DNA of 64,000 nt, taken from positions 1 through 64,000 of the forward strand of contig CALWHT010000010.1 in NCBI GenBank assembly GCA_944380515.1. The letters run 5' to 3'. The position numbers and the translations under genes were made by a program. How positions within the stretch are numbered: the first letter of the stretch is position 1; each line of letters opens with the position of its first letter. A model generated the notes under the pieces. It was not told where the DNA came from and searched no databases. It was given only the letters and a program-made list of their open reading frames with translations. Below, in pieces: positions 1 to 64,000 of this stretch. Source of the stretch: an uncultured Roseburia sp. (GTDB lineage: Bacteria > Bacillota > Clostridia > Lachnospirales > Lachnospiraceae).

Positions 1-45
1 ATCCCTATCTGCTTTGTTTTCATGTCTCAAAATCCGGTTATACAT
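1..45 (-). CDS. 5' end of an unidentified gene, cut by the window edge
   Basis: Only 15 codons are visible, reading MYNRILRHENKADRD with no stop. A strong AGGAGG site lies 5 bases before the ATG (complement of positions 43-45), which is why I call a gene. The product cannot be identified from so little sequence. A 12-base direct repeat (AATCCGGTTATA at 31-42 and 60-71) spans the start and its upstream region. Confidence 0.5.
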   Translation of the reverse strand, partial: MYNRILRHENKADRD

Positions 46-126
46 ATCCACCTCCTGGGAATCCGGTTATATCGGATCTTTACCTCGCTGGAATCAAGCC
101 TGCAAACCTGTTTCGCAATTACCTAA

Positions 127-161
127 CATTCTTCTCTTCTGCCGCAGTGCGCTCCTGCCCG
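127..161. repeat. 35-bp dispersed direct repeat, copy 1
   Basis: This stretch matches positions 1605-1639 in 34 of 35 bases, in the same orientation. The two copies bracket the flavodoxin-DUF3793 unit. Neither copy is coding. It looks like the conserved part of a larger dispersed intergenic element; the flanks differ. Confidence 0.7.
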
Positions 162-169
162 GAGGGCTT

Positions 170-234
170 TTTATTTCATAGGTAAGTCAATACTTTCATA
201 CGTTAATGCAACAAGGTCTTTCCTATGAAATAAA
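170..234. repeat. Perfect 13-bp inverted repeat
   Basis: TTTATTTCATAGG (170-182) and CCTATGAAATAAA (222-234) are perfect inverted copies 39 bases apart. The right arm overlaps the T-tract of the adjacent terminator-like structure on the minus strand. Function unknown. Confidence 0.6.
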
Positions 235-309
235 AAATCTCCCGTCCCGGAACCTCCATCTGCTTTCTTTCATCTTAACAAAGCAAATCCTCTTCCGCAA
301 CGGGAGATA
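228..309 (-). terminator. Long-armed terminator of the flavodoxin operon
   Basis: On the minus strand a stem ATCTCCCGT/ACGGGAGAT (300-308 with 237-245) is followed by a T-rich run (TTTTTTATTTC). It sits 30 bases downstream of the flavodoxin stop codon. The 54-base loop contains further short pairings. Confidence 0.6.
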
Positions 310-338
310 TTTCATTCTTATTTTATTTTTGTCAGTCC

Positions 339-764
339 TTATACCAGCGCTTTTCCAAGGCTTCTGCACGCTTCAAGCGCTTCGTCGTCCGGTGCCTCAT
401 GCGCAATCACACCCTCGCCGTTTACCACCGTCGCGCCCGCGGAGGTCATGCGATCCTCCCAGTCGCGCATCCACTGTCCGTCGCCCCAGCCGTAGGAGCC
501 GAACAGGCCGATCTTTTTCCCTGCCGCAAAAGTCTCCACCTCCGCAACAAAGGGCTCCATCTCGCCTTCCTCCAGCACCTCTGCCCCCATTGCAGGACAT
601 CCCAGCGCGAAAGCGTCCGCCGCCTTTAATTCATCCGCCGATACCGCGGATACCGGTACCACATCGGCTTCGCCTCCTGCCGCCTTAATTCCTTCTCCTA
701 CTGCGTTTGCCATCGCCTCCGTATTTCCGGTCTGTGACCAGTATGCTACAATAATCTTACCCAT
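339..764 (-). CDS. Short-chain flavodoxin
   Basis: An FMN-binding electron carrier, cytosolic, of the 140-residue class that replaces ferredoxin when iron is short. The FMN phosphate loop SQTGNT is at residues 10-15, and the second flavin loop is the FGSYGWGDGQW stretch near residue 90. Length (141 aa) is typical. The start has GGAGG 4 bases upstream. It lies 23 bp downstream of a DUF3793 gene on the same strand, and the pair is preceded by DtxR-like palindromes, which fits iron-controlled expression. Family assignment is secure; the physiological partner is not known. Confidence 0.95.
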   Translation of the reverse strand: MGKIIVAYWSQTGNTEAMANAVGEGIKAAGGEADVVPVSAVSADELKAADAFALGCPAMGAEVLEEGEMEPFVAEVETFAAGKKIGLFGSYGWGDGQWMRDWEDRMTSAGATVVNGEGVIAHEAPDDEALEACRSLGKALV

Positions 765-787
765 ATTTCCTCCATTTTTCTTTTATT

Positions 788-1408
788 TTACGCTGTCTGC
801 AGCAGTCTGCCGTACAGCAGCAATTCCGTGATTTCCATTCCCGAGGAAACAAGGCGAATTACATTTTCCCTCGCCTCGCTGTAACGATGGAAGGTCGTCT
901 TTGCCGCTTTCACGTCACCGTACACCTTCCAATAACCGGAATACAGATAATTCCGTCCCTCGTTTTGAATAAATCCGAGAACATCCTCCGCAGGATATCC
1001 CAGGAGCAGGCCAAGTTCATGTGGAAAAGACGTCCTATCTTTCATATATTTTTGATAGCGGGCACACAGTTTTTCAAAAATGTCGATAAGGCGTAATGTC
1101 TGATATCCAAACAGCCGCATCGCTCCTTTGACTTCTTCTTCGTTCAGATAAGCGAGTAGTTCTGTTTCCCGAAAAAGAAGGAATATCGCACGATGCTTTG
1201 TCCGGCAGAGTGTATGTACAGTAATGTCTGTATCCCGGAACAGCTCCTCTACAGCTTCTGCCCTGCCGCGAGCGGCATTCCCGAAGGTAACGGTCAGAAG
1301 ATTGGATGGCTTGATTCCGGTAAGAAGCGGGGCACATTGCAGTGCCAGTTGAGTCTTTAATTCTTTTTTATCCATCCTCTCCACAATCTCCAACACTTCC
1401 CTGCTCAT
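788..1408 (-). CDS. DUF3793 family protein
   Basis: A 206-residue cytosolic protein without signal or membrane segments. It resembles the DUF3793 family of Clostridia, which is often found beside flavodoxin and iron-uptake genes; its biochemical role is unknown. I start it at MSREVL because GGAG lies 6 bases before that ATG, whereas the ATG two codons upstream directly abuts the GGAG. The gene is first in a two-gene unit with flavodoxin and begins 22 bp from a DtxR-like palindrome, so an iron-limitation role is a fair inference from context. Confidence 0.8.
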   Translation of the reverse strand: MSREVLEIVERMDKKELKTQLALQCAPLLTGIKPSNLLTVTFGNAARGRAEAVEELFRDTDITVHTLCRTKHRAIFLLFRETELLAYLNEEEVKGAMRLFGYQTLRLIDIFEKLCARYQKYMKDRTSFPHELGLLLGYPAEDVLGFIQNEGRNYLYSGYWKVYGDVKAAKTTFHRYSEARENVIRLVSSGMEITELLLYGRLLQTA

Positions 1409-1430
1409 GGTCATCTCCTATTAGCTTTAT

Positions 1431-1448
1431 AGTTAGTCTAACCTAACT
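1431..1448. promoter_or_regulatory. DtxR-like operator, proximal
   Basis: AGTTAGTCTAACCTAACT is an imperfect palindrome. Its complement closely follows the DtxR/IdeR iron-box pattern TTAGGTTAGSCTAACCTAA. It lies just upstream of the DUF3793-flavodoxin unit. Binding by a DtxR-family repressor is inferred. Confidence 0.6.
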
Positions 1449-1495
1449 CTTATTTAAAAAAGAAAGAGTTGCGAGAACTCATTTCCTTTTCTGAT

Positions 1496-1513
1496 AGTTA
1501 GTTTAATCTAACT
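1496..1513. promoter_or_regulatory. DtxR-like operator, distal
   Basis: AGTTAGTTTAATCTAACT is a second palindrome of the same type, centred 65 bp from the proximal box. Between them is a short hairpin, GAGTT-GCGAG-AACTC (1466-1480). Two boxes in one promoter suggest cooperative repression. Confidence 0.55.
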
Positions 1514-1555
1514 TTTATAATTTGTCAATACCTGAATTTATATTTTTCTTAAGAA

Positions 1556-1577
1556 GAAATCTCGCTTTGCGAGATTC
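1556..1577 (-). terminator. Hairpin after the UDP-sugar pyrophosphorylase gene
   Basis: GAATCTCGC-AAA-GCGAGATTTC on the minus strand forms a strong short stem about 70 bases past the stop codon. The following T-tract is broken (TTCTTAAG), so termination strength is uncertain. Confidence 0.45.
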
Positions 1578-1604
1578 TCCGCCTGCGGCGGGCCGCATGG
1601 GCGG

Positions 1605-1639
1605 CATTCTTCTCTTCCGCCGCAGTGCGCTCCTGCCCG
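1605..1639. repeat. 35-bp dispersed direct repeat, copy 2
   Basis: Matches 127-161 with one mismatch. This copy abuts the stop codon of the UDP-sugar pyrophosphorylase gene and continues into GC-rich inverted sequence (GCGGC/GCCGC) and the hairpin at 1556-1577. Confidence 0.7.
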
Positions 1640-1644
1640 TGCTC

Positions 1645-2853
1645 TTAAAGCTGTATGCCGCAGCCCTTCAGCAGTTCCCTCGCGGTATCGAGCGAATCCA
1701 CGCCGTGAAGGTTCTTAATCGGCGCAAATTCCCGCTCCCGCACTACCTCATAGGGAATACAGTTATCCATCATGTGTACCATGTCAAGCACCAGCGTTTC
1801 AAATTTGTAACCGTTCGGCTGCTCAGGCTTTACAAATGTTCCGTCCGCATCCATATACGGAATCTTTTTCTCCACGACGTGAATCGGCATCTTCGCGTCC
1901 GCAATCTGCTCCAGCTTTTTCTCTGAAAACAGATAATTTAAAATCACGCCGAAGCCGTATTTCAAGTCCCCGTTTTCCTTCCGCGCCGTTGCCATTTCCT
2001 CGGTCATCTCGTAATATTCGGCAATCGACGGTCTGCCGTCCTCCGTACAAAGCACACCCACGCGCTCGTCCGGTGCGGCCTTGCGCACTACCTTCGCGCC
2101 GCTCTCGCAGCCATAGGCAATCGTGGCGCCGATAAACATGGGATCCGCAATCCGCTGCAGACAGTTATCCACCGCAAAAACATTAAGCCACTCAATTCCG
2201 CGCGCGCGGATATCGGAGAGAAGCCCCGCAGAAACCATGGAGGAAAACCAGCCGCCGTTTCCATTCGGCGACATCACAGGCTCCGTCGAAGATTCCATCA
2301 ATACCCTTCCCTCAAAATCACACGCCGGAACCATTTCCTGTACAAAAAACCGGACGTACTCCTTCGGATAGCCGAAATAAGCATGCTCCTCAAAGAAAGC
2401 AACGGTATCGTCATGATTGATATTGCTCGTCATAATATAAAACGGAACAAAAACGCCTGCCTCGTCCGTCACCTCCGTCAGATTGCGGATGAGCTGCTCA
2501 AACAGGTACAGCTCACGGTCGATCCCGATATTGAGCGTCCCCTTCGGTTTTTCCAGTCCAAGACGCGTTCCCTGACCGCCGGCAAGCAACACAGCACCCA
2601 CCTTACCGTCCCGGATAGCCTGAAGGCCGATTTTGCGGAATTCCTCTCCGCGCGCCTCGATCTCACCGGTCTCCACCGCGTCAAGCGGCGCAAACACACC
2701 GCGCTCATTGACGGTCTCCCTGCGCTTGATATGCTCTAAAATCGACCAGTCAATCGCTGTAAGCCGCTCCTTAAGCGCTTCATTTTCCCCCGCCGTATTT
2801 TTTTCCATCATTGCGCGGATATAGCTCTGGTTTGTATCTTCCCAAATATTCAT
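1645..2853 (-). CDS. UDPGP-type UTP-sugar-1-phosphate uridylyltransferase
   Basis: A cytosolic nucleotidyltransferase of the eukaryote-like UDPGP type 1 family, which makes UDP-glucose or UDP-N-acetylhexosamine from UTP and the sugar 1-phosphate. The nucleotide loop GGQGTRLG is at about residues 92-99, followed by KPKG. Length (402 aa) is normal. I prefer the start MNIWED: GGGGG lies 8 bases upstream. An ATG five codons earlier is fused to the stop codon of the preceding gene. The exact sugar cannot be read from sequence. It is third in a minus-strand run with YitT and a large membrane protein. Confidence 0.88.
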   Translation of the reverse strand: MNIWEDTNQSYIRAMMEKNTAGENEALKERLTAIDWSILEHIKRRETVNERGVFAPLDAVETGEIEARGEEFRKIGLQAIRDGKVGAVLLAGGQGTRLGLEKPKGTLNIGIDRELYLFEQLIRNLTEVTDEAGVFVPFYIMTSNINHDDTVAFFEEHAYFGYPKEYVRFFVQEMVPACDFEGRVLMESSTEPVMSPNGNGGWFSSMVSAGLLSDIRARGIEWLNVFAVDNCLQRIADPMFIGATIAYGCESGAKVVRKAAPDERVGVLCTEDGRPSIAEYYEMTEEMATARKENGDLKYGFGVILNYLFSEKKLEQIADAKMPIHVVEKKIPYMDADGTFVKPEQPNGYKFETLVLDMVHMMDNCIPYEVVREREFAPIKNLHGVDSLDTARELLKGCGIQL

Positions 2854-2868
2854 CTGCATTTCCCCCAT

Positions 2869-4476
2869 TTATTTTCTCTCGATTGATACGCCGGTCAAAA
2901 GCTCCCCTTCTCCCTTCTCGTATACAATCTGTACTTCATCGCCCACATTTAAAATTGCGGCGATCGGATACTCAGTTCCATTTATTATATAGTATACCGC
3001 TTCACCCTGCAACCGGATAAAATAGCAGGTATCTCCATCCATCACGGAGGAACGGATTTCCTCTATGGTTCCCGATGTCTCGGCCTCCCCGGCGCTCTCC
3101 TCCTCCTGCACCCCGGCAATTCCGTTCTGCGCCAAAAGCTCCGTATAATTTTTCTGGCACTCCTCTACGGTGCTTGCCGTCGCCACAATCTGATACTGGC
3201 TCACATTTACCATCGCATACATTTTGACGAGCTGGGAAGCATCCTTCAACGCCATAAAATAGGTCGGTTCCCCTCCGATATTGAGCAGAATCGGGAAGGT
3301 GGACTGATAGCTGTACTGCTGCACCGCCCCCTCTGCCGAATTCATTCCGGCGGACTCGTTCGCCCCGGCACACACATAGTAGCGGGCATCCTTTGTCCTC
3401 TGATTTACCAGAATGAACCCGAGATTACTCTCGTCCCCGCCCACGGAGGTAATGCCCGTGTAAACCCACACATCGTCGTCCATGGCAATATAATTATAGC
3501 CGCTGGTGGATTTGGTGCAGCCGCTCTGCCCCAGAATGGAGTTCCAAAAACCGCCCTGATACATGCCGTAATAGTCATACTGCTCCATAATCAGACTTGC
3601 GCTGCACACACGATCCACCCAGGTCGGAATCTCGGAAATATCATAATACTGCGACTCTCCTGTCACTGCATTCACCAGCACCGCTCCCGTTACATCCGTT
3701 CCGCCGAACAGCCCGATGGTTTTTGTTACCGTTGTGGCGCACCAGTATGGCACCCCGTCGTCATCCACCTCGAAATTGACATCATAAAAGATTTTCGTCG
3801 GATAACGGAAACGCAGATGACGGTATATATTCCGGTTAAACAGCTCAGACGGAGAATACTTCATCCCCTCATCCAGCCTGTGGACCGTGACCTCCTGCGT
3901 CACCATATCAATCAGAAGATATGCCGGGATTCCTTCGCTGCGGTTATTCCACCACTTGATAATACCTCCGTAATTTAAATAGGTGGCCCGCACGGGTCTG
4001 TCCTGATAATTAATCTGCGCGGACTCATCGTCCACCTCAAACTGGGATACCAGATCCGACAGCTCCCCAAGCTTCTTATTGGCAAGCGTATTTGCAGAGG
4101 TCTCATCGAGCATGGGTATCTGATCCCACGTGATTTCCTCAACCTCCTTCGCAAAATCCCCCTCTTTAATGTCGAGAAGCTTTGCGTAGGATTTGGCCCG
4201 GAATAATACGTTTCCGGCAAGCGCACCCACAACGCAGACCACAAACAGCACAGCGGCAATTGCCACAGGCACAGCGCATTTTTTCAAAAGCTGTTTCCAA
4301 TACTCTCTGGGTGCGCGGGCCCGAAAGCCCGTCACAAACAGCATACACCCCGCATACACGGCACACAGCAGATATGCGAATGTATAAAATTCCGCCGTAT
4401 GCAGATTCAATGCAGGCATTTTCATATAAAAGTAAATAAAACCGAATACTACGGTAATCAGCAGGCTGATCAGCAT
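2869..4476 (-). CDS. Large membrane protein of unknown function
   Basis: A 535-residue protein with three N-terminal membrane helices (about residues 3-20, 30-50 and 65-92) and a long extracellular-type domain of roughly 430 residues. I recognise no catalytic motif. The C-terminal 60 residues form a small beta-rich tail after an acidic linker (EEESAGEAETS). A GGGAGG site supports the start. It lies between yitT and the UDPGP gene with gaps of 17 and about 15 bp, so an operon is likely and an envelope role plausible. Function is not known. Confidence 0.75.
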   Translation of the reverse strand: MLISLLITVVFGFIYFYMKMPALNLHTAEFYTFAYLLCAVYAGCMLFVTGFRARAPREYWKQLLKKCAVPVAIAAVLFVVCVVGALAGNVLFRAKSYAKLLDIKEGDFAKEVEEITWDQIPMLDETSANTLANKKLGELSDLVSQFEVDDESAQINYQDRPVRATYLNYGGIIKWWNNRSEGIPAYLLIDMVTQEVTVHRLDEGMKYSPSELFNRNIYRHLRFRYPTKIFYDVNFEVDDDGVPYWCATTVTKTIGLFGGTDVTGAVLVNAVTGESQYYDISEIPTWVDRVCSASLIMEQYDYYGMYQGGFWNSILGQSGCTKSTSGYNYIAMDDDVWVYTGITSVGGDESNLGFILVNQRTKDARYYVCAGANESAGMNSAEGAVQQYSYQSTFPILLNIGGEPTYFMALKDASQLVKMYAMVNVSQYQIVATASTVEECQKNYTELLAQNGIAGVQEEESAGEAETSGTIEEIRSSVMDGDTCYFIRLQGEAVYYIINGTEYPIAAILNVGDEVQIVYEKGEGELLTGVSIERK

Positions 4477-4493
4477 GTCTTTTCCTCCCGTTT

Positions 4494-5360
4494 TTAATTA
4501 AAGCCCCGGAAGCCTTTTCCGATAATCTCGCTGCTGTTGGTAATCGCCAGAAAAGCGGAAGGCTGATTTCTCCGGATAAAATTGCGCAGCTCTACGGCCT
4601 GGCTTCGCTTCATAATTGTGATGATCACCGTCTTGCTGCTGTGTTCATATGCCCCCTCCGCCCGATATACGGTCGCGCTTCGGCCAAGCTTATGTGTGAT
4701 AAAGTCGCAAATCGGCTCGGGGTCGTTGCAGATAATCGTAAAATATTTGCACAGGTTAATGCTCTCGATCACATTATCCACCACCAGCGATTTCGCCAGC
4801 AGGCCGCACAGTGAGCAAAGTCCTGTCTGCGCGTCAAATACAAAACAGGAGGCAGCCACAATTCCAAGGTCCACAACAAACAGCGCCGCGCCAATATTCA
4901 TTGTAGTATATTTTTTCAAAATCATCGCGACAATATCCGTACCGCCGCCGGAAGCACCGATATTAAACAGCACCGCCGAGCTGAAGGCCGGAAGGACAAT
5001 GGCGTACATCAACTCCAGCACAGGCTCATCGGTAAGCGGCCCGTCCATCGGGAACAGCCGCTCCGCCAGACTGAGCGCCACGGACATCAGCACGCTCACG
5101 TAAACGGTCTTAATGCCAAACCCCCTGCCCAGAAAAAGAAATCCGATGACTAACAGCAGCATATTGATAATAAACGTAAGGCTTCCGGGCGTTGTCGGAA
5201 GGACGGCTCCCAGGACAACCGCCAAACCCGTAACTCCCCCGAAGGAAAAGTTATTCGGAAATTTAAACACATAAACACCGGCAACCAGAATCAGGGTCGC
5301 GGCCGTAAGGATTGCGTATTCCTCCACGTTTCTCCTTAGTTTTCCCATATTCTTATACAT
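4494..5360 (-). CDS. YitT family membrane protein (DUF2179 C-terminal domain)
   Basis: An integral membrane protein with five to six predicted helices in the first 200 residues and a soluble C-terminal DUF2179 domain (about 205-285; note KTVIITIMKRSQAVELRNFI). The 288-residue length is typical of YitT proteins in Firmicutes. They are annotated as membrane proteins of unknown substrate. GAGG lies roughly 10 bases before the ATG, though MGKLRR four codons downstream is an alternative start. It is the first gene of a three-gene minus-strand run. Confidence 0.9.
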   Translation of the reverse strand: MYKNMGKLRRNVEEYAILTAATLILVAGVYVFKFPNNFSFGGVTGLAVVLGAVLPTTPGSLTFIINMLLLVIGFLFLGRGFGIKTVYVSVLMSVALSLAERLFPMDGPLTDEPVLELMYAIVLPAFSSAVLFNIGASGGGTDIVAMILKKYTTMNIGAALFVVDLGIVAASCFVFDAQTGLCSLCGLLAKSLVVDNVIESINLCKYFTIICNDPEPICDFITHKLGRSATVYRAEGAYEHSSKTVIITIMKRSQAVELRNFIRRNQPSAFLAITNSSEIIGKGFRGFN

Positions 5361-5534
5361 CCATGTAAATCCTCTTTTGCTGAAATAATTTTTCCTCTTG
5401 TATTTTACAATATCTCACGCCAAATGAAAACCTTATCATATACTTTTTTCGCTTCATTCTTTTGCAAATATTTTTGACCACTGGAAAAAATATTCAAATT
5501 GTGTTAAGATTTGTTTTTGCGAAAAAAGTACTTA

Positions 5535-5563
5535 TTGACTTTTTTTTCGCAGCTATCATAATA
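5535..5563 (+). promoter_or_regulatory. Promoter of the nhaD-like operon
   Basis: TTGACT (5535-5540) with a -10 of CATAAT (5557-5562, spacer 16) or TAATAA two bases later. The -35 lies in the loop of an A/T-rich hairpin, GCGAAAAAA...TTTTTTTTCGC (5519-5550), which might act as an operator. Confidence 0.6.
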
Positions 5564-5597
5564 AGGTATAAATTGTAGAATTTGGAGGCTAAAGATT

Positions 5598-7043
5598 ATG
5601 AAAAAGTTTTTCGCTCTCTGCGGAAGCATGGCCGCTGTACTTCTCGGCGGCCCCATAACGCTTTTTGCCGCAGAATCAGGCACGGCTGCGGATACTTCGA
5701 CCATTCCAATCTGGCTTTGTATTCCTTTTGCCGGGCTTCTGCTTTGCATCGCGGTGCTCCCGCTCATAAAATCTGAATGGTGGGAGAAACACCAGCCGCT
5801 GGCAGTTGTTGTGTGGTCCCTTTTATTCATCATCCCCTACGCCGTGATGTACGGGGCCGGCGATGCGGCAGAGACCGTGCTGGAATGTGTTTTAAACGAC
5901 TATCTCACATTCATTGTACTGCTGTTCGGTTTGTTCTGTGTCGCCGGAAACCTGACTCTCGAGGGAGATCTCGCGGGCTCGCCCCGGGTCAACGTGCTGT
6001 TTCTGGCAATCGGAACGCTGCTGTCAAGCTGCATCGGCACCACGGGCGCAAGTATGCTTATGGTTCGTCCCGTAATTAAAATGAATTCCTGGCGGAAACG
6101 AAAAAGCCATATCATGGTATTTTTTATTTTCCTGATTTCAAACATGGGCGGCTGTCTTACCCCCATCGGCGACCCGCCATTGCTCATGGGCTTTATGCGC
6201 GGCGTCCCGTTTTTCTGGAGCTTAAAGCTCCTGCCGGTTTTGCTGTTTAACATGGTGATTCTGCTGACTGCATTTTATCTGCTCGACCGGCACAATTACC
6301 GCAAGGACATTGCGGAAGGCCGCAAGCCGGATATCACCAGACCCGGCACGACCTTAAAAATCGACGGACTGCACAATATCATCTACCTGGTGATGATCGT
6401 GGCGGCCGTTATTTTAAGCGGAACTCTGCCCGGACTTTCCGCATTCCAGGACGCAGAAGGCAATGTGCTCGGCATCCGCGTATTCCGGGAGGTAATGTTA
6501 AGCTTTCCTTCCATTATCGAAATTGTCATTATACTGGCAGCCGCATTTTTGTCCTTCCGCACCACGAAACCGGAAATCCGTACCAGGAACCATTTCACCT
6601 GGGGTGCCATCAAGGAGGTTGCCGTACTGTTCATCGGTATTTTTATCACAATGCAGCCCGCACTGATGCTGCTGAAATCCATGGGCCCAAAGCTTGGACT
6701 TACCGAACCCTTCCAGATGTTCTGGGCAACGGGAGCGCTTTCCAGCTTCCTTGACAATACGCCGACCTACCTGGTATTTTTGACAACGGCCGGAACGCTC
6801 GGCTTTACAGGCGGAATTACCACCACGCTTGGCACCATCCCGGTTCAGATGCTGTCCGCGATTTCCTGCGGCGCCGTATTTATGGGAGCCAATACCTACA
6901 TCGGAAATGCCCCCAACTTTATGGTGAAGTCCATCTCCGACGAAAACGGTGTGCGTATGCCCTCATTCTTTGGGTACATGCTGTGGTCACTGGCATTCCT
7001 GATTCCGGTATTTATCATTGATACCCTGGTATTCTTTTTGTAA
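5598..7043 (+). CDS. NhaD-like sodium/proton antiporter (ArsB/NhaD superfamily)
   Basis: A polytopic inner-membrane transporter of the ion transporter superfamily, probably exchanging Na+ for H+. An N-terminal signal-like helix (1-25) ending in FAAESG precedes about eleven further hydrophobic helices over 481 residues. Conserved features of the family visible here are TPIGDPPLLMGF (about 190-201) and the SSFLDNTPTYLVF stretch near 395, which hold polar residues in the membrane. GGAGG lies 9 bases before the ATG. A cytidylate kinase-like gene follows after 15 bp. Substrate is inferred from family only. Confidence 0.88.
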   Translation: MKKFFALCGSMAAVLLGGPITLFAAESGTAADTSTIPIWLCIPFAGLLLCIAVLPLIKSEWWEKHQPLAVVVWSLLFIIPYAVMYGAGDAAETVLECVLNDYLTFIVLLFGLFCVAGNLTLEGDLAGSPRVNVLFLAIGTLLSSCIGTTGASMLMVRPVIKMNSWRKRKSHIMVFFIFLISNMGGCLTPIGDPPLLMGFMRGVPFFWSLKLLPVLLFNMVILLTAFYLLDRHNYRKDIAEGRKPDITRPGTTLKIDGLHNIIYLVMIVAAVILSGTLPGLSAFQDAEGNVLGIRVFREVMLSFPSIIEIVIILAAAFLSFRTTKPEIRTRNHFTWGAIKEVAVLFIGIFITMQPALMLLKSMGPKLGLTEPFQMFWATGALSSFLDNTPTYLVFLTTAGTLGFTGGITTTLGTIPVQMLSAISCGAVFMGANTYIGNAPNFMVKSISDENGVRMPSFFGYMLWSLAFLIPVFIIDTLVFFL

Positions 7044-7058
7044 AGGGGGACTGAAACG

Positions 7059-8060
7059 ATGGAAAATAATCTTGATTACTGCATGAAACTGGCAAAACGA
7101 ATTTACGATTTAGACGCGGAGGTATACCGTCTGGTCGGCTCATCCCTGGGACGTACCTTCACGGGGGATGAGGAGACCAGCATTCGCAACCTCGCAACAC
7201 TTTTACATGTGCGTCCTCACGGACATCTGCTCCGCAGTGAAATCGCGCTGATTGGAAATATGGCGCGCACCATACGCAACAAGGAAGACCGCAGCCGCAT
7301 GCTGGATAAGTATGAGGCGATTCTCGCAGAAATCGCGGACATACCGGCAAGCTTTGGCTCCGTGGATATTCTGGACGAAACGCTCGCCTCCTTAAATACC
7401 TCCAATCTTCACCAGAAATTTTCCGAGGACGACCACTTAATTATCTGTATCGGCCGAACGCACGGAAGCGCCGGAACAGACATCGGTTTTGCCTTAGCCG
7501 ACGCGCTCAAAATCAATTACTACGACGTTGAAATTTTTAATCAGGTGCTGGAGCGCCTGGATGCGGAAAAGGACTCCGTCTGGGACCGTGAAAGCTGTGC
7601 CGCCAATCCGAAAAAGAGCCATAAGCCGTGTACCGGTTTCCGCCGCCATTTCCGGGATTTCAGCCGCTACCACGGGCTTCCCAAAAAAGACGCTGTCTTT
7701 TTTAACCAGAGCGATTTGATTGTGGATATGGCAAAAAAGGAAGACTTCATTGTGATGGGACGCTGTGCGGACGTGATTCTGACCAACAACCGCATTCCCC
7801 ATATCAGCATTTTTATCACCGCGCCGTTTGAGCAGCGCCTGCGGCGTATGATGGAAATGCACAACCTGGATTTAAAGCATGCGGTACGCCTGTTAAAGAA
7901 GCTGGATAAACAGCACGAGCACTATTATCAATTTTATACGGGCCGCAAATGGGGCGCCGCCGTCAACTATGATTTGTGTATCAACAGCGCCTGCTACGGT
8001 ATTGAGGAATCCGTGGAGCTGATTGAGCGTATGATTGACCGCCGTCCGGAAAAAAACTGA
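7059..8060 (+). CDS. Cytidylate kinase-like protein with N-terminal extension
   Basis: The C-terminal part (about 126-325) matches the cytidylate-kinase-like family: a degenerate P-loop GRTHGSAG at 132-139, then a nucleoside kinase fold. The first 120 residues are a helical domain not found in housekeeping Cmk. Such proteins sit beside transporters in Clostridia, and their substrate is not established. It is 15 bp behind the antiporter gene, has a GGGGG site before the ATG, and is followed by a strong terminator, so the two genes form one unit. Confidence 0.82.
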   Translation: MENNLDYCMKLAKRIYDLDAEVYRLVGSSLGRTFTGDEETSIRNLATLLHVRPHGHLLRSEIALIGNMARTIRNKEDRSRMLDKYEAILAEIADIPASFGSVDILDETLASLNTSNLHQKFSEDDHLIICIGRTHGSAGTDIGFALADALKINYYDVEIFNQVLERLDAEKDSVWDRESCAANPKKSHKPCTGFRRHFRDFSRYHGLPKKDAVFFNQSDLIVDMAKKEDFIVMGRCADVILTNNRIPHISIFITAPFEQRLRRMMEMHNLDLKHAVRLLKKLDKQHEHYYQFYTGRKWGAAVNYDLCINSACYGIEESVELIERMIDRRPEKN

Positions 8061-8159
8061 ATTTTTTGACTATTTAGCGTTCTTATCCACTCTGTCCACA
8101 GAGTTATCCACTTTTTTTCTGATATTTTATGATTTCTTTCTCTGTTTTATAATAATACA

Positions 8160-8208
8160 GCGCCGGCGCACCGGGACATCCCCGGCACACCGGCGCAAAC
8201 TTTTTTTC
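8160..8208 (+). terminator. Terminator of the antiporter-kinase operon
   Basis: GCGCCGG...CCGGCGC pairing with an inner CCGGG/CCCGG stem, followed by seven T residues. It also lies near the 3' end of the convergent MATE gene. Confidence 0.85.
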
Positions 8209-8221
8209 TCAGGCTTCCTTC

Positions 8222-9559
8222 TCAGACAACCCGCTTATTCAGCCATTTTCCATGTATATAGCGAATGACAAACAAAATGGAGCGGAACAGCCAATCCACA
8301 TACATGCCAATCCAGACGCCAAGTACGCCGAGCCCCAGCGTTCCCGCAAAGAAGTAGCTGCTGAAAACACGAAAGACCCACATGGAAAATACGCTGACCA
8401 CCATGGTGTATTTCGCGTCCCCGGCGGCGCGCAGCGTATTCGGCAGTGCGAAGCTTAAGGGCCAGATGAGGATGGCACAGACGGCAAAGGTCCTTAAAAG
8501 CTGTACGGCAATGCCATGCGCCTCCTCGGAGAGCGAAAAGCAGGATACCAGCGGCTTTACGCCGACAAACACTGCCAGATTGGTCAGAAACATGCCGACA
8601 TACGCAATTCCCAGAAGCTTTCTGCTATAGTTTCTGGCCTGTTCCTTTTCCCCCGCACCGATACATCTTCCAATCACTGTCACCATCGCAAGTCCGATGG
8701 CATTCCCGGGGATATTGGCAAAGCCCGCAATGCTGTTTGCCACGGCGTTCGCCGCAATTGCCGCAGTTCCGAAAGTTGCTGTAAGGCTTGAAACAAGAAG
8801 CTTTCCGATTTGAAACATTCCGTTTTCCACGCCGCTTGGTATTCCTATTTTCAAAATTCTTGAAATGACATCCCACTGCGGACGGAGGCAGGCAAGCGAA
8901 GCGATACACAGGGGATTATCCTTTTTACATAAAAGCACCGCCATCACCAGGGCGGAAATCGTTCTCGACACAAGCGTGGAAAGCGCCGCCCCCAGCACGC
9001 CAAGCCCAAAGCCGAAAATCAGCAGGGCGTTCCCCGCAATATTGATGATATTCATGACAAGACTGGTATACATACTGATTTTGCTGTTTCCCATACTGCG
9101 GAACAGCGCCGCACCGGCGTTATACACCCCCAGGAAGGGATAAGAAAGCGCTGTTACCAGAAAATAAACCCTGGCATTTTCCATAACATCCGCTTCAATC
9201 TGCCCGAAAATCGTCCGCAGCAGAAATTCGCTGGAGAACAGAACCGCCACCATCACCGTTACGGATACAACAAGCATAATAAACATAAGCTGTCCCGCCG
9301 ACAGCCTGGCCTTCTCCGGCATCTTCTTTCCCAGATACTGGCTGCAGACCACCGCACCGCCGGTCGCTAAGGCCGATAAAATCTGAATCAGCAAAACACT
9401 GATACTGTCCACCAGCGAAACTCCTGAAACAGCAGCCTCCCCGCAGGCGGAAACCATCAGCGTGTCCGACATACCGATACTGATGGCAAGCAGCTGCTCT
9501 AAAATCAGCGGTATGATTAACTTTTTTAATTCCTCTCTTGTAAATAATGGTTTATCCAT
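8222..9559 (-). CDS. MATE family efflux transporter
   Basis: A twelve-helix exporter of the MATE/DinF type, normally driving cationic drugs or metabolites out against Na+ or H+. The protein is 445 residues, with the usual two bundles of six helices. I start at MDKPLF because AGGAG is 10 bases upstream. Reading further upstream would run into the pta terminator hairpin (9581-9611). No regulator is adjacent, and the substrate is unknown. Confidence 0.92.
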   Translation of the reverse strand: MDKPLFTREELKKLIIPLILEQLLAISIGMSDTLMVSACGEAAVSGVSLVDSISVLLIQILSALATGGAVVCSQYLGKKMPEKARLSAGQLMFIMLVVSVTVMVAVLFSSEFLLRTIFGQIEADVMENARVYFLVTALSYPFLGVYNAGAALFRSMGNSKISMYTSLVMNIINIAGNALLIFGFGLGVLGAALSTLVSRTISALVMAVLLCKKDNPLCIASLACLRPQWDVISRILKIGIPSGVENGMFQIGKLLVSSLTATFGTAAIAANAVANSIAGFANIPGNAIGLAMVTVIGRCIGAGEKEQARNYSRKLLGIAYVGMFLTNLAVFVGVKPLVSCFSLSEEAHGIAVQLLRTFAVCAILIWPLSFALPNTLRAAGDAKYTMVVSVFSMWVFRVFSSYFFAGTLGLGVLGVWIGMYVDWLFRSILFVIRYIHGKWLNKRVV

Positions 9560-9580
9560 TTGATTGCGACTCCTGAACAC

Positions 9581-9611
9581 AAAAATGCGGCATGGCCTCC
9601 CGCCATGCCGC
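9581..9611 (-). terminator. pta terminator
   Basis: A perfect 10-bp stem GCGGCATGGC/GCCATGCCGC with a 5-base loop, followed on the minus strand by ATTTTT. It lies 30 bases past the pta stop codon and separates pta from the MATE gene. Confidence 0.9.
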
Positions 9612-9640
9612 AAATATCACCGTTTCTTTTGAACCCGTTC

Positions 9641-10624
9641 TTACGCGAGCGCCGCCGTGATAATTGCCATCGAATATACCTCGGAAGCGTTGCATCCGCG
9701 GGACAAATCGTTGATCGGCGCGTTTAAGCCAAGCAGAATCGGACCGTAAGCTTCGAAATTACCGAGACGCTGCGCAATTTTGTAACCGATATTTCCCGCA
9801 TTGATGTCCGGGAAAATAAACGTATTTGCATGACCTGCAACCTCGTTGCCCGGGCATTTGGTACGTGCCACACGCGGAGAAACCGCGGCGTCAAACTGCA
9901 TCTCGCCCTCAATCGGAAGATTCGGATATTTTGCCTTCGCCTTCGCAGCCGCATTGCGCATTTTATCCACGTCCTCGCCCTTTCCGGAGCCAAGCGTCGA
10001 ATAGCTTAAAAACGCCACCTTCGGGTCTACGCCGAAAATCTTAGCGCACTCCGCCGCCTCGCCGGCAATCTCCACCAGCTCATCCTCGGTCGGATGGATG
10101 TTAATTGCGCAGTCAGCCATCGCAAGCACCTCGTTCTCACCGGTAGCCGCCGGACGCACCATGATAAAGCAGGAGGATACGATACTGTTTCCGGGTTTCG
10201 TCTTAATTAACTGCAGCGCAGGACGAACCGTATCTGCGGTTGAATAGGTCGCTCCGCCGAGCAGTGCGTCGGCAATTCCCATTTTTACAAGCATGGTACC
10301 GAAATAATTGGCATGGGCAAGCATTTCTCTTGCCTGCTCCGGCGTCACGCCCTTGCTTTTGCGAAGCTCGCAGAACAGCTCTACCATCTCGTCCATTCTG
10401 TCAAAATTTGCCGGGCTTAAGATTTCCGCTCCGCGGATATTAAAACCGCTCTCCTCAGCCGCCTCATAAATCTCATCCTCATCGCCGACCAGAATCGGAT
10501 GAAGGAAGGTTCCTGCCAGCAAACGGGATGCTGCCTCCAAAATGCGTGGGTCTTTCCCCTCAGTAAAAACAATTTTTTTCGGGTTTTTTTTCAGAATGTC
10601 AATCAGTTGTCCAAATCCAAACAT
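9641..10624 (-). CDS. pta: Phosphate acetyltransferase
   Basis: Converts acetyl-CoA and phosphate to acetyl phosphate in the fermentative acetate pathway. The 327-residue protein covers the complete PTA_PTB domain; the conserved C-terminal stretch RGCNASEVYSMAIITA is present. GAGG lies about 8 bases before the ATG. Unlike many Clostridia, no ackA follows; the gene ends at its own terminator and appears monocistronic, with its own promoter about 65 bp upstream. Confidence 0.95.
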   Translation of the reverse strand: MFGFGQLIDILKKNPKKIVFTEGKDPRILEAASRLLAGTFLHPILVGDEDEIYEAAEESGFNIRGAEILSPANFDRMDEMVELFCELRKSKGVTPEQAREMLAHANYFGTMLVKMGIADALLGGATYSTADTVRPALQLIKTKPGNSIVSSCFIMVRPAATGENEVLAMADCAINIHPTEDELVEIAGEAAECAKIFGVDPKVAFLSYSTLGSGKGEDVDKMRNAAAKAKAKYPNLPIEGEMQFDAAVSPRVARTKCPGNEVAGHANTFIFPDINAGNIGYKIAQRLGNFEAYGPILLGLNAPINDLSRGCNASEVYSMAIITAALA

Positions 10625-10686
10625 TTCTCTTCCTCACTTTTTCAGTTATAGTCTCTACACCTCGCTCCGGTGCCTGTTATGCCTTT

Positions 10687-10714
10687 ATTATATAGCAGTT
10701 TTCCCGAAATTCAA
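10687..10714 (-). promoter_or_regulatory. pta promoter
   Basis: On the minus strand TTGAAT (10714-10709) and TATAAT (10692-10687) are 16 bases apart, about 60 bases upstream of the pta start. Confidence 0.7.
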
Positions 10715-10794
10715 TATTTGTACTCAAATAAATGCAGTTTTATTTGACATATTCTCTCACTTTTGATAGAATAAAGGTATTTTGTGAAAAAATT

Positions 10795-10830
10795 AACGGG
10801 CGTAGACAATATTCCTTTTCTACGCCCGTT
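10795..10830 (-). terminator. Terminator after the PsiE-like gene
   Basis: An 11-bp stem AACGGGCGTAG/CTACGCCCGTT followed by AATTTTTTC on the minus strand, about 20 bases past the stop codon. Confidence 0.85.
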
Positions 10831-10851
10831 TTTATTCCGCAGCAAAGCGCG

Positions 10852-11319
10852 TCACGCTTCCCCGTCTGTTTTTTCGTTCTCCCGCCGCTCTTCCTCTGTG
10901 TCGTCTTGGCTTCCTCCGAACAGCTTCGTGGCGGGATGCTCCCCATGCGGCCTTGTCGCCACCATGAACCTCCGGAAAAAGAACAGAATACCGATGCTGA
11001 CAATCGAGAGCAGATTCTCAATCACCGTCGTCTTTTCCACAATCATGTGACGCGAAACCAAGAATATCAAAACCTCAATGATATTCTCGGAGCTTGGCTT
11101 GCAGAGCATCTTTAAAAACTCAATGCCGATAACGACGCCGAATACCGCGCCGAGAAATTCCGAAAATGCTTCCTCATCCATGCGGTTCTGCCAATAATGC
11201 CCAAATTCCGGCACAAGCGAACATACCGCTACCAAAACCGCCAGGATGACGACGACCGCCATCACAAGCTCTATGGTCTCGCCTATGTCATACAATATTT
11301 TTCTTGCTTTCCCCCGCAC
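10852..11319 (-). CDS. PsiE-like small membrane protein
   Basis: A 155-residue protein with three to four hydrophobic helices (about 15-37, 52-72, 80-95 and 100-118) and a charged cytosolic tail rich in Glu and Arg. The layout resembles the phosphate-starvation-inducible PsiE family, whose function is unknown. Translation starts at GTG, with GGGAGG 7 bases upstream. It stands alone between the SRP RNA and a terminator. The PsiE assignment is by overall similarity only. Confidence 0.65.
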   Translation of the reverse strand: MRGKARKILYDIGETIELVMAVVVILAVLVAVCSLVPEFGHYWQNRMDEEAFSEFLGAVFGVVIGIEFLKMLCKPSSENIIEVLIFLVSRHMIVEKTTVIENLLSIVSIGILFFFRRFMVATRPHGEHPATKLFGGSQDDTEEERRENEKTDGEA

Positions 11320-11425
11320 CGTCTTCCTCCCGAAATTTTATCCCGTGTATTTATTTCCCTCTAAAGACAAAAAATGCCAGGCAGTTTCTGTCTTTGCAGG
11401 CTGTCTGACAATTTATTCTTTTTAT

Positions 11426-11689
11426 CCGGGCACCGCCCTTCGAATCCAGACCACGGACGTTACCTCCACAGTTAACTCGGCCCAGGCACCCTCACGGCAC
11501 ACAAGAGCTTCTGCTTAGGGCTGCTCCATTCCTGACCTGACCCGGTTCACAGATTCCTGTTGCGTAAGACCCAGGCTTCAACGCCACTTATGAAGGGCAG
11601 CTCCGCAATTTAAAGACCCTCTGTTTGGCATCACCCCAGCTATAGCGGATTGCTGGTACAGGGTACCGCTGACACCCCGGCTGCCCGGA
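11426..11689 (-). ncRNA. ffs: Signal recognition particle RNA, large Gram-positive type
   Basis: The minus strand carries the SRP domain signature (GTCAGGTCAGGAATGGAGCA followed by GCCCTAA), which forms the Ffh-binding tip. The ends pair (CCGGGCA at the 5' end with TGCCCGG at the 3' end), giving about 264 nt with an Alu-type domain. It binds Ffh and targets membrane and secreted proteins to the translocon. It lies 32 bases downstream of tadA, a common Firmicute arrangement. A weak A/T-rich tail follows. Confidence 0.95.
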
Positions 11690-11721
11690 GATTTAAGTAT
11701 AGCCTATGTGCCGCTGTATTG

Positions 11722-12195
11722 TCAAGCATCCTGCCGCTTCTTTTTTTCCCGCAGTTCCCGAAAAAACGCAGACAGCATCTGTGAGCATTCCTCCTCGAGC
11801 ACGCCGGTCACAAGCTCTACCTGATGATTGAACTGCGGCATCTGAAGAAGGTTTAACACCGAGCCAGCGCAGCCCGCCTTGGGATTCATGCTGCCGATAA
11901 CAACCTTCTTCATGCGGCACTGGACGATTGCGCCGGCGCACATCTGGCACGGCTCCAAGGTCACATACATCGTGCAGTCCTCCAGTCTCCAGTCCCCGGT
12001 CTTTTTGCTCGCCTTTTTGATTGCGGACAGCTCCGCGTGGGCGAGGGCATTGCCCTCCGTATTTCTGCGGTTGTAGCCTCTGGCAATGATTCTTCCCTCA
12101 CGCACGATCACGCAGCCGATGGGCGCCTCCTCCAGGGCGTATGCTTTTTTTGCCTGCCGGATTGCCTCCCGCATATATTTTTCTTCCTGATTCAT
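11722..12195 (-). CDS. tadA: tRNA-specific adenosine deaminase
   Basis: Deaminates A34 of tRNA-Arg(ACG) to inosine, so that one tRNA can read three codons. The zinc site is intact: HAE at 53-55 (Glu55 the proton shuttle) and PCQMC at 82-86. The 157-residue length is normal. The start MNQEEK has GGAG 9 bases upstream; the TTG five codons earlier overlaps that site and is rejected. SRP RNA follows directly. Confidence 0.95.
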   Translation of the reverse strand: MNQEEKYMREAIRQAKKAYALEEAPIGCVIVREGRIIARGYNRRNTEGNALAHAELSAIKKASKKTGDWRLEDCTMYVTLEPCQMCAGAIVQCRMKKVVIGSMNPKAGCAGSVLNLLQMPQFNHQVELVTGVLEEECSQMLSAFFRELREKKKRQDA

Positions 12196-12273
12196 GGACA
12201 GTTTCTCCAAATTGTTATACTATAAAGTATTGTAACGTATCTTAACCGATTTGTCGAGGAGGCAGGAAAACAG

Positions 12274-12852
12274 ATGAGACAGAAAACTTCCGTCAATATG
12301 GAATATCACACCGAACGTCTTATAATGAAGATTCTCACGCCGGACTATCTGCGGGAGGTTCTGGCGTTCCAGCTCCGGAATAAAGAATTGTTTGAGCGAT
12401 ATGAGCCGACCCGGCCCGAAAATTTCTACACGCTGTCCTACCAGCAGGCAGTTTTAAAATATGAGCTTAAGCTCGCGATGAAGCTGAACACGATCCGCTT
12501 CTACGTGTTCCGCAAGGAGGATCCCCAAACCATCATCGGCACTGTCTGCCTGCATGAGGTCAACCGCTCCGCCTATTCCTGCTCGGAGGTGGGCTATAAA
12601 TTTGACGCGGCCTGGCACCACAGGGGATACGCTCGTGAGGCTCTCATAAAGACTCTCGAAATCGCTTTCGGAACGCTCGGCCTGCACCGTGTCTTTGCCC
12701 GCGTGATGCCTGAAAACAAGCCCTCCATGCGGCTGCTGGAGGGTCTCGGCTTTCTGTATGAAGGAATTGAGCACGACTGTATTCTCATACAGGGAAAATG
12801 GGAAGACCACCTGCGTTATGCCCTCATCTCCCCATTTTCCCCTCATTCCTGA
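12274..12852 (+). CDS. GNAT acetyltransferase, RimJ/RimL type
   Basis: A 192-residue cytosolic N-acetyltransferase. The acetyl-CoA loop region is the VGYKFDAAWHHRGYAREAL stretch around 108-126, and the conserved ENKPSMRLLEGLGF follows near 150. Relatives acetylate ribosomal protein N-termini or small amines; the substrate here is unknown. GGAGG lies 11 bases before the ATG. It converges with the next gene, its stop being one base from that gene's stop. Confidence 0.88.
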   Translation: MRQKTSVNMEYHTERLIMKILTPDYLREVLAFQLRNKELFERYEPTRPENFYTLSYQQAVLKYELKLAMKLNTIRFYVFRKEDPQTIIGTVCLHEVNRSAYSCSEVGYKFDAAWHHRGYAREALIKTLEIAFGTLGLHRVFARVMPENKPSMRLLEGLGFLYEGIEHDCILIQGKWEDHLRYALISPFSPHS

Positions 12853-12853
12853 C

Positions 12854-13819
12854 TCAGTCTTCTATAAAACGGTACCAATAGCCAAATCTGTTTTCCTCCG
12901 GCTCCGGCAGAAATTCCGGGAACCCGAAAATAATTGCCATGACCCGTTCCTGATTCTGGTAAATTCCCGGAACGCCGATAAACCATCGGCTTTCTTCTTC
13001 CTCTTCTATTTTTCCGATGACAAGATAGTGATAGTTAAAAAAACCGTGCAGCAAAAAGCTGTTATTCCCCAAATACCAGTATCTCTTCGGAAGCTCGCGG
13101 ATATCCTTCAATTCGATTTTCGCGCAGACGATTCCCCGATCCGAAAACGGCGTGCTGACCGGATGGTTCGCCACAAGCTGTTTCCATATTTCCTCCCAGT
13201 CATATCTTGGAAAAATATTCCGCACCGGAAGCTCCGTGACCGTGACGTTTTCTTCCGTCTTCGGGAAATGAATTACGGTGGATGACGCGGTCTGCGCAGG
13301 GACATCCTCGGGCTTCCTGCTGTCTGCCGCCTCCGCAGCCTTCTGCACCTGCACTGTTTCTGCCGCAGCCTCTGCGTTTCCGGACGGCTCCGCAACTGTT
13401 TCCGCTTTTTCCTTTTCCTCCTCCCACTCGTGAAAGCACTCCGCGCATACCTGAAGCGGCGCGCCTTCCTTCCAGCGGCTCATAAAAATTCTGCCGTCCT
13501 CTCCCAGCAGAAAAATGCCCTCAAAGTCATTAAAATGAAACGGCGTGTTCCGGATTTTGGATATTCGAAAAACGACCCCAAAATCTCCCGCCCCGTTTCG
13601 AAGCTGCATTTCTCCAAGACTGACGCCTTCTATAGTTCCGTCATCCTCCCGGAACAGATATACCCTGCAGGCCCCCTGCTTCGTATACACTTCGCGCAGA
13701 TGGATTTCCAGCCTGCACTCATCTCCCCGAATTTCGATTTTCGCGAAGCCTGTATTGCCCGCTTTTTTCTTTTCCTCATAGGAATATATATATGTAACAA
13801 ATCTTTTCATTCCTGCCAT
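12854..13819 (-). CDS. DUF6128-like protein of unknown function
   Basis: A 321-residue soluble protein in three parts. The N-terminal beta-rich domain (1-125) ends in CAECFHEWEE. A low-complexity Ala/Glu linker (about 127-185) follows. The C-terminal domain (about 190-321) contains many aromatics and the sequence NYHYLVIGKIEEE. I believe it belongs to the DUF6128 family of Lachnospiraceae, but no function is known. GGAG is 5 bases from the ATG; MKRF three codons later is an alternative start. Confidence 0.65.
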   Translation of the reverse strand: MAGMKRFVTYIYSYEEKKKAGNTGFAKIEIRGDECRLEIHLREVYTKQGACRVYLFREDDGTIEGVSLGEMQLRNGAGDFGVVFRISKIRNTPFHFNDFEGIFLLGEDGRIFMSRWKEGAPLQVCAECFHEWEEEKEKAETVAEPSGNAEAAAETVQVQKAAEAADSRKPEDVPAQTASSTVIHFPKTEENVTVTELPVRNIFPRYDWEEIWKQLVANHPVSTPFSDRGIVCAKIELKDIRELPKRYWYLGNNSFLLHGFFNYHYLVIGKIEEEEESRWFIGVPGIYQNQERVMAIIFGFPEFLPEPEENRFGYWYRFIED

Positions 13820-13900
13820 AGGCGCTCCATAGCCGTATATCCTTACTTCTATCTATATTCCTCCGCTCCGATTCTATGCCAGTCCCCGCGTAACTTTCCT

Positions 13901-13981
13901 GTAACAGTTCAGCCATAAGCTGCAAAGCAGCGGAAAAGCGCCTTGGCGCGGCTTTGCGAATGGCGCGGGCTGAACTGTTAC
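13901..13981. repeat. 81-bp palindromic element
   Basis: GTAACAGTTCAGCC (13901-13914) and GGCTGAACTGTTAC (13968-13981) are perfect 14-bp inverted ends. Between them are inner pairings (GCAAAGC/GCTTTGC, GCGCC/GGCGC). It lies between the DUF6128-like gene and perR with no T-tract, so it looks like a dispersed palindromic repeat rather than a terminator. Confidence 0.7.
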
Positions 13982-14011
13982 AACCTTCCTGTCATCTTTT
14001 TTTATCCGCTA

Positions 14012-14060
14012 TTGACTTTTTCTTCTTTTTCTTTTATCATTATATCAGTAACAGTTCTTA
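14012..14060 (+). promoter_or_regulatory. perR promoter with Fur-family operator
   Basis: TTGACT (14012-14017), a 17-base spacer and TATCAT (14035-14040). Directly after the -10 is ATCAGTAACAGTT (from 14044), identical to the left part of the operator in front of the rubrerythrin gene. This indicates autoregulation by the encoded Fur-family protein. Confidence 0.75.
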
Positions 14061-14081
14061 ATATTGGAAAGGATGGTAACT

Positions 14082-14474
14082 ATGCTAAAGCACAGTAAAC
14101 AAAGGGACGCAATTAAGAATTTCCTTGCCGACCGATATGACCACCCCACCGCAGAGACCGTTTATTTGAATATAAAGAAGGAATTTCCGAATATCAGTCT
14201 CGGCACAGTGTACCGCAATTTATCGCTGCTCGCCGAAATAGGAGAGATTCAGAAGCTTTCTACCGGGATCGGCCCCGACCGTTTTGACGGCAATACGGCC
14301 CCCCACTATCATTTTATCTGCAGCTGTTGCGGAAACGTGCTGGATTTGAATGTGAACGGTTTAGAGCACATCAATGTGCTTGCGGCACAGGATTTCGACG
14401 GTGAAATCGAGGGACACGTCACTTACTTTTTCGGCAAATGCCCCTGCTGCAAGGCGAATGGCAGGGCTTCCTGA
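14082..14474 (+). CDS. perR: Fur-family transcriptional regulator, PerR type
   Basis: A metal-dependent repressor that senses peroxide. The 130-residue protein has an N-terminal winged helix (about 1-80; SLGTVYRNLSLL is the recognition region) and a dimerisation domain. That domain holds two zinc Cys pairs (CSCC, CPCC) and the regulatory ligand cluster DRFDGN...HYH. I start at MLKHSK: AAAGG is 9 bases upstream, and the TTG six codons earlier overlaps it. The rubrerythrin gene follows and shares the operator sequence, so its peroxide-stress role is well supported. Confidence 0.9.
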   Translation: MLKHSKQRDAIKNFLADRYDHPTAETVYLNIKKEFPNISLGTVYRNLSLLAEIGEIQKLSTGIGPDRFDGNTAPHYHFICSCCGNVLDLNVNGLEHINVLAAQDFDGEIEGHVTYFFGKCPCCKANGRAS

Positions 14475-14523
14475 CGGTTTTCTGACAGGCGGCAAAAAAA
14501 TTTTAAAAAAAGACAAAAAGGTA

Positions 14524-14569
14524 TTGACAAACTACAAATTTTATTTTAAAATCAGTAACAGTTACTGAT
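14524..14569 (+). promoter_or_regulatory. Rubrerythrin promoter with PerR operator
   Basis: TTGACA (14524-14529), 17-base spacer, TAAAAT (14547-14552), then ATCAGTAACAGTTACTGAT (14551-14569), a perfect palindrome around a central A. The operator overlaps the -10 and the start of transcription, as expected for repression. Confidence 0.85.
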
Positions 14570-14624
14570 ATTGATTAAGCACACAGTAATCATTCAAATA
14601 AAAAAAGAAAAGGAGATAACAATT

Positions 14625-15167
14625 ATGGCAAAGTATGTATGTACAGTATGTGGTTATGTTTATGAAGGCGACGCAGCTCCGGAGGTTTGTCCGGTATGTA
14701 AGGCTCCGTCCGATAAGTTCAAATTACAGGAAGGTGAGAAGGTTTGGGCTGCGGAGCACGTAGTAGGCGTTGCTCAGGGTGTCAGCGAGGACATCATCAA
14801 AGACCTGAGAATGAACTTTGAAGGCGAGTGCTCCGCGGTTGGTATGTATCTTGCGATGGCACGTGTTGCTCATCGTGAGGGCTATCCGGAAATCGGCCTG
14901 TACTATGAGAAGGCTGCTTACGAGGAGGCTGAGCACGCTGCAAAGTTTGCTGAATTACTCGGTGAGGTTGTAACCAACAGCACCAAGAAGAACCTTGAGA
15001 TGAGAGTGGATGCGGAGAACGGCGCTACCGCTGGTAAGGTTGACCTTGCTAAGAGAGCAAAGGAGCAGAACCTTGACGCAATCCATGACACCGTACATGA
15101 GATGGCCCGCGACGAGGCTCGTCACGGAAAAGCTTTCGAGGGTCTGTTAAAGAGATACTTTGGCTAA
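14625..15167 (+). CDS. Reverse rubrerythrin (rubredoxin domain first)
   Basis: A peroxide-scavenging protein of anaerobes. The rubredoxin domain is at the N-terminus with Cys6, Cys9, Cys22 and Cys25 (CTVC and CPVC). It is followed by the ferritin-like four-helix di-iron domain, with EGECSA near 66, EEAEH near 103 and DEARH near 166 as iron ligands. This order defines the reverse type. The true start is MAKYVC with AGGAG 9 bases upstream; an 18-codon extension without a site is rejected. It is single-gene, controlled by PerR. Confidence 0.96.
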
Positions 15168-15180
15168 ACCATACAAATAT

Positions 15181-15231
15181 AAAATCGACCGGGAAGACAA
15201 AAATGTCTTTCCGGTCGATTTTTGTTTGGAA
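15181..15231 (+). terminator. Rubrerythrin terminator
   Basis: AAAATCGACCGGGAAGACA pairs with its complement TCTTTCCGGTCGATTTT across a short loop and is followed by a T-rich run. It begins 13 bases after the stop codon. Confidence 0.9.
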
Positions 15232-15271
15232 AAAATGTTTCGTCAGACGAGGCTTAAAATCCCGTTCTGCC

Positions 15272-15814
15272 TCAGCCTGCCTGTCTTCCGAGCTCGTAGG
15301 CCTGCGCCATGGCCGGGGTATGTAAGATTTCCCCCTTTTCCCATGCGCCCACGCCATAGATAATTCCCTTTTCCACCGCGCCGTCCAGGCAGTCCAGGGT
15401 GAATCCGCGGAAGCCCTCGATGGTTTTTTCCATATTCGACACCTCCGTGTCCGCCGCCGTCACAATATAATAAAATTCTTTATTCTTCATTTCCGTGTAG
15501 CGCGGCACGGTACGGTCAATCAGCGTCTTCATCTGGGCGTCCATCGTGTAAAAATAAACCGGGGTTGCCAGTACGATTACGTCCGCCTCCACCATTTTTT
15601 CTATAATTTCCGCCATATCGTCCTTCTGTACGCAGCTCGACGTGCGGTTGCACACGCCGCAGCCGGTACAGTAGCCAATCTTTTTGTCTCTGAGGAAAAT
15701 TTTTTCCGGCTGATTTTCCGCCTCTTTTGCTCCGCGGATAAACTCATCACAAAGCGTATCGGAATTGCCTCCCTTTCTCGGGCTTGCCGATAACACCAAA
15801 ATTTTTTTACTCAT
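15272..15814 (-). CDS. Iron-sulfur flavoprotein / NADPH-dependent FMN reductase family
   Basis: A 180-residue cytosolic flavoprotein. The N-terminal flavin loop SASPRKGGNS is at 9-18. A Cys cluster (Cys49, Cys52, Cys55, Cys61) is typical of iron-sulfur flavoproteins, and TPVYFYTMDAQMK near 85 is the family's second flavin contact. It overlaps the MerR gene upstream by 8 bp and is the last gene of a four-gene operon with an alcohol dehydrogenase and a cupin. The likely role is electron transfer in aldehyde or electrophile stress; the substrate is unknown. Confidence 0.88.
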   Translation of the reverse strand: MSKKILVLSASPRKGGNSDTLCDEFIRGAKEAENQPEKIFLRDKKIGYCTGCGVCNRTSSCVQKDDMAEIIEKMVEADVIVLATPVYFYTMDAQMKTLIDRTVPRYTEMKNKEFYYIVTAADTEVSNMEKTIEGFRGFTLDCLDGAVEKGIIYGVGAWEKGEILHTPAMAQAYELGRQAG

Positions 15815-16232
15815 CGTCTGATACCTCCGCTTTCTCCTTTTCTCTCTCCTGCTTCATGCGCTGCAGCAGCTTCTCTTTGGTCATAAGCCCCTGCTCATAG
15901 CGCTCGATTTTGTCGTTCAGACGGTCTAAGGACTCCTGCATTTCCGCCATGCGGTCTACAAGCTGATTCCGCTGTTCGATTAAAAGCTCTTTTCTGGCAT
16001 CAATCGTCACATCGCCCTTCTGGAACAGCGCAACATATTCAATCAGGGCCTCAATCTGCACGCCTGCCCTGCGCATACACTTCATCAGTTCAATCCATCC
16101 GCAGGATTCCTCGTCATAGTCCCGGATGCCGCCGGGGGTTCGCGGCACCGGCGGCATCAGACCGATTCTTTCATAATAACGCAGTGTATCCGCGGAAATA
16201 TCATATTTTTTCGAAACCTCCGCAATCGTCAT
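15807..16232 (-). CDS. MerR family regulator
   Basis: A 141-residue activator. The N-terminal MerR helix-turn-helix and wing (MTIAEVSKKYDISADTLRYY) is followed by GLMPPVPRTPGGIRDYDEE, then a long dimerisation coiled coil (about 75-130). It lacks the C-terminal cysteines of metal sensors and resembles AdhR-type aldehyde responders. It is third in the operon, overlapping the cupin gene by 4 bp (ATGA) and the flavoprotein gene by 8 bp. The operon promoter has the 19-bp spacer expected for its own target. Confidence 0.92.
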   Translation of the reverse strand: MTIAEVSKKYDISADTLRYYERIGLMPPVPRTPGGIRDYDEESCGWIELMKCMRRAGVQIEALIEYVALFQKGDVTIDARKELLIEQRNQLVDRMAEMQESLDRLNDKIERYEQGLMTKEKLLQRMKQEREKEKAEVSDDE

Positions 16233-16636
16233 AGCTTCTCGTACTCCTCATCCGAAACCGGCTCCAGCCATTCATTGGACGCTCCCTCCGCCGGAACCTC
16301 AACAGCAAGATGCGCAAACCAGCTGTCCGCCGCGGCTCCGTGCCAGTGCTTCACCTCGGGCGGAATGTTGACCACATCCCCCTCCTTTAACGCCTGCGCC
16401 GGTTTGCCCCACTCCTGATACCAGCCGTTTCCTGCCACACATATCAGAATCTGGCCGCCCTTGTGGTGAATATGCCAGTTATTACGGCATCCCGGCTCGA
16501 AAACGACATTTCCAATCGGTACGCGCTCCACCGTCAGCATATTTAAATAAGACTGACCCTTAAAATACTGCGCAAACGCGGTATTCGGCTCCCCGATTCC
16601 AAAAACTGATTTCTGCTCCAATTCCTGTTTTGTCAT
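16229..16636 (-). CDS. Cupin domain protein
   Basis: A 135-residue single-domain cupin. The metal ligands are readable: HIHHKGGQ (around 57-64), then HWHG and a later His (HLAVE). Similar proteins sit beside dehydrogenases and carboxymuconolactone decarboxylase genes; a catalytic role is not established. It lies between the alcohol dehydrogenase gene (36 bp away) and the MerR gene (4-bp overlap). Confidence 0.88.
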   Translation of the reverse strand: MTKQELEQKSVFGIGEPNTAFAQYFKGQSYLNMLTVERVPIGNVVFEPGCRNNWHIHHKGGQILICVAGNGWYQEWGKPAQALKEGDVVNIPPEVKHWHGAAADSWFAHLAVEVPAEGASNEWLEPVSDEEYEKL

Positions 16637-16672
16637 GGTAATCTCCTCCTATATTTTTTCAAATAGCTTTTA

Positions 16673-17845
16673 TTAGCGATAGGATTTCTCATATATCATC
16701 CGGCAGTCCTCGTGATTCAGCTCGCACGGATCCGCCGTAAACAGACCTCCCATTGTCTCTCTGGCATTTGCGGCCAGCGTGTCGGCTTCCTCCCTGGCAA
16801 TGCCGTAATCACTCATCTTAAGCTCAGCAACGCCGCATGCCTCCTGTAACTGCACCAGAGCCGTGACAAAATCCTCAGCCCGCTGCGCGTCCTGCACGCC
16901 CATGGCCTTTGCCATGCGGATAAATCGCTCGTCACAGACATGCTTCTCCACAAAGTACCGGTAATACTCTGTCGAAATCATGATGAGCCCCGCGCCGTGC
17001 GGCAGTTGCTGATGGTAAGCGCTCATGGCATGCTCCATTGCATGCTCGCTGGTGCAGCTGCTTAGGGTCATGACAACGCCGGAAAGGGTATTGGCGAACG
17101 CCACGTGCTCCCTTGCCTCAATGTCATTGCCGTCTTTGACCGCGCGCGCTAAGTATGCCGCGATATTTTTAATCGCCGTCAGCGCGTACATATCGCTCAT
17201 AAGATTTGCTGCCTTTGAAATATAACATTCCACGGAATGAAACAGCGCGTCAAAGCCCTGATATGCGGTAAATTTCGCGGGTACTGTCTTCATCAGCTCC
17301 GCATCCACGATCGCAAGTACGGGGAACAGTTCGTCAATTCCGCCGAAGCCGATTTTTTCGTTTGTCTCGGTCTTGGTAATGACGCCCCACTGGTCTACCT
17401 CGGAGCCGGTTCCCGCCGTGGTCGTGATTGCCACAATCGGCAGCGGCCTGTTTGCAATCGGTTTTGCCTTTCCGGTCTTTCCGAATGCATAGTCCCACAA
17501 ATCGCCTTCGTTCGTTGCCGCAACCGCGATCGCCTTCGAAGCGTCCATCACACTTCCGCCGCCCAGCGCAACGATAAAGTCACAGCCGTTTTCCTTTGCG
17601 AACACTCCGCCCTCCTCGACGGTTTCCTTTAACGGATTTGCCTCGATTTTGCTGAATACGGTATACGTGCAGCCCGCTTTTTCAAGCTCTGATGCCACGC
17701 GGTCAAAGGCTCCGCTCTCCTTCGCCGATTTGCCGTTTGATGTAAGCAAAAGCGCCTTTTTCCCCGGAAGCTTCTGCTCATGCAGGCTGTTTAACGCGCC
17801 TGCCCCAAATAAAATCCTCGTCGGTACATACATCTGAAAATTCAT
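16673..17845 (-). CDS. Iron-containing alcohol dehydrogenase
   Basis: A 390-residue group III NAD(P)-dependent dehydrogenase, probably reducing an aldehyde or oxidising an alcohol. The nucleotide motif GGGSVMDASKA is near 95-105. The iron ligands are in DALFHSVECY (Asp/His) and in HAMEHAM and HGAGLIM (His). It is the first gene of the MerR-controlled operon. The butanol dehydrogenase-like subgroup is likely; the natural substrate is unknown. Confidence 0.93.
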   Translation of the reverse strand: MNFQMYVPTRILFGAGALNSLHEQKLPGKKALLLTSNGKSAKESGAFDRVASELEKAGCTYTVFSKIEANPLKETVEEGGVFAKENGCDFIVALGGGSVMDASKAIAVAATNEGDLWDYAFGKTGKAKPIANRPLPIVAITTTAGTGSEVDQWGVITKTETNEKIGFGGIDELFPVLAIVDAELMKTVPAKFTAYQGFDALFHSVECYISKAANLMSDMYALTAIKNIAAYLARAVKDGNDIEAREHVAFANTLSGVVMTLSSCTSEHAMEHAMSAYHQQLPHGAGLIMISTEYYRYFVEKHVCDERFIRMAKAMGVQDAQRAEDFVTALVQLQEACGVAELKMSDYGIAREEADTLAANARETMGGLFTADPCELNHEDCRMIYEKSYR

Positions 17846-17886
17846 TGCTTTCCACTCCTTTTACTCAGTTTTTTGTTTCTGAGCAA

Positions 17887-17917
17887 AGTGTAGCACCTGG
17901 AGTAAACTCCAGGTCAA
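17887..17917 (-). promoter_or_regulatory. MerR-type promoter of the alcohol dehydrogenase operon
   Basis: On the minus strand TTGACC (17917-17912) and TACACT (17892-17887) are separated by 19 bases. The spacer is filled by the palindrome ACCTGGAGTTTACTCCAGGT. An over-long spacer with a palindrome is the hallmark of MerR-activated promoters. Confidence 0.88.
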
Positions 17918-18005
17918 GAGGTTTTCGCAAATTTTTTTGCTATTCGTATTCCGCTGTGCTTTTCTCAATTATAGCCATCCGGCAGGCCAGTGTAAAGTCA
18001 GGAAA

Positions 18006-18034
18006 AGCGGGCAGATAAAAACCTGCCCGCTCCG
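18006..18034 (-). terminator. Terminator of the two-component operon
   Basis: GCGGGCAG...CTGCCCGC stem with a T-rich loop and a following TTTTCC on the minus strand, directly after the histidine kinase stop codon. Confidence 0.8.
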
Positions 18035-18037
18035 GGT

Positions 18038-20524
18038 TTAATCCTCACCCGCCTCTTCAAAGCCGAGTACCACCTTAAACAAATCTCCGTCCACATAAAG
18101 CCGGAAGCTTCCGCCCATCAAATCCATCAGACTCCCGGCGATGGAAAGCCCGAGACCGCTGCCCTCCGTATTTCTGGAGCTGTCGCCGCGGACAAACCGC
18201 TCCATCAGTTCCTCACTGCTGATATTTAACGGATACCTTGACGTATTGCGGAAGGTAATCACAACCTGCGCCTCTTTTACTTCAAGGTTGATGTATACTC
18301 TTGTGCCGCTCTGCGCATATTTACAGATATTATTCATCAAATTGTCAATGACGCGCCAGAAGTGTCTGCTGTCCGCCATGATGTAGACCGGCTGCTTGGG
18401 CTGGGAAATCATCAGCTCCAACCCTGCAGCCTGTGTTTTTTCCTCAAACTCTCCAACCGTCTGCACAAGGAAGATTCCCGCCTCCAGCCGCTCCAAATGT
18501 ACCGGAAGATTTCCGGTGGACGCCTTGGACGCCTCGATTAAATCCTCGATCAGCTTTTTCAGCCGGTCGGACTGGCGCTTTAGCACCTCTAAATACTCAC
18601 ACGCCGTCTCATTCTGCAAATCCTCTTTTTCCAGCAAATCCACATAATTAATAATGGAAGTCAGCGGCGTTTTGATGTCATGCGAAACGTTAGTAATGAG
18701 CTCTGTCTTAAAGCGTTCGCTTTTCATGCGTTCCTCCACCGCCCGGGTCATTCCCTCGCCGATGTTATTGATATTTTCTCCGTGCCGCCGAAATTCCCCG
18801 CTCATCCGCTTCGTATTGATTTTATGGTCCGCCTCGCCGCCGGCGATTTTCTCTGTTCCTTCCTTTAAATAGTACATCTGGATGCTTATCCACAGGATTA
18901 CAGGATAGAGAATCAGTTTTTCCACAAACCACAGCAACACTGCCCAGCCGTCGTTCACAAATGCCACAAGCCCGAAAAATTCAAGCACCGCCAAAACCCC
19001 AAGCACCAGAATGATTTTCCACAAAAATCCGATATTGCTCCAAACCATTCCGCAGAAGTTCCGAACTGCCTTAAAAATCCGCCAGCACACCGTATTCCGC
19101 CACCATTTTCCAAGCTTTACCCGCACGGAGAAGCCAAGCAAAAACAGTAGCAGCAGCCAGCCCATGCAAAGCGCAAGCCCCGCGCATATAATCAGCACCG
19201 GCGCGACACTCCCTCTGCTTGCGGTATCGGTGAGCCATAAAAGTCCGATAAACAGCAATACCTCTGCCGCTCCAATCACAACCGCGTAAATATCAAGCGG
19301 AATCTTATCCACAGCCAGCGGTACGATTTCGTCCGTTCCGCTCCGGTGTCCTGCCGCCGACATCAAATAGACAAAGGCTGCAAGTCCCAGGGCAAAAGAG
19401 ACAAATATAATCGCAAAAACCGGATAACGCATGCTGTAGCAGAAGGTAAGCCATGTGTTCGCCTGCACAAACATATCCGCGCTGCCCCAGCCGGTTCCCA
19501 CCGCCTCGGGCAGCAGGGAAACCACATAATAGGTCGTTCTTTCCGAAGCGCTGTTTCCCTCATTGACCCAGAGCGTATAATTGTCATCCAGATAGTAATC
19601 CGTCAGCTCCGTAAACTCCCCCGGCTCCATTGCTGTCGAATCGATGAGCTTTACCTGCGACATATCAATCGAGCGGACGTTATCGAGCCAAAGTGTTCCC
19701 CAATTCTCATAAGCAAGACTTGTTCCGTCAAACATGGAAAACGTAATATACGGCTCTTGCAGAATTTCTTCCACCGTCCTTTGCTCCGCATTGTCCCCCG
19801 TCGTGGTTTCCGTGGTCGTAATGCTCTCATCGGACGCGCCTTCCACCGCCGGCGCCTCGTAGGACTCCCCGGCTGTATCGACCGCCTCTGTCTGTGTAAC
19901 CTCTGTCCATGTGGAGTTCGTGTACATCTTTTCATCAAAGTCATAGAAGCAGGTGAGCGTTCCGTTTTCCGTTTCAATCTCGACGGTCTGCACCGGATAG
20001 TACTGTCCCTCCGCGGAATAGTAGAAAATTCCCTGCGCCGTGTCATAGCAGATACCGTCCGCATACAGACTGCGCCAGTCTCCTTCCCCATGAATAACGT
20101 AAGCATAGCCCGTAAGGAAATCGCCTCCGTACATAATCCGGTCCTGCTCGGAGAGCGTCTCCGAATAAACCTGCAAATCCTCAAGCTCTACATGCTCGGT
20201 AAAGTTGCGCTCCAGATAAGAGCTGTCATCATTCAAATCGATACCATCGAGACTTTCCGCCTGTATAATACCATAGCGGAACGCTTTATCCGCAAACGTC
20301 TCGCTGTTCGTCCCCTGTGCAAGGCCGTCTAACGCCACCAGCGAATAACGTGCGGTCACATCCAAAAACCATTCTTCTCTCGTTTTTTCAATCGTATTTC
20401 CGTACATATCGGCGCTCAGCATCAAAAGCATGCCCGCCGCGCTTGCGGCAAAGCAAAGAGCGCACACACTGATTAAAATCCATGCCGTAATTTTTCCGGC
20501 TATGGAACCCTTCCATTTTTTCAT
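18038..20524 (-). CDS. Sensor histidine kinase with large extracellular domain and multiple membrane helices
   Basis: An 828-residue membrane kinase. One N-terminal helix (about 10-32) is followed by an extracellular region to about 360 with an acidic Thr/Glu stretch. About six helices (365-570) come next, then a HisKA domain with His615 (NVSHDIKTPLTS). The ATPase domain has an N-box with NNICK and a G-box GSGLGLS. The signal is unknown; the multi-helix module is unusual for VanS-like kinases. The gene follows its response regulator by 22 bp, and its ribosome site comes from a tail copy of the dispersed repeat (20532-20546). Confidence 0.92.
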   Translation of the reverse strand: MKKWKGSIAGKITAWILISVCALCFAASAAGMLLMLSADMYGNTIEKTREEWFLDVTARYSLVALDGLAQGTNSETFADKAFRYGIIQAESLDGIDLNDDSSYLERNFTEHVELEDLQVYSETLSEQDRIMYGGDFLTGYAYVIHGEGDWRSLYADGICYDTAQGIFYYSAEGQYYPVQTVEIETENGTLTCFYDFDEKMYTNSTWTEVTQTEAVDTAGESYEAPAVEGASDESITTTETTTGDNAEQRTVEEILQEPYITFSMFDGTSLAYENWGTLWLDNVRSIDMSQVKLIDSTAMEPGEFTELTDYYLDDNYTLWVNEGNSASERTTYYVVSLLPEAVGTGWGSADMFVQANTWLTFCYSMRYPVFAIIFVSFALGLAAFVYLMSAAGHRSGTDEIVPLAVDKIPLDIYAVVIGAAEVLLFIGLLWLTDTASRGSVAPVLIICAGLALCMGWLLLLFLLGFSVRVKLGKWWRNTVCWRIFKAVRNFCGMVWSNIGFLWKIILVLGVLAVLEFFGLVAFVNDGWAVLLWFVEKLILYPVILWISIQMYYLKEGTEKIAGGEADHKINTKRMSGEFRRHGENINNIGEGMTRAVEERMKSERFKTELITNVSHDIKTPLTSIINYVDLLEKEDLQNETACEYLEVLKRQSDRLKKLIEDLIEASKASTGNLPVHLERLEAGIFLVQTVGEFEEKTQAAGLELMISQPKQPVYIMADSRHFWRVIDNLMNNICKYAQSGTRVYINLEVKEAQVVITFRNTSRYPLNISSEELMERFVRGDSSRNTEGSGLGLSIAGSLMDLMGGSFRLYVDGDLFKVVLGFEEAGED

Positions 20525-20531
20525 ATAAATC

Positions 20532-20546
20532 CTCCATTCCGGAGCG
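20532..20546 (-). repeat. Dispersed leader repeat, tail-only copy D, forming a ribosome site
   Basis: CGCTCCGGAATGGAG on the minus strand, identical to the ends of the full copies. It begins directly after the response regulator TAA stop and ends 7 bases before the kinase ATG, supplying its Shine-Dalgarno sequence. Confidence 0.75.
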
Positions 20547-21233
20547 TTATGCCTCCATTTTGTAGCCGCGGCCCCAGACTACCTTTAAATAACGCGGCTC
20601 TGCCGGATTATACTCCACCTTTTCCCTCAAATGTCGGATATGCACCGCCACGGTATTTTCCGTACCGTAGGGATTATCCTTCCATACCTGTTCATAGATC
20701 TGATTCGGCGAAAACACCTTGCCGGGATTCTCCATCAAAAGCTTTAAAATATCATATTCCGTCCGGGTCAGTGATACTCTCTCCCCGTCCAGAGTCACCT
20801 CCTTGGTGCGGTCGTCAAGCTCAATTCCGCCGATGACGAGGGTCTCGCTTTTCACGTTTCCTCCCCCGAGGAGCATGTAGCGTCTGAGCTGCGATTTCAC
20901 GCGCGCCTGCACCTCCACCGGGTTAAACGGCTTCGTGATGTAGTCATCCGCACCCACCGTAAGTCCCAGTATCTTATCGGTATCCTCGCTCTTGGCCGTC
21001 AGAAGTATGACCGGAACGTTGCTCACCTCCCGGATTTTTACCATAGCGGAGATTCCATCCAGCTCCGGCATCATAATATCCATGAGTACCAGGTGGATTT
21101 CATGCTCGTTCAGCACCTTCAGCGCCTCCCTTCCGTTATAGGCCTCGAAAACCTGATAGCCGTCCGCCGTCAGATATATTTTTAATGCGGATACAATATC
21201 CTTCTCATCGTCACATACCAGTATGCTGTACAT
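20547..21233 (-). CDS. OmpR-family response regulator
   Basis: A 228-residue DNA-binding regulator. The receiver domain (1-120) has acidic pocket residues Asp8-Asp9, phosphoacceptor Asp52 (VLMDIMMPELDG) and Lys near 103. A winged-helix output domain (130-228) ends in VWGRGYKMEA. It pairs with the kinase downstream. The real start is MYSILV: the 23-codon upstream extension beginning MADANWKF is translated repeat sequence, not protein. The leader contains repeat copy A with an upstream ORF. Confidence 0.94.
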   Translation of the reverse strand: MYSILVCDDEKDIVSALKIYLTADGYQVFEAYNGREALKVLNEHEIHLVLMDIMMPELDGISAMVKIREVSNVPVILLTAKSEDTDKILGLTVGADDYITKPFNPVEVQARVKSQLRRYMLLGGGNVKSETLVIGGIELDDRTKEVTLDGERVSLTRTEYDILKLLMENPGKVFSPNQIYEQVWKDNPYGTENTVAVHIRHLREKVEYNPAEPRYLKVVWGRGYKMEA

Positions 21234-21240
21234 CTCTAAT

Positions 21241-21330
21241 CTCCATTCCGGAGCGTTTTTTGCGACGGGGGGCGACGCAAATTTCCAATTTGCGTCTGCC
21301 ATCAGGGCTCATTTGTGACGCTCCGGCACA
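21241..21330 (-). repeat. Dispersed leader repeat, full copy A (core)
   Basis: On the minus strand the element runs from GTGCCGGAGCGTCAC to CGCTCCGGAATGGAG. The ends pair (CCGGAGCGT with ACGCTCCGG) and an inner hairpin GACGCAAAT/ATTTGCGTC lies between. The last bases are the Shine-Dalgarno of the response regulator. The same element is found at 34528-34617 and 54807-54897. Confidence 0.85.
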
Positions 21331-21389
21331 ATATAGCCAACGCAAACAAGTTTGCGTTTGAAAAATAAGCTATCGAGCTTATTTTTCAA
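21309..21389 (-). CDS. Possible leader peptide (upstream ORF) in repeat copy A
   Basis: A 26-codon ORF starting at TTG with GGGAGGAG 5 bases upstream. The peptide begins MKNKLDSLFF and ends VPERHK, overlapping the start of the repeat core. A related ORF is in copy B. An in-frame ATG 15 codons earlier would give 41 residues but has a weak site. Expression is not shown; conservation of the reading frame in two copies is the only support. Confidence 0.45.
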   Translation of the reverse strand: MKNKLDSLFFKRKLVCVGYIVPERHK

Positions 21390-21391
21390 AC
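21356..21391. repeat. Perfect hairpin module attached to repeat copy A
   Basis: GTTTGAAAAATAAGCT and AGCTTATTTTTCAAAC are perfect 16-bp inverted arms around a 4-base centre. The copy at 34622-34657 has GTGTG/CACAC at the ends, a paired change in both arms that keeps the stem intact. Confidence 0.85.
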
Positions 21392-21463
21392 TATCTCCTC
21401 CCTCACACCCTCCGCGCGCCCGACCATCCGGCATCGGAGCTGCGCTTCCGTGTTTATGGTTTT

Positions 21464-21492
21464 ATTGTAGCGGAATAATTATGAATTTCCAA
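21464..21492 (-). promoter_or_regulatory. Promoter of the two-component operon
   Basis: TTGGAA (21492-21487) and TACAAT (21469-21464) with a 17-base spacer on the minus strand. It predicts a leader of about 220 nt that includes the hairpin module, the upstream ORF and the repeat core. Confidence 0.6.
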
Positions 21493-21519
21493 TCGGTCAA
21501 AACATTAAGATTTGATGAA

Positions 21520-21558
21520 GAAACGGCAGCCGCCTTCCGCAAAAGACGCTGCCGTTTC
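21520..21558 (-). terminator. Hairpin after the helicase gene
   Basis: GAAACGGCAGC and GCTGCCGTTTC are perfect 11-bp arms 17 bases past the helicase stop codon. The minus-strand tail TTCATC is weak, while the plus-strand side has a T-rich run. Confidence 0.5.
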
Positions 21559-21574
21559 AAAAATCTTTTTTATT

Positions 21575-23167
21575 CTATTTCTGGTTCGCAGGCTCCATAT
21601 TCACGGAGCGGCCCTTGATTTTGGCGTGCTTCATGCCCTCCAAAACCTCTCTGCCGTATTCCCTCGGAACCTCCACAAAGGTGTATTTGTCATACATATC
21701 AATGGCTCCGACCAGCTTTCCGGGCATACCGGACTCCCCGGCAACCGCGCCTAAAATGTCTCCCGGTTTTATGCGGTCCTTTTTCCCGATGTTGATAAAC
21801 AGGCGGACCATGCCTTCCTCCGCCCCGGTATTCTCAAAATCAGGCTCCTCGTCCCTGTCGTTGTCAAGGCTGACCTGCCCGAGCGCCTGCTTTAAAAATG
21901 CGGCTGCGATATCCATTGCCGTATAGTCGGATTCATTAATCTGCCTTTCGATGATGTCTATCATATCCCGGATATTTTCTTCATCAATAATTCTGGCGAT
22001 TTCATCCATCACCTTCTCCGCCTTAATCTGTGCCACGTCGTCCGTGGACGGAATCGGCATCGCAACGATTTTTGTCTTGCAGTAGCGCATGATGTCCTTT
22101 AACTTATAGACCTCCTTGCCCTTCACGAAGGTGAAGGCCCGCCCGGTGCGCCCCGCACGGCCGGTACGTCCGATGCGGTGTACATAATACTCATCATCCT
22201 GGGGAATATCGTAATTAAATACCGCCTCGACATCATCCACGTCAATTCCACGCGCAGCCACGTCGGTGGCAATCAAAATCTCGGTCTTCCCGGTGCGGAA
22301 GCTCTTCATCACACGGTCCCTCTGCGTCTGCTTCATGTCGCCGTGAAGCCCCTCGGCAAAGTAGCCGCGCCCCTGCAGCTCCCCTGTCAGCTCATCAACC
22401 ATCCGTTTGGTGTTGCAGAACACCAGCGAAAGCTTGGGATTGTAATAATCGAGCAGCCTCGTTAAAACCTCGACCTTATCTTTTCGTTTTACATCATAAT
22501 AATACTGCTCAATGCTGGGTACGGTCAGTTCTTTTTTTACGACCTTAATCGTGACAGCGTCATGCTGGTATTTTCTGGTAATATCCAGAATGGGCTTTGG
22601 CATAGTCGCGGAAAAAAGCACCGTCTGCCGTCCCTCCTCGGGAATATACTGCAAAATCGTCTCGATGTCCTCGCGGAAGCCCATGTTTAACATCTCGTCC
22701 GCCTCATCCAAAACAACGGTGTTGACTGCCTCGCAGCGGATGGTTTTTCTCCGCAGATGGTCCATCACACGCCCCGGCGTTCCGATAATAATCTGCGCGC
22801 CTCCCTTTAAGGCCTTTATCTGGCGGCCGATTTCCTGCCCTCCGTACACCGGAAGCACCTTGATGCCGTGCATATATTTCCCGAGCCTGCGGATTTCGTC
22901 CGCCACCTGGATTGCCAGCTCCCTTGTCGGAGATAAAATAATAACCTGCGTTTTTCTATTGTCCGGATCCACCTTATGGAGAACCGGGATTCCGAAGGAA
23001 GCCGTCTTTCCGGTTCCCGTCTGTGCCTGTCCGATAACGTCCACCCCCGACATCACAACGGGGATTGCCTGGCTCTGAATCGGCGTCGCCTCCTCAAAAC
23101 CCATTTCCTCAATCGCACGCAGCACCTGCGGATATAAATTTAATTGTTCAAATCTAACTGTTTCCAT
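21575..23167 (-). CDS. DEAD-box RNA helicase with DbpA-type RNA-binding domain
   Basis: A 530-residue ATP-dependent RNA helicase. The motifs in order are AQTGTGKTASF (I), PTRELAIQ (Ia), DEAD, SAT and HRIGRTGRAGRTGRA (VI). The final 75 residues (MVRLFINIGKKDRIKPGDIL onward) are a DbpA/CsdA-like RRM fold that targets structured RNA, often 23S rRNA. I start at METVRF with AAAGGA 4 bases upstream. The gene is monocistronic. Relatives act in ribosome assembly or cold adaptation. Confidence 0.93.
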   Translation of the reverse strand: METVRFEQLNLYPQVLRAIEEMGFEEATPIQSQAIPVVMSGVDVIGQAQTGTGKTASFGIPVLHKVDPDNRKTQVIILSPTRELAIQVADEIRRLGKYMHGIKVLPVYGGQEIGRQIKALKGGAQIIIGTPGRVMDHLRRKTIRCEAVNTVVLDEADEMLNMGFREDIETILQYIPEEGRQTVLFSATMPKPILDITRKYQHDAVTIKVVKKELTVPSIEQYYYDVKRKDKVEVLTRLLDYYNPKLSLVFCNTKRMVDELTGELQGRGYFAEGLHGDMKQTQRDRVMKSFRTGKTEILIATDVAARGIDVDDVEAVFNYDIPQDDEYYVHRIGRTGRAGRTGRAFTFVKGKEVYKLKDIMRYCKTKIVAMPIPSTDDVAQIKAEKVMDEIARIIDEENIRDMIDIIERQINESDYTAMDIAAAFLKQALGQVSLDNDRDEEPDFENTGAEEGMVRLFINIGKKDRIKPGDILGAVAGESGMPGKLVGAIDMYDKYTFVEVPREYGREVLEGMKHAKIKGRSVNMEPANQK

Positions 23168-23532
23168 TCTTTCCTTTCTCAAAACGTCCGTCCGATTTTT
23201 CCGCGGACGCACGTCTGCGGCGTTTCACCTGGCCCCACAGGGCAAACTAATAGGGGCTGTCATGACAGCCCCTTCATAAGCGCAACAGTCTGAATGATAA
23301 CACGACACTTCGCTTTTGTCAAGAAAAAACTGCTCTGTCAATAACGATTATGTAACCCAAAACCTGAAACGCACTCAGGCTCCGGGCAGGTTCATATAAA
23401 AAGCAATCGACAGAAACGTATTTCACCCATACCGTAGCTTTTTTCTTTCCGCTCCCCCGTAAAAATGTAATATTTCGATTGCGGGTTTTCCTACATAATG
23501 TATTCTATGCGGAAACAATCGAAACGTTCCGT
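23168..23532. other. Non-coding interval upstream of the helicase gene
   Basis: This 365-base stretch has no credible gene. It contains AGGGGCTGTCATGACAGCCCCT (two halves, 23252-23273), a perfect palindrome, and a smaller stem around 23203-23222. A weak CCTGA/TCAGG hairpin with TTTT at about 23360-23385 on the minus strand could end the GGDEF transcript. The palindrome would lie in the helicase leader. Confidence 0.5.
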
Positions 23533-25155
23533 CTAAATATGCTCTTTCTCGTCCGGTCCGTCCAAATGACCTATTGCAATGCCATTCCTGTTCTTTTCCT
23601 TCACCTGGTAGAGCATTCTGTCCGCGGTGTGCAGAAAATCCCAGCTTTTCGTCTCATCGCCGGGCACGTCGCAGCAAATTCCCTGCGAAATGGTTATCTG
23701 ATCAAGCCCCTCGGAATAATCATGCTTTAGCTTAAGACCCATGATGCGCTCACGAAGCCGTTCCGCCTCCCCGTAAACTTCCGCCTCAGTCATATCCTCA
23801 TAGATAATGATAAATTCGTCCCCGCCGTAGCGCGCACAGAAAATCCGGTCATTCTGCATGGCCGCAAGCTGTCCCGCGATTGCGGTGATACATGCGTCAC
23901 CTGCCTGATGACCGTAATGGTCGTTGTACTGCTTAAAATAATCAATATCGAGAATTTCCACCGCCAGCAGCTTTTGACCCCTTTTCGCCCGCTCAAACGC
24001 CGTCTCGGAATATTCGTTCAGCCGGAAGCGGTTCGGCAGTTGTGTCAGCGCATCTGTCTCCGATTTTTCCTGAAGTCTGATATTGTCCGCTTCCACCTCC
24101 CTGCGTTTCTCATTGGCCCGCTCTAAGGAGCTTCGAAGGCCGAGCATATTCGCGATGATATATCGATTTTCACGCTCCATCATTTCGGACAGCTCATAAT
24201 AAACTCCCGCCGCCTTAAAATAAGCGTCATGATCCCTGTTTTTCCGGTAATATCTGATTTGCAGAGAAACCATTTTTTTTTGCAGATTTACCATTTTCGC
24301 CTGTTTCACAAGCTGCTCCAGTATGCCGGACACCTTTAAAAAGCCTTCGTCGCAGCCGATTTCCAATAGCAGCCCGCAAAGCCGGTAAAAGTCGTCAAAT
24401 ACGTCCATTACCGCCATATCCGCATTGATTTCCCTGCAAACGGTGCAGATACACGCGTCTCGCTGTTCTATCTGCCCCATGCGGTGATAAAGCTGTGCCT
24501 GAAAGCACAGTGCGTAAAGCTGTTCTGTCTTCCCGATATGCGAGAGACATTCCTCCTGTAACCGCCTGACATAGCTCTGCGCCCTTTCCGTCATGCCGCG
24601 CAGCATATAGCTGCTGCCGAGGCTGACATAAATGCAGGTCAAAATTGCATAGTAGTCCTCCGTCTGCCCTGACCGGCGCAGGCAGCCGAGGCTCCCCTCA
24701 AAATACTTCTGCGCCTCGACATATTGCCCGTTCGAGAGGTAGAGATTTCCCAGGTTTAAACGGATCATATTTTCTATCTCATATAATTCGTACTTTTTAC
24801 ACACGCTAAGCCCCATCAGATAATAATCCATTGCAATCGGTTCGTTTCCCCGATTCACGGAAGCAATCGCGAGAATATTGTACGCGCGGGCAAGCAGCTC
24901 CCACTGCTTCGAACGCTCCAGGCAGGAAACTGCCTTTGTAATGGATTGAAAAAAATGCTCTCCGTCGTTTAACAGATAATAGGTTTCTCCCGCATAGTAG
25001 GACGCGAAGCCAAGCAGCCCCGCGTCGTCATGTTCCCCGGCAAACCGCGCAAGCCTGCCGCAGTATTTTAACGTCCGCTCCGCATCGCTCCCGCGACACG
25101 CAAGCACCTCTTTCACGCAGTCATCCACTGTGCCGCCATATCCGAAAGACCCCAT
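23533..25155 (-). CDS. Diguanylate cyclase with N-terminal TPR-like repeats
   Basis: A 540-residue cytosolic protein. Residues 1-350 are helical tetratricopeptide-like repeats without a membrane segment. A coiled-coil linker (about 340-365) follows, and then the GGDEF domain with an intact RYGGDEFIIIYED active site near 460. The intact motif predicts synthesis of cyclic di-GMP. GGGAG lies 8 bases before the ATG. It stands alone. TPR-GGDEF proteins probably respond to a protein or peptide partner; which one is unknown. Confidence 0.92.
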   Translation of the reverse strand: MGSFGYGGTVDDCVKEVLACRGSDAERTLKYCGRLARFAGEHDDAGLLGFASYYAGETYYLLNDGEHFFQSITKAVSCLERSKQWELLARAYNILAIASVNRGNEPIAMDYYLMGLSVCKKYELYEIENMIRLNLGNLYLSNGQYVEAQKYFEGSLGCLRRSGQTEDYYAILTCIYVSLGSSYMLRGMTERAQSYVRRLQEECLSHIGKTEQLYALCFQAQLYHRMGQIEQRDACICTVCREINADMAVMDVFDDFYRLCGLLLEIGCDEGFLKVSGILEQLVKQAKMVNLQKKMVSLQIRYYRKNRDHDAYFKAAGVYYELSEMMERENRYIIANMLGLRSSLERANEKRREVEADNIRLQEKSETDALTQLPNRFRLNEYSETAFERAKRGQKLLAVEILDIDYFKQYNDHYGHQAGDACITAIAGQLAAMQNDRIFCARYGGDEFIIIYEDMTEAEVYGEAERLRERIMGLKLKHDYSEGLDQITISQGICCDVPGDETKSWDFLHTADRMLYQVKEKNRNGIAIGHLDGPDEKEHI

Positions 25156-25237
25156 AGACAGCGCTCCCTTCTCTTGATCAGCTACTCCCCGACACTTTCA
25201 TATTATAGGATAGCATACTGACTTATTCAAGGAAAGT

Positions 25238-26020
25238 CTATTCAAAGAAATCAATCGGGTCGATGGGCGTCCCGTCCTTCTGCAATTCGAAATACAGATT
25301 GCTTCCCTCCACGGAAAAATATTTTGTCGGTTCTCCGATATATCCCAGTACATGTCCCGCCTCAACATAGTCTCCTTCCGCGAAGTTGAGCTCTTTCAGC
25401 TGTCCGTATATGGCACTGTAGCCGTCACCCAAATCCACGGTCACCGTGCAGCCGGTTACCTCGTCATTTTCAATCCCTGTCACCTGCCCCTTTGCCACAC
25501 AGTAAACCTTATCATTGACATCTCCCTCGATGATAATTGCCGGGTTGTATTTATACTGGTCAAGAGTCGGAAAATACACAGTAGAATCCATACTGTAATT
25601 GATGGTGACATTTCCCTCCATCGGCCACATCAGCCCGTCTTCCGCCGAAAAATGAAGTGCCTGTCCCGTACCTGCTGTTTCCTCCACCGTCTGGGCGTCC
25701 TCGGCCGCAGTTTCGGTATTTTCCGTCATTTCAGTCGTCTCCGTCTCTTGTGCGACTTCGGCGGTCTGCGTGCTGTCCTCCTCCGTCTCCTTCGGCGGTA
25801 TTACTGCCGACGCCTCAGCCGACTGCTCCGTGTCCTCGACCGCCGCCAATTCCTCCGGATCCGACTGCTGGTTCATTTCCTCGGCAAGCTCCGCCTCCAG
25901 CTGCTCCCGCTCTTTTTCCTGTTTATTGCTGTAAAGGACCGTCGTCCCTATTGCCGCAATGATTACGAGAGTTCCCGCAATCACATATTGCTTTTGCCGT
26001 AAAAATCCTTTCTTTTTCAT
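25238..26020 (-). CDS. spoIIQ: SpoIIQ-like M23-fold protein, catalytic residues missing
   Basis: A forespore membrane protein that in sporulating Firmicutes pairs with SpoIIIAH in the channel between mother cell and forespore. One helix (about 14-32), an acidic Glu/Thr/Ala linker (35-125) and a C-terminal LytM/M23 fold (about 130-260) are visible. The zinc residues of M23 peptidases are absent: the first motif reads YKYNPAIIIEG and the second YFELQKDG. It is therefore probably structural. It follows spoIID by about 65 bp, which supports the name. The start is uncertain between two ATGs four codons apart. Confidence 0.82.
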   Translation of the reverse strand: MKKKGFLRQKQYVIAGTLVIIAAIGTTVLYSNKQEKEREQLEAELAEEMNQQSDPEELAAVEDTEQSAEASAVIPPKETEEDSTQTAEVAQETETTEMTENTETAAEDAQTVEETAGTGQALHFSAEDGLMWPMEGNVTINYSMDSTVYFPTLDQYKYNPAIIIEGDVNDKVYCVAKGQVTGIENDEVTGCTVTVDLGDGYSAIYGQLKELNFAEGDYVEAGHVLGYIGEPTKYFSVEGSNLYFELQKDGTPIDPIDFFE

Positions 26021-26086
26021 ATCCTTCACCATCCATTGTTTATTTTTAACTATATTGTTACCTGTTTTGGATGGTTTATACGAATA

Positions 26087-27073
26087 TTACTGAATTTTTT
26101 GCGCTTTGGTGATTTCCGCGCCGGGATAAAAATATTCCAGAATTTCCCTGTAGCTTTTTCCTTCCTCCGCCATGGTTTCCGCCGTGTGCTGGCTGAGTCC
26201 GAATCCGTGTCCGACTCCCTTCGTCACAATCCGCACTTTATCGTCGATTTTCGTCACCGTAAAGCAGGCGGACGGCAGCTCAAAGGCCGTACGAAATTCC
26301 TCACCCGTACATTCAGTGTCTCCGACCTTCATTTTTAAAACATAATCTGAAGCGTCGCGCCCTTCTATTTGAATTTTTTCTGCGGAATCCAGTTCTTTGG
26401 TCCCGAATGTCTCCCGGCACTGCGACAAAAAGTCCTCCTCCTCAAAATAATATACCGACAGATAGCCCTTTGCGCTCGTATCCCCATGACATTCCTTTTC
26501 CATCAGGTACGGCATATCAGCATCCCCGTACAAATCCGACATGTTTCTGGTTCTGCCGCTGCTGATGGCATGGTACGCAGCGTAAATATAGCTGCCGTCC
26601 CAGGTGAGAACTTCATCCGCGGTTTTCCCGGCACACTCCGAAAATTTCTGATAAATGCGGTTAAAGTCCTCTCCCCAAAGCGTCTGCATTTCCTCCATGG
26701 AAAGACCCTGCGGCTCCGCGGTTTGATTTTTGGCGGCATCATAGAGGTTTGTCCTCGCTATGACGCACTGCGCCATAATCGCGGCGTCCTCATAATCCGC
26801 CCCGATTTCCTTTGCCGCCACAAAAAGAACCTTCTGCTCAAGCTCCCTGTTTTGCTCCGTTTCCTCGGTCTCCCCCGAGCCGCCCCAAAGCAGGCTCCCT
26901 TCCCCGGACTCATATACCGCTTCGGTCGCTGATTCCACGTAAACGCTCTGGCCGCTGATCAATTTTTCCAGCTTCATGCTCTGCATGACCGTAGTCACAA
27001 GCAGCGGCAGCAATATCACAATCATCAACGAGGAAAAAAACTGATTTCCTCTTTTTTTCCGTCTTTTTCTCAT
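26087..27073 (-). CDS. spoIID: Stage II sporulation protein D
   Basis: A membrane-anchored lytic transglycosylase that degrades peptidoglycan during engulfment. The 328-residue protein has one N-terminal helix after a basic start (MRKRRKKRGN) and a SpoIID/LytB domain over the rest. Typical stretches are YAAYHAISSGRTRN and GVGHGFGLSQHTAE, the latter near the C-terminus. The true start is MRKRRK: AAGGAG is 8 bases upstream. That site lies inside a terminator-like hairpin (27078-27117). spoIIQ follows. Confidence 0.93.
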   Translation of the reverse strand: MRKRRKKRGNQFFSSLMIVILLPLLVTTVMQSMKLEKLISGQSVYVESATEAVYESGEGSLLWGGSGETEETEQNRELEQKVLFVAAKEIGADYEDAAIMAQCVIARTNLYDAAKNQTAEPQGLSMEEMQTLWGEDFNRIYQKFSECAGKTADEVLTWDGSYIYAAYHAISSGRTRNMSDLYGDADMPYLMEKECHGDTSAKGYLSVYYFEEEDFLSQCRETFGTKELDSAEKIQIEGRDASDYVLKMKVGDTECTGEEFRTAFELPSACFTVTKIDDKVRIVTKGVGHGFGLSQHTAETMAEEGKSYREILEYFYPGAEITKAQKIQ

Positions 27074-27077
27074 AAAA

Positions 27078-27117
27078 AAATCTCCTTGTCCATTTAATAT
27101 ATGAAACAAGGAGATTT
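27078..27117 (-). terminator. Terminator-like hairpin containing the spoIID ribosome site
   Basis: AAATCTCCTTGT (27117-27106) and ACAAGGAGATTT (27089-27078) are perfect 12-bp arms on the minus strand, followed directly by T residues and then the spoIID ATG at 27073. The 3' arm contains AAGGAG. Read-through from the upstream gene would be terminated or have its ribosome site masked. Confidence 0.75.
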
Positions 27118-27139
27118 CTCATTCGAATCAGCAGAAGAT

Positions 27140-27775
27140 TTAATAATAATAAAACATACCCATAATCATCCGGAAGGTCTCCATAAAGGTATAAACCATA
27201 CTGCCCAATACCAGCAGGGAATACAGCACGGTGTAAATCACCGGCACCGTCTTTTTCCGATGAAGGATATGAGCGCGCCAGATATAGTAACCCGGATTTA
27301 AAAAGATAGCAAACAATATCAGTCCGGTTATTTTATAATGCTGCTTATAAATTTTGACGATGTCAAGCACGACAAACACAATAAACGCTGCCATCAGCAG
27401 ATAGCTGAGAATGGTAAGCAGCATGTAGGAGCCGTTTAAAAGCCCATTCATATAGGTTCCGTTCATGATACTGTCATAGCTGAAATCCATCGAACGAAAC
27501 ATGGAGGATGTGGTGACGATGCTTAAAATCTGCCGCAGCGGCATGATCACCAGGAGAATATAACAGAAAACATCCGTCACCGGCCCATGCTGCTGCTCCG
27601 GACGCACAAAGCTCCCGTTATTGTAATATACCGGCGGATTGTTGTATCCCGACGGATTGCCGTATCCCGGCTGCCCGCCGTAGGATTGCTGATCCCCGTA
27701 GGTTTGCCGGTCACCGTATGTCTGATTCTGATTCCCGTAAGTCTGACGTTCATTTTCATTGCGATTTTCTTCCAT
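27140..27775 (-). CDS. Membrane protein with YGQ-rich low-complexity N-terminus
   Basis: A 211-residue protein of unknown function. The first 60 residues are repeats of the type QTYGDRQTYGDQ and YNNPPVYYNNG, rich in Gln, Asn, Tyr and Gly. Four hydrophobic helices follow (about 68-88, 115-140, 150-172 and 178-205), and the protein ends in aromatic residues. The start MEENRN has AAGGAAGG just upstream and lies 20 bp inside the end of rsmA. The layout resembles small membrane proteins with disordered tails. Confidence 0.65.
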   Translation of the reverse strand: MEENRNENERQTYGNQNQTYGDRQTYGDQQSYGGQPGYGNPSGYNNPPVYYNNGSFVRPEQQHGPVTDVFCYILLVIMPLRQILSIVTTSSMFRSMDFSYDSIMNGTYMNGLLNGSYMLLTILSYLLMAAFIVFVVLDIVKIYKQHYKITGLILFAIFLNPGYYIWRAHILHRKKTVPVIYTVLYSLLVLGSMVYTFMETFRMIMGMFYYY

Positions 27776-28658
27776 TATAATCCTTCCTTTCTGCCAGGCG
27801 TTTTCCAACGATATTGGATAATTCGGCAAACTGCGCCAGTGTCAGAGCCTCTCCGCGTACAGTGAGCGGCAGGCCCATCTGTTCGATACACTCCTGTATG
27901 GCTTCCTTCGGCAGAGGAATACCCGGCGCGCTGCCAAGTCCGTTTGCCAGCGTTTTTCTCCGCTGATTAAACGACGCCCGTATTATGTCAAATAATAATT
28001 TTTCATTGTCCACCTGCACAACTGCCTTCTCATGCTTCGTGAGCCGGATCACCGCACTGCCGACCTTCGGGCGCGGCATAAAGCAGTTCGGCGGCACATT
28101 CGCAATCACCGCCGGCCTGGCATAATACTGCACAGCCAGGGAGAGCGCGCCGTAATCCTTGGTGCCGGGGCCTGCCTGCATCCGGTCGGCGACCTCTTTC
28201 TGCACCATCACCGTAATGCTGTCGATCGGCACATGGCTTTCAAACAAACCCATAATAATCGGCGTCGTAATATAGTAAGGCAGGTTGGCAACCACCCTGA
28301 TAGGCCTGCCGCCGTTTTGCTCCTGTACTAAACGCGCGATATCCAGCTTTAAAATGTCCTCATTGATTACCGTAACATTATCATATGCTCCCAGCGTCTC
28401 TTCAAGAATCGGAATCAGATTTTTATCAATCTCGACCGCCGCAACCTCCCTGGCACTCTCGCAGAGATACTGCGTCATGGTACCGATTCCCGGCCCGATT
28501 TCCAGTACGAAGTCCTCCTTTGTCACGCCGGAGGCCGCAATAATTTTTTCCAAAACATGCGTGTCGATCAAAAAATTCTGCCCGAATTTTTTCTGAAAAT
28601 TAAACTGATACTTTTGCAGCACCGCAATGGTGTTCTGCGGGATTCCCAGTGTTGCCAT
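27756..28658 (-). CDS. rsmA: 16S rRNA dimethyltransferase
   Basis: Methylates the two adjacent adenines of helix 45 in 16S rRNA (A1518 and A1519), a late step in small-subunit assembly. The 300-residue protein shows NFLID near 30, the SAM motif LEIGPGIGTMTQYL and the catalytic NLPYYITTPII. Its end overlaps the start of the YGQ-rich protein gene by 20 bp, and a small hypothetical gene lies upstream. Confidence 0.96.
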   Translation of the reverse strand: MATLGIPQNTIAVLQKYQFNFQKKFGQNFLIDTHVLEKIIAASGVTKEDFVLEIGPGIGTMTQYLCESAREVAAVEIDKNLIPILEETLGAYDNVTVINEDILKLDIARLVQEQNGGRPIRVVANLPYYITTPIIMGLFESHVPIDSITVMVQKEVADRMQAGPGTKDYGALSLAVQYYARPAVIANVPPNCFMPRPKVGSAVIRLTKHEKAVVQVDNEKLLFDIIRASFNQRRKTLANGLGSAPGIPLPKEAIQECIEQMGLPLTVRGEALTLAQFAELSNIVGKRLAERKDYNGRKSQ

Positions 28659-28697
28659 CGTATTCCTCTCATTTCTGTCTGCGGCAGCCCGCAGCTT

Positions 28698-29108
28698 TTA
28701 TTTGCTCAGCACCTCATCAAACAGCCTGTCTAAGAACTCTGCGTAAAGCTGCGCAAAGGTGTCGTGGAAAGTCTGGGCAATGGCGGCATCCCCGCGCCCG
28801 GTCATCTGCGCTTCCTCGTACAGCGCGAACGCCGTCTCATAAAGCTCGGGATTTTTCTCATAAAAGACCTCCGTCAGACCGTCCTGAAACGTAAACTGCG
28901 CCTCCTGGGAGAGGTTTTCCTTAAAATCCTGCCTGGAAACGCAGCCCTTTTCCTCGTAATCGGAGAGGTAAATATGTCCTCCCGCCGACCTGACATAATT
29001 CTCAAACGCGGCTTTCACATCGTCATAGGTCACTGTTACATAATGACGGTTCCAATATTCATCAAACGCTTCCCTGTTCGGGAACTGCTCAAAAATATCA
29101 ATCTCCAT
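28698..29108 (-). CDS. Small acidic protein of unknown function
   Basis: A 136-residue, highly acidic soluble protein rich in Glu, Phe and Tyr, mostly helical. I do not recognise a family. I start it at MEIDIF because GGGGG is just upstream; an ATG eight codons earlier lacks a site. It is 39 bp upstream of rsmA on the same strand and has its own promoter, so the two are probably co-transcribed. Confidence 0.65.
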   Translation of the reverse strand: MEIDIFEQFPNREAFDEYWNRHYVTVTYDDVKAAFENYVRSAGGHIYLSDYEEKGCVSRQDFKENLSQEAQFTFQDGLTEVFYEKNPELYETAFALYEEAQMTGRGDAAIAQTFHDTFAQLYAEFLDRLFDEVLSK

Positions 29109-29144
29109 AGGTTCCCCCTTTATCTGTGGCATTTTGTTTTTACT

Positions 29145-29173
29145 ATTATATACAAAAACAGTAGGAAAGGCAA
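29145..29173 (-). promoter_or_regulatory. Promoter of the rsmA unit
   Basis: TTGCCT (29173-29168) and TATAAT (29150-29145) with a 17-base spacer on the minus strand, about 37 bases before the small acidic protein gene. Confidence 0.7.
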
Positions 29174-29271
29174 AATGTTTCTGTATTTTTTAATTGTGAA
29201 TGGATTTGCCTGCTTCAATCGTGTTAATATTGAAACAAAAAAATTTATGATAAAATAAGGAGGACGAGCAT

Positions 29272-29589
29272 ATGAAAAAATTATTAGCCGCTGTCTTAAT
29301 GTCAGCTCTGTTACTGAATGTCGGTACAATCAGTTCTTTTGCGTCAGGAACCGGACACCATCGCAATCCGGCAAAAACCTGCAGGAACAATACGTACACT
29401 TGTATACAGAACGATTGCTCATTCACAGATGCCGACGGCGACGGAATCTGCGACAACTGCGGTACACAAAACTGCAAAAACGCCTGTGAGGCATATACCT
29501 CAGATAACTGCACAAAAAACACCCGTTCAAATTACTATACCGGCTCAGGCACTCACCATGGTAACGGGCACAGCAGCTGCAGAAGATAA
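29272..29589 (+). CDS. Secreted Cys/His-rich small protein
   Basis: A 105-residue exported protein with a clear signal peptide (1-25, MKKLLAAVLMSALLLNVG with cleavage near FAS-G). The mature part has nine cysteines and five histidines, in GTGHHR and GTHHGNGH, and an acidic DADGDGICDNCG segment that resembles a calcium-binding loop. GGAGG lies 9 bases before the ATG. It is 25 bp upstream of an ECF sigma gene on the same strand. I do not recognise a family. A metal- or redox-binding role is suggested only by composition. Confidence 0.75.
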   Translation: MKKLLAAVLMSALLLNVGTISSFASGTGHHRNPAKTCRNNTYTCIQNDCSFTDADGDGICDNCGTQNCKNACEAYTSDNCTKNTRSNYYTGSGTHHGNGHSSCRR

Positions 29590-29614
29590 CTCCGGTAAAT
29601 AATGAGGTCTTAGG

Positions 29615-30100
29615 ATGAGGGACGAACAAGAGGTAAACAGAGCCATTGAACGGTATTCCGATACCATTCAGCGGCTTTGCATGATACATTTAAAAAATCG
29701 TGCTGATACCGAAGACATATTTCAAACTGTTTTTCTGAAATATGCTCTTAGTTCCGTTGTGTTTGAAAACGATGAACATGAAAAGGCATGGTTTATACGG
29801 GTAACAATCAATGCCTGCAAGGATCTTCTGAAAAGCTTTTTCCGTACCCGTATGGTATCACTGGAAGAAATCTTAGAGTTGCCGGCGGCCCTGCCGCCGG
29901 ACAACCGCGATATTTTAGAGGCTGTGCTTTCACTCCCGCAAAAATACAGGGAAGTGATCTATCTGCATTACTATGAAGATTACACTGCCCCGGAAATCAG
30001 CTGCATTTTGGGCAAAAATGTAAATACGATATATACGCTTCTGACCCGTTCCAGGCAAATGCTTCGGGAAAAGCTGGGAGGTGACGGATATGAAGGATAA
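29615..30100 (+). CDS. ECF-type RNA polymerase sigma factor
   Basis: A 161-residue group 4 sigma factor. Region 2 spans about 10-75 (NRADTEDIFQTVFLKY is the core-binding and -10 region). Region 4 spans about 105-155 (YYEDYTAPEISCILGKNVNT is the helix-turn-helix). GAGG lies 7 bases before the ATG. It overlaps the anti-sigma gene by 11 bp, so the two products are probably translationally coupled. Its target promoters are unknown. Confidence 0.92.
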   Translation: MRDEQEVNRAIERYSDTIQRLCMIHLKNRADTEDIFQTVFLKYALSSVVFENDEHEKAWFIRVTINACKDLLKSFFRTRMVSLEEILELPAALPPDNRDILEAVLSLPQKYREVIYLHYYEDYTAPEISCILGKNVNTIYTLLTRSRQMLREKLGGDGYEG

Positions 30101-30833
30101 GCTGAAGGAAACTTTTCATTGGATTCGGGCAGACGAAGTATTGAAAGACAGCACCAGAGTCTTTCTCGCCCGGAAGACAAAGGGATACACAAGAGCGAAT
30201 ATCGTAAATTATAAATATTTTGTCTCCGCCGCGGCATGCCTGATATTCCTGCTCTTTGGCGGTCACTGGCTTTATTTTACACCCACGGCGCAAATAAGCA
30301 TTGACATTAACCCTTCGCTTGAGCTGGGCGTCAACCGATTTGACAGAGTAATTTCTGTTACCGGCTACAACGATGACGGATTGGATCTGGCAGATACTCT
30401 CGATATAAAATTCACAGGCTATACGGAAGCCGTCAATCAGATATTAGAAAGCAAAACAGTTGCAGCGTTACTGTCAGATGACGAACTCGTAACCATTACC
30501 GTTATCGGAACGGACGGAGCGCAATCTTCAAAAATACTTTCCGATATGAAAAGCTGCACGGAGCACCATCAAAATGCTCACTGCTATTTCGCATATTCGG
30601 ATGAGGTTGCGGAGGCTCACGAAACAGGCCTTTCTTACGGCAAGTACAAGGCCCTTTTGAAAATACAGGAGCTCGACCCCTCCGTTACTTCCGATGAAAT
30701 ACGGGACATGACCATGAAAGAGATCCAGGATTTGATTGATTCTCTGTTACCCGATGATAAAAATGAAACACAGCAGAATACGGACGATGTGCAGGGACAT
30801 CACCACAAAGGCCACGGTTATCGGCATGACTGA
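30090..30833 (+). CDS. Membrane anti-sigma factor with RsgI-like extracellular domain
   Basis: A 247-residue single-pass protein: a cytosolic N-terminal part (1-48) that should bind the sigma factor, one helix (about 50-68), then an RsgI-like juxtamembrane domain starting AQISIDINPSLELGVNRFD. As I recall, the Asn-Pro of this domain is the self-cleavage site in RsgI relatives. The C-terminus ends HHHKGHGYRHD. It starts inside the sigma gene with GGAGGT 8 bases upstream. The His-rich tail, like the His-rich partner two genes upstream, suggests a metal signal; this is inference. Confidence 0.85.
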   Translation: MKDKLKETFHWIRADEVLKDSTRVFLARKTKGYTRANIVNYKYFVSAAACLIFLLFGGHWLYFTPTAQISIDINPSLELGVNRFDRVISVTGYNDDGLDLADTLDIKFTGYTEAVNQILESKTVAALLSDDELVTITVIGTDGAQSSKILSDMKSCTEHHQNAHCYFAYSDEVAEAHETGLSYGKYKALLKIQELDPSVTSDEIRDMTMKEIQDLIDSLLPDDKNETQQNTDDVQGHHHKGHGYRHD

Positions 30834-30850
30834 GGAAAATAACAATATTT

Positions 30851-30864
30851 CGAACAAACATTCG
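30851..30864. promoter_or_regulatory. LexA-like box 1
   Basis: CGAACAAACATTCG matches the Gram-positive SOS box (GAACnnnnGTTC) with one mismatch. It lies just upstream of the -35 of the radical SAM gene promoter. Confidence 0.6.
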
Positions 30865-30873
30865 TTTTTTCTA

Positions 30874-30902
30874 TTGCATTTTCTGTTTTCCTGTGCTATA
30901 GT
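30874..30902 (+). promoter_or_regulatory. Promoter of the radical SAM/TIGR03915 operon
   Basis: TTGCAT (30874-30879), 17-base spacer, TATAGT (30897-30902). It is flanked on both sides by LexA-like boxes, so SOS control is likely. Confidence 0.8.
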
Positions 30903-30910
30903 CATCTTAT

Positions 30911-30924
30911 CGAACATTAGTTCT
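30911..30924. promoter_or_regulatory. LexA-like box 2
   Basis: CGAACATTAGTTCT contains a perfect GAACnnnnGTTC and starts 9 bases after the -10, at the transcription start. This is a classic repressing position. Confidence 0.8.
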
Positions 30925-30946
30925 TTTCGAAAGAAGGTGACTCCAC

Positions 30947-32242
30947 GTGAATATCCAGATGAATATGTCTTTGGCGGAAAAGCTTGCCATACTTTCGGAT
31001 GCCGCAAAGTATGATGTCGCCTGCACCTCCAGCGGCGTGGACCGCAGAGGGAACGGCGCGGGAATGGGCAACTCCGTCGCCGCCGGAATCTGCCATACTT
31101 TTTCCGCCGACGGGCGCTGCGTGTCTTTGCTCAAAATCCTTTTCACCAACGAGTGCATTTTTAATTGTGCCTACTGCCAGAACAACTGCAATTCCGACGT
31201 TCCCCGCGCTTCCTTCACGCCGGATGAGGTCTGCGAGCTCACGATGGAGTTTTACCGGAGGAATTATATTGAAGGACTTTTTTTAAGCTCCGGCATTATG
31301 GTCAGCCCCAACTACACCATGGGTCTCATTTATCAGACGCTCTATCAGCTCCGCAGGGTTCATCAGTTCAACGGCTATATCCATGTAAAGGCCATCCCGG
31401 GCGCCGACCCCGTTCTGGTCGAAAAAACCGGTTTTCTGGCTGACCGCATGAGCATTAATCTGGAGCTTCCCACCGCAGAGGGCTTAAAAAAACTTGCCCC
31501 CTACAAATCCCGGCATACCATTTTAAAGCCCATGCGGCAAATTCAGAACCGCATTACCGAAAACAAGAACGAAGTTGCCCTGTACCGCAAAGCCCCCCGC
31601 TTTGTACCGGCAGGCCAGAGCACACAGATGATTATCGGCGCAACCCCCGAGCACGATTATGAGATTATGCGTGTCGCCGAATCGCTCTATCAGAAATTTG
31701 ACTTAAAACGTGTTTTTTATTCCGCCTTTGTAAATGTCAATCAGGACGCCAATCTTCCCGTCCTCCCCGGCGGGCCGCCCCTGCTGCGGGAGCACCGACT
31801 CTATCAGGCGGACTGGCTGCTGCGCTACTATGATTTCACGGTGGATGAACTGCTCTCGGAGGAGCGCCCCGACTTTAATATTTATCTCGACCCCAAGTGC
31901 GACTGGGCGCTGCGCCACCTTGAATGCTTCCCCATCGAAATCAACCGCGCAGACTACCGCACGCTGCTGCGGGTGCCGGGAATCGGAGCAAAATCGGCAC
32001 AGCGCATTGTAAAGGCACGGCGCACCGCCGCCCTCGGTTTCTCCGACCTGAAAAAAATCGGTGTGGTTTTAAAGCGCGCGCTCTATTTTATCACCTGCTC
32101 CGGAAAAATGATGTACCGCACAAAGCTGGACGAGGATTATATCTGCCGGAATCTGATCGGCGACCGGACACAGATTCCGCGCGAAATTCGGGAAGCGGGT
32201 TATAAACAGCTCAGCCTGTTTGATATCGGCATGGAGCCATGA
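30947..32242 (+). CDS. Radical SAM protein, putative DNA modification/repair (TIGR03916 type)
   Basis: A 431-residue radical SAM enzyme. The cluster motif is Cys70-Cys74-Cys77 (CIFNCAYC), preceded by KILFTNE. A helix-hairpin-helix (LLRVPGIGAKSAQRIVKARR) near 345-364 suggests DNA contact. The family is known only as linked to uracil-DNA-glycosylase-like proteins; its reaction is unknown. The start is GTG with GAAGGTG about 7 bases upstream. The TIGR03915 gene follows, and the promoter has LexA-like boxes. Confidence 0.88.
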   Translation: MNIQMNMSLAEKLAILSDAAKYDVACTSSGVDRRGNGAGMGNSVAAGICHTFSADGRCVSLLKILFTNECIFNCAYCQNNCNSDVPRASFTPDEVCELTMEFYRRNYIEGLFLSSGIMVSPNYTMGLIYQTLYQLRRVHQFNGYIHVKAIPGADPVLVEKTGFLADRMSINLELPTAEGLKKLAPYKSRHTILKPMRQIQNRITENKNEVALYRKAPRFVPAGQSTQMIIGATPEHDYEIMRVAESLYQKFDLKRVFYSAFVNVNQDANLPVLPGGPPLLREHRLYQADWLLRYYDFTVDELLSEERPDFNIYLDPKCDWALRHLECFPIEINRADYRTLLRVPGIGAKSAQRIVKARRTAALGFSDLKKIGVVLKRALYFITCSGKMMYRTKLDEDYICRNLIGDRTQIPREIREAGYKQLSLFDIGMEP

Positions 32243-32251
32243 CACAGCAAA

Positions 32252-32268
32252 GGCTCCGGAATGGAGAT
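32252..32268 (+). repeat. Dispersed leader repeat, tail-only copy E, forming a ribosome site
   Basis: GGCTCCGGAATGGAG followed by ATTATCATG, matching the end of repeat copy B (CGCTCCGGAATGGAGATTAT) and supplying the Shine-Dalgarno for the TIGR03915 gene. The rest of the element is absent. Confidence 0.7.
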
Positions 32269-32272
32269 TATC

Positions 32273-33172
32273 ATGTATACCTTTATCTGTGAAGACAGTC
32301 CGAACGGAATTTTCAGCGGCGTCTATGACGCCTGGGCTTTTAAAATACAACAGAATAAGCAGATGCCCGACGGCGGCGGACAGTCTGGTTCCCGGGCAGC
32401 CGGGCAGACCCGGTGTACCCATGACGACATCCGGCTTACCAGCCGGGAACCGGACAATTATGAACTGTTTTCTCAATATTTCCCGGTGACTCCCTCTGCG
32501 GAAAAATCCGACAAGGTTGCCCGGACGCTGTGCGCTCGTCTGGGAACGGAATTTTATGAAACCGTTATGAACGCTCTGCTGGCCGTCATCCCTGAGCGCA
32601 AGGGCGAAATTGATAAGGCGGACGCCATTTACCATACGGTCGTTTTAGCGCTCTCCTCCCCGGCAGGCGCAAATACGCTGCACCGCCTGAATCATCCGCA
32701 CGTGCACCGCGTCTTTACGCTTTCCCGCGCAACCGCCAATGAGGCACATCATCTGTTGGGATTTCTGCGTTTCCGTGAGCTGGAAAACGGCGTACTTTTT
32801 TCCACAATCCACCCAAAAAATAACGCCCTGCCGATTCTGGCAGAGCATTTTACCGACCGTCTCCCGCAGGAAAATTTTATCATTTACGATGAAAACCGCC
32901 GCCAGGCCGCAGTACACGCCGCCGGAAAGAATTTCATGCTGGCGGACGCCTCCGATTTGGATGAAGCGATGATAAAGCGGGAGTCCTGCCGTGAAGCAGA
33001 ATATCAGAGTCTCTGGCTCGCCTTCTTTGAAAACATCGCCATCCGGGCAAGAGTAAACCCCAAGCTGCAGGCGCAGAATATTCCGAAACGCTTCTGGCGC
33101 GACACTATCGAACTTTCACGAACAGGCGGCGGGCATTTTCCTCCGTCACACGCTCCACTTCCTCCGGAGTGA
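32273..33172 (+). CDS. TIGR03915 family DNA-metabolism protein (DUF4130)
   Basis: A 299-residue soluble protein always found with the TIGR03916 radical SAM protein. It carries a DUF4130-type domain in the C-terminal two-thirds (VHRVFTLSRATANEAHHLLG near 137; the conserved end is ENIAIRARVNPKLQAQNIPKRFW). Biochemical role unknown; a DNA-repair function is inferred from its partner and promoter. I start at MYTFIC; the ATG four codons earlier is part of the ribosome-site repeat. The last 27 codons lie in an 82-bp duplication of the tatD 3' end. Confidence 0.85.
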   Translation: MYTFICEDSPNGIFSGVYDAWAFKIQQNKQMPDGGGQSGSRAAGQTRCTHDDIRLTSREPDNYELFSQYFPVTPSAEKSDKVARTLCARLGTEFYETVMNALLAVIPERKGEIDKADAIYHTVVLALSSPAGANTLHRLNHPHVHRVFTLSRATANEAHHLLGFLRFRELENGVLFSTIHPKNNALPILAEHFTDRLPQENFIIYDENRRQAAVHAAGKNFMLADASDLDEAMIKRESCREAEYQSLWLAFFENIAIRARVNPKLQAQNIPKRFWRDTIELSRTGGGHFPPSHAPLPPE

Positions 33173-33173
33173 T
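33092..33173. repeat. 82-bp direct repeat, left copy (gene-overlap duplication)
   Basis: Matches 33732-33813 in 78 of 82 bases, same orientation. It contains the last 27 codons of the TIGR03915 gene, and, on the other strand, the tatD 3' end. The toxin-antitoxin remnant lies between the two copies. Confidence 0.92.
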
Positions 33174-33175
33174 GC

Positions 33176-33356
33176 TTATTTGCCGAATAAATCGCTGTGT
33201 GTTCCGGTACGGGTCAACGTCAATACCAGAACTTCATCTTCTATGCGGTAGACGAGCAACCAGTCCGGAAGGATATGACATTCCCGATGACCAGTCCAAG
33301 CAGTAATCTTTTCGGAATTGGGTGGTTGTTTTTACAATATACTTTGTCTTTCTCAT
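33176..33356 (-). pseudogene. Broken YafQ/RelE-type toxin gene
   Basis: The minus strand starts MRKTKYIVKTTTQFRKDY, typical of a YafQ-type mRNA interferase. It then loses about 95 bases and shifts frame. The second part reads TGHRECHILPDWLLVYRI and ends in THSDLFGK and a stop, which is the normal C-terminus with its catalytic histidine region. The start overlaps the antitoxin stop by 4 bp (ATGA). The toxin is therefore inactive, and about a third of the gene is missing. Confidence 0.85.
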
Positions 33357-33631
33357 TTTTTTAAATCAGCGAATAACTCATCAAGGTCATTATAACCTTT
33401 TACAGATGGATCCTTCGCAATCCTTTCCGCCTCCAACAAAGCGGCAATGGTCTCCCTATTGGGCTGTTCCAGCTTGATGTCAAAGGGTATGCCGCCCTCG
33501 CGAAGCGACTGACGCACAAAAATGTTAAATGCCGTAGTCAAATTCATACCAAGCTCTCCAAACAAAGCCTCAGCCTGTGCTTTTAAATCCGAATCCATTC
33601 GTATACTAATGTTTGTAGTCTTTCCGGCCAT
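33353..33631 (-). CDS. RelB/DinJ family antitoxin
   Basis: A 92-residue antitoxin with an N-terminal ribbon-helix-helix (KTTNISIRMDSDLKAQAEAL) that binds the operon operator, and a C-terminal toxin-binding part. The middle GMNLTTAFNIFVRQSLREGG is characteristic of the DinJ/RelB type. It overlaps the broken toxin gene by 4 bp. It remains intact although the toxin is destroyed, so it may now act only as a DNA-binding protein or against another toxin. Confidence 0.93.
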   Translation of the reverse strand: MAGKTTNISIRMDSDLKAQAEALFGELGMNLTTAFNIFVRQSLREGGIPFDIKLEQPNRETIAALLEAERIAKDPSVKGYNDLDELFADLKK

Positions 33632-33660
33632 ATGCTCAACCCCCTTCTATTTGTGATTAT

Positions 33661-33704
33661 ATTATATGCCATTTGCACGAAGGAAACAATATTTTGCACG
33701 AAAA
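33661..33704 (-). promoter_or_regulatory. Antitoxin promoter with paired operators
   Basis: TTGTTT (33689-33684), 17-base spacer, TATAAT (33666-33661) on the minus strand. TTCGTGCAAA occurs twice, once in the spacer and once upstream of the -35, as expected for autoregulation by the RHH antitoxin. Confidence 0.75.
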
Positions 33705-33731
33705 TATAACAAAATAAGTCTTACAATCGCT

Positions 33732-33813
33732 TTCTGGCACGACACTATCGAACTTTCACGAACAGACGGCGGGCATTTTCCTCCGTCGCGCGCTCCACTT
33801 CCTCCGGAGTGAT
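33732..33813. repeat. 82-bp direct repeat, right copy (tatD 3' end)
   Basis: The counterpart of 33092-33173. It holds the native end of tatD (stop codon complement at 33745-33747). Reading its plus strand gives the same C-terminal codons and stop that the TIGR03915 gene uses in the left copy. Confidence 0.92.
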
Positions 33814-34521
33814 ACCGCGAAGCTCGGCAATCGCCGCCAGCACCAGCGGAAGATAGGAGGAATCGTTGCGTTTCCCGCGGTACGGCTCCGGCGCCATGTA
33901 AGGACAGTCTGTTTCCAGCAGAATCCTCTCAAGCGGAATTGCCTGCACTGTCTCCTTCAGCTTCTTTGCGTTTTTAAAGGTGACAACGCCGCCGACTCCG
34001 ATATAATATCCCATTTTTATAAATTCCTCCGCCATCTCCCTCGAATAGGAATAGCAATGTATGACACCCGGGATTTGCTCTGCATGGACGCTCTTTAATA
34101 CCTTAAGCGTATCCGCCGCCGCTTCCCTGGAATGGATAATCACCGGAAGAGAAGCCTCCCGCGCCAGCTCCATCTGTCTTGCAAACCAGTATCTTTGCCG
34201 CTCCTGCACTGCCGCATCCTTTTCCCAGTAATAATCAAGCCCGATTTCTCCGACGGCTGCCACCTTCCTGCCGGCAGTCTGCTCACGAAGCCAGGCAAAG
34301 CTTTCTTCATTCAGGCCGTCAATGTCACTTGGATGCACGCCCACTGCCGCGTATACAAAATCATACGCGTCCGCAAGTGCAAGCGTGGTTTTGGTGGATT
34401 CTATGGATGCGCCGACATTAATTACCCGCTCGATTCCCTGCTTTTGCAGGGAAGAAAGCAGAGCGTCCCTGTCCTTTTCAAATCTGTCATCGTCATAATG
34501 CGCATGTGTCTCAAATATCAT
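33745..34521 (-). CDS. TatD family metal-dependent DNase
   Basis: A 258-residue TIM-barrel hydrolase, with 3'-5' DNase activity in characterised members. Metal ligands are visible: ETHAHYDD at the N-terminus, GEIGLDYYW, HSREA, HCYS and ETDCPYMAP. I start at MIFETHAH: GGAG of repeat copy B lies 7 bases upstream, and the ATG four codons earlier is repeat sequence. The gene ends in the duplicated 82-bp region. A nuclease beside two DNA-metabolism genes is a reasonable grouping, but it is transcribed the opposite way. Confidence 0.94.
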   Translation of the reverse strand: MIFETHAHYDDDRFEKDRDALLSSLQKQGIERVINVGASIESTKTTLALADAYDFVYAAVGVHPSDIDGLNEESFAWLREQTAGRKVAAVGEIGLDYYWEKDAAVQERQRYWFARQMELAREASLPVIIHSREAAADTLKVLKSVHAEQIPGVIHCYSYSREMAEEFIKMGYYIGVGGVVTFKNAKKLKETVQAIPLERILLETDCPYMAPEPYRGKRNDSSYLPLVLAAIAELRGITPEEVERATEENARRLFVKVR

Positions 34522-34527
34522 AATAAT

Positions 34528-34617
34528 CTCCATTCCGGAGCGTTTTACGCGACAGGGCGACGCAAATCTTCAATTTGCGTCTGCCATCAGGGGGATTGGT
34601 GACGCCCCGGCACAAAT
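34528..34617 (-). repeat. Dispersed leader repeat, full copy B (core)
   Basis: The same element as at 21241-21330: outer arms CCGGGGCGT/ACGCTCCGG (one G-U pair as RNA), inner hairpin GACGCAAAT/ATTTGCGTC, ending in GGAATGGAG before tatD. The inner region is very close to copy A. Confidence 0.85.
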
Positions 34618-34655
34618 CCCCGTGTGAAAAATAAGCTATCGAGCTTATTTTTCAC
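34587..34655 (-). CDS. Possible leader peptide (upstream ORF) in repeat copy B
   Basis: A 22-codon ORF starting at GTG with GGAG 5 bases upstream. It begins MKNKLDSLFF like the ORF in copy A, then diverges and shares only VPGRH with VPERH near the end. An in-frame ATG five codons earlier (MNGDS) is possible. Expression is not shown. Confidence 0.45.
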   Translation of the reverse strand: MKNKLDSLFFTRGFVPGRHQSP

Positions 34656-34657
34656 AC
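34622..34657. repeat. Hairpin module attached to repeat copy B
   Basis: GTGTGAAAAATAAGCT and AGCTTATTTTTCACAC, perfect 16-bp arms. It differs from copy A by a paired change in both arms, so the stem is conserved rather than just the sequence. Confidence 0.85.
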
Positions 34658-34696
34658 TATCTCCATTCATTTCTTTTTCGTGTCCGGCAATATCAT

Positions 34697-35320
34697 TTAT
34701 TGACTGTGCTTATAGTAAAAAACGGCAAGCTGCGTACGGTCACGCAGCGCAAGCTTATCCAACACCGCACTGATGTAATTGCGTACGGTGCCCTCGCTCA
34801 AAAATAACTGTCCCGCAATTTCCCGATTGCTTTTCCCCTCTGCGACAAGCCGGATCATTTCCTGCTCCTTTTGAGTAATGTCGTACCTGCGGTAGTCAAA
34901 TTCTTCCTTTGCCCGCATCAGTACAGGAATTTTCCCCGCAATCTCACCGCCGAATACGCTCTGTCCTCCGTGCACCGCTTTCAGCGCCGGGACAATCCCT
35001 TCAAAATCCTGCTTTAAAATATAACCCTTTACTCCCAGCTTCAGCGCCTTTATGATATATTCGTCATCCGAAAATGTAGTCAGCAGTAAGATTCTTGCGT
35101 CCGGATGACTTCCTAAGATGTGCTCCGCCGCCTCCAGACCGTTCATGCCCTGCATCCGAATATCCATCAGCAGAACGTCAGGCCTCTCGCTCTCATACAG
35201 GCGGATGGCTTCGTTTCCGTCATATCCCATGCAGGATACCTGAATTTTCTCATCCGCCTCCAAAATGGTTTTTAAGGACAATGCAACCAGTTTATCATCA
35301 TCCACCACCAATACCTTCAC
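34697..35320 (-). CDS. NarL/LuxR-family response regulator
   Basis: A 207-residue regulator. The receiver domain has acidic residues at 7-9 and phosphoacceptor Asp53 (LLMDIRMQGMNG). The LuxR-type helix-turn-helix is at about 145-200 (EGKSNREIAGQLFLSEGTVR). It lies 4 bp downstream of its kinase gene. The divergent ABC-2 exporter is its likely target, as in LnrJK-LnrLMN type systems. Confidence 0.94.
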   Translation of the reverse strand: MKVLVVDDDKLVALSLKTILEADEKIQVSCMGYDGNEAIRLYESERPDVLLMDIRMQGMNGLEAAEHILGSHPDARILLLTTFSDDEYIIKALKLGVKGYILKQDFEGIVPALKAVHGGQSVFGGEIAGKIPVLMRAKEEFDYRRYDITQKEQEMIRLVAEGKSNREIAGQLFLSEGTVRNYISAVLDKLALRDRTQLAVFYYKHSQ

Positions 35321-35324
35321 CGCC

Positions 35325-36506
35325 TCATACCTCCGTCTCCTTCTTTTTTATCGAAATAAATATCTGAAAGCCGTTTTCTTCCGTGACCCGGAAGGTTCCG
35401 CCGAGCGCCTCAACCCGGTTTCGCATATTGAGAAGCCCGATTCCCTCCGGCTTTTCCGACTGAGCCTTCCGTTGGTTTCCTGTACCGTTGTCCCGGATTT
35501 TCAACTGGTAAAATACCGGGTGCTCACGCAGGGTAATCTCAATCCGGGTTGCATCAGAATGTTTTATGACGTTCGACATCGCCTCTTTGACCGCCCCCAG
35601 AAAGCAGTATTTTACCGCCCTCGGGACAGCCTTCGTCATATCATAATCCAACTGCACTGTATATTTCTGACGCATGGGCTTTAAAATCTCCCCCACCGAC
35701 AATCTTAAATCCACCGAATCATCATGTAAATCATGCACGCTCTCCCGGATGCTCGTCATCGCCTGCCCCAGCGTGTCGTTGACACTGGAAAGCTGCCCGT
35801 GAAGCGGTTCCTCCCTGTGGCTGACCAAAAGCGCTCCCATCTGGAGAATACTCCGGGAAAGCATATGACCGACATTGTCGTGTATTTCCCGGGCAATCCG
35901 GTTGCGCTCCTTTAAGGTCGCCAGATAAATCTCGTTATCCTGCTTTTCCAGCAGATTTCTGTTCTTCTCTTTCAGGGCCATATTCAGCTCCGTACTGGTA
36001 TCCCGCAGCCGTATCAGTTCTCCCTCCAGCCTTGCGTTCCTGCCTGTCCGCGCCGCCAGCAAAAGTGCCGTGACTGACACGAGCACCCACAAAACCGCCT
36101 GCCACGGCTCACCCGCCTCCCCACGGTACAACAAAAGCAGAAAAGGCCAAACGCCCGCCGCGCCCCAGTAAAAACGCTCCGCCGCACAGTCATAAAAAAC
36201 GGCCGGCAGAAAAAAACACAGCTCCGGCAGCAGAAAGCACAGCAGGAAAAATGTGCAGAAAACCAGAGCCTTTTCCCTGGGGTCTGTCAGATACATCCCC
36301 AGCGCTGCGGCGACAACCCCAATCAACATCGCCACAACTGGCAAAAGCTCACCGCCCCGCATTGCCGCAAGAAAAATGCCAAAGACAAGCAATATGCCCT
36401 TGTCCGCCATTTGCTTCACCGCGCTTCCTCCCTCCGCCGTTTTTTCCTTATTAAACATACCATTATTTTCACGCTTCTGCCATCCCCTTTTCTTTTTTCG
36501 TGACAT
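35325..36506 (-). CDS. Sensor histidine kinase of the HisKA_3 (NarX/DesK) type
   Basis: A 393-residue kinase with about five to six membrane helices (30-150), a short coiled coil, a HisKA_3 domain (RNRIAREIHDNVGHMLSRSI, phosphoacceptor in EIHD near 213) and a C-terminal ATPase domain (LKIRDNGTG, GIGLLNMRNRVE). It has almost no extracellular domain, so it probably senses a membrane signal. GGGGGTG precedes the ATG. It pairs with the regulator downstream and is divergent from the exporter operon. Confidence 0.92.
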   Translation of the reverse strand: MSRKKKRGWQKRENNGMFNKEKTAEGGSAVKQMADKGILLVFGIFLAAMRGGELLPVVAMLIGVVAAALGMYLTDPREKALVFCTFFLLCFLLPELCFFLPAVFYDCAAERFYWGAAGVWPFLLLLYRGEAGEPWQAVLWVLVSVTALLLAARTGRNARLEGELIRLRDTSTELNMALKEKNRNLLEKQDNEIYLATLKERNRIAREIHDNVGHMLSRSILQMGALLVSHREEPLHGQLSSVNDTLGQAMTSIRESVHDLHDDSVDLRLSVGEILKPMRQKYTVQLDYDMTKAVPRAVKYCFLGAVKEAMSNVIKHSDATRIEITLREHPVFYQLKIRDNGTGNQRKAQSEKPEGIGLLNMRNRVEALGGTFRVTEENGFQIFISIKKKETEV

Positions 36507-36605
36507 TTGTCACCCCCTGCTTTTGACGCAGCTCACTGTTGCATGCCGAAAAAATATTTTATACTTTAACCGAAACATTCATAAAACAGGAGAATGGAGG
36601 TTCCT

Positions 36606-37547
36606 ATGGCAGCACCCGTTGTAAAAGTAGAAAATCTTGTAAAGCGTTACCGTGAGCTTGTAGCGTTGGATCACTTTCAGCTTGAGATAGAAAAAGGAGA
36701 AATTTTCGGTCTTCTCGGCCCCAACGGCTCCGGGAAAACCACCGCTATCAACTGTATTTTGTCTTTGCTCTCCTATGACAAGGGAAGTATCGAGGTATTC
36801 GGAAAGGAAATGCGCCCGGACAGCTATGACAGTAAGCGCAGAATCGGCGTCGTCACACAAAATGTCGCCGTATTCGATGAGCTGACCGTATACGAAAACA
36901 TCGACTATTTCTGCGGTCTTTACATGACAGACAAAAAACAGCGGAAGCCCTGCGTGGATGAGGCCATTGAGTTTGTCGGGCTCTCCGATTTTTGCAAATT
37001 TTACCCGAAAAAGCTCTCAGGCGGTCTTCTGCGGCGTCTTAACATTGCCTGCGGTATCGCACACAAGCCCGATTTAATTATTATGGATGAACCGACCGTG
37101 GCGGTTGACCCGCAGAGCCGGAATAAAATTTTGGAGGGGATTCAAACGCTCAACCGCGGGGGCGCGACCATAATATACACCTCCCATTATATGGAGGAGG
37201 TAGAACAGCTTTGTACCCGTATTGCTATCATGGATAAGGGAAAAAATCTTGCTATCGGCACAAAAGAAGAATTGAAGCGGATGATTAAAAAAAGTGAAAT
37301 TATTTCGATTGACATTTTAGACCTTGCCACAGAGCATCTGGACGCAATCAGGAGCCTTGAGCATGTCTATGAGGTCTCCTTTGAAAACCAATGCCTGCAG
37401 GTACTTTGCAGCGGCGGGAAACACAACCTGACACATGTATTGGATTATTTACAGACACACGATATTTCCTTCGGACGCGTTTACTCGGAGCTTCCCACGT
37501 TAAACGATGTCTTTTTGGAAATCACCGGAAAAGCATTGAGAGATTAG
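36606..37547 (+). CDS. ABC transporter ATP-binding protein (LnrL/CcmA type)
   Basis: The 313-residue ATPase of an ABC-2 exporter. Walker A is GPNGSGKT near 39-46, the signature is [11 protein letters not shown], and Walker B is [12 protein letters not shown] followed by a switch His (TSHYMEE). A C-terminal extension of about 90 residues is usual in drug and lipid-antibiotic exporters. GGAGG is 5 bases before ATG; the ATG four codons earlier is not used. Two permease genes follow. Confidence 0.94.
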
Positions 37548-37556
37548 GAGGCGTCT

Positions 37557-38717
37557 ATGTATTTTCATTCCCTGTATTATTCCTTAAAGGTTTTGATACG
37601 CGACCGTGCCATGGTTTTCTGGTGCCTGGCTTTTCCCATCATACTGGGCACAATGTTTTACTTTGCCTTCGGAGGACTCTCCGAGGCGGAAAGCTTTTCC
37701 GCTATCCCTGTCGCAGTCGTACAGGAGGAAACGGAAAGCGATGTCTCCCTCGGCGAATGGCTGGAGGTTCTTGAAAAACCGGGAGAAAATCAGCTTTTAG
37801 AGATTACCTATACCTCGGAGGCGGAAGCGCTCTCTTTGCTGGAAGAAAAAAAGGTTGTAGGAATCCTTACTGCCAAAAACCCTCTTGCTTTGACGGTTTC
37901 CCGGGAAATGACGGGTTCCCGGCTGGAGCAGAGCATTCTTTCTTCCTTAGTGTCACAATTTAATATGAACTATGAGGCCCTGAAACGCATAGCCGCGGAA
38001 CACCCCGGGCAGCTTGCCGACGCGTTGGCAGCGCTCACGGAGAAGGTCGATTACCTGAACGACACCTCCTTTTCCGAGGGAAATACCAGTGAAGCCCTGG
38101 TCTACTTTTTTAATCTTGTCGCCATGAACTGCCTTTACGCCGCCCTGGCCGGAAATTCTGTGGCGGTCAGCCATCAGGCCAACCTTTCCGCACTCGGCGC
38201 AAGAAAAAATATTTCTCCGGTACACAAGCTGATTTCAATTTTCGGAGGCTTAACCGCAGCGTTCCTCTTTCAGTTTGCCAGCGTTTTTATCGGTCTTTGC
38301 TATATGCACTTTGCCCTTTCCGTTGATTTCGGAGGTCAGGGCGGCTATGTCGTACTCGCCGCCTTTGCCGGCTGCCTGTGCGGTGTCAGTCTCGGATTTT
38401 TTGTCGGAAGCTTCGGTCATGGAACTGTAGCTTCTAAAATCGGCATTTTAATCTCTGTCATTATTGTTTGCTGCCTGCTCAGCGGCCTGATGATCGGAAA
38501 TATGCGGATGCAGGTCGAAAAGCTTTGTCCGGCGCTCAACCGGATCAATCCCGCAGCCTTAATTTCCGATGCCCTTTACGCGCTTGTGGTTTATCCCTCG
38601 CATGAACGCTATTTTACGAACATCGTCACACTCATCATCCTTTCGGCTCTGTTTTGCCTGGGCGGATTTTTCCTGGTAAGGAGGAAGAAATATGCAAGTC
38701 TTTCAAACTTTTTTTAA
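37557..38717 (+). CDS. ABC-2 type permease, first subunit (LnrM-like)
   Basis: A 386-residue membrane protein of the ABC-2 family: one N-terminal helix (about 20-40), an extracellular domain of about 150 residues, then five C-terminal helices (about 185-380). It is 9 bp behind the ATPase gene and overlaps the next permease gene by 26 bp, so all three are translated as a unit. Substrate unknown; relatives export lipid or peptide antibiotics. Confidence 0.92.
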   Translation: MYFHSLYYSLKVLIRDRAMVFWCLAFPIILGTMFYFAFGGLSEAESFSAIPVAVVQEETESDVSLGEWLEVLEKPGENQLLEITYTSEAEALSLLEEKKVVGILTAKNPLALTVSREMTGSRLEQSILSSLVSQFNMNYEALKRIAAEHPGQLADALAALTEKVDYLNDTSFSEGNTSEALVYFFNLVAMNCLYAALAGNSVAVSHQANLSALGARKNISPVHKLISIFGGLTAAFLFQFASVFIGLCYMHFALSVDFGGQGGYVVLAAFAGCLCGVSLGFFVGSFGHGTVASKIGILISVIIVCCLLSGLMIGNMRMQVEKLCPALNRINPAALISDALYALVVYPSHERYFTNIVTLIILSALFCLGGFFLVRRKKYASLSNFF

Positions 38718-39885
38718 GATTGCGTCCAAAAGAATCGGCGCCATCAGTACTTATTTTATCATCTATATATTTGTTACCTTTGCGCTGAGTTTTTCCACCG
38801 CAGATACGGCAGAAACGCAATTTCAGACTTCTTCTCTCACAATCAGCATACTGGACGAGGACAGCTCAGCAGCAAGCCGGGCGCTTACCGCCTTTCTCTC
38901 CTCGCTTCATGAGACAGACGTTTCGGAAACAGACACGGAAGCCCTTGCAGACCGCATGTACTACCGCACCTTAGACTACGTTCTCATCATCCCGAACGGC
39001 TTTGAAGAGAAACTGCTGTCAGGAGACACGGAAGCGCTTCTTTCCGATGTAAAAATTCCCGGCAGCACCAACGGTTACTTTGTGGATCAGCAAATCACAC
39101 AATATATCGAAACACTACAGCTTTATCTTGCCGGAGGCTGTACGCTTTCGGAAGCGATTGCATACACGGACGCTTCCGCTGCGGACAGTGCGTCCGTGAC
39201 AGCCGTTTCCTTTTCTTCGCAAGGTGTAAAGGCAGACAGCCGTTTATTTTATTTTTATCAGTATCTACCGTATATATTTATCTGTATTCAGTTTATGGGG
39301 CTTGCCCCCATCCTGGTAACGGAAAACAGTCCGGGCATTCGAGAGCGCACCGCCTGCTCCTCACTGTCCTTTTCCAGACGGAATTTGCAGCTTGCCGCAG
39401 CCTGTACCGTATACAGTGTCGGCGTCTGGCTTATCTTTATGCTGTTTGCTTTTCTCTGTTTTGGCAGAACACTGTTTTTTACCTTCCCGCTGCTTGGAAT
39501 GCTCAACAGCTTTGTATTTCTGCTGTTCACCACAGCGCTTGCACTGTTTATCAGTCTTTTTTCGCCAGGCAGCAATGTACTCAACATGATTGCCAATATT
39601 GTCGGGCTCTCCATGGCTTTTTTCTGCGGTGTATTTATTTCACAGGAAATGCTGCCCGACTCGGTGCTTTCCGCAGGACGCTTTCTTCCCGCTTACTGGT
39701 ACATCAAGGCCAACAATATGCTCGGCGGTTTTTCCAATGAGGTGTTTGATATGAACGTTTATCTCCAATGTCTGGGAATTGAGCTGCTGTTTGCCGCCGC
39801 CGTCATTGCGGTTATGCTCGCCTGTTTACGTGCGAAGGATATGTCTGCAGGCGGCACACCACGGAAAATGCTCCGCCGCCCTTAG
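38692..39885 (+). CDS. ABC-2 type permease, second subunit (LnrN-like)
   Basis: A 397-residue paralogue of the first permease with the same plan: N-terminal helix near 12-35, extracellular domain to about 180, and C-terminal helices (about 190-385). It starts inside the previous gene with a GGAGG-type site. The pair would form a heterodimer with two ATPase copies. It converges with the chemoreceptor gene, leaving 12 bp. Confidence 0.9.
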   Translation: MQVFQTFFKIASKRIGAISTYFIIYIFVTFALSFSTADTAETQFQTSSLTISILDEDSSAASRALTAFLSSLHETDVSETDTEALADRMYYRTLDYVLIIPNGFEEKLLSGDTEALLSDVKIPGSTNGYFVDQQITQYIETLQLYLAGGCTLSEAIAYTDASAADSASVTAVSFSSQGVKADSRLFYFYQYLPYIFICIQFMGLAPILVTENSPGIRERTACSSLSFSRRNLQLAAACTVYSVGVWLIFMLFAFLCFGRTLFFTFPLLGMLNSFVFLLFTTALALFISLFSPGSNVLNMIANIVGLSMAFFCGVFISQEMLPDSVLSAGRFLPAYWYIKANNMLGGFSNEVFDMNVYLQCLGIELLFAAAVIAVMLACLRAKDMSAGGTPRKMLRRP

Positions 39886-39897
39886 GCAGCGCCGTTT

Positions 39898-41943
39898 TTA
39901 CAGTTTAAATGTAGCAATCGCTTCCTGAAGCCTTCCCATATTTTCCTGCATCTTCGCTGTCTCGTCCTTTAATGTCTCCGCTGTTTCCAGCTGTTGCTTC
40001 AGGAAGCGGTTCACCTGCTCGGTAGACCTTACCGTGTTTTCCGAAAGTTCCTCAACGGCTCGGATTTCCTTTAACACCTCGTGACGGTTTCCGTTCATAT
40101 CCGTCACTTCACCGGAAACCCTTTCCATATTTTTCAAAAGCTTCTCCATGACCTTTTCCATTTTTTCAAAGGCGTCAATCGTAAGATTCGCGCTCTCTAC
40201 CTGTGTTTTGGAAAGACCTGCCGCGTCCTCCACCTTATCCGCCGCATTTTGCGAATAAACGCCAACCTCGTCTATGACCTCCTGAATTTCCGAGGCTGTT
40301 TTTCCCGAGCTGTCCGCCAGCTTCCGTATTTCCTCCGCCACAATCGAAAAGCCCCGTCCGTGTTCTCCGGCACGCGCTGCTTCAATCGAAGCATTCAGGG
40401 AAAGTAAATTTGTCTGGGACGCAATTTCCTGAATATTCGCAACAAAATCGGATACCTGCATCAGCTTTTCCTTTAGGCTGGTTACCTGACGCTCTACCTC
40501 TGCCATTGCCGTCTGTGTATCCTCAGACTGGCGTACCATTTTTAAGACAGTCTGCATTCCACCTTCAATCTGGAGCATGGAATGTTCCACCTCCGTTATA
40601 GTATCCTCCACACTGCCGTTCACCGTCTTTATCTGCCCGGACAGCTGCTCCATTCTTTCATTGCAGTTTAAAATCTGACTGTTCTGCCGCCCCACAATTC
40701 CGTCAATTTCCTGCATCTGCCCGCTGACATTCTCAATCATTCCGTTTAACGCTCCGCTGCTCTCCATGACACGCGTGCCCGATTGCAGAACGCCGTCCTT
40801 TGTCCGGGCAACGGTCTGAATCAGTTCCCGCATTTTATGTACGGTATTTCCGATTGCTCCATAAAGCCTTCCGAACTCATTGCGCACCTTCCGGCCGTCA
40901 CTTTCGGTCTCTGTAAGCTCTCCCTCCGCTACTCTGTCAAGGCGTTTGACGCTTGTCTGAATATTTTGACTGATACCCGCGGTGATGGTCACACCCACAA
41001 TCACTGCCGCAAAACAGGCTGCCGTTATCAGAAGAACGGAAAGATTTCTGATGTCCCTTGTCCCTGCCGTAATATACGCTCTCGGTACCAACACCACAAG
41101 CTTTCCGCCGGTTGCCTCGCTTTCCGCACTCATGTAAAAATAAGAAACGCCGTCCACTTCAATATAACTGCCGTTTTCCGCTCCATCGAGCACTTCGGCA
41201 GCTATCTCTCCGCCGGTTCCGATGCTTCTCCCCTGAGCCGTGATAAAGGATGCATAGCTGCCCGCTCCAAAATCCAGCCCCTGCAGCAGCCCGGCAACCG
41301 ATTCGCTGCTTACATCGACAATGACAACTCCCCGCTTGTTTCCGCTCGCAAAGGACTGGCTGCAATGCAGAATATAGCTGTCGGACGAAATTCCCATCTG
41401 TTCATCCACAAACGGATGGCTGCTCCCCCAGTGCGGAAAATTATCAGCGAGCATCCACGCATCCTCCGACGCCTCCATACCCGAAAGAAAGCTTTCCAGC
41501 TCATTCGTATCAAGCCTCTGCGTCGTAATGACGGAAAGCCCGCTCTCCGGTATGATATGAATGCCTGAAATCATTTTTCCGGAGGTTTCCTTTACATTCA
41601 TATTATTGCGGATTGTGGTTTTTGCCTGCTCCTCCTTTGAAATATCCGAATCATAGCCGCCAAGGGCATAGGCGTTGACGGTTTTATCCTGCGCAAGCTC
41701 CATCGTAATCGACTGAATTGTCTCCATGGACGCATCCAGCGAATTTGCCGTCATTTCCACAGCCGTAGCGGCTGACGTCTCATAATTATCCGTCAGGCTG
41801 TCATATGCTTTCCGGTACGACACATAGCCGATCAGGATAAGAAATACCACCGGTATGAGAAATCCTGTGATAAGCTGCGCGCGGATGGAAATCCCAGGCA
41901 AACCAGCCGCCCTTTTTCTTTTTTTCGCTTTCGTTTTTGGCAT
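39898..41943 (-). CDS. Methyl-accepting chemotaxis protein
   Basis: A 681-residue chemoreceptor. A basic N-terminus ([11 protein letters not shown]) precedes the first helix (about 24-45). A Cache-like extracellular domain (45-300), a second helix (about 303-325), a HAMP domain and a long signalling coiled coil follow. The hairpin tip is [24 protein letters not shown], the CheA/CheW contact. No ligand can be assigned. Its ribosome site lies in a terminator-like hairpin (41944-41993), as for spoIID. Confidence 0.93.
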
Positions 41944-41993
41944 AAAAAAGACCTCCCGATTTTTCTATTCTTATCATAGAAATTCGGAAGGTC
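41944..41993 (-). terminator. Terminator-like hairpin containing the chemoreceptor ribosome site
   Basis: On the minus strand GACCTTCCGAATTTCTAT (41993-41976) pairs with ATAGAAAAATCGGGAGGTC (41968-41950) with one bulge and one mismatch, then TTTTTT and ATG. GGGAGG is in the 3' arm. TTGACC overlaps the 5' arm and AAGAAT follows at 17 bases, so a promoter may start inside the loop. Confidence 0.6.
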
Positions 41994-42056
41994 AATAAAA
42001 ATATCCCATATTTTAATTTAGTATCTTTTTTTTAGGTAACAGTTCCGCTGTCTGTA

Positions 42057-42800
42057 CTACACGGTAAAATTCAATACCGCCCCGGCAGCCCCCTCCTGCG
42101 GAGAGGCCGCTCCCATATATGCCGCACCCGGCGCAGACGCATCCGGAATGACCGCCGTTTCATCCAGCCCGGCCCCGGCTTCCTGCTCGACCTGCACTTT
42201 GATTTGTACTTCGCGCAGATATGCCGCCTCTGCCGATAAATTTAAAATCACATTGGCCTGTGCCATGCCAGCGCCGTTATAGCCGTTATTCTTCATTTGC
42301 CGCTTTAAGTACTTCATATCCGCGTCGTTTATTTTCGCCTGCTCCTCACGCCGATGTCTGGAACGTTTTCTGTACAGCTCCTTCCATCGCTCCTTTTCCC
42401 CGCAGGTCTTCGGAAGCCTTTGAGCAGCCGCTTCCTCCTTGAGGTGATTCAGCTTCAGCCTGGCACATTCAACCATTTTTCTGGCATGGGCAGTGGCATT
42501 TGCCAGCTCCCTGCTGTCATAATCCCCGCTTGCCGCGCTTCTTAACAGCGAACTGAGCTTTTGTCTCGCCCGGGTCAAAGCATTGGCCGCTCCCTGCACC
42601 TTTTTCGCCCGCAAAAGCTGGCTTGAAACCTCACGATAGTTATAATTCAGGCGTTTTTTGGTGCCTGTACTTTTCTGTCCGCTCCGCACAAACACAGACG
42701 CTGTCTGCATACTCCGGTTTGCATCGAAAATGGAGACTCCCCCCGGCGCTGCCCGGTATGCGCTTCCGGTACCACCCGCATTCACCGCTATATTTCCCAT
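42057..42800 (-). CDS. Basic helical protein of unknown function
   Basis: A 247-residue soluble protein, very rich in Lys, Arg and Ala. The first 50 residues are Gly/Ser-rich, then comes a helical core (about 50-205) with conserved-looking EREEQAKINDADMKYLKRQM. The tail (about 215-247) is Ala/Gly/Pro-rich. No signal peptide. GGAGG lies about 10 bases before the ATG. I recognise no family. It is upstream of the chemoreceptor on the same strand but separated by the hairpin there. Confidence 0.6.
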   Translation of the reverse strand: MGNIAVNAGGTGSAYRAAPGGVSIFDANRSMQTASVFVRSGQKSTGTKKRLNYNYREVSSQLLRAKKVQGAANALTRARQKLSSLLRSAASGDYDSRELANATAHARKMVECARLKLNHLKEEAAAQRLPKTCGEKERWKELYRKRSRHRREEQAKINDADMKYLKRQMKNNGYNGAGMAQANVILNLSAEAAYLREVQIKVQVEQEAGAGLDETAVIPDASAPGAAYMGAASPQEGAAGAVLNFTV

Positions 42801-42960
42801 TACTCATCTTCCTCCCCAAAGACTACAGCACAAATGTTTTACACTGGTTCTTATCTTCTACATCGGCAGGAATACTTCATTTGATAATACAAACTTTACA
42901 TTATATGGCACATCCAGAGCACTTCGGCAACATTGACAAGCACGAACAGTTTGCTGTTTT

Positions 42961-44955
42961 CTAGCAGATTTCCGCTCCGGAGGGCATCACGCGCTCCGGT
43001 GTCATCAGCGCAAGATTGCCGTCCGCGTCCTCCGCGCAGAGCAGCATTCCTTCCGAGAGCACACCGGCCAGCTTCGCGGGCTTTAAGTTTACAAGCACCA
43101 TCACCTTTTTGCCGACCATCTCCTCCGGCGTGTAATTTTTGCGGATACCGGATACAATCTGCTTCACCTGGCTTCCGATTTTTACCTGGGAGCAGAGCAG
43201 TTTTTTCGACTTCGGCACCGCCTCGCAGGAAATAATCTCGCCTACCTGGAACTGCATTTTCATAAAATCATCGTAAGTGATTTCCGGCTTTGCCTCGATG
43301 TCAATCACGGGCTCGCTCTCGTTTTCCTCCGGCAGCTCCCCGAGCGCACGCTGCTCCGCCTCAAACTCCGCTCGCTGCGCCTCACGGATTGCCTCTACCT
43401 TCGGCATAATCTCCTTTGCGTCCAGCCTTGCAAACAAAATCTCCGGCTTTTCCGTCACCTTCGTTCCGCTCTCGTAAAGTCCGAACTGATTCAATACATC
43501 AAACGCGCGGGCGGACGTATTTAACTGGGCAAAAATCTTTTCCGCCGTGTCGGGAAGAAAGCTCTGCAGCAGACTTGCCCCAATGGTAATGGACTCGGTC
43601 AGATTATAAAGCACCTCCGCCAGACGGTCGCTTTTTGCCTCGTCCTTTGCCAGCACCCAGGGAGCCGTCTCGTCGATATATTTATTGCAGCGGCGGAATA
43701 CGTTAAATACCTCGGTGATCGCATCCGCCACGCGCAGCTTATCCATTTTTTCCGTCACCTTATCTCTTGCGGCCGTCACCACTGCCTTTAAATCCTCATC
43801 TACCGCTTCCGCCGCTCCGGTGCGCTTCACCTCGCCGCCAAAGTATTTATTGCTCATGGAAACGGTGCGGTTCACCAGATTGCCGAGAATATTCGCAAGG
43901 TCGGAGTTGAACCGCTCAATCACCAGCTCCCAGGTGATAATACCGTCATTTTCAAACGGCATCTCATGCAGCACGAAATAGCGGGTCGCATCCACACCGA
44001 ACAGCTCCGCCATGTCGTCCGCGTAAATCACGTTGCCCTTGGACTTGCTCATCTTTTCTCCCCCCTGCAAAAGCCACGGGTGGCCGAATACCTGCTTCGG
44101 CAGCGGCAAATCAAGCGCCATCAAAAAAATGGGCCAGTAAATCGTATGGAAACGGATAATGTCCTTGCCGATTAAGTGTAAATCCGCCGGCCAGTTTTTG
44201 CGGAACAGCTCGCTGGAATCTCCGTCCGCGTCATAGCCGATTTTCGTAATATAGTTCGTGAGGGCGTCGAGCCACACGTAGACCACGTGCTTTGCGTCAA
44301 AATCCACCGGAATCCCCCAGGAAAATGAGGTTCTCGACACACATAAATCCTGTAGTCCCGGAATCAGGAAATTGTTCATCATTTCATTTTTTCTCGAAAC
44401 CGGCTGAATAAACTCCGGATGCTCGTTGATATACGCAATCAGCCTGTCCGCGTATTTACTCATTTTAAAGAAATACGCCTCCTCCTTCGCCGGCTTTACC
44501 TCCCTGCCGCAGTCCGGGCACTTCCCGTCCACAAGCTGGGATTCCGTCCAAAAGGATTCGCACGGAGTACAGTAAAGTCCCTCATAAGAGCCCTTGTAAA
44601 TATCTCCTTTGTCGTAAAGCTTTTTGAAAATCTTCTGAACCTGCTTTTCATGGTCGCTGTCCGTCGTGCGCACAAAGCTGTCATAGGAGGTGTTCATCAA
44701 ATCCCAGATGCGCTTTACCTCGCCGGCCACCTGATCGACGTATTCCTTCGGCGACACACCTGCCTTTTCGGCCTTTTCCTCAATCTTCTGTCCGTGCTCG
44801 TCTGTACCGGTCTGGAAGTATACGTCGTACCCTTCCTGTCTGCGGTATCTCGCGATTGCGTCCGCAAGCACGATTTCATACGTGTTTCCGATATGCGGCT
44901 TGCCCGATGTATAGGCAATCGCCGTTGTCATATAAAACTTTCCTTTTTCTGCCAT
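42961..44955 (-). CDS. metG: Methionyl-tRNA synthetase
   Basis: Charges tRNA-Met. The 664-residue protein has the class I HIGH signature (KPHIGNTYE), a zinc-binding insertion with two Cys pairs (CTPC, CPDC), the KMSKS motif (GEKMSKSKGN), an anticodon-binding domain, and a C-terminal tRNA-binding OB domain (about 555-664, DDFMKMQFQVGEI). The start MAEKGK has GAGGG about 8 bases upstream; the 57-codon extension is leader sequence. It is controlled by a T-box. Confidence 0.97.
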   Translation of the reverse strand: MAEKGKFYMTTAIAYTSGKPHIGNTYEIVLADAIARYRRQEGYDVYFQTGTDEHGQKIEEKAEKAGVSPKEYVDQVAGEVKRIWDLMNTSYDSFVRTTDSDHEKQVQKIFKKLYDKGDIYKGSYEGLYCTPCESFWTESQLVDGKCPDCGREVKPAKEEAYFFKMSKYADRLIAYINEHPEFIQPVSRKNEMMNNFLIPGLQDLCVSRTSFSWGIPVDFDAKHVVYVWLDALTNYITKIGYDADGDSSELFRKNWPADLHLIGKDIIRFHTIYWPIFLMALDLPLPKQVFGHPWLLQGGEKMSKSKGNVIYADDMAELFGVDATRYFVLHEMPFENDGIITWELVIERFNSDLANILGNLVNRTVSMSNKYFGGEVKRTGAAEAVDEDLKAVVTAARDKVTEKMDKLRVADAITEVFNVFRRCNKYIDETAPWVLAKDEAKSDRLAEVLYNLTESITIGASLLQSFLPDTAEKIFAQLNTSARAFDVLNQFGLYESGTKVTEKPEILFARLDAKEIMPKVEAIREAQRAEFEAEQRALGELPEENESEPVIDIEAKPEITYDDFMKMQFQVGEIISCEAVPKSKKLLCSQVKIGSQVKQIVSGIRKNYTPEEMVGKKVMVLVNLKPAKLAGVLSEGMLLCAEDADGNLALMTPERVMPSGAEIC

Positions 44956-45043
44956 AGCTATTCCCTCTTTTCCACATTTTTTGAAAAACAGTCCGCGTGG
45001 CGGCGGGACTTCTTTGCCATACAGGAAACTCAGTGAAATTTCC

Positions 45044-45330
45044 CAACACAAAAAAAGTCCCGTCTTCCGCTTGGGAAGACGAGACAAACTATCCCGTGGT
45101 ACCACTTCCATTCGTCCGACGGACATGATCCGAACAGACCTCTGACAGACATCGCATATCGCTTACGGCACAGCACCCTTTGCTCCATGCAATATCCCCC
45201 GCTGTAACAGGCGGTCCTGTCAGGACTTATCCGCAAAGCGGTTCATTCCTGCCACTCCAAAGCCATCTTCGGTTTATCCTTCCCCATTTCCTCACAGCAA
45301 ATCACATTTGAAAGTTTCTTTTTCACACGA
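45044..45330 (-). promoter_or_regulatory. T-box leader of metG
   Basis: The minus strand carries AGTGGTACCACGGG (45107-45093), the T-box sequence that pairs with the uncharged tRNA CCA end. A terminator follows: GTCTCGTCTTCC...GGAAGACGGGAC and at least seven T residues (45085-45050). Stem I lies upstream to about 45330, with a possible AUG specifier. Uncharged tRNA-Met would switch on metG. The exact specifier codon was not resolved by eye. Confidence 0.9.
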
Positions 45331-45397
45331 TGTGACTGGAAAATTCTCTGCGGGTTCCGACAAACGTACTCTCTTTTTCCACGTGTTTGTTAATTGT

Positions 45398-46822
45398 TTA
45401 AAGACTACCATCAAAAGGCGCAAAAGTCAACTGCTTTTCCTCATTTTCCTCACGGTACTCCGCCCGTATCCGATAAATTTCAATCATGCCGACCACCGCC
45501 GCCAGAACGCCGCTCGCGATATTGCTGACGGCCATCACAATCCCCGCCGAGACGCTTCCCAAATCCGTAAACTGCTGTAATGCCCAGAGCACGGGAACGC
45601 GGAATAAAAATACCCGGCAGAAATTCATAAACAGCGTTATTTTGGTTTTTCCGAAGCCGTAAAGCAGCGCCAAAACCGCCGCATTGACGCCGAGCGGGAT
45701 TGCCCCCATAGCCTCAAAGCGATAGATTCCCTCTATCATCCCGGCAAACTCCGTATCATCCCCGGCAAACAGCACGGAAAGCTCGTCTAAGAAAATCAGG
45801 GACAATGTCATAAGCACCGCACCGATAATGACGTTGAACAACAGCGTCCACCAGAATGCCGAAAGCGCCCGCTTTACCTTTCCGGCCCCGAGGTTTTGTC
45901 CGATAATGGACGAGCCGCCCTGCTGAAATCCGTTCTGCGGGTTTGTCGTGATACCTCCGATATTATTGGAGATTCCAAGCGCTCCGACCGTCAGAGAGCC
46001 GTACACGGTACTCATGGAATTTACGATTACCTTTCCCATGGAAAAGGCTATTTTTTCCACGATTACCGGAAAGGAGAGCAGCAGCATCGGAGCCGTAACA
46101 TCTTTTTTCATGGAAATTGCCTTAAGCGAAAAGCCGAAGGCGTTTCCCTTCTGGTTCATATTTACGACCGCTGCCCCAAGCAGAAGCAGCTGGGAAATGA
46201 TGGTCGCGACGGAGATAAGGTTGATGCCTCCTCCGAGGCCGTAAACAAACCAGGCGGTGAGCCCGAGCTTTACCGCAATCACACCGAGGTTCAGCTTTAA
46301 AATACGGTTGGAATTGCCCCTTGCCCGTTCAATCGCAATATAAACATTATTGAAAAAGGTAATTACCATGCCCACGAGCTCCAGGCGGAAATAGGTGCTC
46401 CCTTCCGCGATAAATTCTTCCGGCGTATTCATCAGTCCTAAAAACTGCGGCGTAAACGGTATCAGTATCACCAGTATCGCCGCACCGAGGACGGCGCACA
46501 GGGCAAACATGGTGCTGACCCTCTTTTTTACCATTTCGAATTGACCGGCCCCGTAGGCCTGGCTTACCTTAATGCTGGCTCCCACCGCCAGACCGCCTCC
46601 CAGAGCCGAAAGCATCATATTAATCTGGGACAGATAAGCCACCGCCGAAACTGCGGAGGCTCCGATATGGGATGCCATCATGGTATCCAGAATTTTAAAC
46701 AGCTGGTTTAAGCTCTCATAGAGCGCCAGCGGACCGCCGACGTAGAGCACGACCTTCCACATGGGCCCGTTTAAGGAAAAATCACGGAATTTTTCGTCTT
46801 TTTTAGATAATGCAACGTTCAT
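45398..46822 (-). CDS. MATE family efflux transporter
   Basis: A 474-residue twelve-helix exporter, closer to the NorM/DinF type than the one at 8.2 kb, with which it shares only the fold. I start at MNVALS: GAGG is 6 bases upstream, while the GTG four codons earlier overlaps that site. It is divergent from an AraC-family gene (about 130 bp between starts), which probably controls it. Substrate unknown. Confidence 0.93.
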   Translation of the reverse strand: MNVALSKKDEKFRDFSLNGPMWKVVLYVGGPLALYESLNQLFKILDTMMASHIGASAVSAVAYLSQINMMLSALGGGLAVGASIKVSQAYGAGQFEMVKKRVSTMFALCAVLGAAILVILIPFTPQFLGLMNTPEEFIAEGSTYFRLELVGMVITFFNNVYIAIERARGNSNRILKLNLGVIAVKLGLTAWFVYGLGGGINLISVATIISQLLLLGAAVVNMNQKGNAFGFSLKAISMKKDVTAPMLLLSFPVIVEKIAFSMGKVIVNSMSTVYGSLTVGALGISNNIGGITTNPQNGFQQGGSSIIGQNLGAGKVKRALSAFWWTLLFNVIIGAVLMTLSLIFLDELSVLFAGDDTEFAGMIEGIYRFEAMGAIPLGVNAAVLALLYGFGKTKITLFMNFCRVFLFRVPVLWALQQFTDLGSVSAGIVMAVSNIASGVLAAVVGMIEIYRIRAEYREENEEKQLTFAPFDGSL

Positions 46823-46952
46823 GTGAAACCTCACTTTACTTTTGCTTTACATTTCATATGTTTTATGTTACAACAAAATTAAATGTAAAAATACGAATTT
46901 TCTATGATTTTTCTCTCAAAATTACTGATTTTTTATTTTCAGGAGGTTGCCC

Positions 46953-47792
46953 TTGAAGTACTTGCTCTACAATAAAATAAACGATTTTCAGATTGACCGG
47001 CTGCTGCGCGACGCGCACTTTCAGATGAGCGAGGCGCACTATCACCCCTATTATGAGCTTTATTATCTGCTTTCCGGGCAGTGCCGGATGTTTGTCGGCC
47101 ACACGATTTATTATGTTTTTCCCGGAGACTTTATCCTGCTGCCGCCGAAGGTGCTGCACAAAACGCTCTACGAAACACACCGTCCCGCCGAGCGCTTCAC
47201 CGTCTGCTTCACTCCGGAATATGTAAAGGAATATCGGCAAGATTGCGGCAGCGCTGCCTGGGAACACATTTTCTCAAGGACGAAGCTGACGGTTCCATCC
47301 ACCCGGCAGGAAGAATTTTTATCGCTGTTAAGCCGCATACAAAAGGAGTCCGCCTGCGCGGACCCCTATTCCTCCATTCAAAAAAAGGTTTATCTCTATG
47401 AACTTTTTACGCTGCTCGGGCGCTGCCAGAACCTAAAGCAGGAACCGCAAATGCTCGACCACGCCGAAGCCGCAATCCAAACGGCTGCCCGCTATATTTA
47501 TGAGCATTATCAGGATAACCTGACCCTGGAAAACGCCGCCGAAGCCGCTCACATGAGCCCGACTTATTTTTCCCGCAAATTCAAGGAATCCACCGGCTTT
47601 GGTTTTAAGGAATACTTAAACCACATCCGGCTGGAGGAAGCGGCGCACCTTCTCTCCACAACCAATGCATCCGTCACCGAAATCGCCGGTATCTGCGGAT
47701 TTTCCGACGGAAACTATTTCGGAGACGCCTTTAAAAAAGTGTTTCATGTCTCTCCGCTCCAATACCGCAAATCCGGGCGGCAGGAGACATAA
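46953..47792 (+). CDS. AraC family regulator with cupin-type ligand domain
   Basis: A 279-residue activator. The N-terminal cupin-like domain (about 1-150; EAHYHPYYELYYLLSGQC) would bind a small molecule. Two helix-turn-helices follow (about 180-275; LENAAEAAHMSPTYFSRKFK and the family signature ending in SPLQYRK). Translation starts at TTG with AGGAGG 6 bases upstream; the TTG two codons earlier is adjacent to that site. It is divergent from the MATE gene. Confidence 0.92.
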   Translation: MKYLLYNKINDFQIDRLLRDAHFQMSEAHYHPYYELYYLLSGQCRMFVGHTIYYVFPGDFILLPPKVLHKTLYETHRPAERFTVCFTPEYVKEYRQDCGSAAWEHIFSRTKLTVPSTRQEEFLSLLSRIQKESACADPYSSIQKKVYLYELFTLLGRCQNLKQEPQMLDHAEAAIQTAARYIYEHYQDNLTLENAAEAAHMSPTYFSRKFKESTGFGFKEYLNHIRLEEAAHLLSTTNASVTEIAGICGFSDGNYFGDAFKKVFHVSPLQYRKSGRQET

Positions 47793-47805
47793 GTATCCAC
47801 CCGCG

Positions 47806-48591
47806 TTATTTTTCTCCCCTGTGCCGCCTGGAGAAAATAGAATGTTTTTCAGGCTTTTGCAAGACAGCGTCCTCCTGCTGCGTCTCTTCCTTCCAGTGAA
47901 AATATTCCGCATCCAGATTGACGTTGACCTTCACCTCCGCCGGAGCCTGCGGCTCAGATGGTTCCGTTTCCTCGCCCGGCTCCTCCACGTCAAGCGGGAT
48001 GCCCGCCCGCTCAAAGTATTCCTGGTTAATCTTAATCTCCGGCTTTACCGACGCATAGGCAGACGGCTCTTTTTTGGCTTTCTCCTTTGCCTTTTCCCGC
48101 TCCAGCTCCCGATTGCGGTCATCAATCAGGTTCAGGTACTTCTCCGTATCCGTCAGATTCTGCAAATGGCTTTTTAAATCCGACTGGTCGCGGCGCACGG
48201 TGTCCCACTCCTGCTTCAGTTCCGCATTCATCCGGTCATAAATCTCTTTGATGGAATCCCCGGCCCTGCGCATAATATTCTGCACATGGCAGAGCGCTTC
48301 GTCCGTGTACATCACGGACGCCGCGTATACATCCTCCGCCTTTTGACTTGCGTCGCGGATGATTTCTTCCCCGACCTTTCTGGCCTCACGCTCCGCTCTG
48401 TCACGCCCCTGCTCCGTCAGCCCGTATTCGTCCATCATATCGTAAATACCGGTGTTCAGCCGGCTTAACAGCTCGAGCATTTCTTTTTTATCTATGATAA
48501 TTTTGTTCGTTTCTTTATCGTACAACTCACTGTTGGCAAGTAAAATATGAATATCCCGTAAAACCTGCTCCGTCCTGTCCTGCGCGCTCAT
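47806..48591 (-). CDS. Coiled-coil protein of unknown function
   Basis: A 261-residue soluble protein. The first 170 residues are heptad-rich helices rich in Glu, Arg and Asp. A Pro/Glu-rich linker and a basic end (KHSIFSRRHRGEK) follow. The layout faintly recalls DivIVA or V-ATPase stalk proteins, but no family is clear. It is 19 bp behind the 5'-nucleotidase gene, so the two probably share a transcript. Confidence 0.6.
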   Translation of the reverse strand: MSAQDRTEQVLRDIHILLANSELYDKETNKIIIDKKEMLELLSRLNTGIYDMMDEYGLTEQGRDRAEREARKVGEEIIRDASQKAEDVYAASVMYTDEALCHVQNIMRRAGDSIKEIYDRMNAELKQEWDTVRRDQSDLKSHLQNLTDTEKYLNLIDDRNRELEREKAKEKAKKEPSAYASVKPEIKINQEYFERAGIPLDVEEPGEETEPSEPQAPAEVKVNVNLDAEYFHWKEETQQEDAVLQKPEKHSIFSRRHRGEK

Positions 48592-48610
48592 AATCTCTCC
48601 ATCTGCCGCC

Positions 48611-50581
48611 TTATCCCCGTCTCTTTCCGGTACGGCGTTTTACCAATTTTACCACGAATACGATAAGGACCGCAACCAGTAAAATGACAGCGGCAGCGAC
48701 CGCCGTAATGATTACGGCATACTTATTCGGATTTTTGATCAAATCCAGAAGATTGGTGCTGTCCTCAACCACCTTTCTTCCCTGCTCTTCCTCGTAATAC
48801 GCCGGTACATTGGCTGTCCCGTCCCCGTCCGTGTCAGGGAAGGACTCCATATAGCCCGCAATGGCCTCCCAGGCCTTTAACTCCTTACCGTTTTCCATGA
48901 CAATGGCGTCTTCAAGGTCTTCGATTACCGTTCCGTCCTCATATTTGGGCACCACCGAGAGAATGCCGTAGGACATATCCGTCACAGCGCCGAGCATCTG
49001 CCCGCTGTATAAGTCCGCTACCACGCGGTAAAGCCTGTCATCGTCGATTTCCTCCCGCTGTCCGTCATCCCCCAGCAGATAGACGTCGGTAACTTTATTT
49101 AAAATCATGCGGTTCGGGTTATACGAAAATTGCAGTCCGCTCATATAAAGCCGCGCCGTCGTCATATAATCCGAAATCGACGCGTCGATTTCCGCCACGG
49201 TCTTAAGCTCGCTGCCCGTCAGGTAAACGCTCACCAGCGGATAGCCCGGCACTCCGTCCGGACCAATTCCGAGCGAAAAGGAGTTAAACACATCCTCCAC
49301 GGTAATATCGCCGGGCGTATAGGTATCACGCACCGTTCCGCTTGGTACGACCGCCACATCCACCGGTTTTCCGTCAAAATCCCCGGCGTTTGTGACTGCA
49401 TACATGTAGGCGTCCGCAATAATGCTGCCCAGATTCTGCTCCGTATGCTCCGTCTCCAGCTCTTTCAAATCGGAAAATTCCACGTCATTCTGCGCCAGCA
49501 CCTGTTCCCTGGTATAGCCAAAGTCGGAAAGGTATCCCGTGTCTACGGCCGAAAGAAAAGAATCCGCTTTCTCCTGCACCTTCTGCTCCGGCTCAATATC
49601 CGACGTAACCGTAATCAGTTCATAGCTCTCCATGCTCCATCTTCCGTCCTCGTTCTGCTCCATATGCAGAGAACCGAGACGCTTTCCGTATTCCCCTGCC
49701 GACACAATATAGGTATTGCCGTGTACAATCGGCTCGGAGAGCTCCGTATGGGTATGTCCGCTGATAATCAAATCAAGCTCCGGCACACTCTTTGCCAGAA
49801 TTTCATCCTCGGATTTGTCTTCATCCTCCCAGGTTCCGCTGTGGGAAACGCAGACAATCATATCCGCGTCCTCTTTTTCCTTAATTTCCGCCACGGTTTC
49901 TTTTACCGCCTCGACCGGGTCCCGGAACAAAAGCTCACAGGTGGGCGCGCAGGCGAGCGAATCGTTTCCGAATACGCCGATGACCGCAACCGACACGTCG
50001 CCCTTTTGCAGCATTACATAGTCCTTTACGCCGTATGCCTCAAAGCCGTCTTTGATTGCCTGCTGCCCTTCGTTTAAGCCCTGGCTCTCCATCGCCTCCC
50101 AATCCACATTGCAGACGACAAGCTCAGGCAGCGTATCCCCGCTGGCCGCAGCGGTCTTAAGCATATTGGAAAGTCCCTCGGAGCGATAATCAAATTCATG
50201 GTTGCCAAGCGTCGTGACCTCGCAGCCGATTTCTCCAAGCATCCTAAGCTCCGCCGCCTGACTTTCATAAACCGTCTGCACCAGTGTTCCCATGGAAAAA
50301 TCCCCGCCGTCTAAAATAAGCGTATCCGGATTTTTCTCCTTCTGCGCGTCTATAAGGGTTTTGATTCTCGCAAACCCTCCGACCTCCGCTTCCTCGCCGT
50401 CCACAAGCGTGGTAAAACTATTCAAATGCGAATGGGTATCGTGGGTAAACATGACATCTATCTGTTTTGCCTGTGTCTTTCCCTCCACGTATTGTGTGTC
50501 TGCCATACCTGCCGCTCCCAAAGTCAACAACAGCGCAGAAAATGCCGCCAGCAGCATTCTGCCTTTTTTTCTTTTTCCCAT
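48611..50581 (-). CDS. Surface-anchored 5'-nucleotidase/2',3'-cyclic phosphodiesterase
   Basis: A 656-residue exported phosphatase that would strip phosphate from nucleotides outside the cell. Signal peptide (1-32); metallophosphatase domain with TGDVMFTHDTHSHL-like ligands (MFTHDTHSHL), GGDFSMG, LGNHEFDY and ISGHTHTE; nucleotide-binding C-terminal domain to about 600; then a membrane helix (about 622-645) and a basic tail. I start at MGKRKK; GGGGG is about 12 bases upstream. A coiled-coil gene follows. Confidence 0.93.
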   Translation of the reverse strand: MGKRKKGRMLLAAFSALLLTLGAAGMADTQYVEGKTQAKQIDVMFTHDTHSHLNSFTTLVDGEEAEVGGFARIKTLIDAQKEKNPDTLILDGGDFSMGTLVQTVYESQAAELRMLGEIGCEVTTLGNHEFDYRSEGLSNMLKTAAASGDTLPELVVCNVDWEAMESQGLNEGQQAIKDGFEAYGVKDYVMLQKGDVSVAVIGVFGNDSLACAPTCELLFRDPVEAVKETVAEIKEKEDADMIVCVSHSGTWEDEDKSEDEILAKSVPELDLIISGHTHTELSEPIVHGNTYIVSAGEYGKRLGSLHMEQNEDGRWSMESYELITVTSDIEPEQKVQEKADSFLSAVDTGYLSDFGYTREQVLAQNDVEFSDLKELETEHTEQNLGSIIADAYMYAVTNAGDFDGKPVDVAVVPSGTVRDTYTPGDITVEDVFNSFSLGIGPDGVPGYPLVSVYLTGSELKTVAEIDASISDYMTTARLYMSGLQFSYNPNRMILNKVTDVYLLGDDGQREEIDDDRLYRVVADLYSGQMLGAVTDMSYGILSVVPKYEDGTVIEDLEDAIVMENGKELKAWEAIAGYMESFPDTDGDGTANVPAYYEEEQGRKVVEDSTNLLDLIKNPNKYAVIITAVAAAVILLVAVLIVFVVKLVKRRTGKRRG

Positions 50582-50741
50582 CAAAAGAGCAATCCCCCTA
50601 TCCCGAAGACCGCGCATAGAAACGCGCGTCGCTTTACATATTTTTTACATAAAATATACTTTCATTTTACTTTAGATTTTGCTGTATGTAAACCGGGATT
50701 TGCTCTTTGATGACTCGTACACCCGAAATGTTTTTGAAGCT

Positions 50742-51461
50742 TTACGGGCGCAGCACGTTATTTTTTACCAGCCCGACCGATATATATCGCTCAAGCACGG
50801 CCCGGATATCAGTTCCCTCCTCCGCCGTCCGTGCCGGAATGCCGTCCGCCTCCATGGTAAAGCTCCCGTCCTCATGCTCCTTCTTCCGGTAATGATCCAG
50901 ATAATACTGCTGCTGCGACGGGACGCGCTCCCATAAAATTCCTCTGCATTCCTCCGCGGCGCAGCCCGGAAAGTTCACATTCCAAAGCGCGTTTGCGGGA
51001 GGTCTTTTCTCTGTCAACTGTTTTGCGATTTCCGGAAGATACCGCTCCGCCGCACCGTAGATGCCGTTGGATTCGTTGGAAAAGGCAATCGCGGGTATTC
51101 CGTGCAAAAGCGCCTCCATCGCCGCGCCGACCGTACCGGAATAAAGGATGTCAAAGCCTGTGTTATAGCCAAAATTAATTCCCGAAAATACAATATCAGG
51201 CTTTTCCGGCATCAGATATAAAAGCGCGGCCTTCACACAGTCCGCCGGCGTTCCGTCCACCTGATATGCCGTCACCCCCTCCACCGGAAAATCGGCACTG
51301 CGCACCGTGACTTGGGAATGTACGGTTATCCGGTGCGACATGGCGCTGCACTGGTTTGCGGGAGCCACCACCCATACCTCGCCAAGCTCTGCCGCCAGCT
51401 TCGCCAGCCGGCAAATCCCCTCCGCCTGTATTCCGTCATCGTTTACCACTAAAATTCTCAT
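50742..51461 (-). CDS. surE: 5'/3'-nucleotidase SurE
   Basis: A 239-residue metal-dependent nucleoside monophosphatase of the survival protein family. The metal site is ILVVNDDGIQ at 3-12, with NQCSAMSHRIT and SGINFGYN as the other active-site loops. The start MRILVV follows the family; the ribosome site is weak (AGG 12 bases upstream) and a TTG three codons earlier is possible. Its neighbour is a second nucleotidase. Confidence 0.95.
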   Translation of the reverse strand: MRILVVNDDGIQAEGICRLAKLAAELGEVWVVAPANQCSAMSHRITVHSQVTVRSADFPVEGVTAYQVDGTPADCVKAALLYLMPEKPDIVFSGINFGYNTGFDILYSGTVGAAMEALLHGIPAIAFSNESNGIYGAAERYLPEIAKQLTEKRPPANALWNVNFPGCAAEECRGILWERVPSQQQYYLDHYRKKEHEDGSFTMEADGIPARTAEEGTDIRAVLERYISVGLVKNNVLRP

Positions 51462-51527
51462 ATTATTTTTCAACCTGTTCCCTTTCATTGTTGCCTTTCT
51501 GTAAAACCGTAATGCACATACAGCGCA

Positions 51528-52724
51528 TTATACCTTATCCCTCTCGTGCCGCTCAATCTTTTTTTTGTAAAAACTTTGTGATTTTTTATGAAATCTATTG
51601 GCTTTGACGCAGCAAGAAGGAAACCTGTATTTTCCTTTTCCATGTCCGGATACCGGCTCAATAATTCCTGCCTGTACCAGTTTTCCAATCAGTTTCGATG
51701 CGCTTGAGTTCTGGAGTCCCAAAAGCTCGCAGACAGCACCCCTTCCAAATATATCCTCACTTCCAAACGCTTCAAACATCTTCTGGATATGAGCGACCGT
51801 CTTATTCGAAAAACCTTTTATTTGTTCTGAAAAGACTGTTTCAATATCTACTTTTTCCTTTTGAATGTCTACTTTTCCCTCGTCAATATCTCCTTTTTGT
51901 GCTTTCAAGAGGCCACTGATGTGCATATCCCGATTATGCAGTTCATTTTTCTCATTCAGAAGCAGGTTTCTTAAGAATACTTCAAGAAACTCCGTCGTTT
52001 CGTGGATACCTTTTTGCAGGTTCATATAATTTGCGCGGACAAGCGCATTTCTGAAATACCACGCATTATCTGCAAAAATATCGTTGGTCGCTGAAAATCC
52101 AAGCATCCTCAGATACTTGATTAAAAAGACCGCCGTCGTCCTCGTGTTCCCCTCCCCGAAAATATGGATTTGCCACAGTCTTGAAATAAATAGCGCAATA
52201 TGATGGATAATCTCATCCATCGAAAGTCCTTTGTAACTGAAATTCCTTTCCTGTGAAAAATCATATTCGAGAGTGTCTCTTAACTCGGAAGCGCTTCCAT
52301 ATAAAACAGTTGCTCCGTCCAAAACCCACTCTTTTTTCGTTATATTGTAGTCTCTTATTTTCCCGGCATGTTTGTATATGCCCTGAAACAGTTTGCGGTG
52401 GATGGAAATATATTCATTCGGCGAAAAGGAAAATGCATGCTCCGACAGGATTTCCGCAATCCGGGCCGACACCTTATCTGCTTCTTCGGTACGCTCACCG
52501 TCTGACAGCTCCGGTCTCTCCTCATAATAACTGTCAATAAGTTCCTTCGCTTCTTTCAGTGTAATATTGCCTTCTATATTTTGAATTGCAGTATCAATCA
52601 GATACTTCGAAGGCTTTAATCCATCTACTGCCTGCAATCCGATTGCTGTACTCCATGCGTAGCTTTTGCCGGCCTTATCAGGTTCGGACTCCTTCAGGTA
52701 TTCCTTAAACGGGTCTTTGTCCAT
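51528..52724 (-). CDS. Fic family protein (probable AMPylase)
   Basis: A 398-residue protein with a Fic domain (about 95-265). The active loop reads HIFGEGNTRTT, a variant of HPFxxGNGRxxR: the catalytic His, Glu and Asn are kept, the last Arg is replaced. An IEGN stretch near residue 50 resembles the inhibitory helix motif but lacks its Ser/Thr. A winged-helix domain is at the C-terminus (about 315-375). Such enzymes transfer AMP to proteins. GAGG precedes the ATG. A DnaK paralogue lies upstream. Confidence 0.9.
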   Translation of the reverse strand: MDKDPFKEYLKESEPDKAGKSYAWSTAIGLQAVDGLKPSKYLIDTAIQNIEGNITLKEAKELIDSYYEERPELSDGERTEEADKVSARIAEILSEHAFSFSPNEYISIHRKLFQGIYKHAGKIRDYNITKKEWVLDGATVLYGSASELRDTLEYDFSQERNFSYKGLSMDEIIHHIALFISRLWQIHIFGEGNTRTTAVFLIKYLRMLGFSATNDIFADNAWYFRNALVRANYMNLQKGIHETTEFLEVFLRNLLLNEKNELHNRDMHISGLLKAQKGDIDEGKVDIQKEKVDIETVFSEQIKGFSNKTVAHIQKMFEAFGSEDIFGRGAVCELLGLQNSSASKLIGKLVQAGIIEPVSGHGKGKYRFPSCCVKANRFHKKSQSFYKKKIERHERDKV

Positions 52725-52740
52725 ATCACTACCTCATTTC

Positions 52741-52923
52741 CTAATATCGTTTATTCCTCTGAACGCTTTCCAAAACGTCTTTCCACCAGATGCTGATATT
52801 CCGACAGTTCAAATTATATTTATTATGCACTAAAATTTTTGCTCCTTCAATAATCTTGTAAGTATTATTCCATAACCAGTATATCCCTCTCGTTTCAATA
52901 TGAGTAGGTAAAATGGCATACAC
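52741..52923 (-). CDS. Possible small protein of 60 residues
   Basis: An ORF 16 bp upstream of the Fic gene on the same strand, with AGGTG 8 bases before its ATG. It is rich in Trp, Tyr and Asn and matches no family I know. It could be a gene remnant or chance. Confidence 0.3.
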   Translation of the reverse strand: MYAILPTHIETRGIYWLWNNTYKIIEGAKILVHNKYNLNCRNISIWWKDVLESVQRNKRY

Positions 52924-52952
52924 AACACACCTGGCTCATTGCTGTACGCAAA

Positions 52953-52991
52953 AAGGACACTTCCCTAAAATTCCTTTAGAGAAATGTCCTT
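52953..52991 (-). terminator. Terminator after the DnaK paralogue gene
   Basis: AAGGACATTTCTCTAAA pairs with TTTAGGGAAGTGTCCTT on the minus strand around GGAAT, followed by TTTTTGC. It separates the DnaK gene from Fic. Confidence 0.85.
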
Positions 52992-53027
52992 AAAGGTACA
53001 AATTATTTGATTGGTTGTTCTTATTTC

Positions 53028-54800
53028 TCAGGCGCTTTCCCGCTCGTTTAAAAGCATGCCTGCCGATTGCTCAAGCGCCTCCTTTGCCTTCCGAAGCTCA
53101 AGCGCCTGTTCCTCGGTGACATTTCCGGGTTTTGTCCGGGAAACCAGCTTTTTCAGATAGGACAAATCCGCCTTTATCTGCTTCTTTACAGATTTATCGA
53201 GCGTCTTTTTCTCCTTTGCCAGCCCGGCCTCTACCCGCCGCACCAGCGTGTCCGCCTCATTCCTCACATCGATGTAAGCGCGGCGCGCCCCGTCGGACGC
53301 CTCATATTCCGCCGCTTCCCGGATTGCACGCTCAATTTCATCCTCCGACATGTTGCTGCTGGAGGTAATCGTAATCTGCTGCTGTTTTCCGGTACCGAGA
53401 TCCTTCGCCGAGACCTGCACGATTCCGTTCGCATCAATGTCAAAGGTGACCTCAATCTGGGGCACACCCGCCATCGCAGCCTTTATGCCGCTAAGCCGGA
53501 AGTTTCCCAAAAGCTTGTTGTCTCTGGCAAACTGCCGCTCCCCCTGCAGCACCTTGATTTCCACCGAGGTCTGGAAATTGGCGGCGGTGGAGAAAATCTT
53601 ACTGTGTCTGGTCGGTATCGGCGTGTTGCGCTCAATCAGCCTGGTCGCAACGCCTCCCACCGTCTCAATGGAAAGAGACAACGGCGTGACGTCCATCAAA
53701 ATAATCTCCGCGGCTGCGGAGCCAACCGCCACCTGCCCGCCGAGCTTTCCGCCCTGAACCGCCGCTCCAAGCGCCACGCACTCGTCCGGGTTTAAATTCT
53801 TTGACGGCTCTCTCCCCGTAAGCTGTCTTACCTTTTCCACGACAGCCGGCATTCTCGTAGAGCCGCCTACCAGCAATACCATGCCAAGCTCGGACGTAGA
53901 GACACCGGCATCGGAAAGCGCCTGCGTCACCGGCCCTGCCGTGCGCTCCAGCAGGTCATAGGTCAATTCCTCAAACTGCGCCCTTGTGATATTCATATCA
54001 AGATGCTTTGCCTCGCCCCGAACCGTCGTGATAAAGGGCAGATTAATATTGGTAGTCACTGCCGAGGACAACGCCTTTTTGGCTTTTTCCACTTCCTCGC
54101 GGACGCGTTGCATCGCCGCCGTGTCTTTCGACAAATCGACTTTTTCCTGTTTTTTATATTCCGAAACAATGTAATCAGCGAGCCGGGCATCAAAATCGTC
54201 CCCGCCGAGATGATTGTCCCCCGCCGTCGCCAGCACCTCAATCAGATTGTCCCCAATCTCGATCACCGACACGTCAAAGGTTCCGCCTCCGAGGTCATAT
54301 ACCAGAATCTTCTGCGGCGCGCCGTGATCCAGTCCGTACGCCAGCGCTGCCGAGGTCGGCTCATTGATGATGCGCAGCACATTTAATCCCGCAATTCTCC
54401 CGGCGTCCTTTGTGGCCTGACGCTGGGCGTCATTAAAATATGCCGGAACGGTGATGACAGCCTCGCTCACACTCTCTCCCAGATAACTCTCCGCATCCTT
54501 TTTCAGCTTCCTTAAAATCATGGCGGAAATCTCCTGCGGCGTATAGTACTTGCCGTCCACCTTCGCCCGATAGCTTCCGCCCATCTCTCTTTTTATGGAA
54601 AAAAAGGTTCTTTCCGCATTGACCGCCGCCTGGCGTCTTGCTAAATCGCCGACGAGGCGCTCCCCGTTTTTCGAAAACGCAACCACGGATGGCGTCGTCC
54701 GCGCTCCCTCCGCGTTTGTAATGACGACGGGGTTTCCGTTCTCCAGCACCGCCACGCAGCTATTTGTTGTTCCCAAATCAATTCCGATTACCTTTCCCAT
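53028..54800 (-). CDS. DnaK/Hsp70 paralogue without GrpE-DnaJ neighbours
   Basis: A 590-residue chaperone. The ATPase domain (1-375) has [14 protein letters not shown], the phosphate loops [11 protein letters not shown] and GGSTRMP, and the linker [10 protein letters not shown] region. The peptide-binding domain extends to about 500, and the helical lid is short, lacking the usual disordered tail. No grpE, dnaJ or hrcA is nearby, so it is likely a second, specialised Hsp70. The start MGKVIG has GGAG of repeat copy C just upstream; the 23-codon extension (MAADVN) is repeat sequence. Ser485 (NMSEDEIER) aligns with the residue AMPylated in BiP. Confidence 0.92.
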
Positions 54801-54806
54801 GTGATT

Positions 54807-54897
54807 CTCCATTCTGGAGCGTTTTACGTGCGCAGACGACTTAAACATCAGATTTACGTCCGCCGCCACGGCTTATTTGTGACGCTCCGGCACAAAT
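54807..54897 (-). repeat. Dispersed leader repeat, full copy C (core)
   Basis: Outer ends GTGCCGGAGCGTCAC and CGCTCCAGAATGGAG match copies A and B; the inner hairpin (GACGTAAAT/GTTTAAGTC) has diverged. It fills almost the entire predicted leader between the promoter and the DnaK start. There is no hairpin module on the far side. Confidence 0.8.
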
Positions 54898-54915
54898 TAA
54901 ATGAGCATTAACTTA

Positions 54916-54944
54916 ACTTTATGTCTCCCAATTTATAAAGTCAA
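54916..54944 (-). promoter_or_regulatory. Promoter of the DnaK paralogue gene
   Basis: TTGACT (54944-54939), 17-base spacer, TAAAGT (54921-54916) on the minus strand. Transcription would begin near 54909 and the leader would consist of repeat copy C. Confidence 0.7.
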
Positions 54945-55008
54945 GCCGGAGCGAAAGAATTTAAGGGATTGTTTAGAAAGTTCGCACACAGTTTAGAATT
55001 GATGTCTC

Positions 55009-56187
55009 CTACCCGCGGTACACGATTTCTCCGTCAATAATGGTATACAAAATATGGGTGTCGATTGCAAAGGGGGTGTCCCGTGTCAGCACAAAATCGG
55101 CGTCCTTTCCCTCCTCAATGCTTCCGACCCTGTCCTCTGCCCCGATGTGCTTCGCCGCATGGATGGTAATTGCCTGAAGCGCCTGAAATTCCGAAAGCCC
55201 GCAATAGACGGCGCGGCCGGCGCAGAGCGCAAGATAACGCTCTTCAATGACCGGCGAGTCCGTAATAATCGAAATCCGGCATCCCGCCGCCGCCAAAATC
55301 GCCGGCGTTTGAAAGCCTTTATTTTTTAATTCGGCCTTTGTGGCATGGCCAAACGAAGGTCCTACCGCCACCGGAACTCCCTCCTTCGCAAGCTCCTCTG
55401 CAATCAACGCCCCGTCCGTGGCGTGGTCTATGCGCAAATCCAGGTGATATTCCTTTGCAATCCGAATCGCGGTAAAAATATCGTCGGCGCGATGTACATG
55501 CGCTTTTACGGGAAGCTCCCCGCGAACCACCGGCAGCATTGCCTCAAGCTTTGCGTCATACGCCGGAAGCTTCAGATAATCGGTATCATCCGGCCATCCC
55601 GCCGCCTGCTTCTGTTTTCCGTAAAGGATTGCCTGTTCAAGCGTTTCCCGCAGCTTTGCCGCCACCGACATGCGGGAATATACTCCCTTGTCTTTATAAC
55701 AGGCCTTTGGGTTTTCCCCGAATGCGATTTTCATTGCCGCCTTTTCCTTCACGATCATATCGTCCACCCGCGTACCCCTGGTTTTGAGCACACAAAAGGT
55801 ACCGCCGATTACATTAGAACTGCCCGGGCCGGTACACACGCAGGTAACACCTCCCTCACGCGCCATCCGAAAGGTCTCATCCTGCGGATTGACGGCGTCC
55901 ACTGCGGAAAGCTGCGGCGTTACGGGGTCTGAAAGCTCGTTGACATCCTGCCCCACTGTTCCGGTGGCGTAACCGTCCAGTCCGAGATGACAGTGCGCGT
56001 CCACAAATCCCGGATATACGTTCATTCCGGTCGCGTCAATCACCTCCGCCTCATTTACGATTTTTCCCTCCAAAACCGGAGCGATTTTTTTTATCTTCCC
56101 GTTTTCCACGAGAATATCCGCTGCGAAGGCTTCCTCCTGCACCGCATTGTGGATATTTCCCTGCTTAATCAACAAATATCTGCTCAT
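55009..56187 (-). CDS. Amidohydrolase family protein (imidazolonepropionase-like)
   Basis: A 392-residue metal-dependent hydrolase. The VDAHCHLGL motif supplies two metal ligands; a conserved Lys near 200, HVHRADD and DHATDG supply others; the C-terminal DTPFAIDTHILYTI closes the barrel. Similar Clostridial proteins are annotated as amidohydrolases of unknown substrate. GGAG is 8 bases before the ATG. The gene appears monocistronic. Confidence 0.85.
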   Translation of the reverse strand: MSRYLLIKQGNIHNAVQEEAFAADILVENGKIKKIAPVLEGKIVNEAEVIDATGMNVYPGFVDAHCHLGLDGYATGTVGQDVNELSDPVTPQLSAVDAVNPQDETFRMAREGGVTCVCTGPGSSNVIGGTFCVLKTRGTRVDDMIVKEKAAMKIAFGENPKACYKDKGVYSRMSVAAKLRETLEQAILYGKQKQAAGWPDDTDYLKLPAYDAKLEAMLPVVRGELPVKAHVHRADDIFTAIRIAKEYHLDLRIDHATDGALIAEELAKEGVPVAVGPSFGHATKAELKNKGFQTPAILAAAGCRISIITDSPVIEERYLALCAGRAVYCGLSEFQALQAITIHAAKHIGAEDRVGSIEEGKDADFVLTRDTPFAIDTHILYTIIDGEIVYRG

Positions 56188-56232
56188 ATGATTTCTCCTG
56201 TTCCTGTTCTGCTTTCCATTATATTCCCCAAA

Positions 56233-58797
56233 TCATTTTTTCCGTATACCCAGGGGGTGAATTTCGAGACTTCCATCATCCCCTTTCAAATGGCTTCGCT
56301 TCAAATAAGCTCCAGTCAGGCTTTCAACACAGTCACAGAGTTCTTTCGGCGTGCCGCAGGCCACAATCCGGCCTCCTTGAACACCACCTCCCGGCCCCAT
56401 GTCAATCACATAGTCGGCACTGCAAATGACATCCTGGTCATGCTCGATAAGAATCACTGTAGCACCGTTTTCCATGAGGCGGCGGAAAACTCCCAACAGA
56501 GTTCGCACATCCAGAGGATGAAGTCCGATGGTGGGCTCGTCAAACACAAATACAGAGTCTGCCTGTCCCCGCCCCATTTCACTGGCCAACTTCAGCCGCT
56601 GAGCCTCGCCTCCGGAAAGACTGGGTGTCTCCTCCCCCAAGGTCAAGTAACCAAGTCCCAGATCACTGAGCACCTGCAGCCGGCGGGCTACCACCGGCAG
56701 ATCCTTACAAGCGTCCAATGCTTCATCCACGCTCATAGCCATCAGTTCAGGAAGAGAATACGCCGAACCGCCGTTTTTGGGTACACGCTTTACAAGCTCC
56801 GCTTGCCTGGAATACCGGGAACCACGGCAGTCCGGACAGGGAATGTCCACATCCGGTAAAAACTGCACATCCAAGCTGATGCTGCCGGTTCCTTCACAGG
56901 TAGGACAACGCAGAACGCCAGTGTTATAAGAAAAATCCCCCGCCTTAAAGCCTCTGCTCTTTGCCTCTGGCGTTCTGGCATAAACCTTGCGAAGCTCATC
57001 ATGCACATTTGCATAAGTGGCCACCGTAGAACGTACATTGATGCCGATAGGTGTGGCATCAATCAGTTTGACTTGCCGGATTCCCTCTGCGGAAATTTTT
57101 TGCACATGAGGCGGCAGGGACTCACCTTTGATAGCAGCCTCCAGAGCCGGGATCAGACTCTCCAAAATCAGGGTTGTCTTACCCGAACCCGATACGCCTG
57201 TCACGGCAATCATCCGCCCTTTCGGGAAATCCACTTCCAGGGGTTTTACTGTATGGATTTTTGTCGTAGATAGATGAATGGTCCCAAATTGGAACATCTC
57301 ATCTGCTGGTATAGGACGGCTTTCGGCAACAACCTCTTTTCCGCTGAGAAAACCGCCGATTTTTGATCGGGGATTCTCCTCAATTTCAGAGATTGTACCC
57401 TGGGCTATAACGGTTCCGCCCTTAGCTCCCGCCTGCGGGCCTAATTCAATCAGCCAGTCAGCTTCTTTCAACACATTTGTGTCATGGTCCACCAAAATAA
57501 CAGAATTGCCATCGGACAGCAAATCCCGCATTACGCCGATAAGTCCTTCCATATTGGCCGGGTGTAACCCAATGGAAGGTTCGTCCAGCACATACATAAC
57601 GCCCGTAGTGCGGTTCCGCACCGCCCTTGCCAACTGCATCCGCTGCCGCTCTCCGGTAGAGAGGGTGGATGCTGCTCGATCCAACGTCAGGTAGGAAAGC
57701 CCCAAATCAAGTAAACGATGGGCCGCACTTTGAAAAGAATCGCATATGCTCTCCGCCATGGGGCGCATCACCTCTGGAAGACTGGCAGGAACACCACGAA
57801 CCCACTCCACAAGGTCAGAAAGCGTCATCTGGCACGCCTGATCCAGAGAAATCCCTCGAAGCTTCGGCTCGCGGGCCGCGCTGCTCAATCTGGTTCCGTT
57901 GCAGTCAGGGCAGGTTTCCTGTTTCAGAAATTTTTCAACCCGCTTCATGCCCTTCTCGTCCTTGACTTTAGACAGGGCATTTTCCACCGTACGAATGGCA
58001 TTAAAATAGGTAAAATCCATATTTACCGGCACACCGCCGGCTTTATTCTGGTAGGTAATATTCCTCTTAACGGCAGGGCCGTGAAATACAATGTCCCGTT
58101 CCTCTTTGGTAAGCTCCCGGAAAGGCACATCTGTCCGCACCCCCATCTCACGGGCAAGCTCCTTCATCAGCGACCACATCAGTGTCTGCCAGGGGGCTAC
58201 CGCCCCTTCTTCAATGGACAGAGACTCATCTGGCACCAGAGCAGCTTCATCCACCATCCGCACAACGCCAGTACCGTCACACCGCTTGCAGGCACCCTGA
58301 CTGTTAAACGCCAGTTCCTCGGCACCGGGAGCAAAAAAATGCTCGCCACATTCCGGACAGACTAATTCCTGCCCGGCAGCCACGCGCAGAGAGGGTTCCA
58401 AATAATGACCATTGGGGCAGCGATGGCTGGCAAGCCGGGAATACATCAAACGCAGACTGTTCAGCAATTCCGTACCCGTTCCAAATGTACTTCGGATACC
58501 CGGCATACCGGGCCGCTGGCGCAAAGCCAGCGCAGCGGGAATATAACGAACTTCGTCTACCTGCGCCTTTTCAGCCTGGGTCATACGCCGTCTGGTATAC
58601 GTAGACAAAGATTCCAGATAGCGTCGGGAACCCTCTGCATACAGGATGCCCAAAGAAAGGGAGGACTTGCCGGAGCCGGAAACTCCCGCGATCGCCACGA
58701 TCTTGTTCAAGGGGATATCTACGTCTATGTTTTTTAAATTATGTACTCGCGCACCCCTCACCTCAATCTGTGCAGGGGCCTGCTGTTGTTGTTTCAT
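56233..58797 (-). CDS. UvrA paralogue (UvrA2-type ATPase)
   Basis: An 854-residue double ABC ATPase related to excinuclease subunit A but about 90 residues shorter than housekeeping UvrA. Two Walker A loops (GVSGSGKSSLS near 38, GVSGSGKTTL near 530) and two zinc modules (CPECGEH...CKRCDGTG and CPTCEGTG...CPDCRGSR) are visible. Paralogues of this type often protect against DNA-binding drugs. I start at MKQQQQ, with AAAGGTG 5 bases upstream. A near-perfect palindrome lies in its promoter. Role in drug tolerance is inference. Confidence 0.9.
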   Translation of the reverse strand: MKQQQQAPAQIEVRGARVHNLKNIDVDIPLNKIVAIAGVSGSGKSSLSLGILYAEGSRRYLESLSTYTRRRMTQAEKAQVDEVRYIPAALALRQRPGMPGIRSTFGTGTELLNSLRLMYSRLASHRCPNGHYLEPSLRVAAGQELVCPECGEHFFAPGAEELAFNSQGACKRCDGTGVVRMVDEAALVPDESLSIEEGAVAPWQTLMWSLMKELAREMGVRTDVPFRELTKEERDIVFHGPAVKRNITYQNKAGGVPVNMDFTYFNAIRTVENALSKVKDEKGMKRVEKFLKQETCPDCNGTRLSSAAREPKLRGISLDQACQMTLSDLVEWVRGVPASLPEVMRPMAESICDSFQSAAHRLLDLGLSYLTLDRAASTLSTGERQRMQLARAVRNRTTGVMYVLDEPSIGLHPANMEGLIGVMRDLLSDGNSVILVDHDTNVLKEADWLIELGPQAGAKGGTVIAQGTISEIEENPRSKIGGFLSGKEVVAESRPIPADEMFQFGTIHLSTTKIHTVKPLEVDFPKGRMIAVTGVSGSGKTTLILESLIPALEAAIKGESLPPHVQKISAEGIRQVKLIDATPIGINVRSTVATYANVHDELRKVYARTPEAKSRGFKAGDFSYNTGVLRCPTCEGTGSISLDVQFLPDVDIPCPDCRGSRYSRQAELVKRVPKNGGSAYSLPELMAMSVDEALDACKDLPVVARRLQVLSDLGLGYLTLGEETPSLSGGEAQRLKLASEMGRGQADSVFVFDEPTIGLHPLDVRTLLGVFRRLMENGATVILIEHDQDVICSADYVIDMGPGGGVQGGRIVACGTPKELCDCVESLTGAYLKRSHLKGDDGSLEIHPLGIRKK

Positions 58798-58925
58798 TTT
58801 TTCACCTTTCCTGAACTCTGCCCTCTTTTTGCTGAAGTAATACTTCCATTGCATATTGTTCACTGTCTGTTCCTCTTTTCAGCTTTCTTTCCGAATGAGT
58901 CAGTGCTGCCCATTCTTATTCAATG

Positions 58926-58953
58926 TAGACGATACCGTCTATTTCTTGAATAT
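58926..58953 (-). promoter_or_regulatory. Promoter and palindromic operator of the UvrA paralogue gene
   Basis: TATAAT on the minus strand at about 58953, followed by TAGACGGTATCGTCTA (58941-58926), a 16-bp palindrome with one mismatch. It lies at the predicted transcription start, typical of a TetR-type repressor site. No regulator gene is next to it. Confidence 0.55.
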
Positions 58954-58984
58954 TATAACACATACAGACGGATTCGCTTGACAA

Positions 58985-59022
58985 AAAGACGGGCAAAAGG
59001 CAGCTGCCTCTCGCCCGTCTTT
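58985..59022 (-). terminator. Terminator of the fructose PTS operon
   Basis: AAAGACGGGC/GCCCGTCTTT arms, inner GGCAGCTGCC palindrome, then TTTTTGTC on the minus strand, directly past the ptsI stop codon. Confidence 0.9.
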
Positions 59023-59026
59023 CTCT

Positions 59027-60649
59027 TTATTTTGCTGACAAATCCGTATTCCGAATCTTATCCCGCACCCTTAAAATCATGGACGGGGAAACGGAAAGCT
59101 CGTCAAAGCCCATTCGAAGGAATGTTTCAGTCAGGCTTGTATCCGCGCCAAGCTCCCCGCAGATACCTACCCAGCAGCCCTCCTTATGTCCGTTATCCAC
59201 AACCATCTGGAGCATCCGCAGGATTGCCTCGTGGTGAGAATCATAAATATTGTCCAGCTTCGGATTCTGCCGGTCAATCGCGAGCGTATACTGGGTCAGG
59301 TCATTGGTTCCGATGGAGAAGAAGTCCACTTCCTTCGCCAGCAAATCGCTGATCATAACCGCCGCCGGAGTCTCTATCATAATTCCAAGCTCGACATCCT
59401 TGTAGGGGATGCCGTCCGCATCCAGCTCCGCGCGCACCTCAGCCGCGATTTCCTTAATCTGCTTTACCTCCGAAACAGAGATAATCATCGGAAACATAAT
59501 GGAAATCGTACCGTAATAGCTTGCGCGGTAAAGTGCGCGCAGCTGTGTCTTGAAAATATCCTTTCGGTCCAGGCAAATCCTTATTGCGCGGTAGCCCATC
59601 GCGGGGTTTTCCTCTTTTTCCAGCCCGAAGTAGCCTACCTGCTTATCGGCCCCGATGTCTAACGTACGGATAATTACCTTTTTGCCTGCCATATTCTCCG
59701 CTACGGTCTTATACGCCATAAACTGCGCTTCCTCCGTAGGATAATCGTCCGATTCCAGATAAAGAAATTCACTTCGGAACAGTCCGATTCCCCCGGCGTC
59801 ATTGGCGAGAGCGTTTGCCACATCCGAAACGCCGCCGATATTGGCGTAAAGATTGATTTTCTTTCCGTCAAGCGTGACATTTTCTTTTCCCTTAAGCTCC
59901 AGGAGCAGACGCTTTTTCTGGTCGTCTTCGTCTTTTTTCCGGCGGTACTTTTCCAGGGTCTCCTCGTCCGGTTCCAGATAGAACAGTCCCTGATAGCCGT
60001 CCACAATTCCCAGCTTCCCGTCCGCGTCCTCCGGGAAATCCACTCCGATTAAGGCCGGGATATTCATGGTGCGGGCAAGGATTGCCGTATGCGAATTGGT
60101 CGAACCGTGCCTTGTCACAAAGGAGAGCACCTTTGATTTATCAAGCTGCACCGTCTCGCTGGGCGCAAGGTCATCCGCAAGAAGAATCACCGGCTCATCC
60201 CCTGTCATCACGCCTTCCCCGGCGCCCTGTAAAATGGAAATCACACGGTTGGAAATATCTTTCACATCTGCCGCGCGCGCTTTCATATAATCGTCATCCA
60301 TCGACGCAAACATCTGCGAAAAATTATCTCCGGTGGAGGCCACCGCAAATTCGGCGTTGACCTCCTGCGTCTCAATGATATTTGTGATGGACTCCACGTA
60401 ATCCAAATCGTCCAGCATCATCTGATGAGTCTCGAAAATGGCTGCATTGACCTCTCCGACCTCCTTGAGCGCCTTTTCATAAAAAACGCCAAGCTGCCGT
60501 TTTGCCTCTTCCTTCGCATCCTCAAAACGCTTTTTCTCGGCCTCCACGTCCGAAATTTTTACTCTCTTTACCGCACTGTCCCTTTTATGATATACGGACA
60601 GTCTGCCAATCGCAATCCCTCCAAATACGCTTTTACCTTCCATCTGCAT
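59027..60649 (-). CDS. ptsI: Phosphoenolpyruvate-protein phosphotransferase (enzyme I)
   Basis: Transfers phosphate from PEP to HPr, feeding all PTS sugars. The 540-residue protein has an N-terminal HPr-binding helical domain, the active His187 in GSTNSHTAILAR, and a C-terminal PEP-binding barrel (GIMIETPAAV, FSIGTNDLTQY, CGELGAD). It is 5 bp behind fruA, so it is part of this operon. No HPr gene is visible. Confidence 0.97.
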   Translation of the reverse strand: MQMEGKSVFGGIAIGRLSVYHKRDSAVKRVKISDVEAEKKRFEDAKEEAKRQLGVFYEKALKEVGEVNAAIFETHQMMLDDLDYVESITNIIETQEVNAEFAVASTGDNFSQMFASMDDDYMKARAADVKDISNRVISILQGAGEGVMTGDEPVILLADDLAPSETVQLDKSKVLSFVTRHGSTNSHTAILARTMNIPALIGVDFPEDADGKLGIVDGYQGLFYLEPDEETLEKYRRKKDEDDQKKRLLLELKGKENVTLDGKKINLYANIGGVSDVANALANDAGGIGLFRSEFLYLESDDYPTEEAQFMAYKTVAENMAGKKVIIRTLDIGADKQVGYFGLEKEENPAMGYRAIRICLDRKDIFKTQLRALYRASYYGTISIMFPMIISVSEVKQIKEIAAEVRAELDADGIPYKDVELGIMIETPAAVMISDLLAKEVDFFSIGTNDLTQYTLAIDRQNPKLDNIYDSHHEAILRMLQMVVDNGHKEGCWVGICGELGADTSLTETFLRMGFDELSVSPSMILRVRDKIRNTDLSAK

Positions 60650-60654
60650 AATGT

Positions 60655-62583
60655 TTACCCCCTGTTACGAATATCCTTTTTTAATATTCCGAGAAGCACG
60701 CATGCCACTACAGAACCGACAATCAGGGAGACCAGATACCACAGCGGATGCCCTACCGTTAAGAATACGAAAATTCCACCGTGGGGTGCCATCAGCGTGC
60801 ATCCAAACGCCATCGACATCGCGCCTGCCACCGCAGAGCCGATCACACAGGACGGCAATACGCGCAGCGGGTCGGAAGCCGCAAACGGAATCGCACCCTC
60901 CGTGATAAAGGAAAGCCCCATAATAAAGTTGGTCGGGCCTGCCTTCCGTTCTTCCGCCGTAAACTTATTTTTGAAAATCAGTGTTGCCAGCGCGATTGCG
61001 ATGGGCGGTACCATTCCGCCAATCATAACCGCCGCCATGATGTTATAATTTTCTGCCGCAATCGATGCCGTACCGAATACATACGCCGCCTTGTTGACAG
61101 GTCCTCCCATGTCTACTGACATCATACCACCAAGAAGCGCTCCAAGCAATACCGCACTTGCTCCGTTTAAACCATTCAGGCCGTTGTTGATTAAGGTATT
61201 AAGTGCTCCAATCGGCGGCTCCACCACATAGGTCATAATCACGCCGACCAGGAAAATGCCGAGAAGCGGATATAAAAGCACCGGCTTGATTCCCTCCAGA
61301 CTGTCCGGAAGCTTTTCAAATATTTTCTTTAACAGCAGAACCAGATAACCCGCGAGAAATCCCGCAACCAGCGCCCCGAGGAAGCCGGAGGTTCCGTTTG
61401 CCGCAATCGCGCCGCCGACAATACCGACTGCAAGACCCGGCCGGTCCGCAATACTCATGGCAATAAAGCCTGCCAAAATCGGGAGCATAAATCCGAACGC
61501 CGTATCTCCGATTCCTTTAAACACAGCCGCAAGCGGTGTGATCGTACCGAAATTGGAACGCTCCTCTAAGGGCAGGGAATTTAAGTCAACGCTAAGACCG
61601 TCAATCAAAAACGCAATCGCGATCAGGATTCCGCCGCCGACTACAAACGGCAGCATGTGGGAAACACCGTTCATCAGATGCTTGTAAATCTGATGGCCGA
61701 TACTGTCCTTACCCTCATCCTCGCTCTGTGCCTCTGCCTTCGCGTCCGCCTGATAAACAGCCACATGTCCGCTCATAGCCTTTGTGAGCAATTCCTCCGC
61801 CTTGCTGATTCCGTCCGCAACCTTACACTGGATCACCGGCTTTCCGGCAAAACGTTCCATGGGAACCTGGGTGTCCGCGGCAACGATGATACAATCGGCC
61901 TCCGCGATATCCGCCTTTGTCAGCACATTCTTTGCGCCGCCCGAGCCTCTTGTCTCGACCTTGATGCGGCAGCCAAGCTCCTTCGCTTTCTTCTCAAGAC
62001 TCTCCGCCGCCATATAAGTATGCGCGATGCCGGTCGGGCATCCGGTTACCGCAAGGATATATTTACCGCCATCCGGTGCTCCGCTTTCCGCCGAAGCGCT
62101 TTCCGACGCTTTCGTTTCTTCGTCCTTTTCCGCTTCCGCCCTGTCAATAACGCCCAAAAACTCCTCCACGGTTTTTGCGCTGCGCAGGCCCTGCGTGAAG
62201 CTCTCGTCCATCAAAAGCGTTGACAGCTTACTCAATACATCCAAATGTACATTGTCTTCGGTGTTCGGCGCAGCAATCAGGAAAATCAAATCCACCTTTT
62301 CGCCGTCTAAGGCATCGAAATCCACGCCGTCCCGGACGACCATCGCGGCAAGTCCCGGACGCTCCACCGCGTCGGACTTGCAGTGCGGAATTGCGATTCC
62401 CTCTCCGATTCCGGTCGTGCCTTCCTCCTCCCGCGCATAGACACCCTTACGGTAGGTCTCGATATCTTTAATTTTCCCGCTTTTTTCCATCAATGCGACC
62501 ATCGCATCGAGGGTCTCCTGTTTTCCCGTTACTCTGCCGTTTAAGTCAATGCTCTCAACGGCAAGCAGGTCTCTGATTTTCAT
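60655..62583 (-). CDS. fruA: Fructose PTS enzyme IIABC
   Basis: Takes up fructose and phosphorylates it at carbon 1. Domains in order: EIIA (1-150, phosphorylated His67 in GIAIPHCKS), EIIB (about 173-275, Cys182 in TGCPTGIAHTY), and a membrane EIIC domain (about 300-640). The A-B-C order in one 642-residue chain is common in Firmicutes. GGAGG is 7 bases before the ATG. fruK is upstream, ptsI downstream. Confidence 0.96.
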   Translation of the reverse strand: MKIRDLLAVESIDLNGRVTGKQETLDAMVALMEKSGKIKDIETYRKGVYAREEEGTTGIGEGIAIPHCKSDAVERPGLAAMVVRDGVDFDALDGEKVDLIFLIAAPNTEDNVHLDVLSKLSTLLMDESFTQGLRSAKTVEEFLGVIDRAEAEKDEETKASESASAESGAPDGGKYILAVTGCPTGIAHTYMAAESLEKKAKELGCRIKVETRGSGGAKNVLTKADIAEADCIIVAADTQVPMERFAGKPVIQCKVADGISKAEELLTKAMSGHVAVYQADAKAEAQSEDEGKDSIGHQIYKHLMNGVSHMLPFVVGGGILIAIAFLIDGLSVDLNSLPLEERSNFGTITPLAAVFKGIGDTAFGFMLPILAGFIAMSIADRPGLAVGIVGGAIAANGTSGFLGALVAGFLAGYLVLLLKKIFEKLPDSLEGIKPVLLYPLLGIFLVGVIMTYVVEPPIGALNTLINNGLNGLNGASAVLLGALLGGMMSVDMGGPVNKAAYVFGTASIAAENYNIMAAVMIGGMVPPIAIALATLIFKNKFTAEERKAGPTNFIMGLSFITEGAIPFAASDPLRVLPSCVIGSAVAGAMSMAFGCTLMAPHGGIFVFLTVGHPLWYLVSLIVGSVVACVLLGILKKDIRNRG

Positions 62584-62631
62584 ATCGCTTCCTCCTTCTT
62601 TTATAAAAAATCATGCCGCACATTTCCGGCG

Positions 62632-63546
62632 TTAAAACAAATTTTGATTTGCCATCAGCAATTCCATGACTTCGGCCCGAGTTGCCAGTTCCTCGGAAAA
62701 GGCGGATGCGCTTCCGGTGCAGACACCCATCTGAAATGCCTTTTCGTAGCTTCCCTCCTTTAAGTAGCCCGTCAAAAAGCCCGCCACCATGGAATCTCCC
62801 GCACCCACGGAATTTACAACCCTGCCTTTCGGCGCCTTGGCCTGGAATACGCTTCCGTCATCGGCGACAAGCACCGCGCCCGCTCCTGCCATGGATACCA
62901 GTACATTTCGGGCTCCCTTTTCCTGAAGCTTCCTGGCATAGGCAACGACCTTGGCTTTGTCCTCTATGGTCACGCCGAAAATCTCTCCAAGCTCATGGTT
63001 ATTCGGCTTAATTAAAAACGGATGATAGGGAAGCACATTTACAAGCAAATCCCTTGTGGCGTCCACAACAATTTTCAGATTTTTACCGGCAAGACGTTTC
63101 ATAATATCCATGTAAATGGTCTGCGGCATCACATCGGGAATACTGCCCGCCATCACCAGAATATCACCTTCCTTTAAGCGCTCCAGCTTTGCATAAAGGG
63201 CATCGATATCCTCTGCCGCAATCGCCGGGCCCTGCCCGTTGATTTCACTTTCCTGCTCGGAACGCAGCTTGACATTGATTCGTGTCATGCCCTCCCGCAC
63301 CGGAATAAAATCCTCGCAAATTCCTTTTTCCTCCACAAGCCGTTTTAATTCCTCCCCGGTAAAACCGGCATAAAACCCAAGCGCCGTATTTTCCAGTCCG
63401 AGATTTTTCAGCACCATGGAAACGTTGATTCCCTTGCCGCCCGGAAAGATTTTTTCCTCCGTCGTGCGGTTCACTCTCCCGCAGACAAACTGCGGTACCG
63501 TCACAATATAATCCAGCGACGGATTAAATGTTACCGTATAAATCAT
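62632..63546 (-). CDS. fruK: 1-phosphofructokinase
   Basis: Phosphorylates fructose 1-phosphate to the 1,6-bisphosphate. The 304-residue PfkB-family protein has GGKGINVSMVLKNLG near 36-50 (substrate region) and VNSVGAGDSMVAGFL near 245 (ATP site and catalytic Asp). It lies between the fruR fragment and fruA, which fixes its substrate by context. Confidence 0.96.
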   Translation of the reverse strand: MIYTVTFNPSLDYIVTVPQFVCGRVNRTTEEKIFPGGKGINVSMVLKNLGLENTALGFYAGFTGEELKRLVEEKGICEDFIPVREGMTRINVKLRSEQESEINGQGPAIAAEDIDALYAKLERLKEGDILVMAGSIPDVMPQTIYMDIMKRLAGKNLKIVVDATRDLLVNVLPYHPFLIKPNNHELGEIFGVTIEDKAKVVAYARKLQEKGARNVLVSMAGAGAVLVADDGSVFQAKAPKGRVVNSVGAGDSMVAGFLTGYLKEGSYEKAFQMGVCTGSASAFSEELATRAEVMELLMANQNLF

Positions 63547-63565
63547 GCCTTTCCCTCTCCCTTCT

Positions 63566-64000
63566 TTATATTTGAATTACATTTTTGCATTTTTTAAACG
63601 CCGTTTGACCAAGTCCTGTCGTAATGATTTGGGCGCTCTCAAACGGAGCAAAGGTCACGCTGGAAATCTGATTGAACTTACTTGTGTCGGCAAGCACATA
63701 ACGCTGTTTGCAATTCTGCATGGACTTTTGCTTCACCATCGCTTCCTTGACCTCCGGAGTGGAAAATCCTCTTTCTCTGGTGATTCCGTTCGTCCCCCAA
63801 AAGCCTTTGGTAAAATTATATTTTTCCAGCGACGCCACAGCTTCCTCGCCGACGATCGCCTCCGTCACCGCCTTAAACTCTCCTCCGAGAATATAAACGG
63901 TAAAGCCCCTGCCCGCGAGCTTTTTCGCATGGGTAACGGCATTTGTAACAAATACCGCATTCTTATCGGTAATATAGTCAATCATCAAATCCGTGGTGGT
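63566..64000 (-). CDS. fruR: DeoR family regulator, fruR-like, C-terminal part only
   Basis: The visible 144 codons are the effector-binding domain of a DeoR-type repressor, cut by the window edge; the helix-turn-helix is not seen. GGEFKAVTEAIVGEEAVASL and FWGTNGITRERGFSTPE are typical of this domain, which binds a sugar phosphate. The ATG at the apparent ORF start is internal, since the frame stays open to the edge. It lies 19 bp upstream of fruK, so it should control this operon. Confidence 0.92.
   Translation of the reverse strand, partial: TTTDLMIDYITDKNAVFVTNAVTHAKKLAGRGFTVYILGGEFKAVTEAIVGEEAVASLEKYNFTKGFWGTNGITRERGFSTPEVKEAMVKQKSMQNCKQRYVLADTSKFNQISSVTFAPFESAQIITTGLGQTAFKKCKNVIQI

What the first reader, a model, noticed from the sequence alone, without database searches (positions are those of the whole stretch)
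20532..54897. A dispersed structured leader element that supplies ribosome-binding sites
Five sites (20532-20546, 21241-21330, 32252-32268, 34528-34617, 54807-54897) share CGCTCCGGAATGGAG or a one-base variant, each 5-12 bases before a start codon of an unrelated gene (histidine kinase, response regulator, TIGR03915 protein, TatD, DnaK paralogue). The three full copies add a matching GTGCCGGAGCGTCAC arm and an inner hairpin. The CTCC next to GGAG could mask the ribosome site in one fold and free it in the other, so this may be a riboregulator, or a mobile repeat recruited as a ribosome site.
Basis: partly seen in the sequence, partly recalled or inferred. Interest (0 to 1): 0.78.

Follow-up and report, generated by a model that had tools for sequence, protein, structure and literature searches.

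The report
Jumping DNA that rebuilds ribosome sites
A small repeated DNA element in one family of bacteria inserts itself in the few bases between a gene's ribosome-binding site and its start codon, and carries a folded replacement ribosome-binding site at its far end, so that the gene can probably still be translated.

Summary
CGCTCCGGAATGGAG occurs 38 times (28 exact, backward control 0) in this genome. At least 25 of these are fuller copies with the upstream arm, mostly an element of roughly 110-170 nt: hairpins H1, H2 and H3, then a tail ending in GGAATGGAG. Of 112 copies from other public genomes, 103 sit directly before an ORF of at least 60 aa, 82 of them exactly 6 nt before the start codon.

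The element is mobile. Twelve genes carrying it here have clean empty sites in a sister genome. It lies between the host's own Shine-Dalgarno (SD) and the start codon. The old SD stays upstream (SD-like in 84 of 89 left flanks); the element's 3' end supplies a new one.

The H2 loop pairs with the tail just before the SD. This pseudoknot covaries across divergent families (46 of 52 copies score at least 6; own pairs beat all 200 swaps). The local CTCC/GGAG 'mask' is not conserved.

Best reading: a non-autonomous mobile element whose insertions spare translation because it carries a pseudoknot-presented SD. A ligand-sensing switch is not shown. The mobilising enzyme is unknown.

The parts
21241..21391 (-). 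Full element before the response regulator gene (ATG at 21233-21231). H1 at 21391-21356, extra hairpin about 21355-21342, H2 to tail at 21339-21241.
   Evidence: CM R1 88.8 bits; H1; also present in sister genome G006 (L062).
21241..21255 (-). 3' tail with SD (CGCTCCGGAATGGAG) of the response regulator copy
21393..21400 (-). SD-like GAGGAGAT left of H1, read as the old host ribosome site
   Evidence: inferred from the rule
34528..34657 (-). Full element before tatD (ATG at 34521-34519). H1 at 34657-34622, H2 to tail at 34622-34528.
   Evidence: CM R1 100.2 bits; empty site in G006 (L216)
34661..34667 (-). Host AATGGAG (old tatD SD) left of the insertion, identical in the G006 empty site
34528..34542 (-). 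3' tail with SD of the tatD copy
54807..54902 (-). Probably older copy without a recognisable H1 before the HSP70 gene (ATG at 54800-54798); tail CGCTCCAGAATGGAG
   Evidence: CM R1 71.5 bits; no H1 found
20532..20546 (-). Tail-only copy directly after the response regulator stop codon, before the histidine kinase gene (ATG at 20524-20522)
   Evidence: the same in G006 (L062)
32233..32266 (+). Tail-only copy with a local arm GGAGCC (32233-32238) pairing with GGCTCC (32252-32257); SD 32263-32266; DUF4130 gene ATG at 32273
   Evidence: in G006 the arms read GGAGCCG/CGGCTCC

Best explanation
It is a non-autonomous mobile element, probably of Lachnospiraceae, of roughly 110-170 nt (130 and 151 nt for the two complete window copies), that inserts in sense orientation between a gene's SD and its start codon. 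Shown: it is an insertion, it sits right after the host SD, its own 3' end carries GGAATGGAG about 6 nt before the start codon, and a few host bases are repeated on both sides in part of the copies. Shown by covariation: H2 and H3 stems, and pairing of the H2 loop with the tail just upstream of the new SD. Inferred: the mRNA folds into this pseudoknot, which locks away the CTCC that would otherwise pair with SD sequences and presents the new SD to ribosomes. Translation therefore survives insertion, the old SD is free to decay, and the element escapes counter-selection even before genes that are usually essential. Unknown: the enzyme that moves it and how the SD is recognised.
For: Clean empty sites in G006: rpsR, tatD, and gpsA, asnB, whiA, recG, dfrA, recJ, ylqF, fliJ, L002 and L014 (gene names read by eye). 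In dfrA and whiA the host SD (GAAGG, GAGGG) differs from the element SD, so the element brings its own. Left flank SD-like in 84 of 89 copies; left and right 4-mers equal in 17 of 89 against 7.3 permuted, p=0.0005. ORF of at least 60 aa next to 103 of 112 copies, spacer 6 nt in 82. Tandems inserted behind an element's own SD: L093 and L134, L302, L303 and L313. Pair counts 93.8% against 32-43% for slid controls. Loop:tail own mean 7.23, highest of 200 swapped sets 6.01. SD opening by the pseudoknot computed. The old rpsR SD reads GACGG here where G006 has GGAGG.
Against: No transposition or translation was observed. No terminal inverted repeats and no exact constant target duplication; left junctions often lack one host base. 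No autonomous partner found, though the search for one was narrow. Families without a CTCC mask keep the pseudoknot, so unmasking alone does not explain its conservation. In L001, L007 and L014 the computed SD stays mostly closed (0.26-0.31) with the pseudoknot held, and in L014 it closes rather than opens. Six of 52 divergent copies lack good loop:tail pairing. Some copies have no clear gene behind them (L028 and L031; L117) or are decayed (L040).
Confidence: 0.74

Rival explanations
1. It is a true cis-riboregulator: a cofactor, temperature or protein shifts the loop:tail pseudoknot against the CTCC/GGAG hairpin and controls a regulon of some 30-40 genes.
For: Two mutually exclusive pairings exist in the canonical family, and holding loop and tail together changes computed SD opening from median 0.25 to 0.79. 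Conserved loop and H3 flanks.
Against: Downstream genes share no evident function (read by eye); the element is present or absent between sisters; the mask is missing in the GTCTGCGG and GCTCGTC families; the pseudoknot is much more stable than the mask.
Confidence: 0.12
2. The loop:tail complementarity serves transposition, not translation: the element RNA (or single strand) uses the H2 loop as a guide that recognises the element's own right end, in the way IS200/605 guide sequences or IS110 bridge RNAs do (recalled).
For: Pairing is kept where no SD mask exists and involves the right end of the element.
Against: No Y1 transposase found in G000, G006, G045 or G015; the SD and start-codon spacing is also strictly kept; no IS110 test was made.
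Confidence: 0.2
3. It is a leader-peptide and re-initiation device: ribosomes start at the old host SD on the NTG in H1, read a short ORF and re-initiate at the element SD.
For: 84 of 93 copies with a recognised H1 have NTG at its first bases, mostly behind an SD-like stretch; an 18-nt variant insertion keeps the frame (sequences, counted by eye).
Against: Peptide length and frame are not kept (1 to 55 aa, 22 open); several H1 variants have no start codon (9 of 93; GCT in L280, CTG in L290).
Confidence: 0.12
4. Tail-only copies (20532, 32252) are a separate, older ribosome-site hairpin, and the full element grew from them.
For: They have their own local arms, changed on both sides between G000 and G006 at 32233-32257.
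Against: In L333 (G052) a related full element sits at the same junction, and a 5'-shortened copy behind a host SD exists (L055).
Confidence: 0.15

Closest known systems
Small interspersed repeats / MITEs such as BOX and RUP of pneumococcus (PMC3049150, passages seen)
   Same: Short, multi-copy, structured, thought non-autonomous, sometimes transcribed with genes
   Different: Those are over-represented between convergent genes; here copies lie in sense between SD and start codon and carry a new SD. No terminal inverted repeats seen here.
bcr1-bcr18 repeats of the Bacillus cereus group (PMC6542083, passages seen)
   Same: 100-400 bp, tens of copies (bcr1 averages 39 per strain), mobile features
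   Different: Associated with a TTTAT motif; no SD link mentioned in the passages seen. Different host group.
'Mobile/repeat sequence candidates' of an intergenic survey of 50 genomes (PMC11109978, passages seen)
   Same: Structured motif with many copies per genome
   Different: Described as often inconsistent in orientation and near transposases; this one has constant orientation and position.
SD-controlling riboswitches with H-type pseudoknots such as SAM-II or preQ1 (recalled)
   Same: A 3' strand beside or over the SD pairs with an upstream loop
   Different: Here pairing lies upstream of the SD and would free it. No ligand and no gene theme.
TD-2 RNA (RF03162) of Rfam
   Same: Two hairpins of similar order; weak match in L320 (37.2 bits on the opposite strand, 23.4 on the same strand)
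   Different: Below the gathering score of 48.7; better on the antisense strand; not a family match

Membership tests
Non-autonomous mobile element (MITE-like) | Presence/absence polymorphism with empty sites | tested here: met
   12 clean empty sites in G006
Non-autonomous mobile element (MITE-like) | Many similar dispersed copies without a coding gene of its own | tested here: met
Non-autonomous mobile element (MITE-like) | Terminal inverted repeats | tested here: not met
   Ends GTGTGAAA and GGAATGGAG are not inverted repeats (sequences, read by eye)
Non-autonomous mobile element (MITE-like) | Target site duplication | tested here: inconclusive
   17 of 89 equal 4-mers against 7.3 by chance; gpsA exact, several others shifted by a base
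IS200/IS605 or REP-RAYT derivative | Y1 transposase (PF01797) in the host | tested here: not met
   None in G000, G006, G045 and G015, the four genus genomes with most exact tails; found in 9 of the 16 genomes searched. G006 is only 84% complete.
Riboswitch or other Rfam RNA family | Match to a known family model | tested here: not met
   Window at gathering level: only the SRP RNA. 18 element loci at E<=1: no gathering-level match at the element, only TD-2 below threshold
cis-regulatory RNA switch | Ligand, temperature or protein dependent change of expression | not testable with these tools
   needs experiments
Structured RNA | Covariation supporting helices including the pseudoknot | tested here: met
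Group II intron or IS110 derivative | Reverse transcriptase or DEDD transposase with matching ends | not tested

The most novel reading that the evidence does not exclude
A class of mobile elements that is aware of translation signals: it recognises the SD (its own 3' end is an SD, and tandem copies use an earlier element's SD as target) and re-creates it through a pseudoknot, making insertion before essential genes translationally silent, somewhat as splicing makes introns silent. The same loop:tail pairing could double as the guide for its own end during movement.
Probability: 0.35. Interest if true: 0.88.

Novelty: new variant of a known kind. Interest (0 to 1): 0.73.

Why it matters
Mobile DNA usually harms genes or hides between them. 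This family occupies the most sensitive few bases of a gene and seems to repair them in the act. It would be a natural series of interchangeable 5' leaders, can mislead start-codon annotation, and makes the question of how an element can target ribosome-binding sites testable with existing empty/filled pairs.

Tried and rejected
IS200/605 or REP origin: judged unlikely for lack of Y1 transposase in the element-rich genomes. Conserved leader peptide: start codon common but frame, length and peptide not kept. SD mask as the conserved feature: not kept across families (by eye). Phage carriage: exact two-arm pattern in IMG/VR 0; plasmids 0; three 'phage' records matched, unannotated faecal scaffolds, two of which I fetched; one copy lies before an enolase-like gene, so probably bacterial DNA (ORF lists). 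Pure GGAG homology plus loss of coding insertions: a rough window count gives 27 of 68 non-coding GGAG at SD positions (heuristic gene calls, and several of the other 41 lie in the elements themselves or beside misplaced starts), which looks too low to explain 103 of 112, so some real preference or selection is likely. An autonomous version was looked for only among H1 palindromes and tail/arm sites of G000: none seen. Literature: in the listings (titles and abstract starts; one search listed none) I saw no description of this element; the 2010 survey PMC2864571 was only searched for five terms, none found. That is not proof of absence.
Full report
Observation. The five sites are real and more than chance. 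In the whole genome (G000, 3.07 Mb in 66 contigs) the 15-mer occurs 38 times with up to one mismatch, 28 exact, and the backward control never. The arm GTGCCGGAGCGTCAC occurs 25 times with up to one mismatch; one of them (C50:73320) is not part of an element, and three others (before rpsR, before fliJ, and a decayed one in L040) have tails outside the 38. With a looser arm, 25 of the 38 tails have one upstream. Reading the sites together shows a longer element: H1, a near-perfect palindrome GTGTGAAAAATAAGC..GCTTATTTTTCACAC; H2, TATTTGTG[CCGGAGCGT]CACAAATA; H3, GACGCAAAT..ATTTGCGTC; then CGCTCCGGAATGGAG, a spacer and ATG. After merging copies with identical last 60 nt (38 to 35), 33 of 35 sites precede an ORF of at least 60 aa, one of these (L036) apparently a chance match inside a gene; L028 and L031 do not.

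Distribution. The pattern does not include a start codon, yet of 112 distinct copies 103 stand before an ORF of at least 60 aa, 5 are too near a contig end and 4 have ORFs of 10-57 aa; the spacer is 6 nt in 82 of 103. A covariance model without the loop:tail pairing (R1) matches 33 of 220 family genomes, one per genus, at E<=1e-4, and 2 of 291 class genomes, the own genome and G127, both of the same family. Of 116 genomes (own included), 13 have the exact tail motif, all 13 in the own genus.

Mobility. In the sister genome G006 (84% complete) the same genes were compared. rpsR: G006 AACCAACAGGAGGTAATTATCATGG; here AACCAACAGACGGTAATA, the element, then GGAGGATTATCATGG. Of 30 rpsR leaders read, only this genome's has the element. 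tatD: G006 AAATGAATGGAGATTATGATG; here AAATGAATGGAGATA, the element, AATGGAGATTATTATG. Of 24 further gene starts, 21 were found in G006: ten have clean empty sites (L002, ylqF, gpsA, asnB, whiA, L014, recG, dfrA, recJ, fliJ), two lack the element but have diverged flanks (L023, L024), and nine carry the element, or a decayed, altered or contig-cut form of it, in both. Gene names here were read by eye from the translations. In the clean cases the insertion lies between the host SD or purine run and the start codon. For gpsA the host AGTA stands on both sides exactly. In dfrA and whiA the host SD is different from the element's, so the new SD is the element's own. Tandem copies (L093 and L134; L302, L303 and L313) show a second element behind the first element's SD. 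The response regulator and histidine kinase copies of the window are present in both genomes (L062).

Left junction. Among 89 copies with a recognised left end, 84 have an SD-like purine run within 14 nt, and -2/-1 are T (65) and A (83). The left 4-mer equals the right 4-mer in 17, permuted mean 7.3, p=0.0005. Copies are not fully independent, so this p is optimistic. In several empty/filled pairs the left side lacks one host base. Target duplication is therefore likely but its length is unsettled.

Structure. On 50 aligned copies, H2 and H3 carry many two-sided changes. The whole structure including the pseudoknot pairs in 93.8% of cells against 32-43% for slid controls; none of 500 shuffles reaches any of the five measures. 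This set came largely from an exact two-arm pattern, so the pseudoknot could hardly vary in it. The model search, which had no loop:tail pairing built in, found divergent copies in which loop and tail change together: CGAAGCG/CGCTTCG, CTGAGCG/CGCTCAG, GAGCAA/TTGCTC, CCGCAGACGT/ACGTCTGCGG, GACGGGC/GCTCGTC, TTGGAACGT/ACGTTCCAG. Scored by script, own loop:tail mean is 7.23 and 200 swapped sets reach at most 6.01; 46 of 52 score at least 6. The six exceptions are L310, L299, L313 (second copy), L306, L304 and L294.

How it may work. Loop:tail pairing (-16.9 kcal/mol as a duplex; its six-pair core -9.5) competes with the local CTCC/GGAG hairpin (-4.9). Holding loop and tail away from all other pairing, as if paired to each other, raises the computed mean unpaired probability of the SD from 0.28 to 0.71 (median 0.25 to 0.79) in 19 copies; L014 goes the other way, L001 does not change and L007 stays at 0.31. 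The full nine pairs may not all form around an intact H2; a six-pair core is geometrically more plausible (inference). Since some families have no mask at all, the pseudoknot probably has another role as well: a fixed spacing of the SD, or recognition during movement.

Short copies. 20532 and 32252 are tail-only. At 32252 the tail's first base differs and a local arm matches it (GGAGCC/GGCTCC); G006 has GGAGCCG/CGGCTCC. At this junction the other genus members that could be read have leaders without the tail motif, and G052 has a related full element (L350 and L351 could not be placed). They are best read as shortened or partly lost copies that re-formed a local partner, often the old host SD itself (inference).

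Known kinds. No Rfam family matches the element at threshold. It behaves like a MITE or bcr-type repeat but lacks inverted ends, Y1 transposase was not found in the richest genus genomes, and its place in the SD-start spacer has no parallel in the passages seen (PMC3049150, PMC6542083, PMC11109978) or in the listings (one search listed nothing). IS110 bridge RNAs, IS200/605 guides and SAM-II/preQ1 comparisons are recalled, not tested.

Noticed in passing
window 11426-11688, - strand: Bacterial large SRP RNA (RF01854), 186.8 bits.
   Followed up: no
window 33092-33173 and 33732-33813: An 82-bp, 95% identical duplication: the 3' end of tatD is repeated, antisense, at the 3' end of the DUF4130 gene.
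   Followed up: partly
L333/L217 (G052), L046, L075: A second, related element type (GTGTGAAAAATAAGATTTTTCACATGC..., H2 loop CTTACG or CTTGCG), in L333 also placed between GAATGGAGATTA and a start codon.
   Followed up: partly
window 21231-21302: A longest-ORF caller starts the response regulator at an ATG inside the element (251 aa), so such leaders may distort start-codon annotation.
   Followed up: no
L315 1-93, - strand: c-di-GMP-I riboswitch near one of the divergent copies.
   Followed up: no
L266 and L267 (MT836788.1, MT837007.1): Records filed as phage carry the element; in L266 the gene behind it looks like enolase (by eye), so they are probably bacterial scaffolds.
   Followed up: partly
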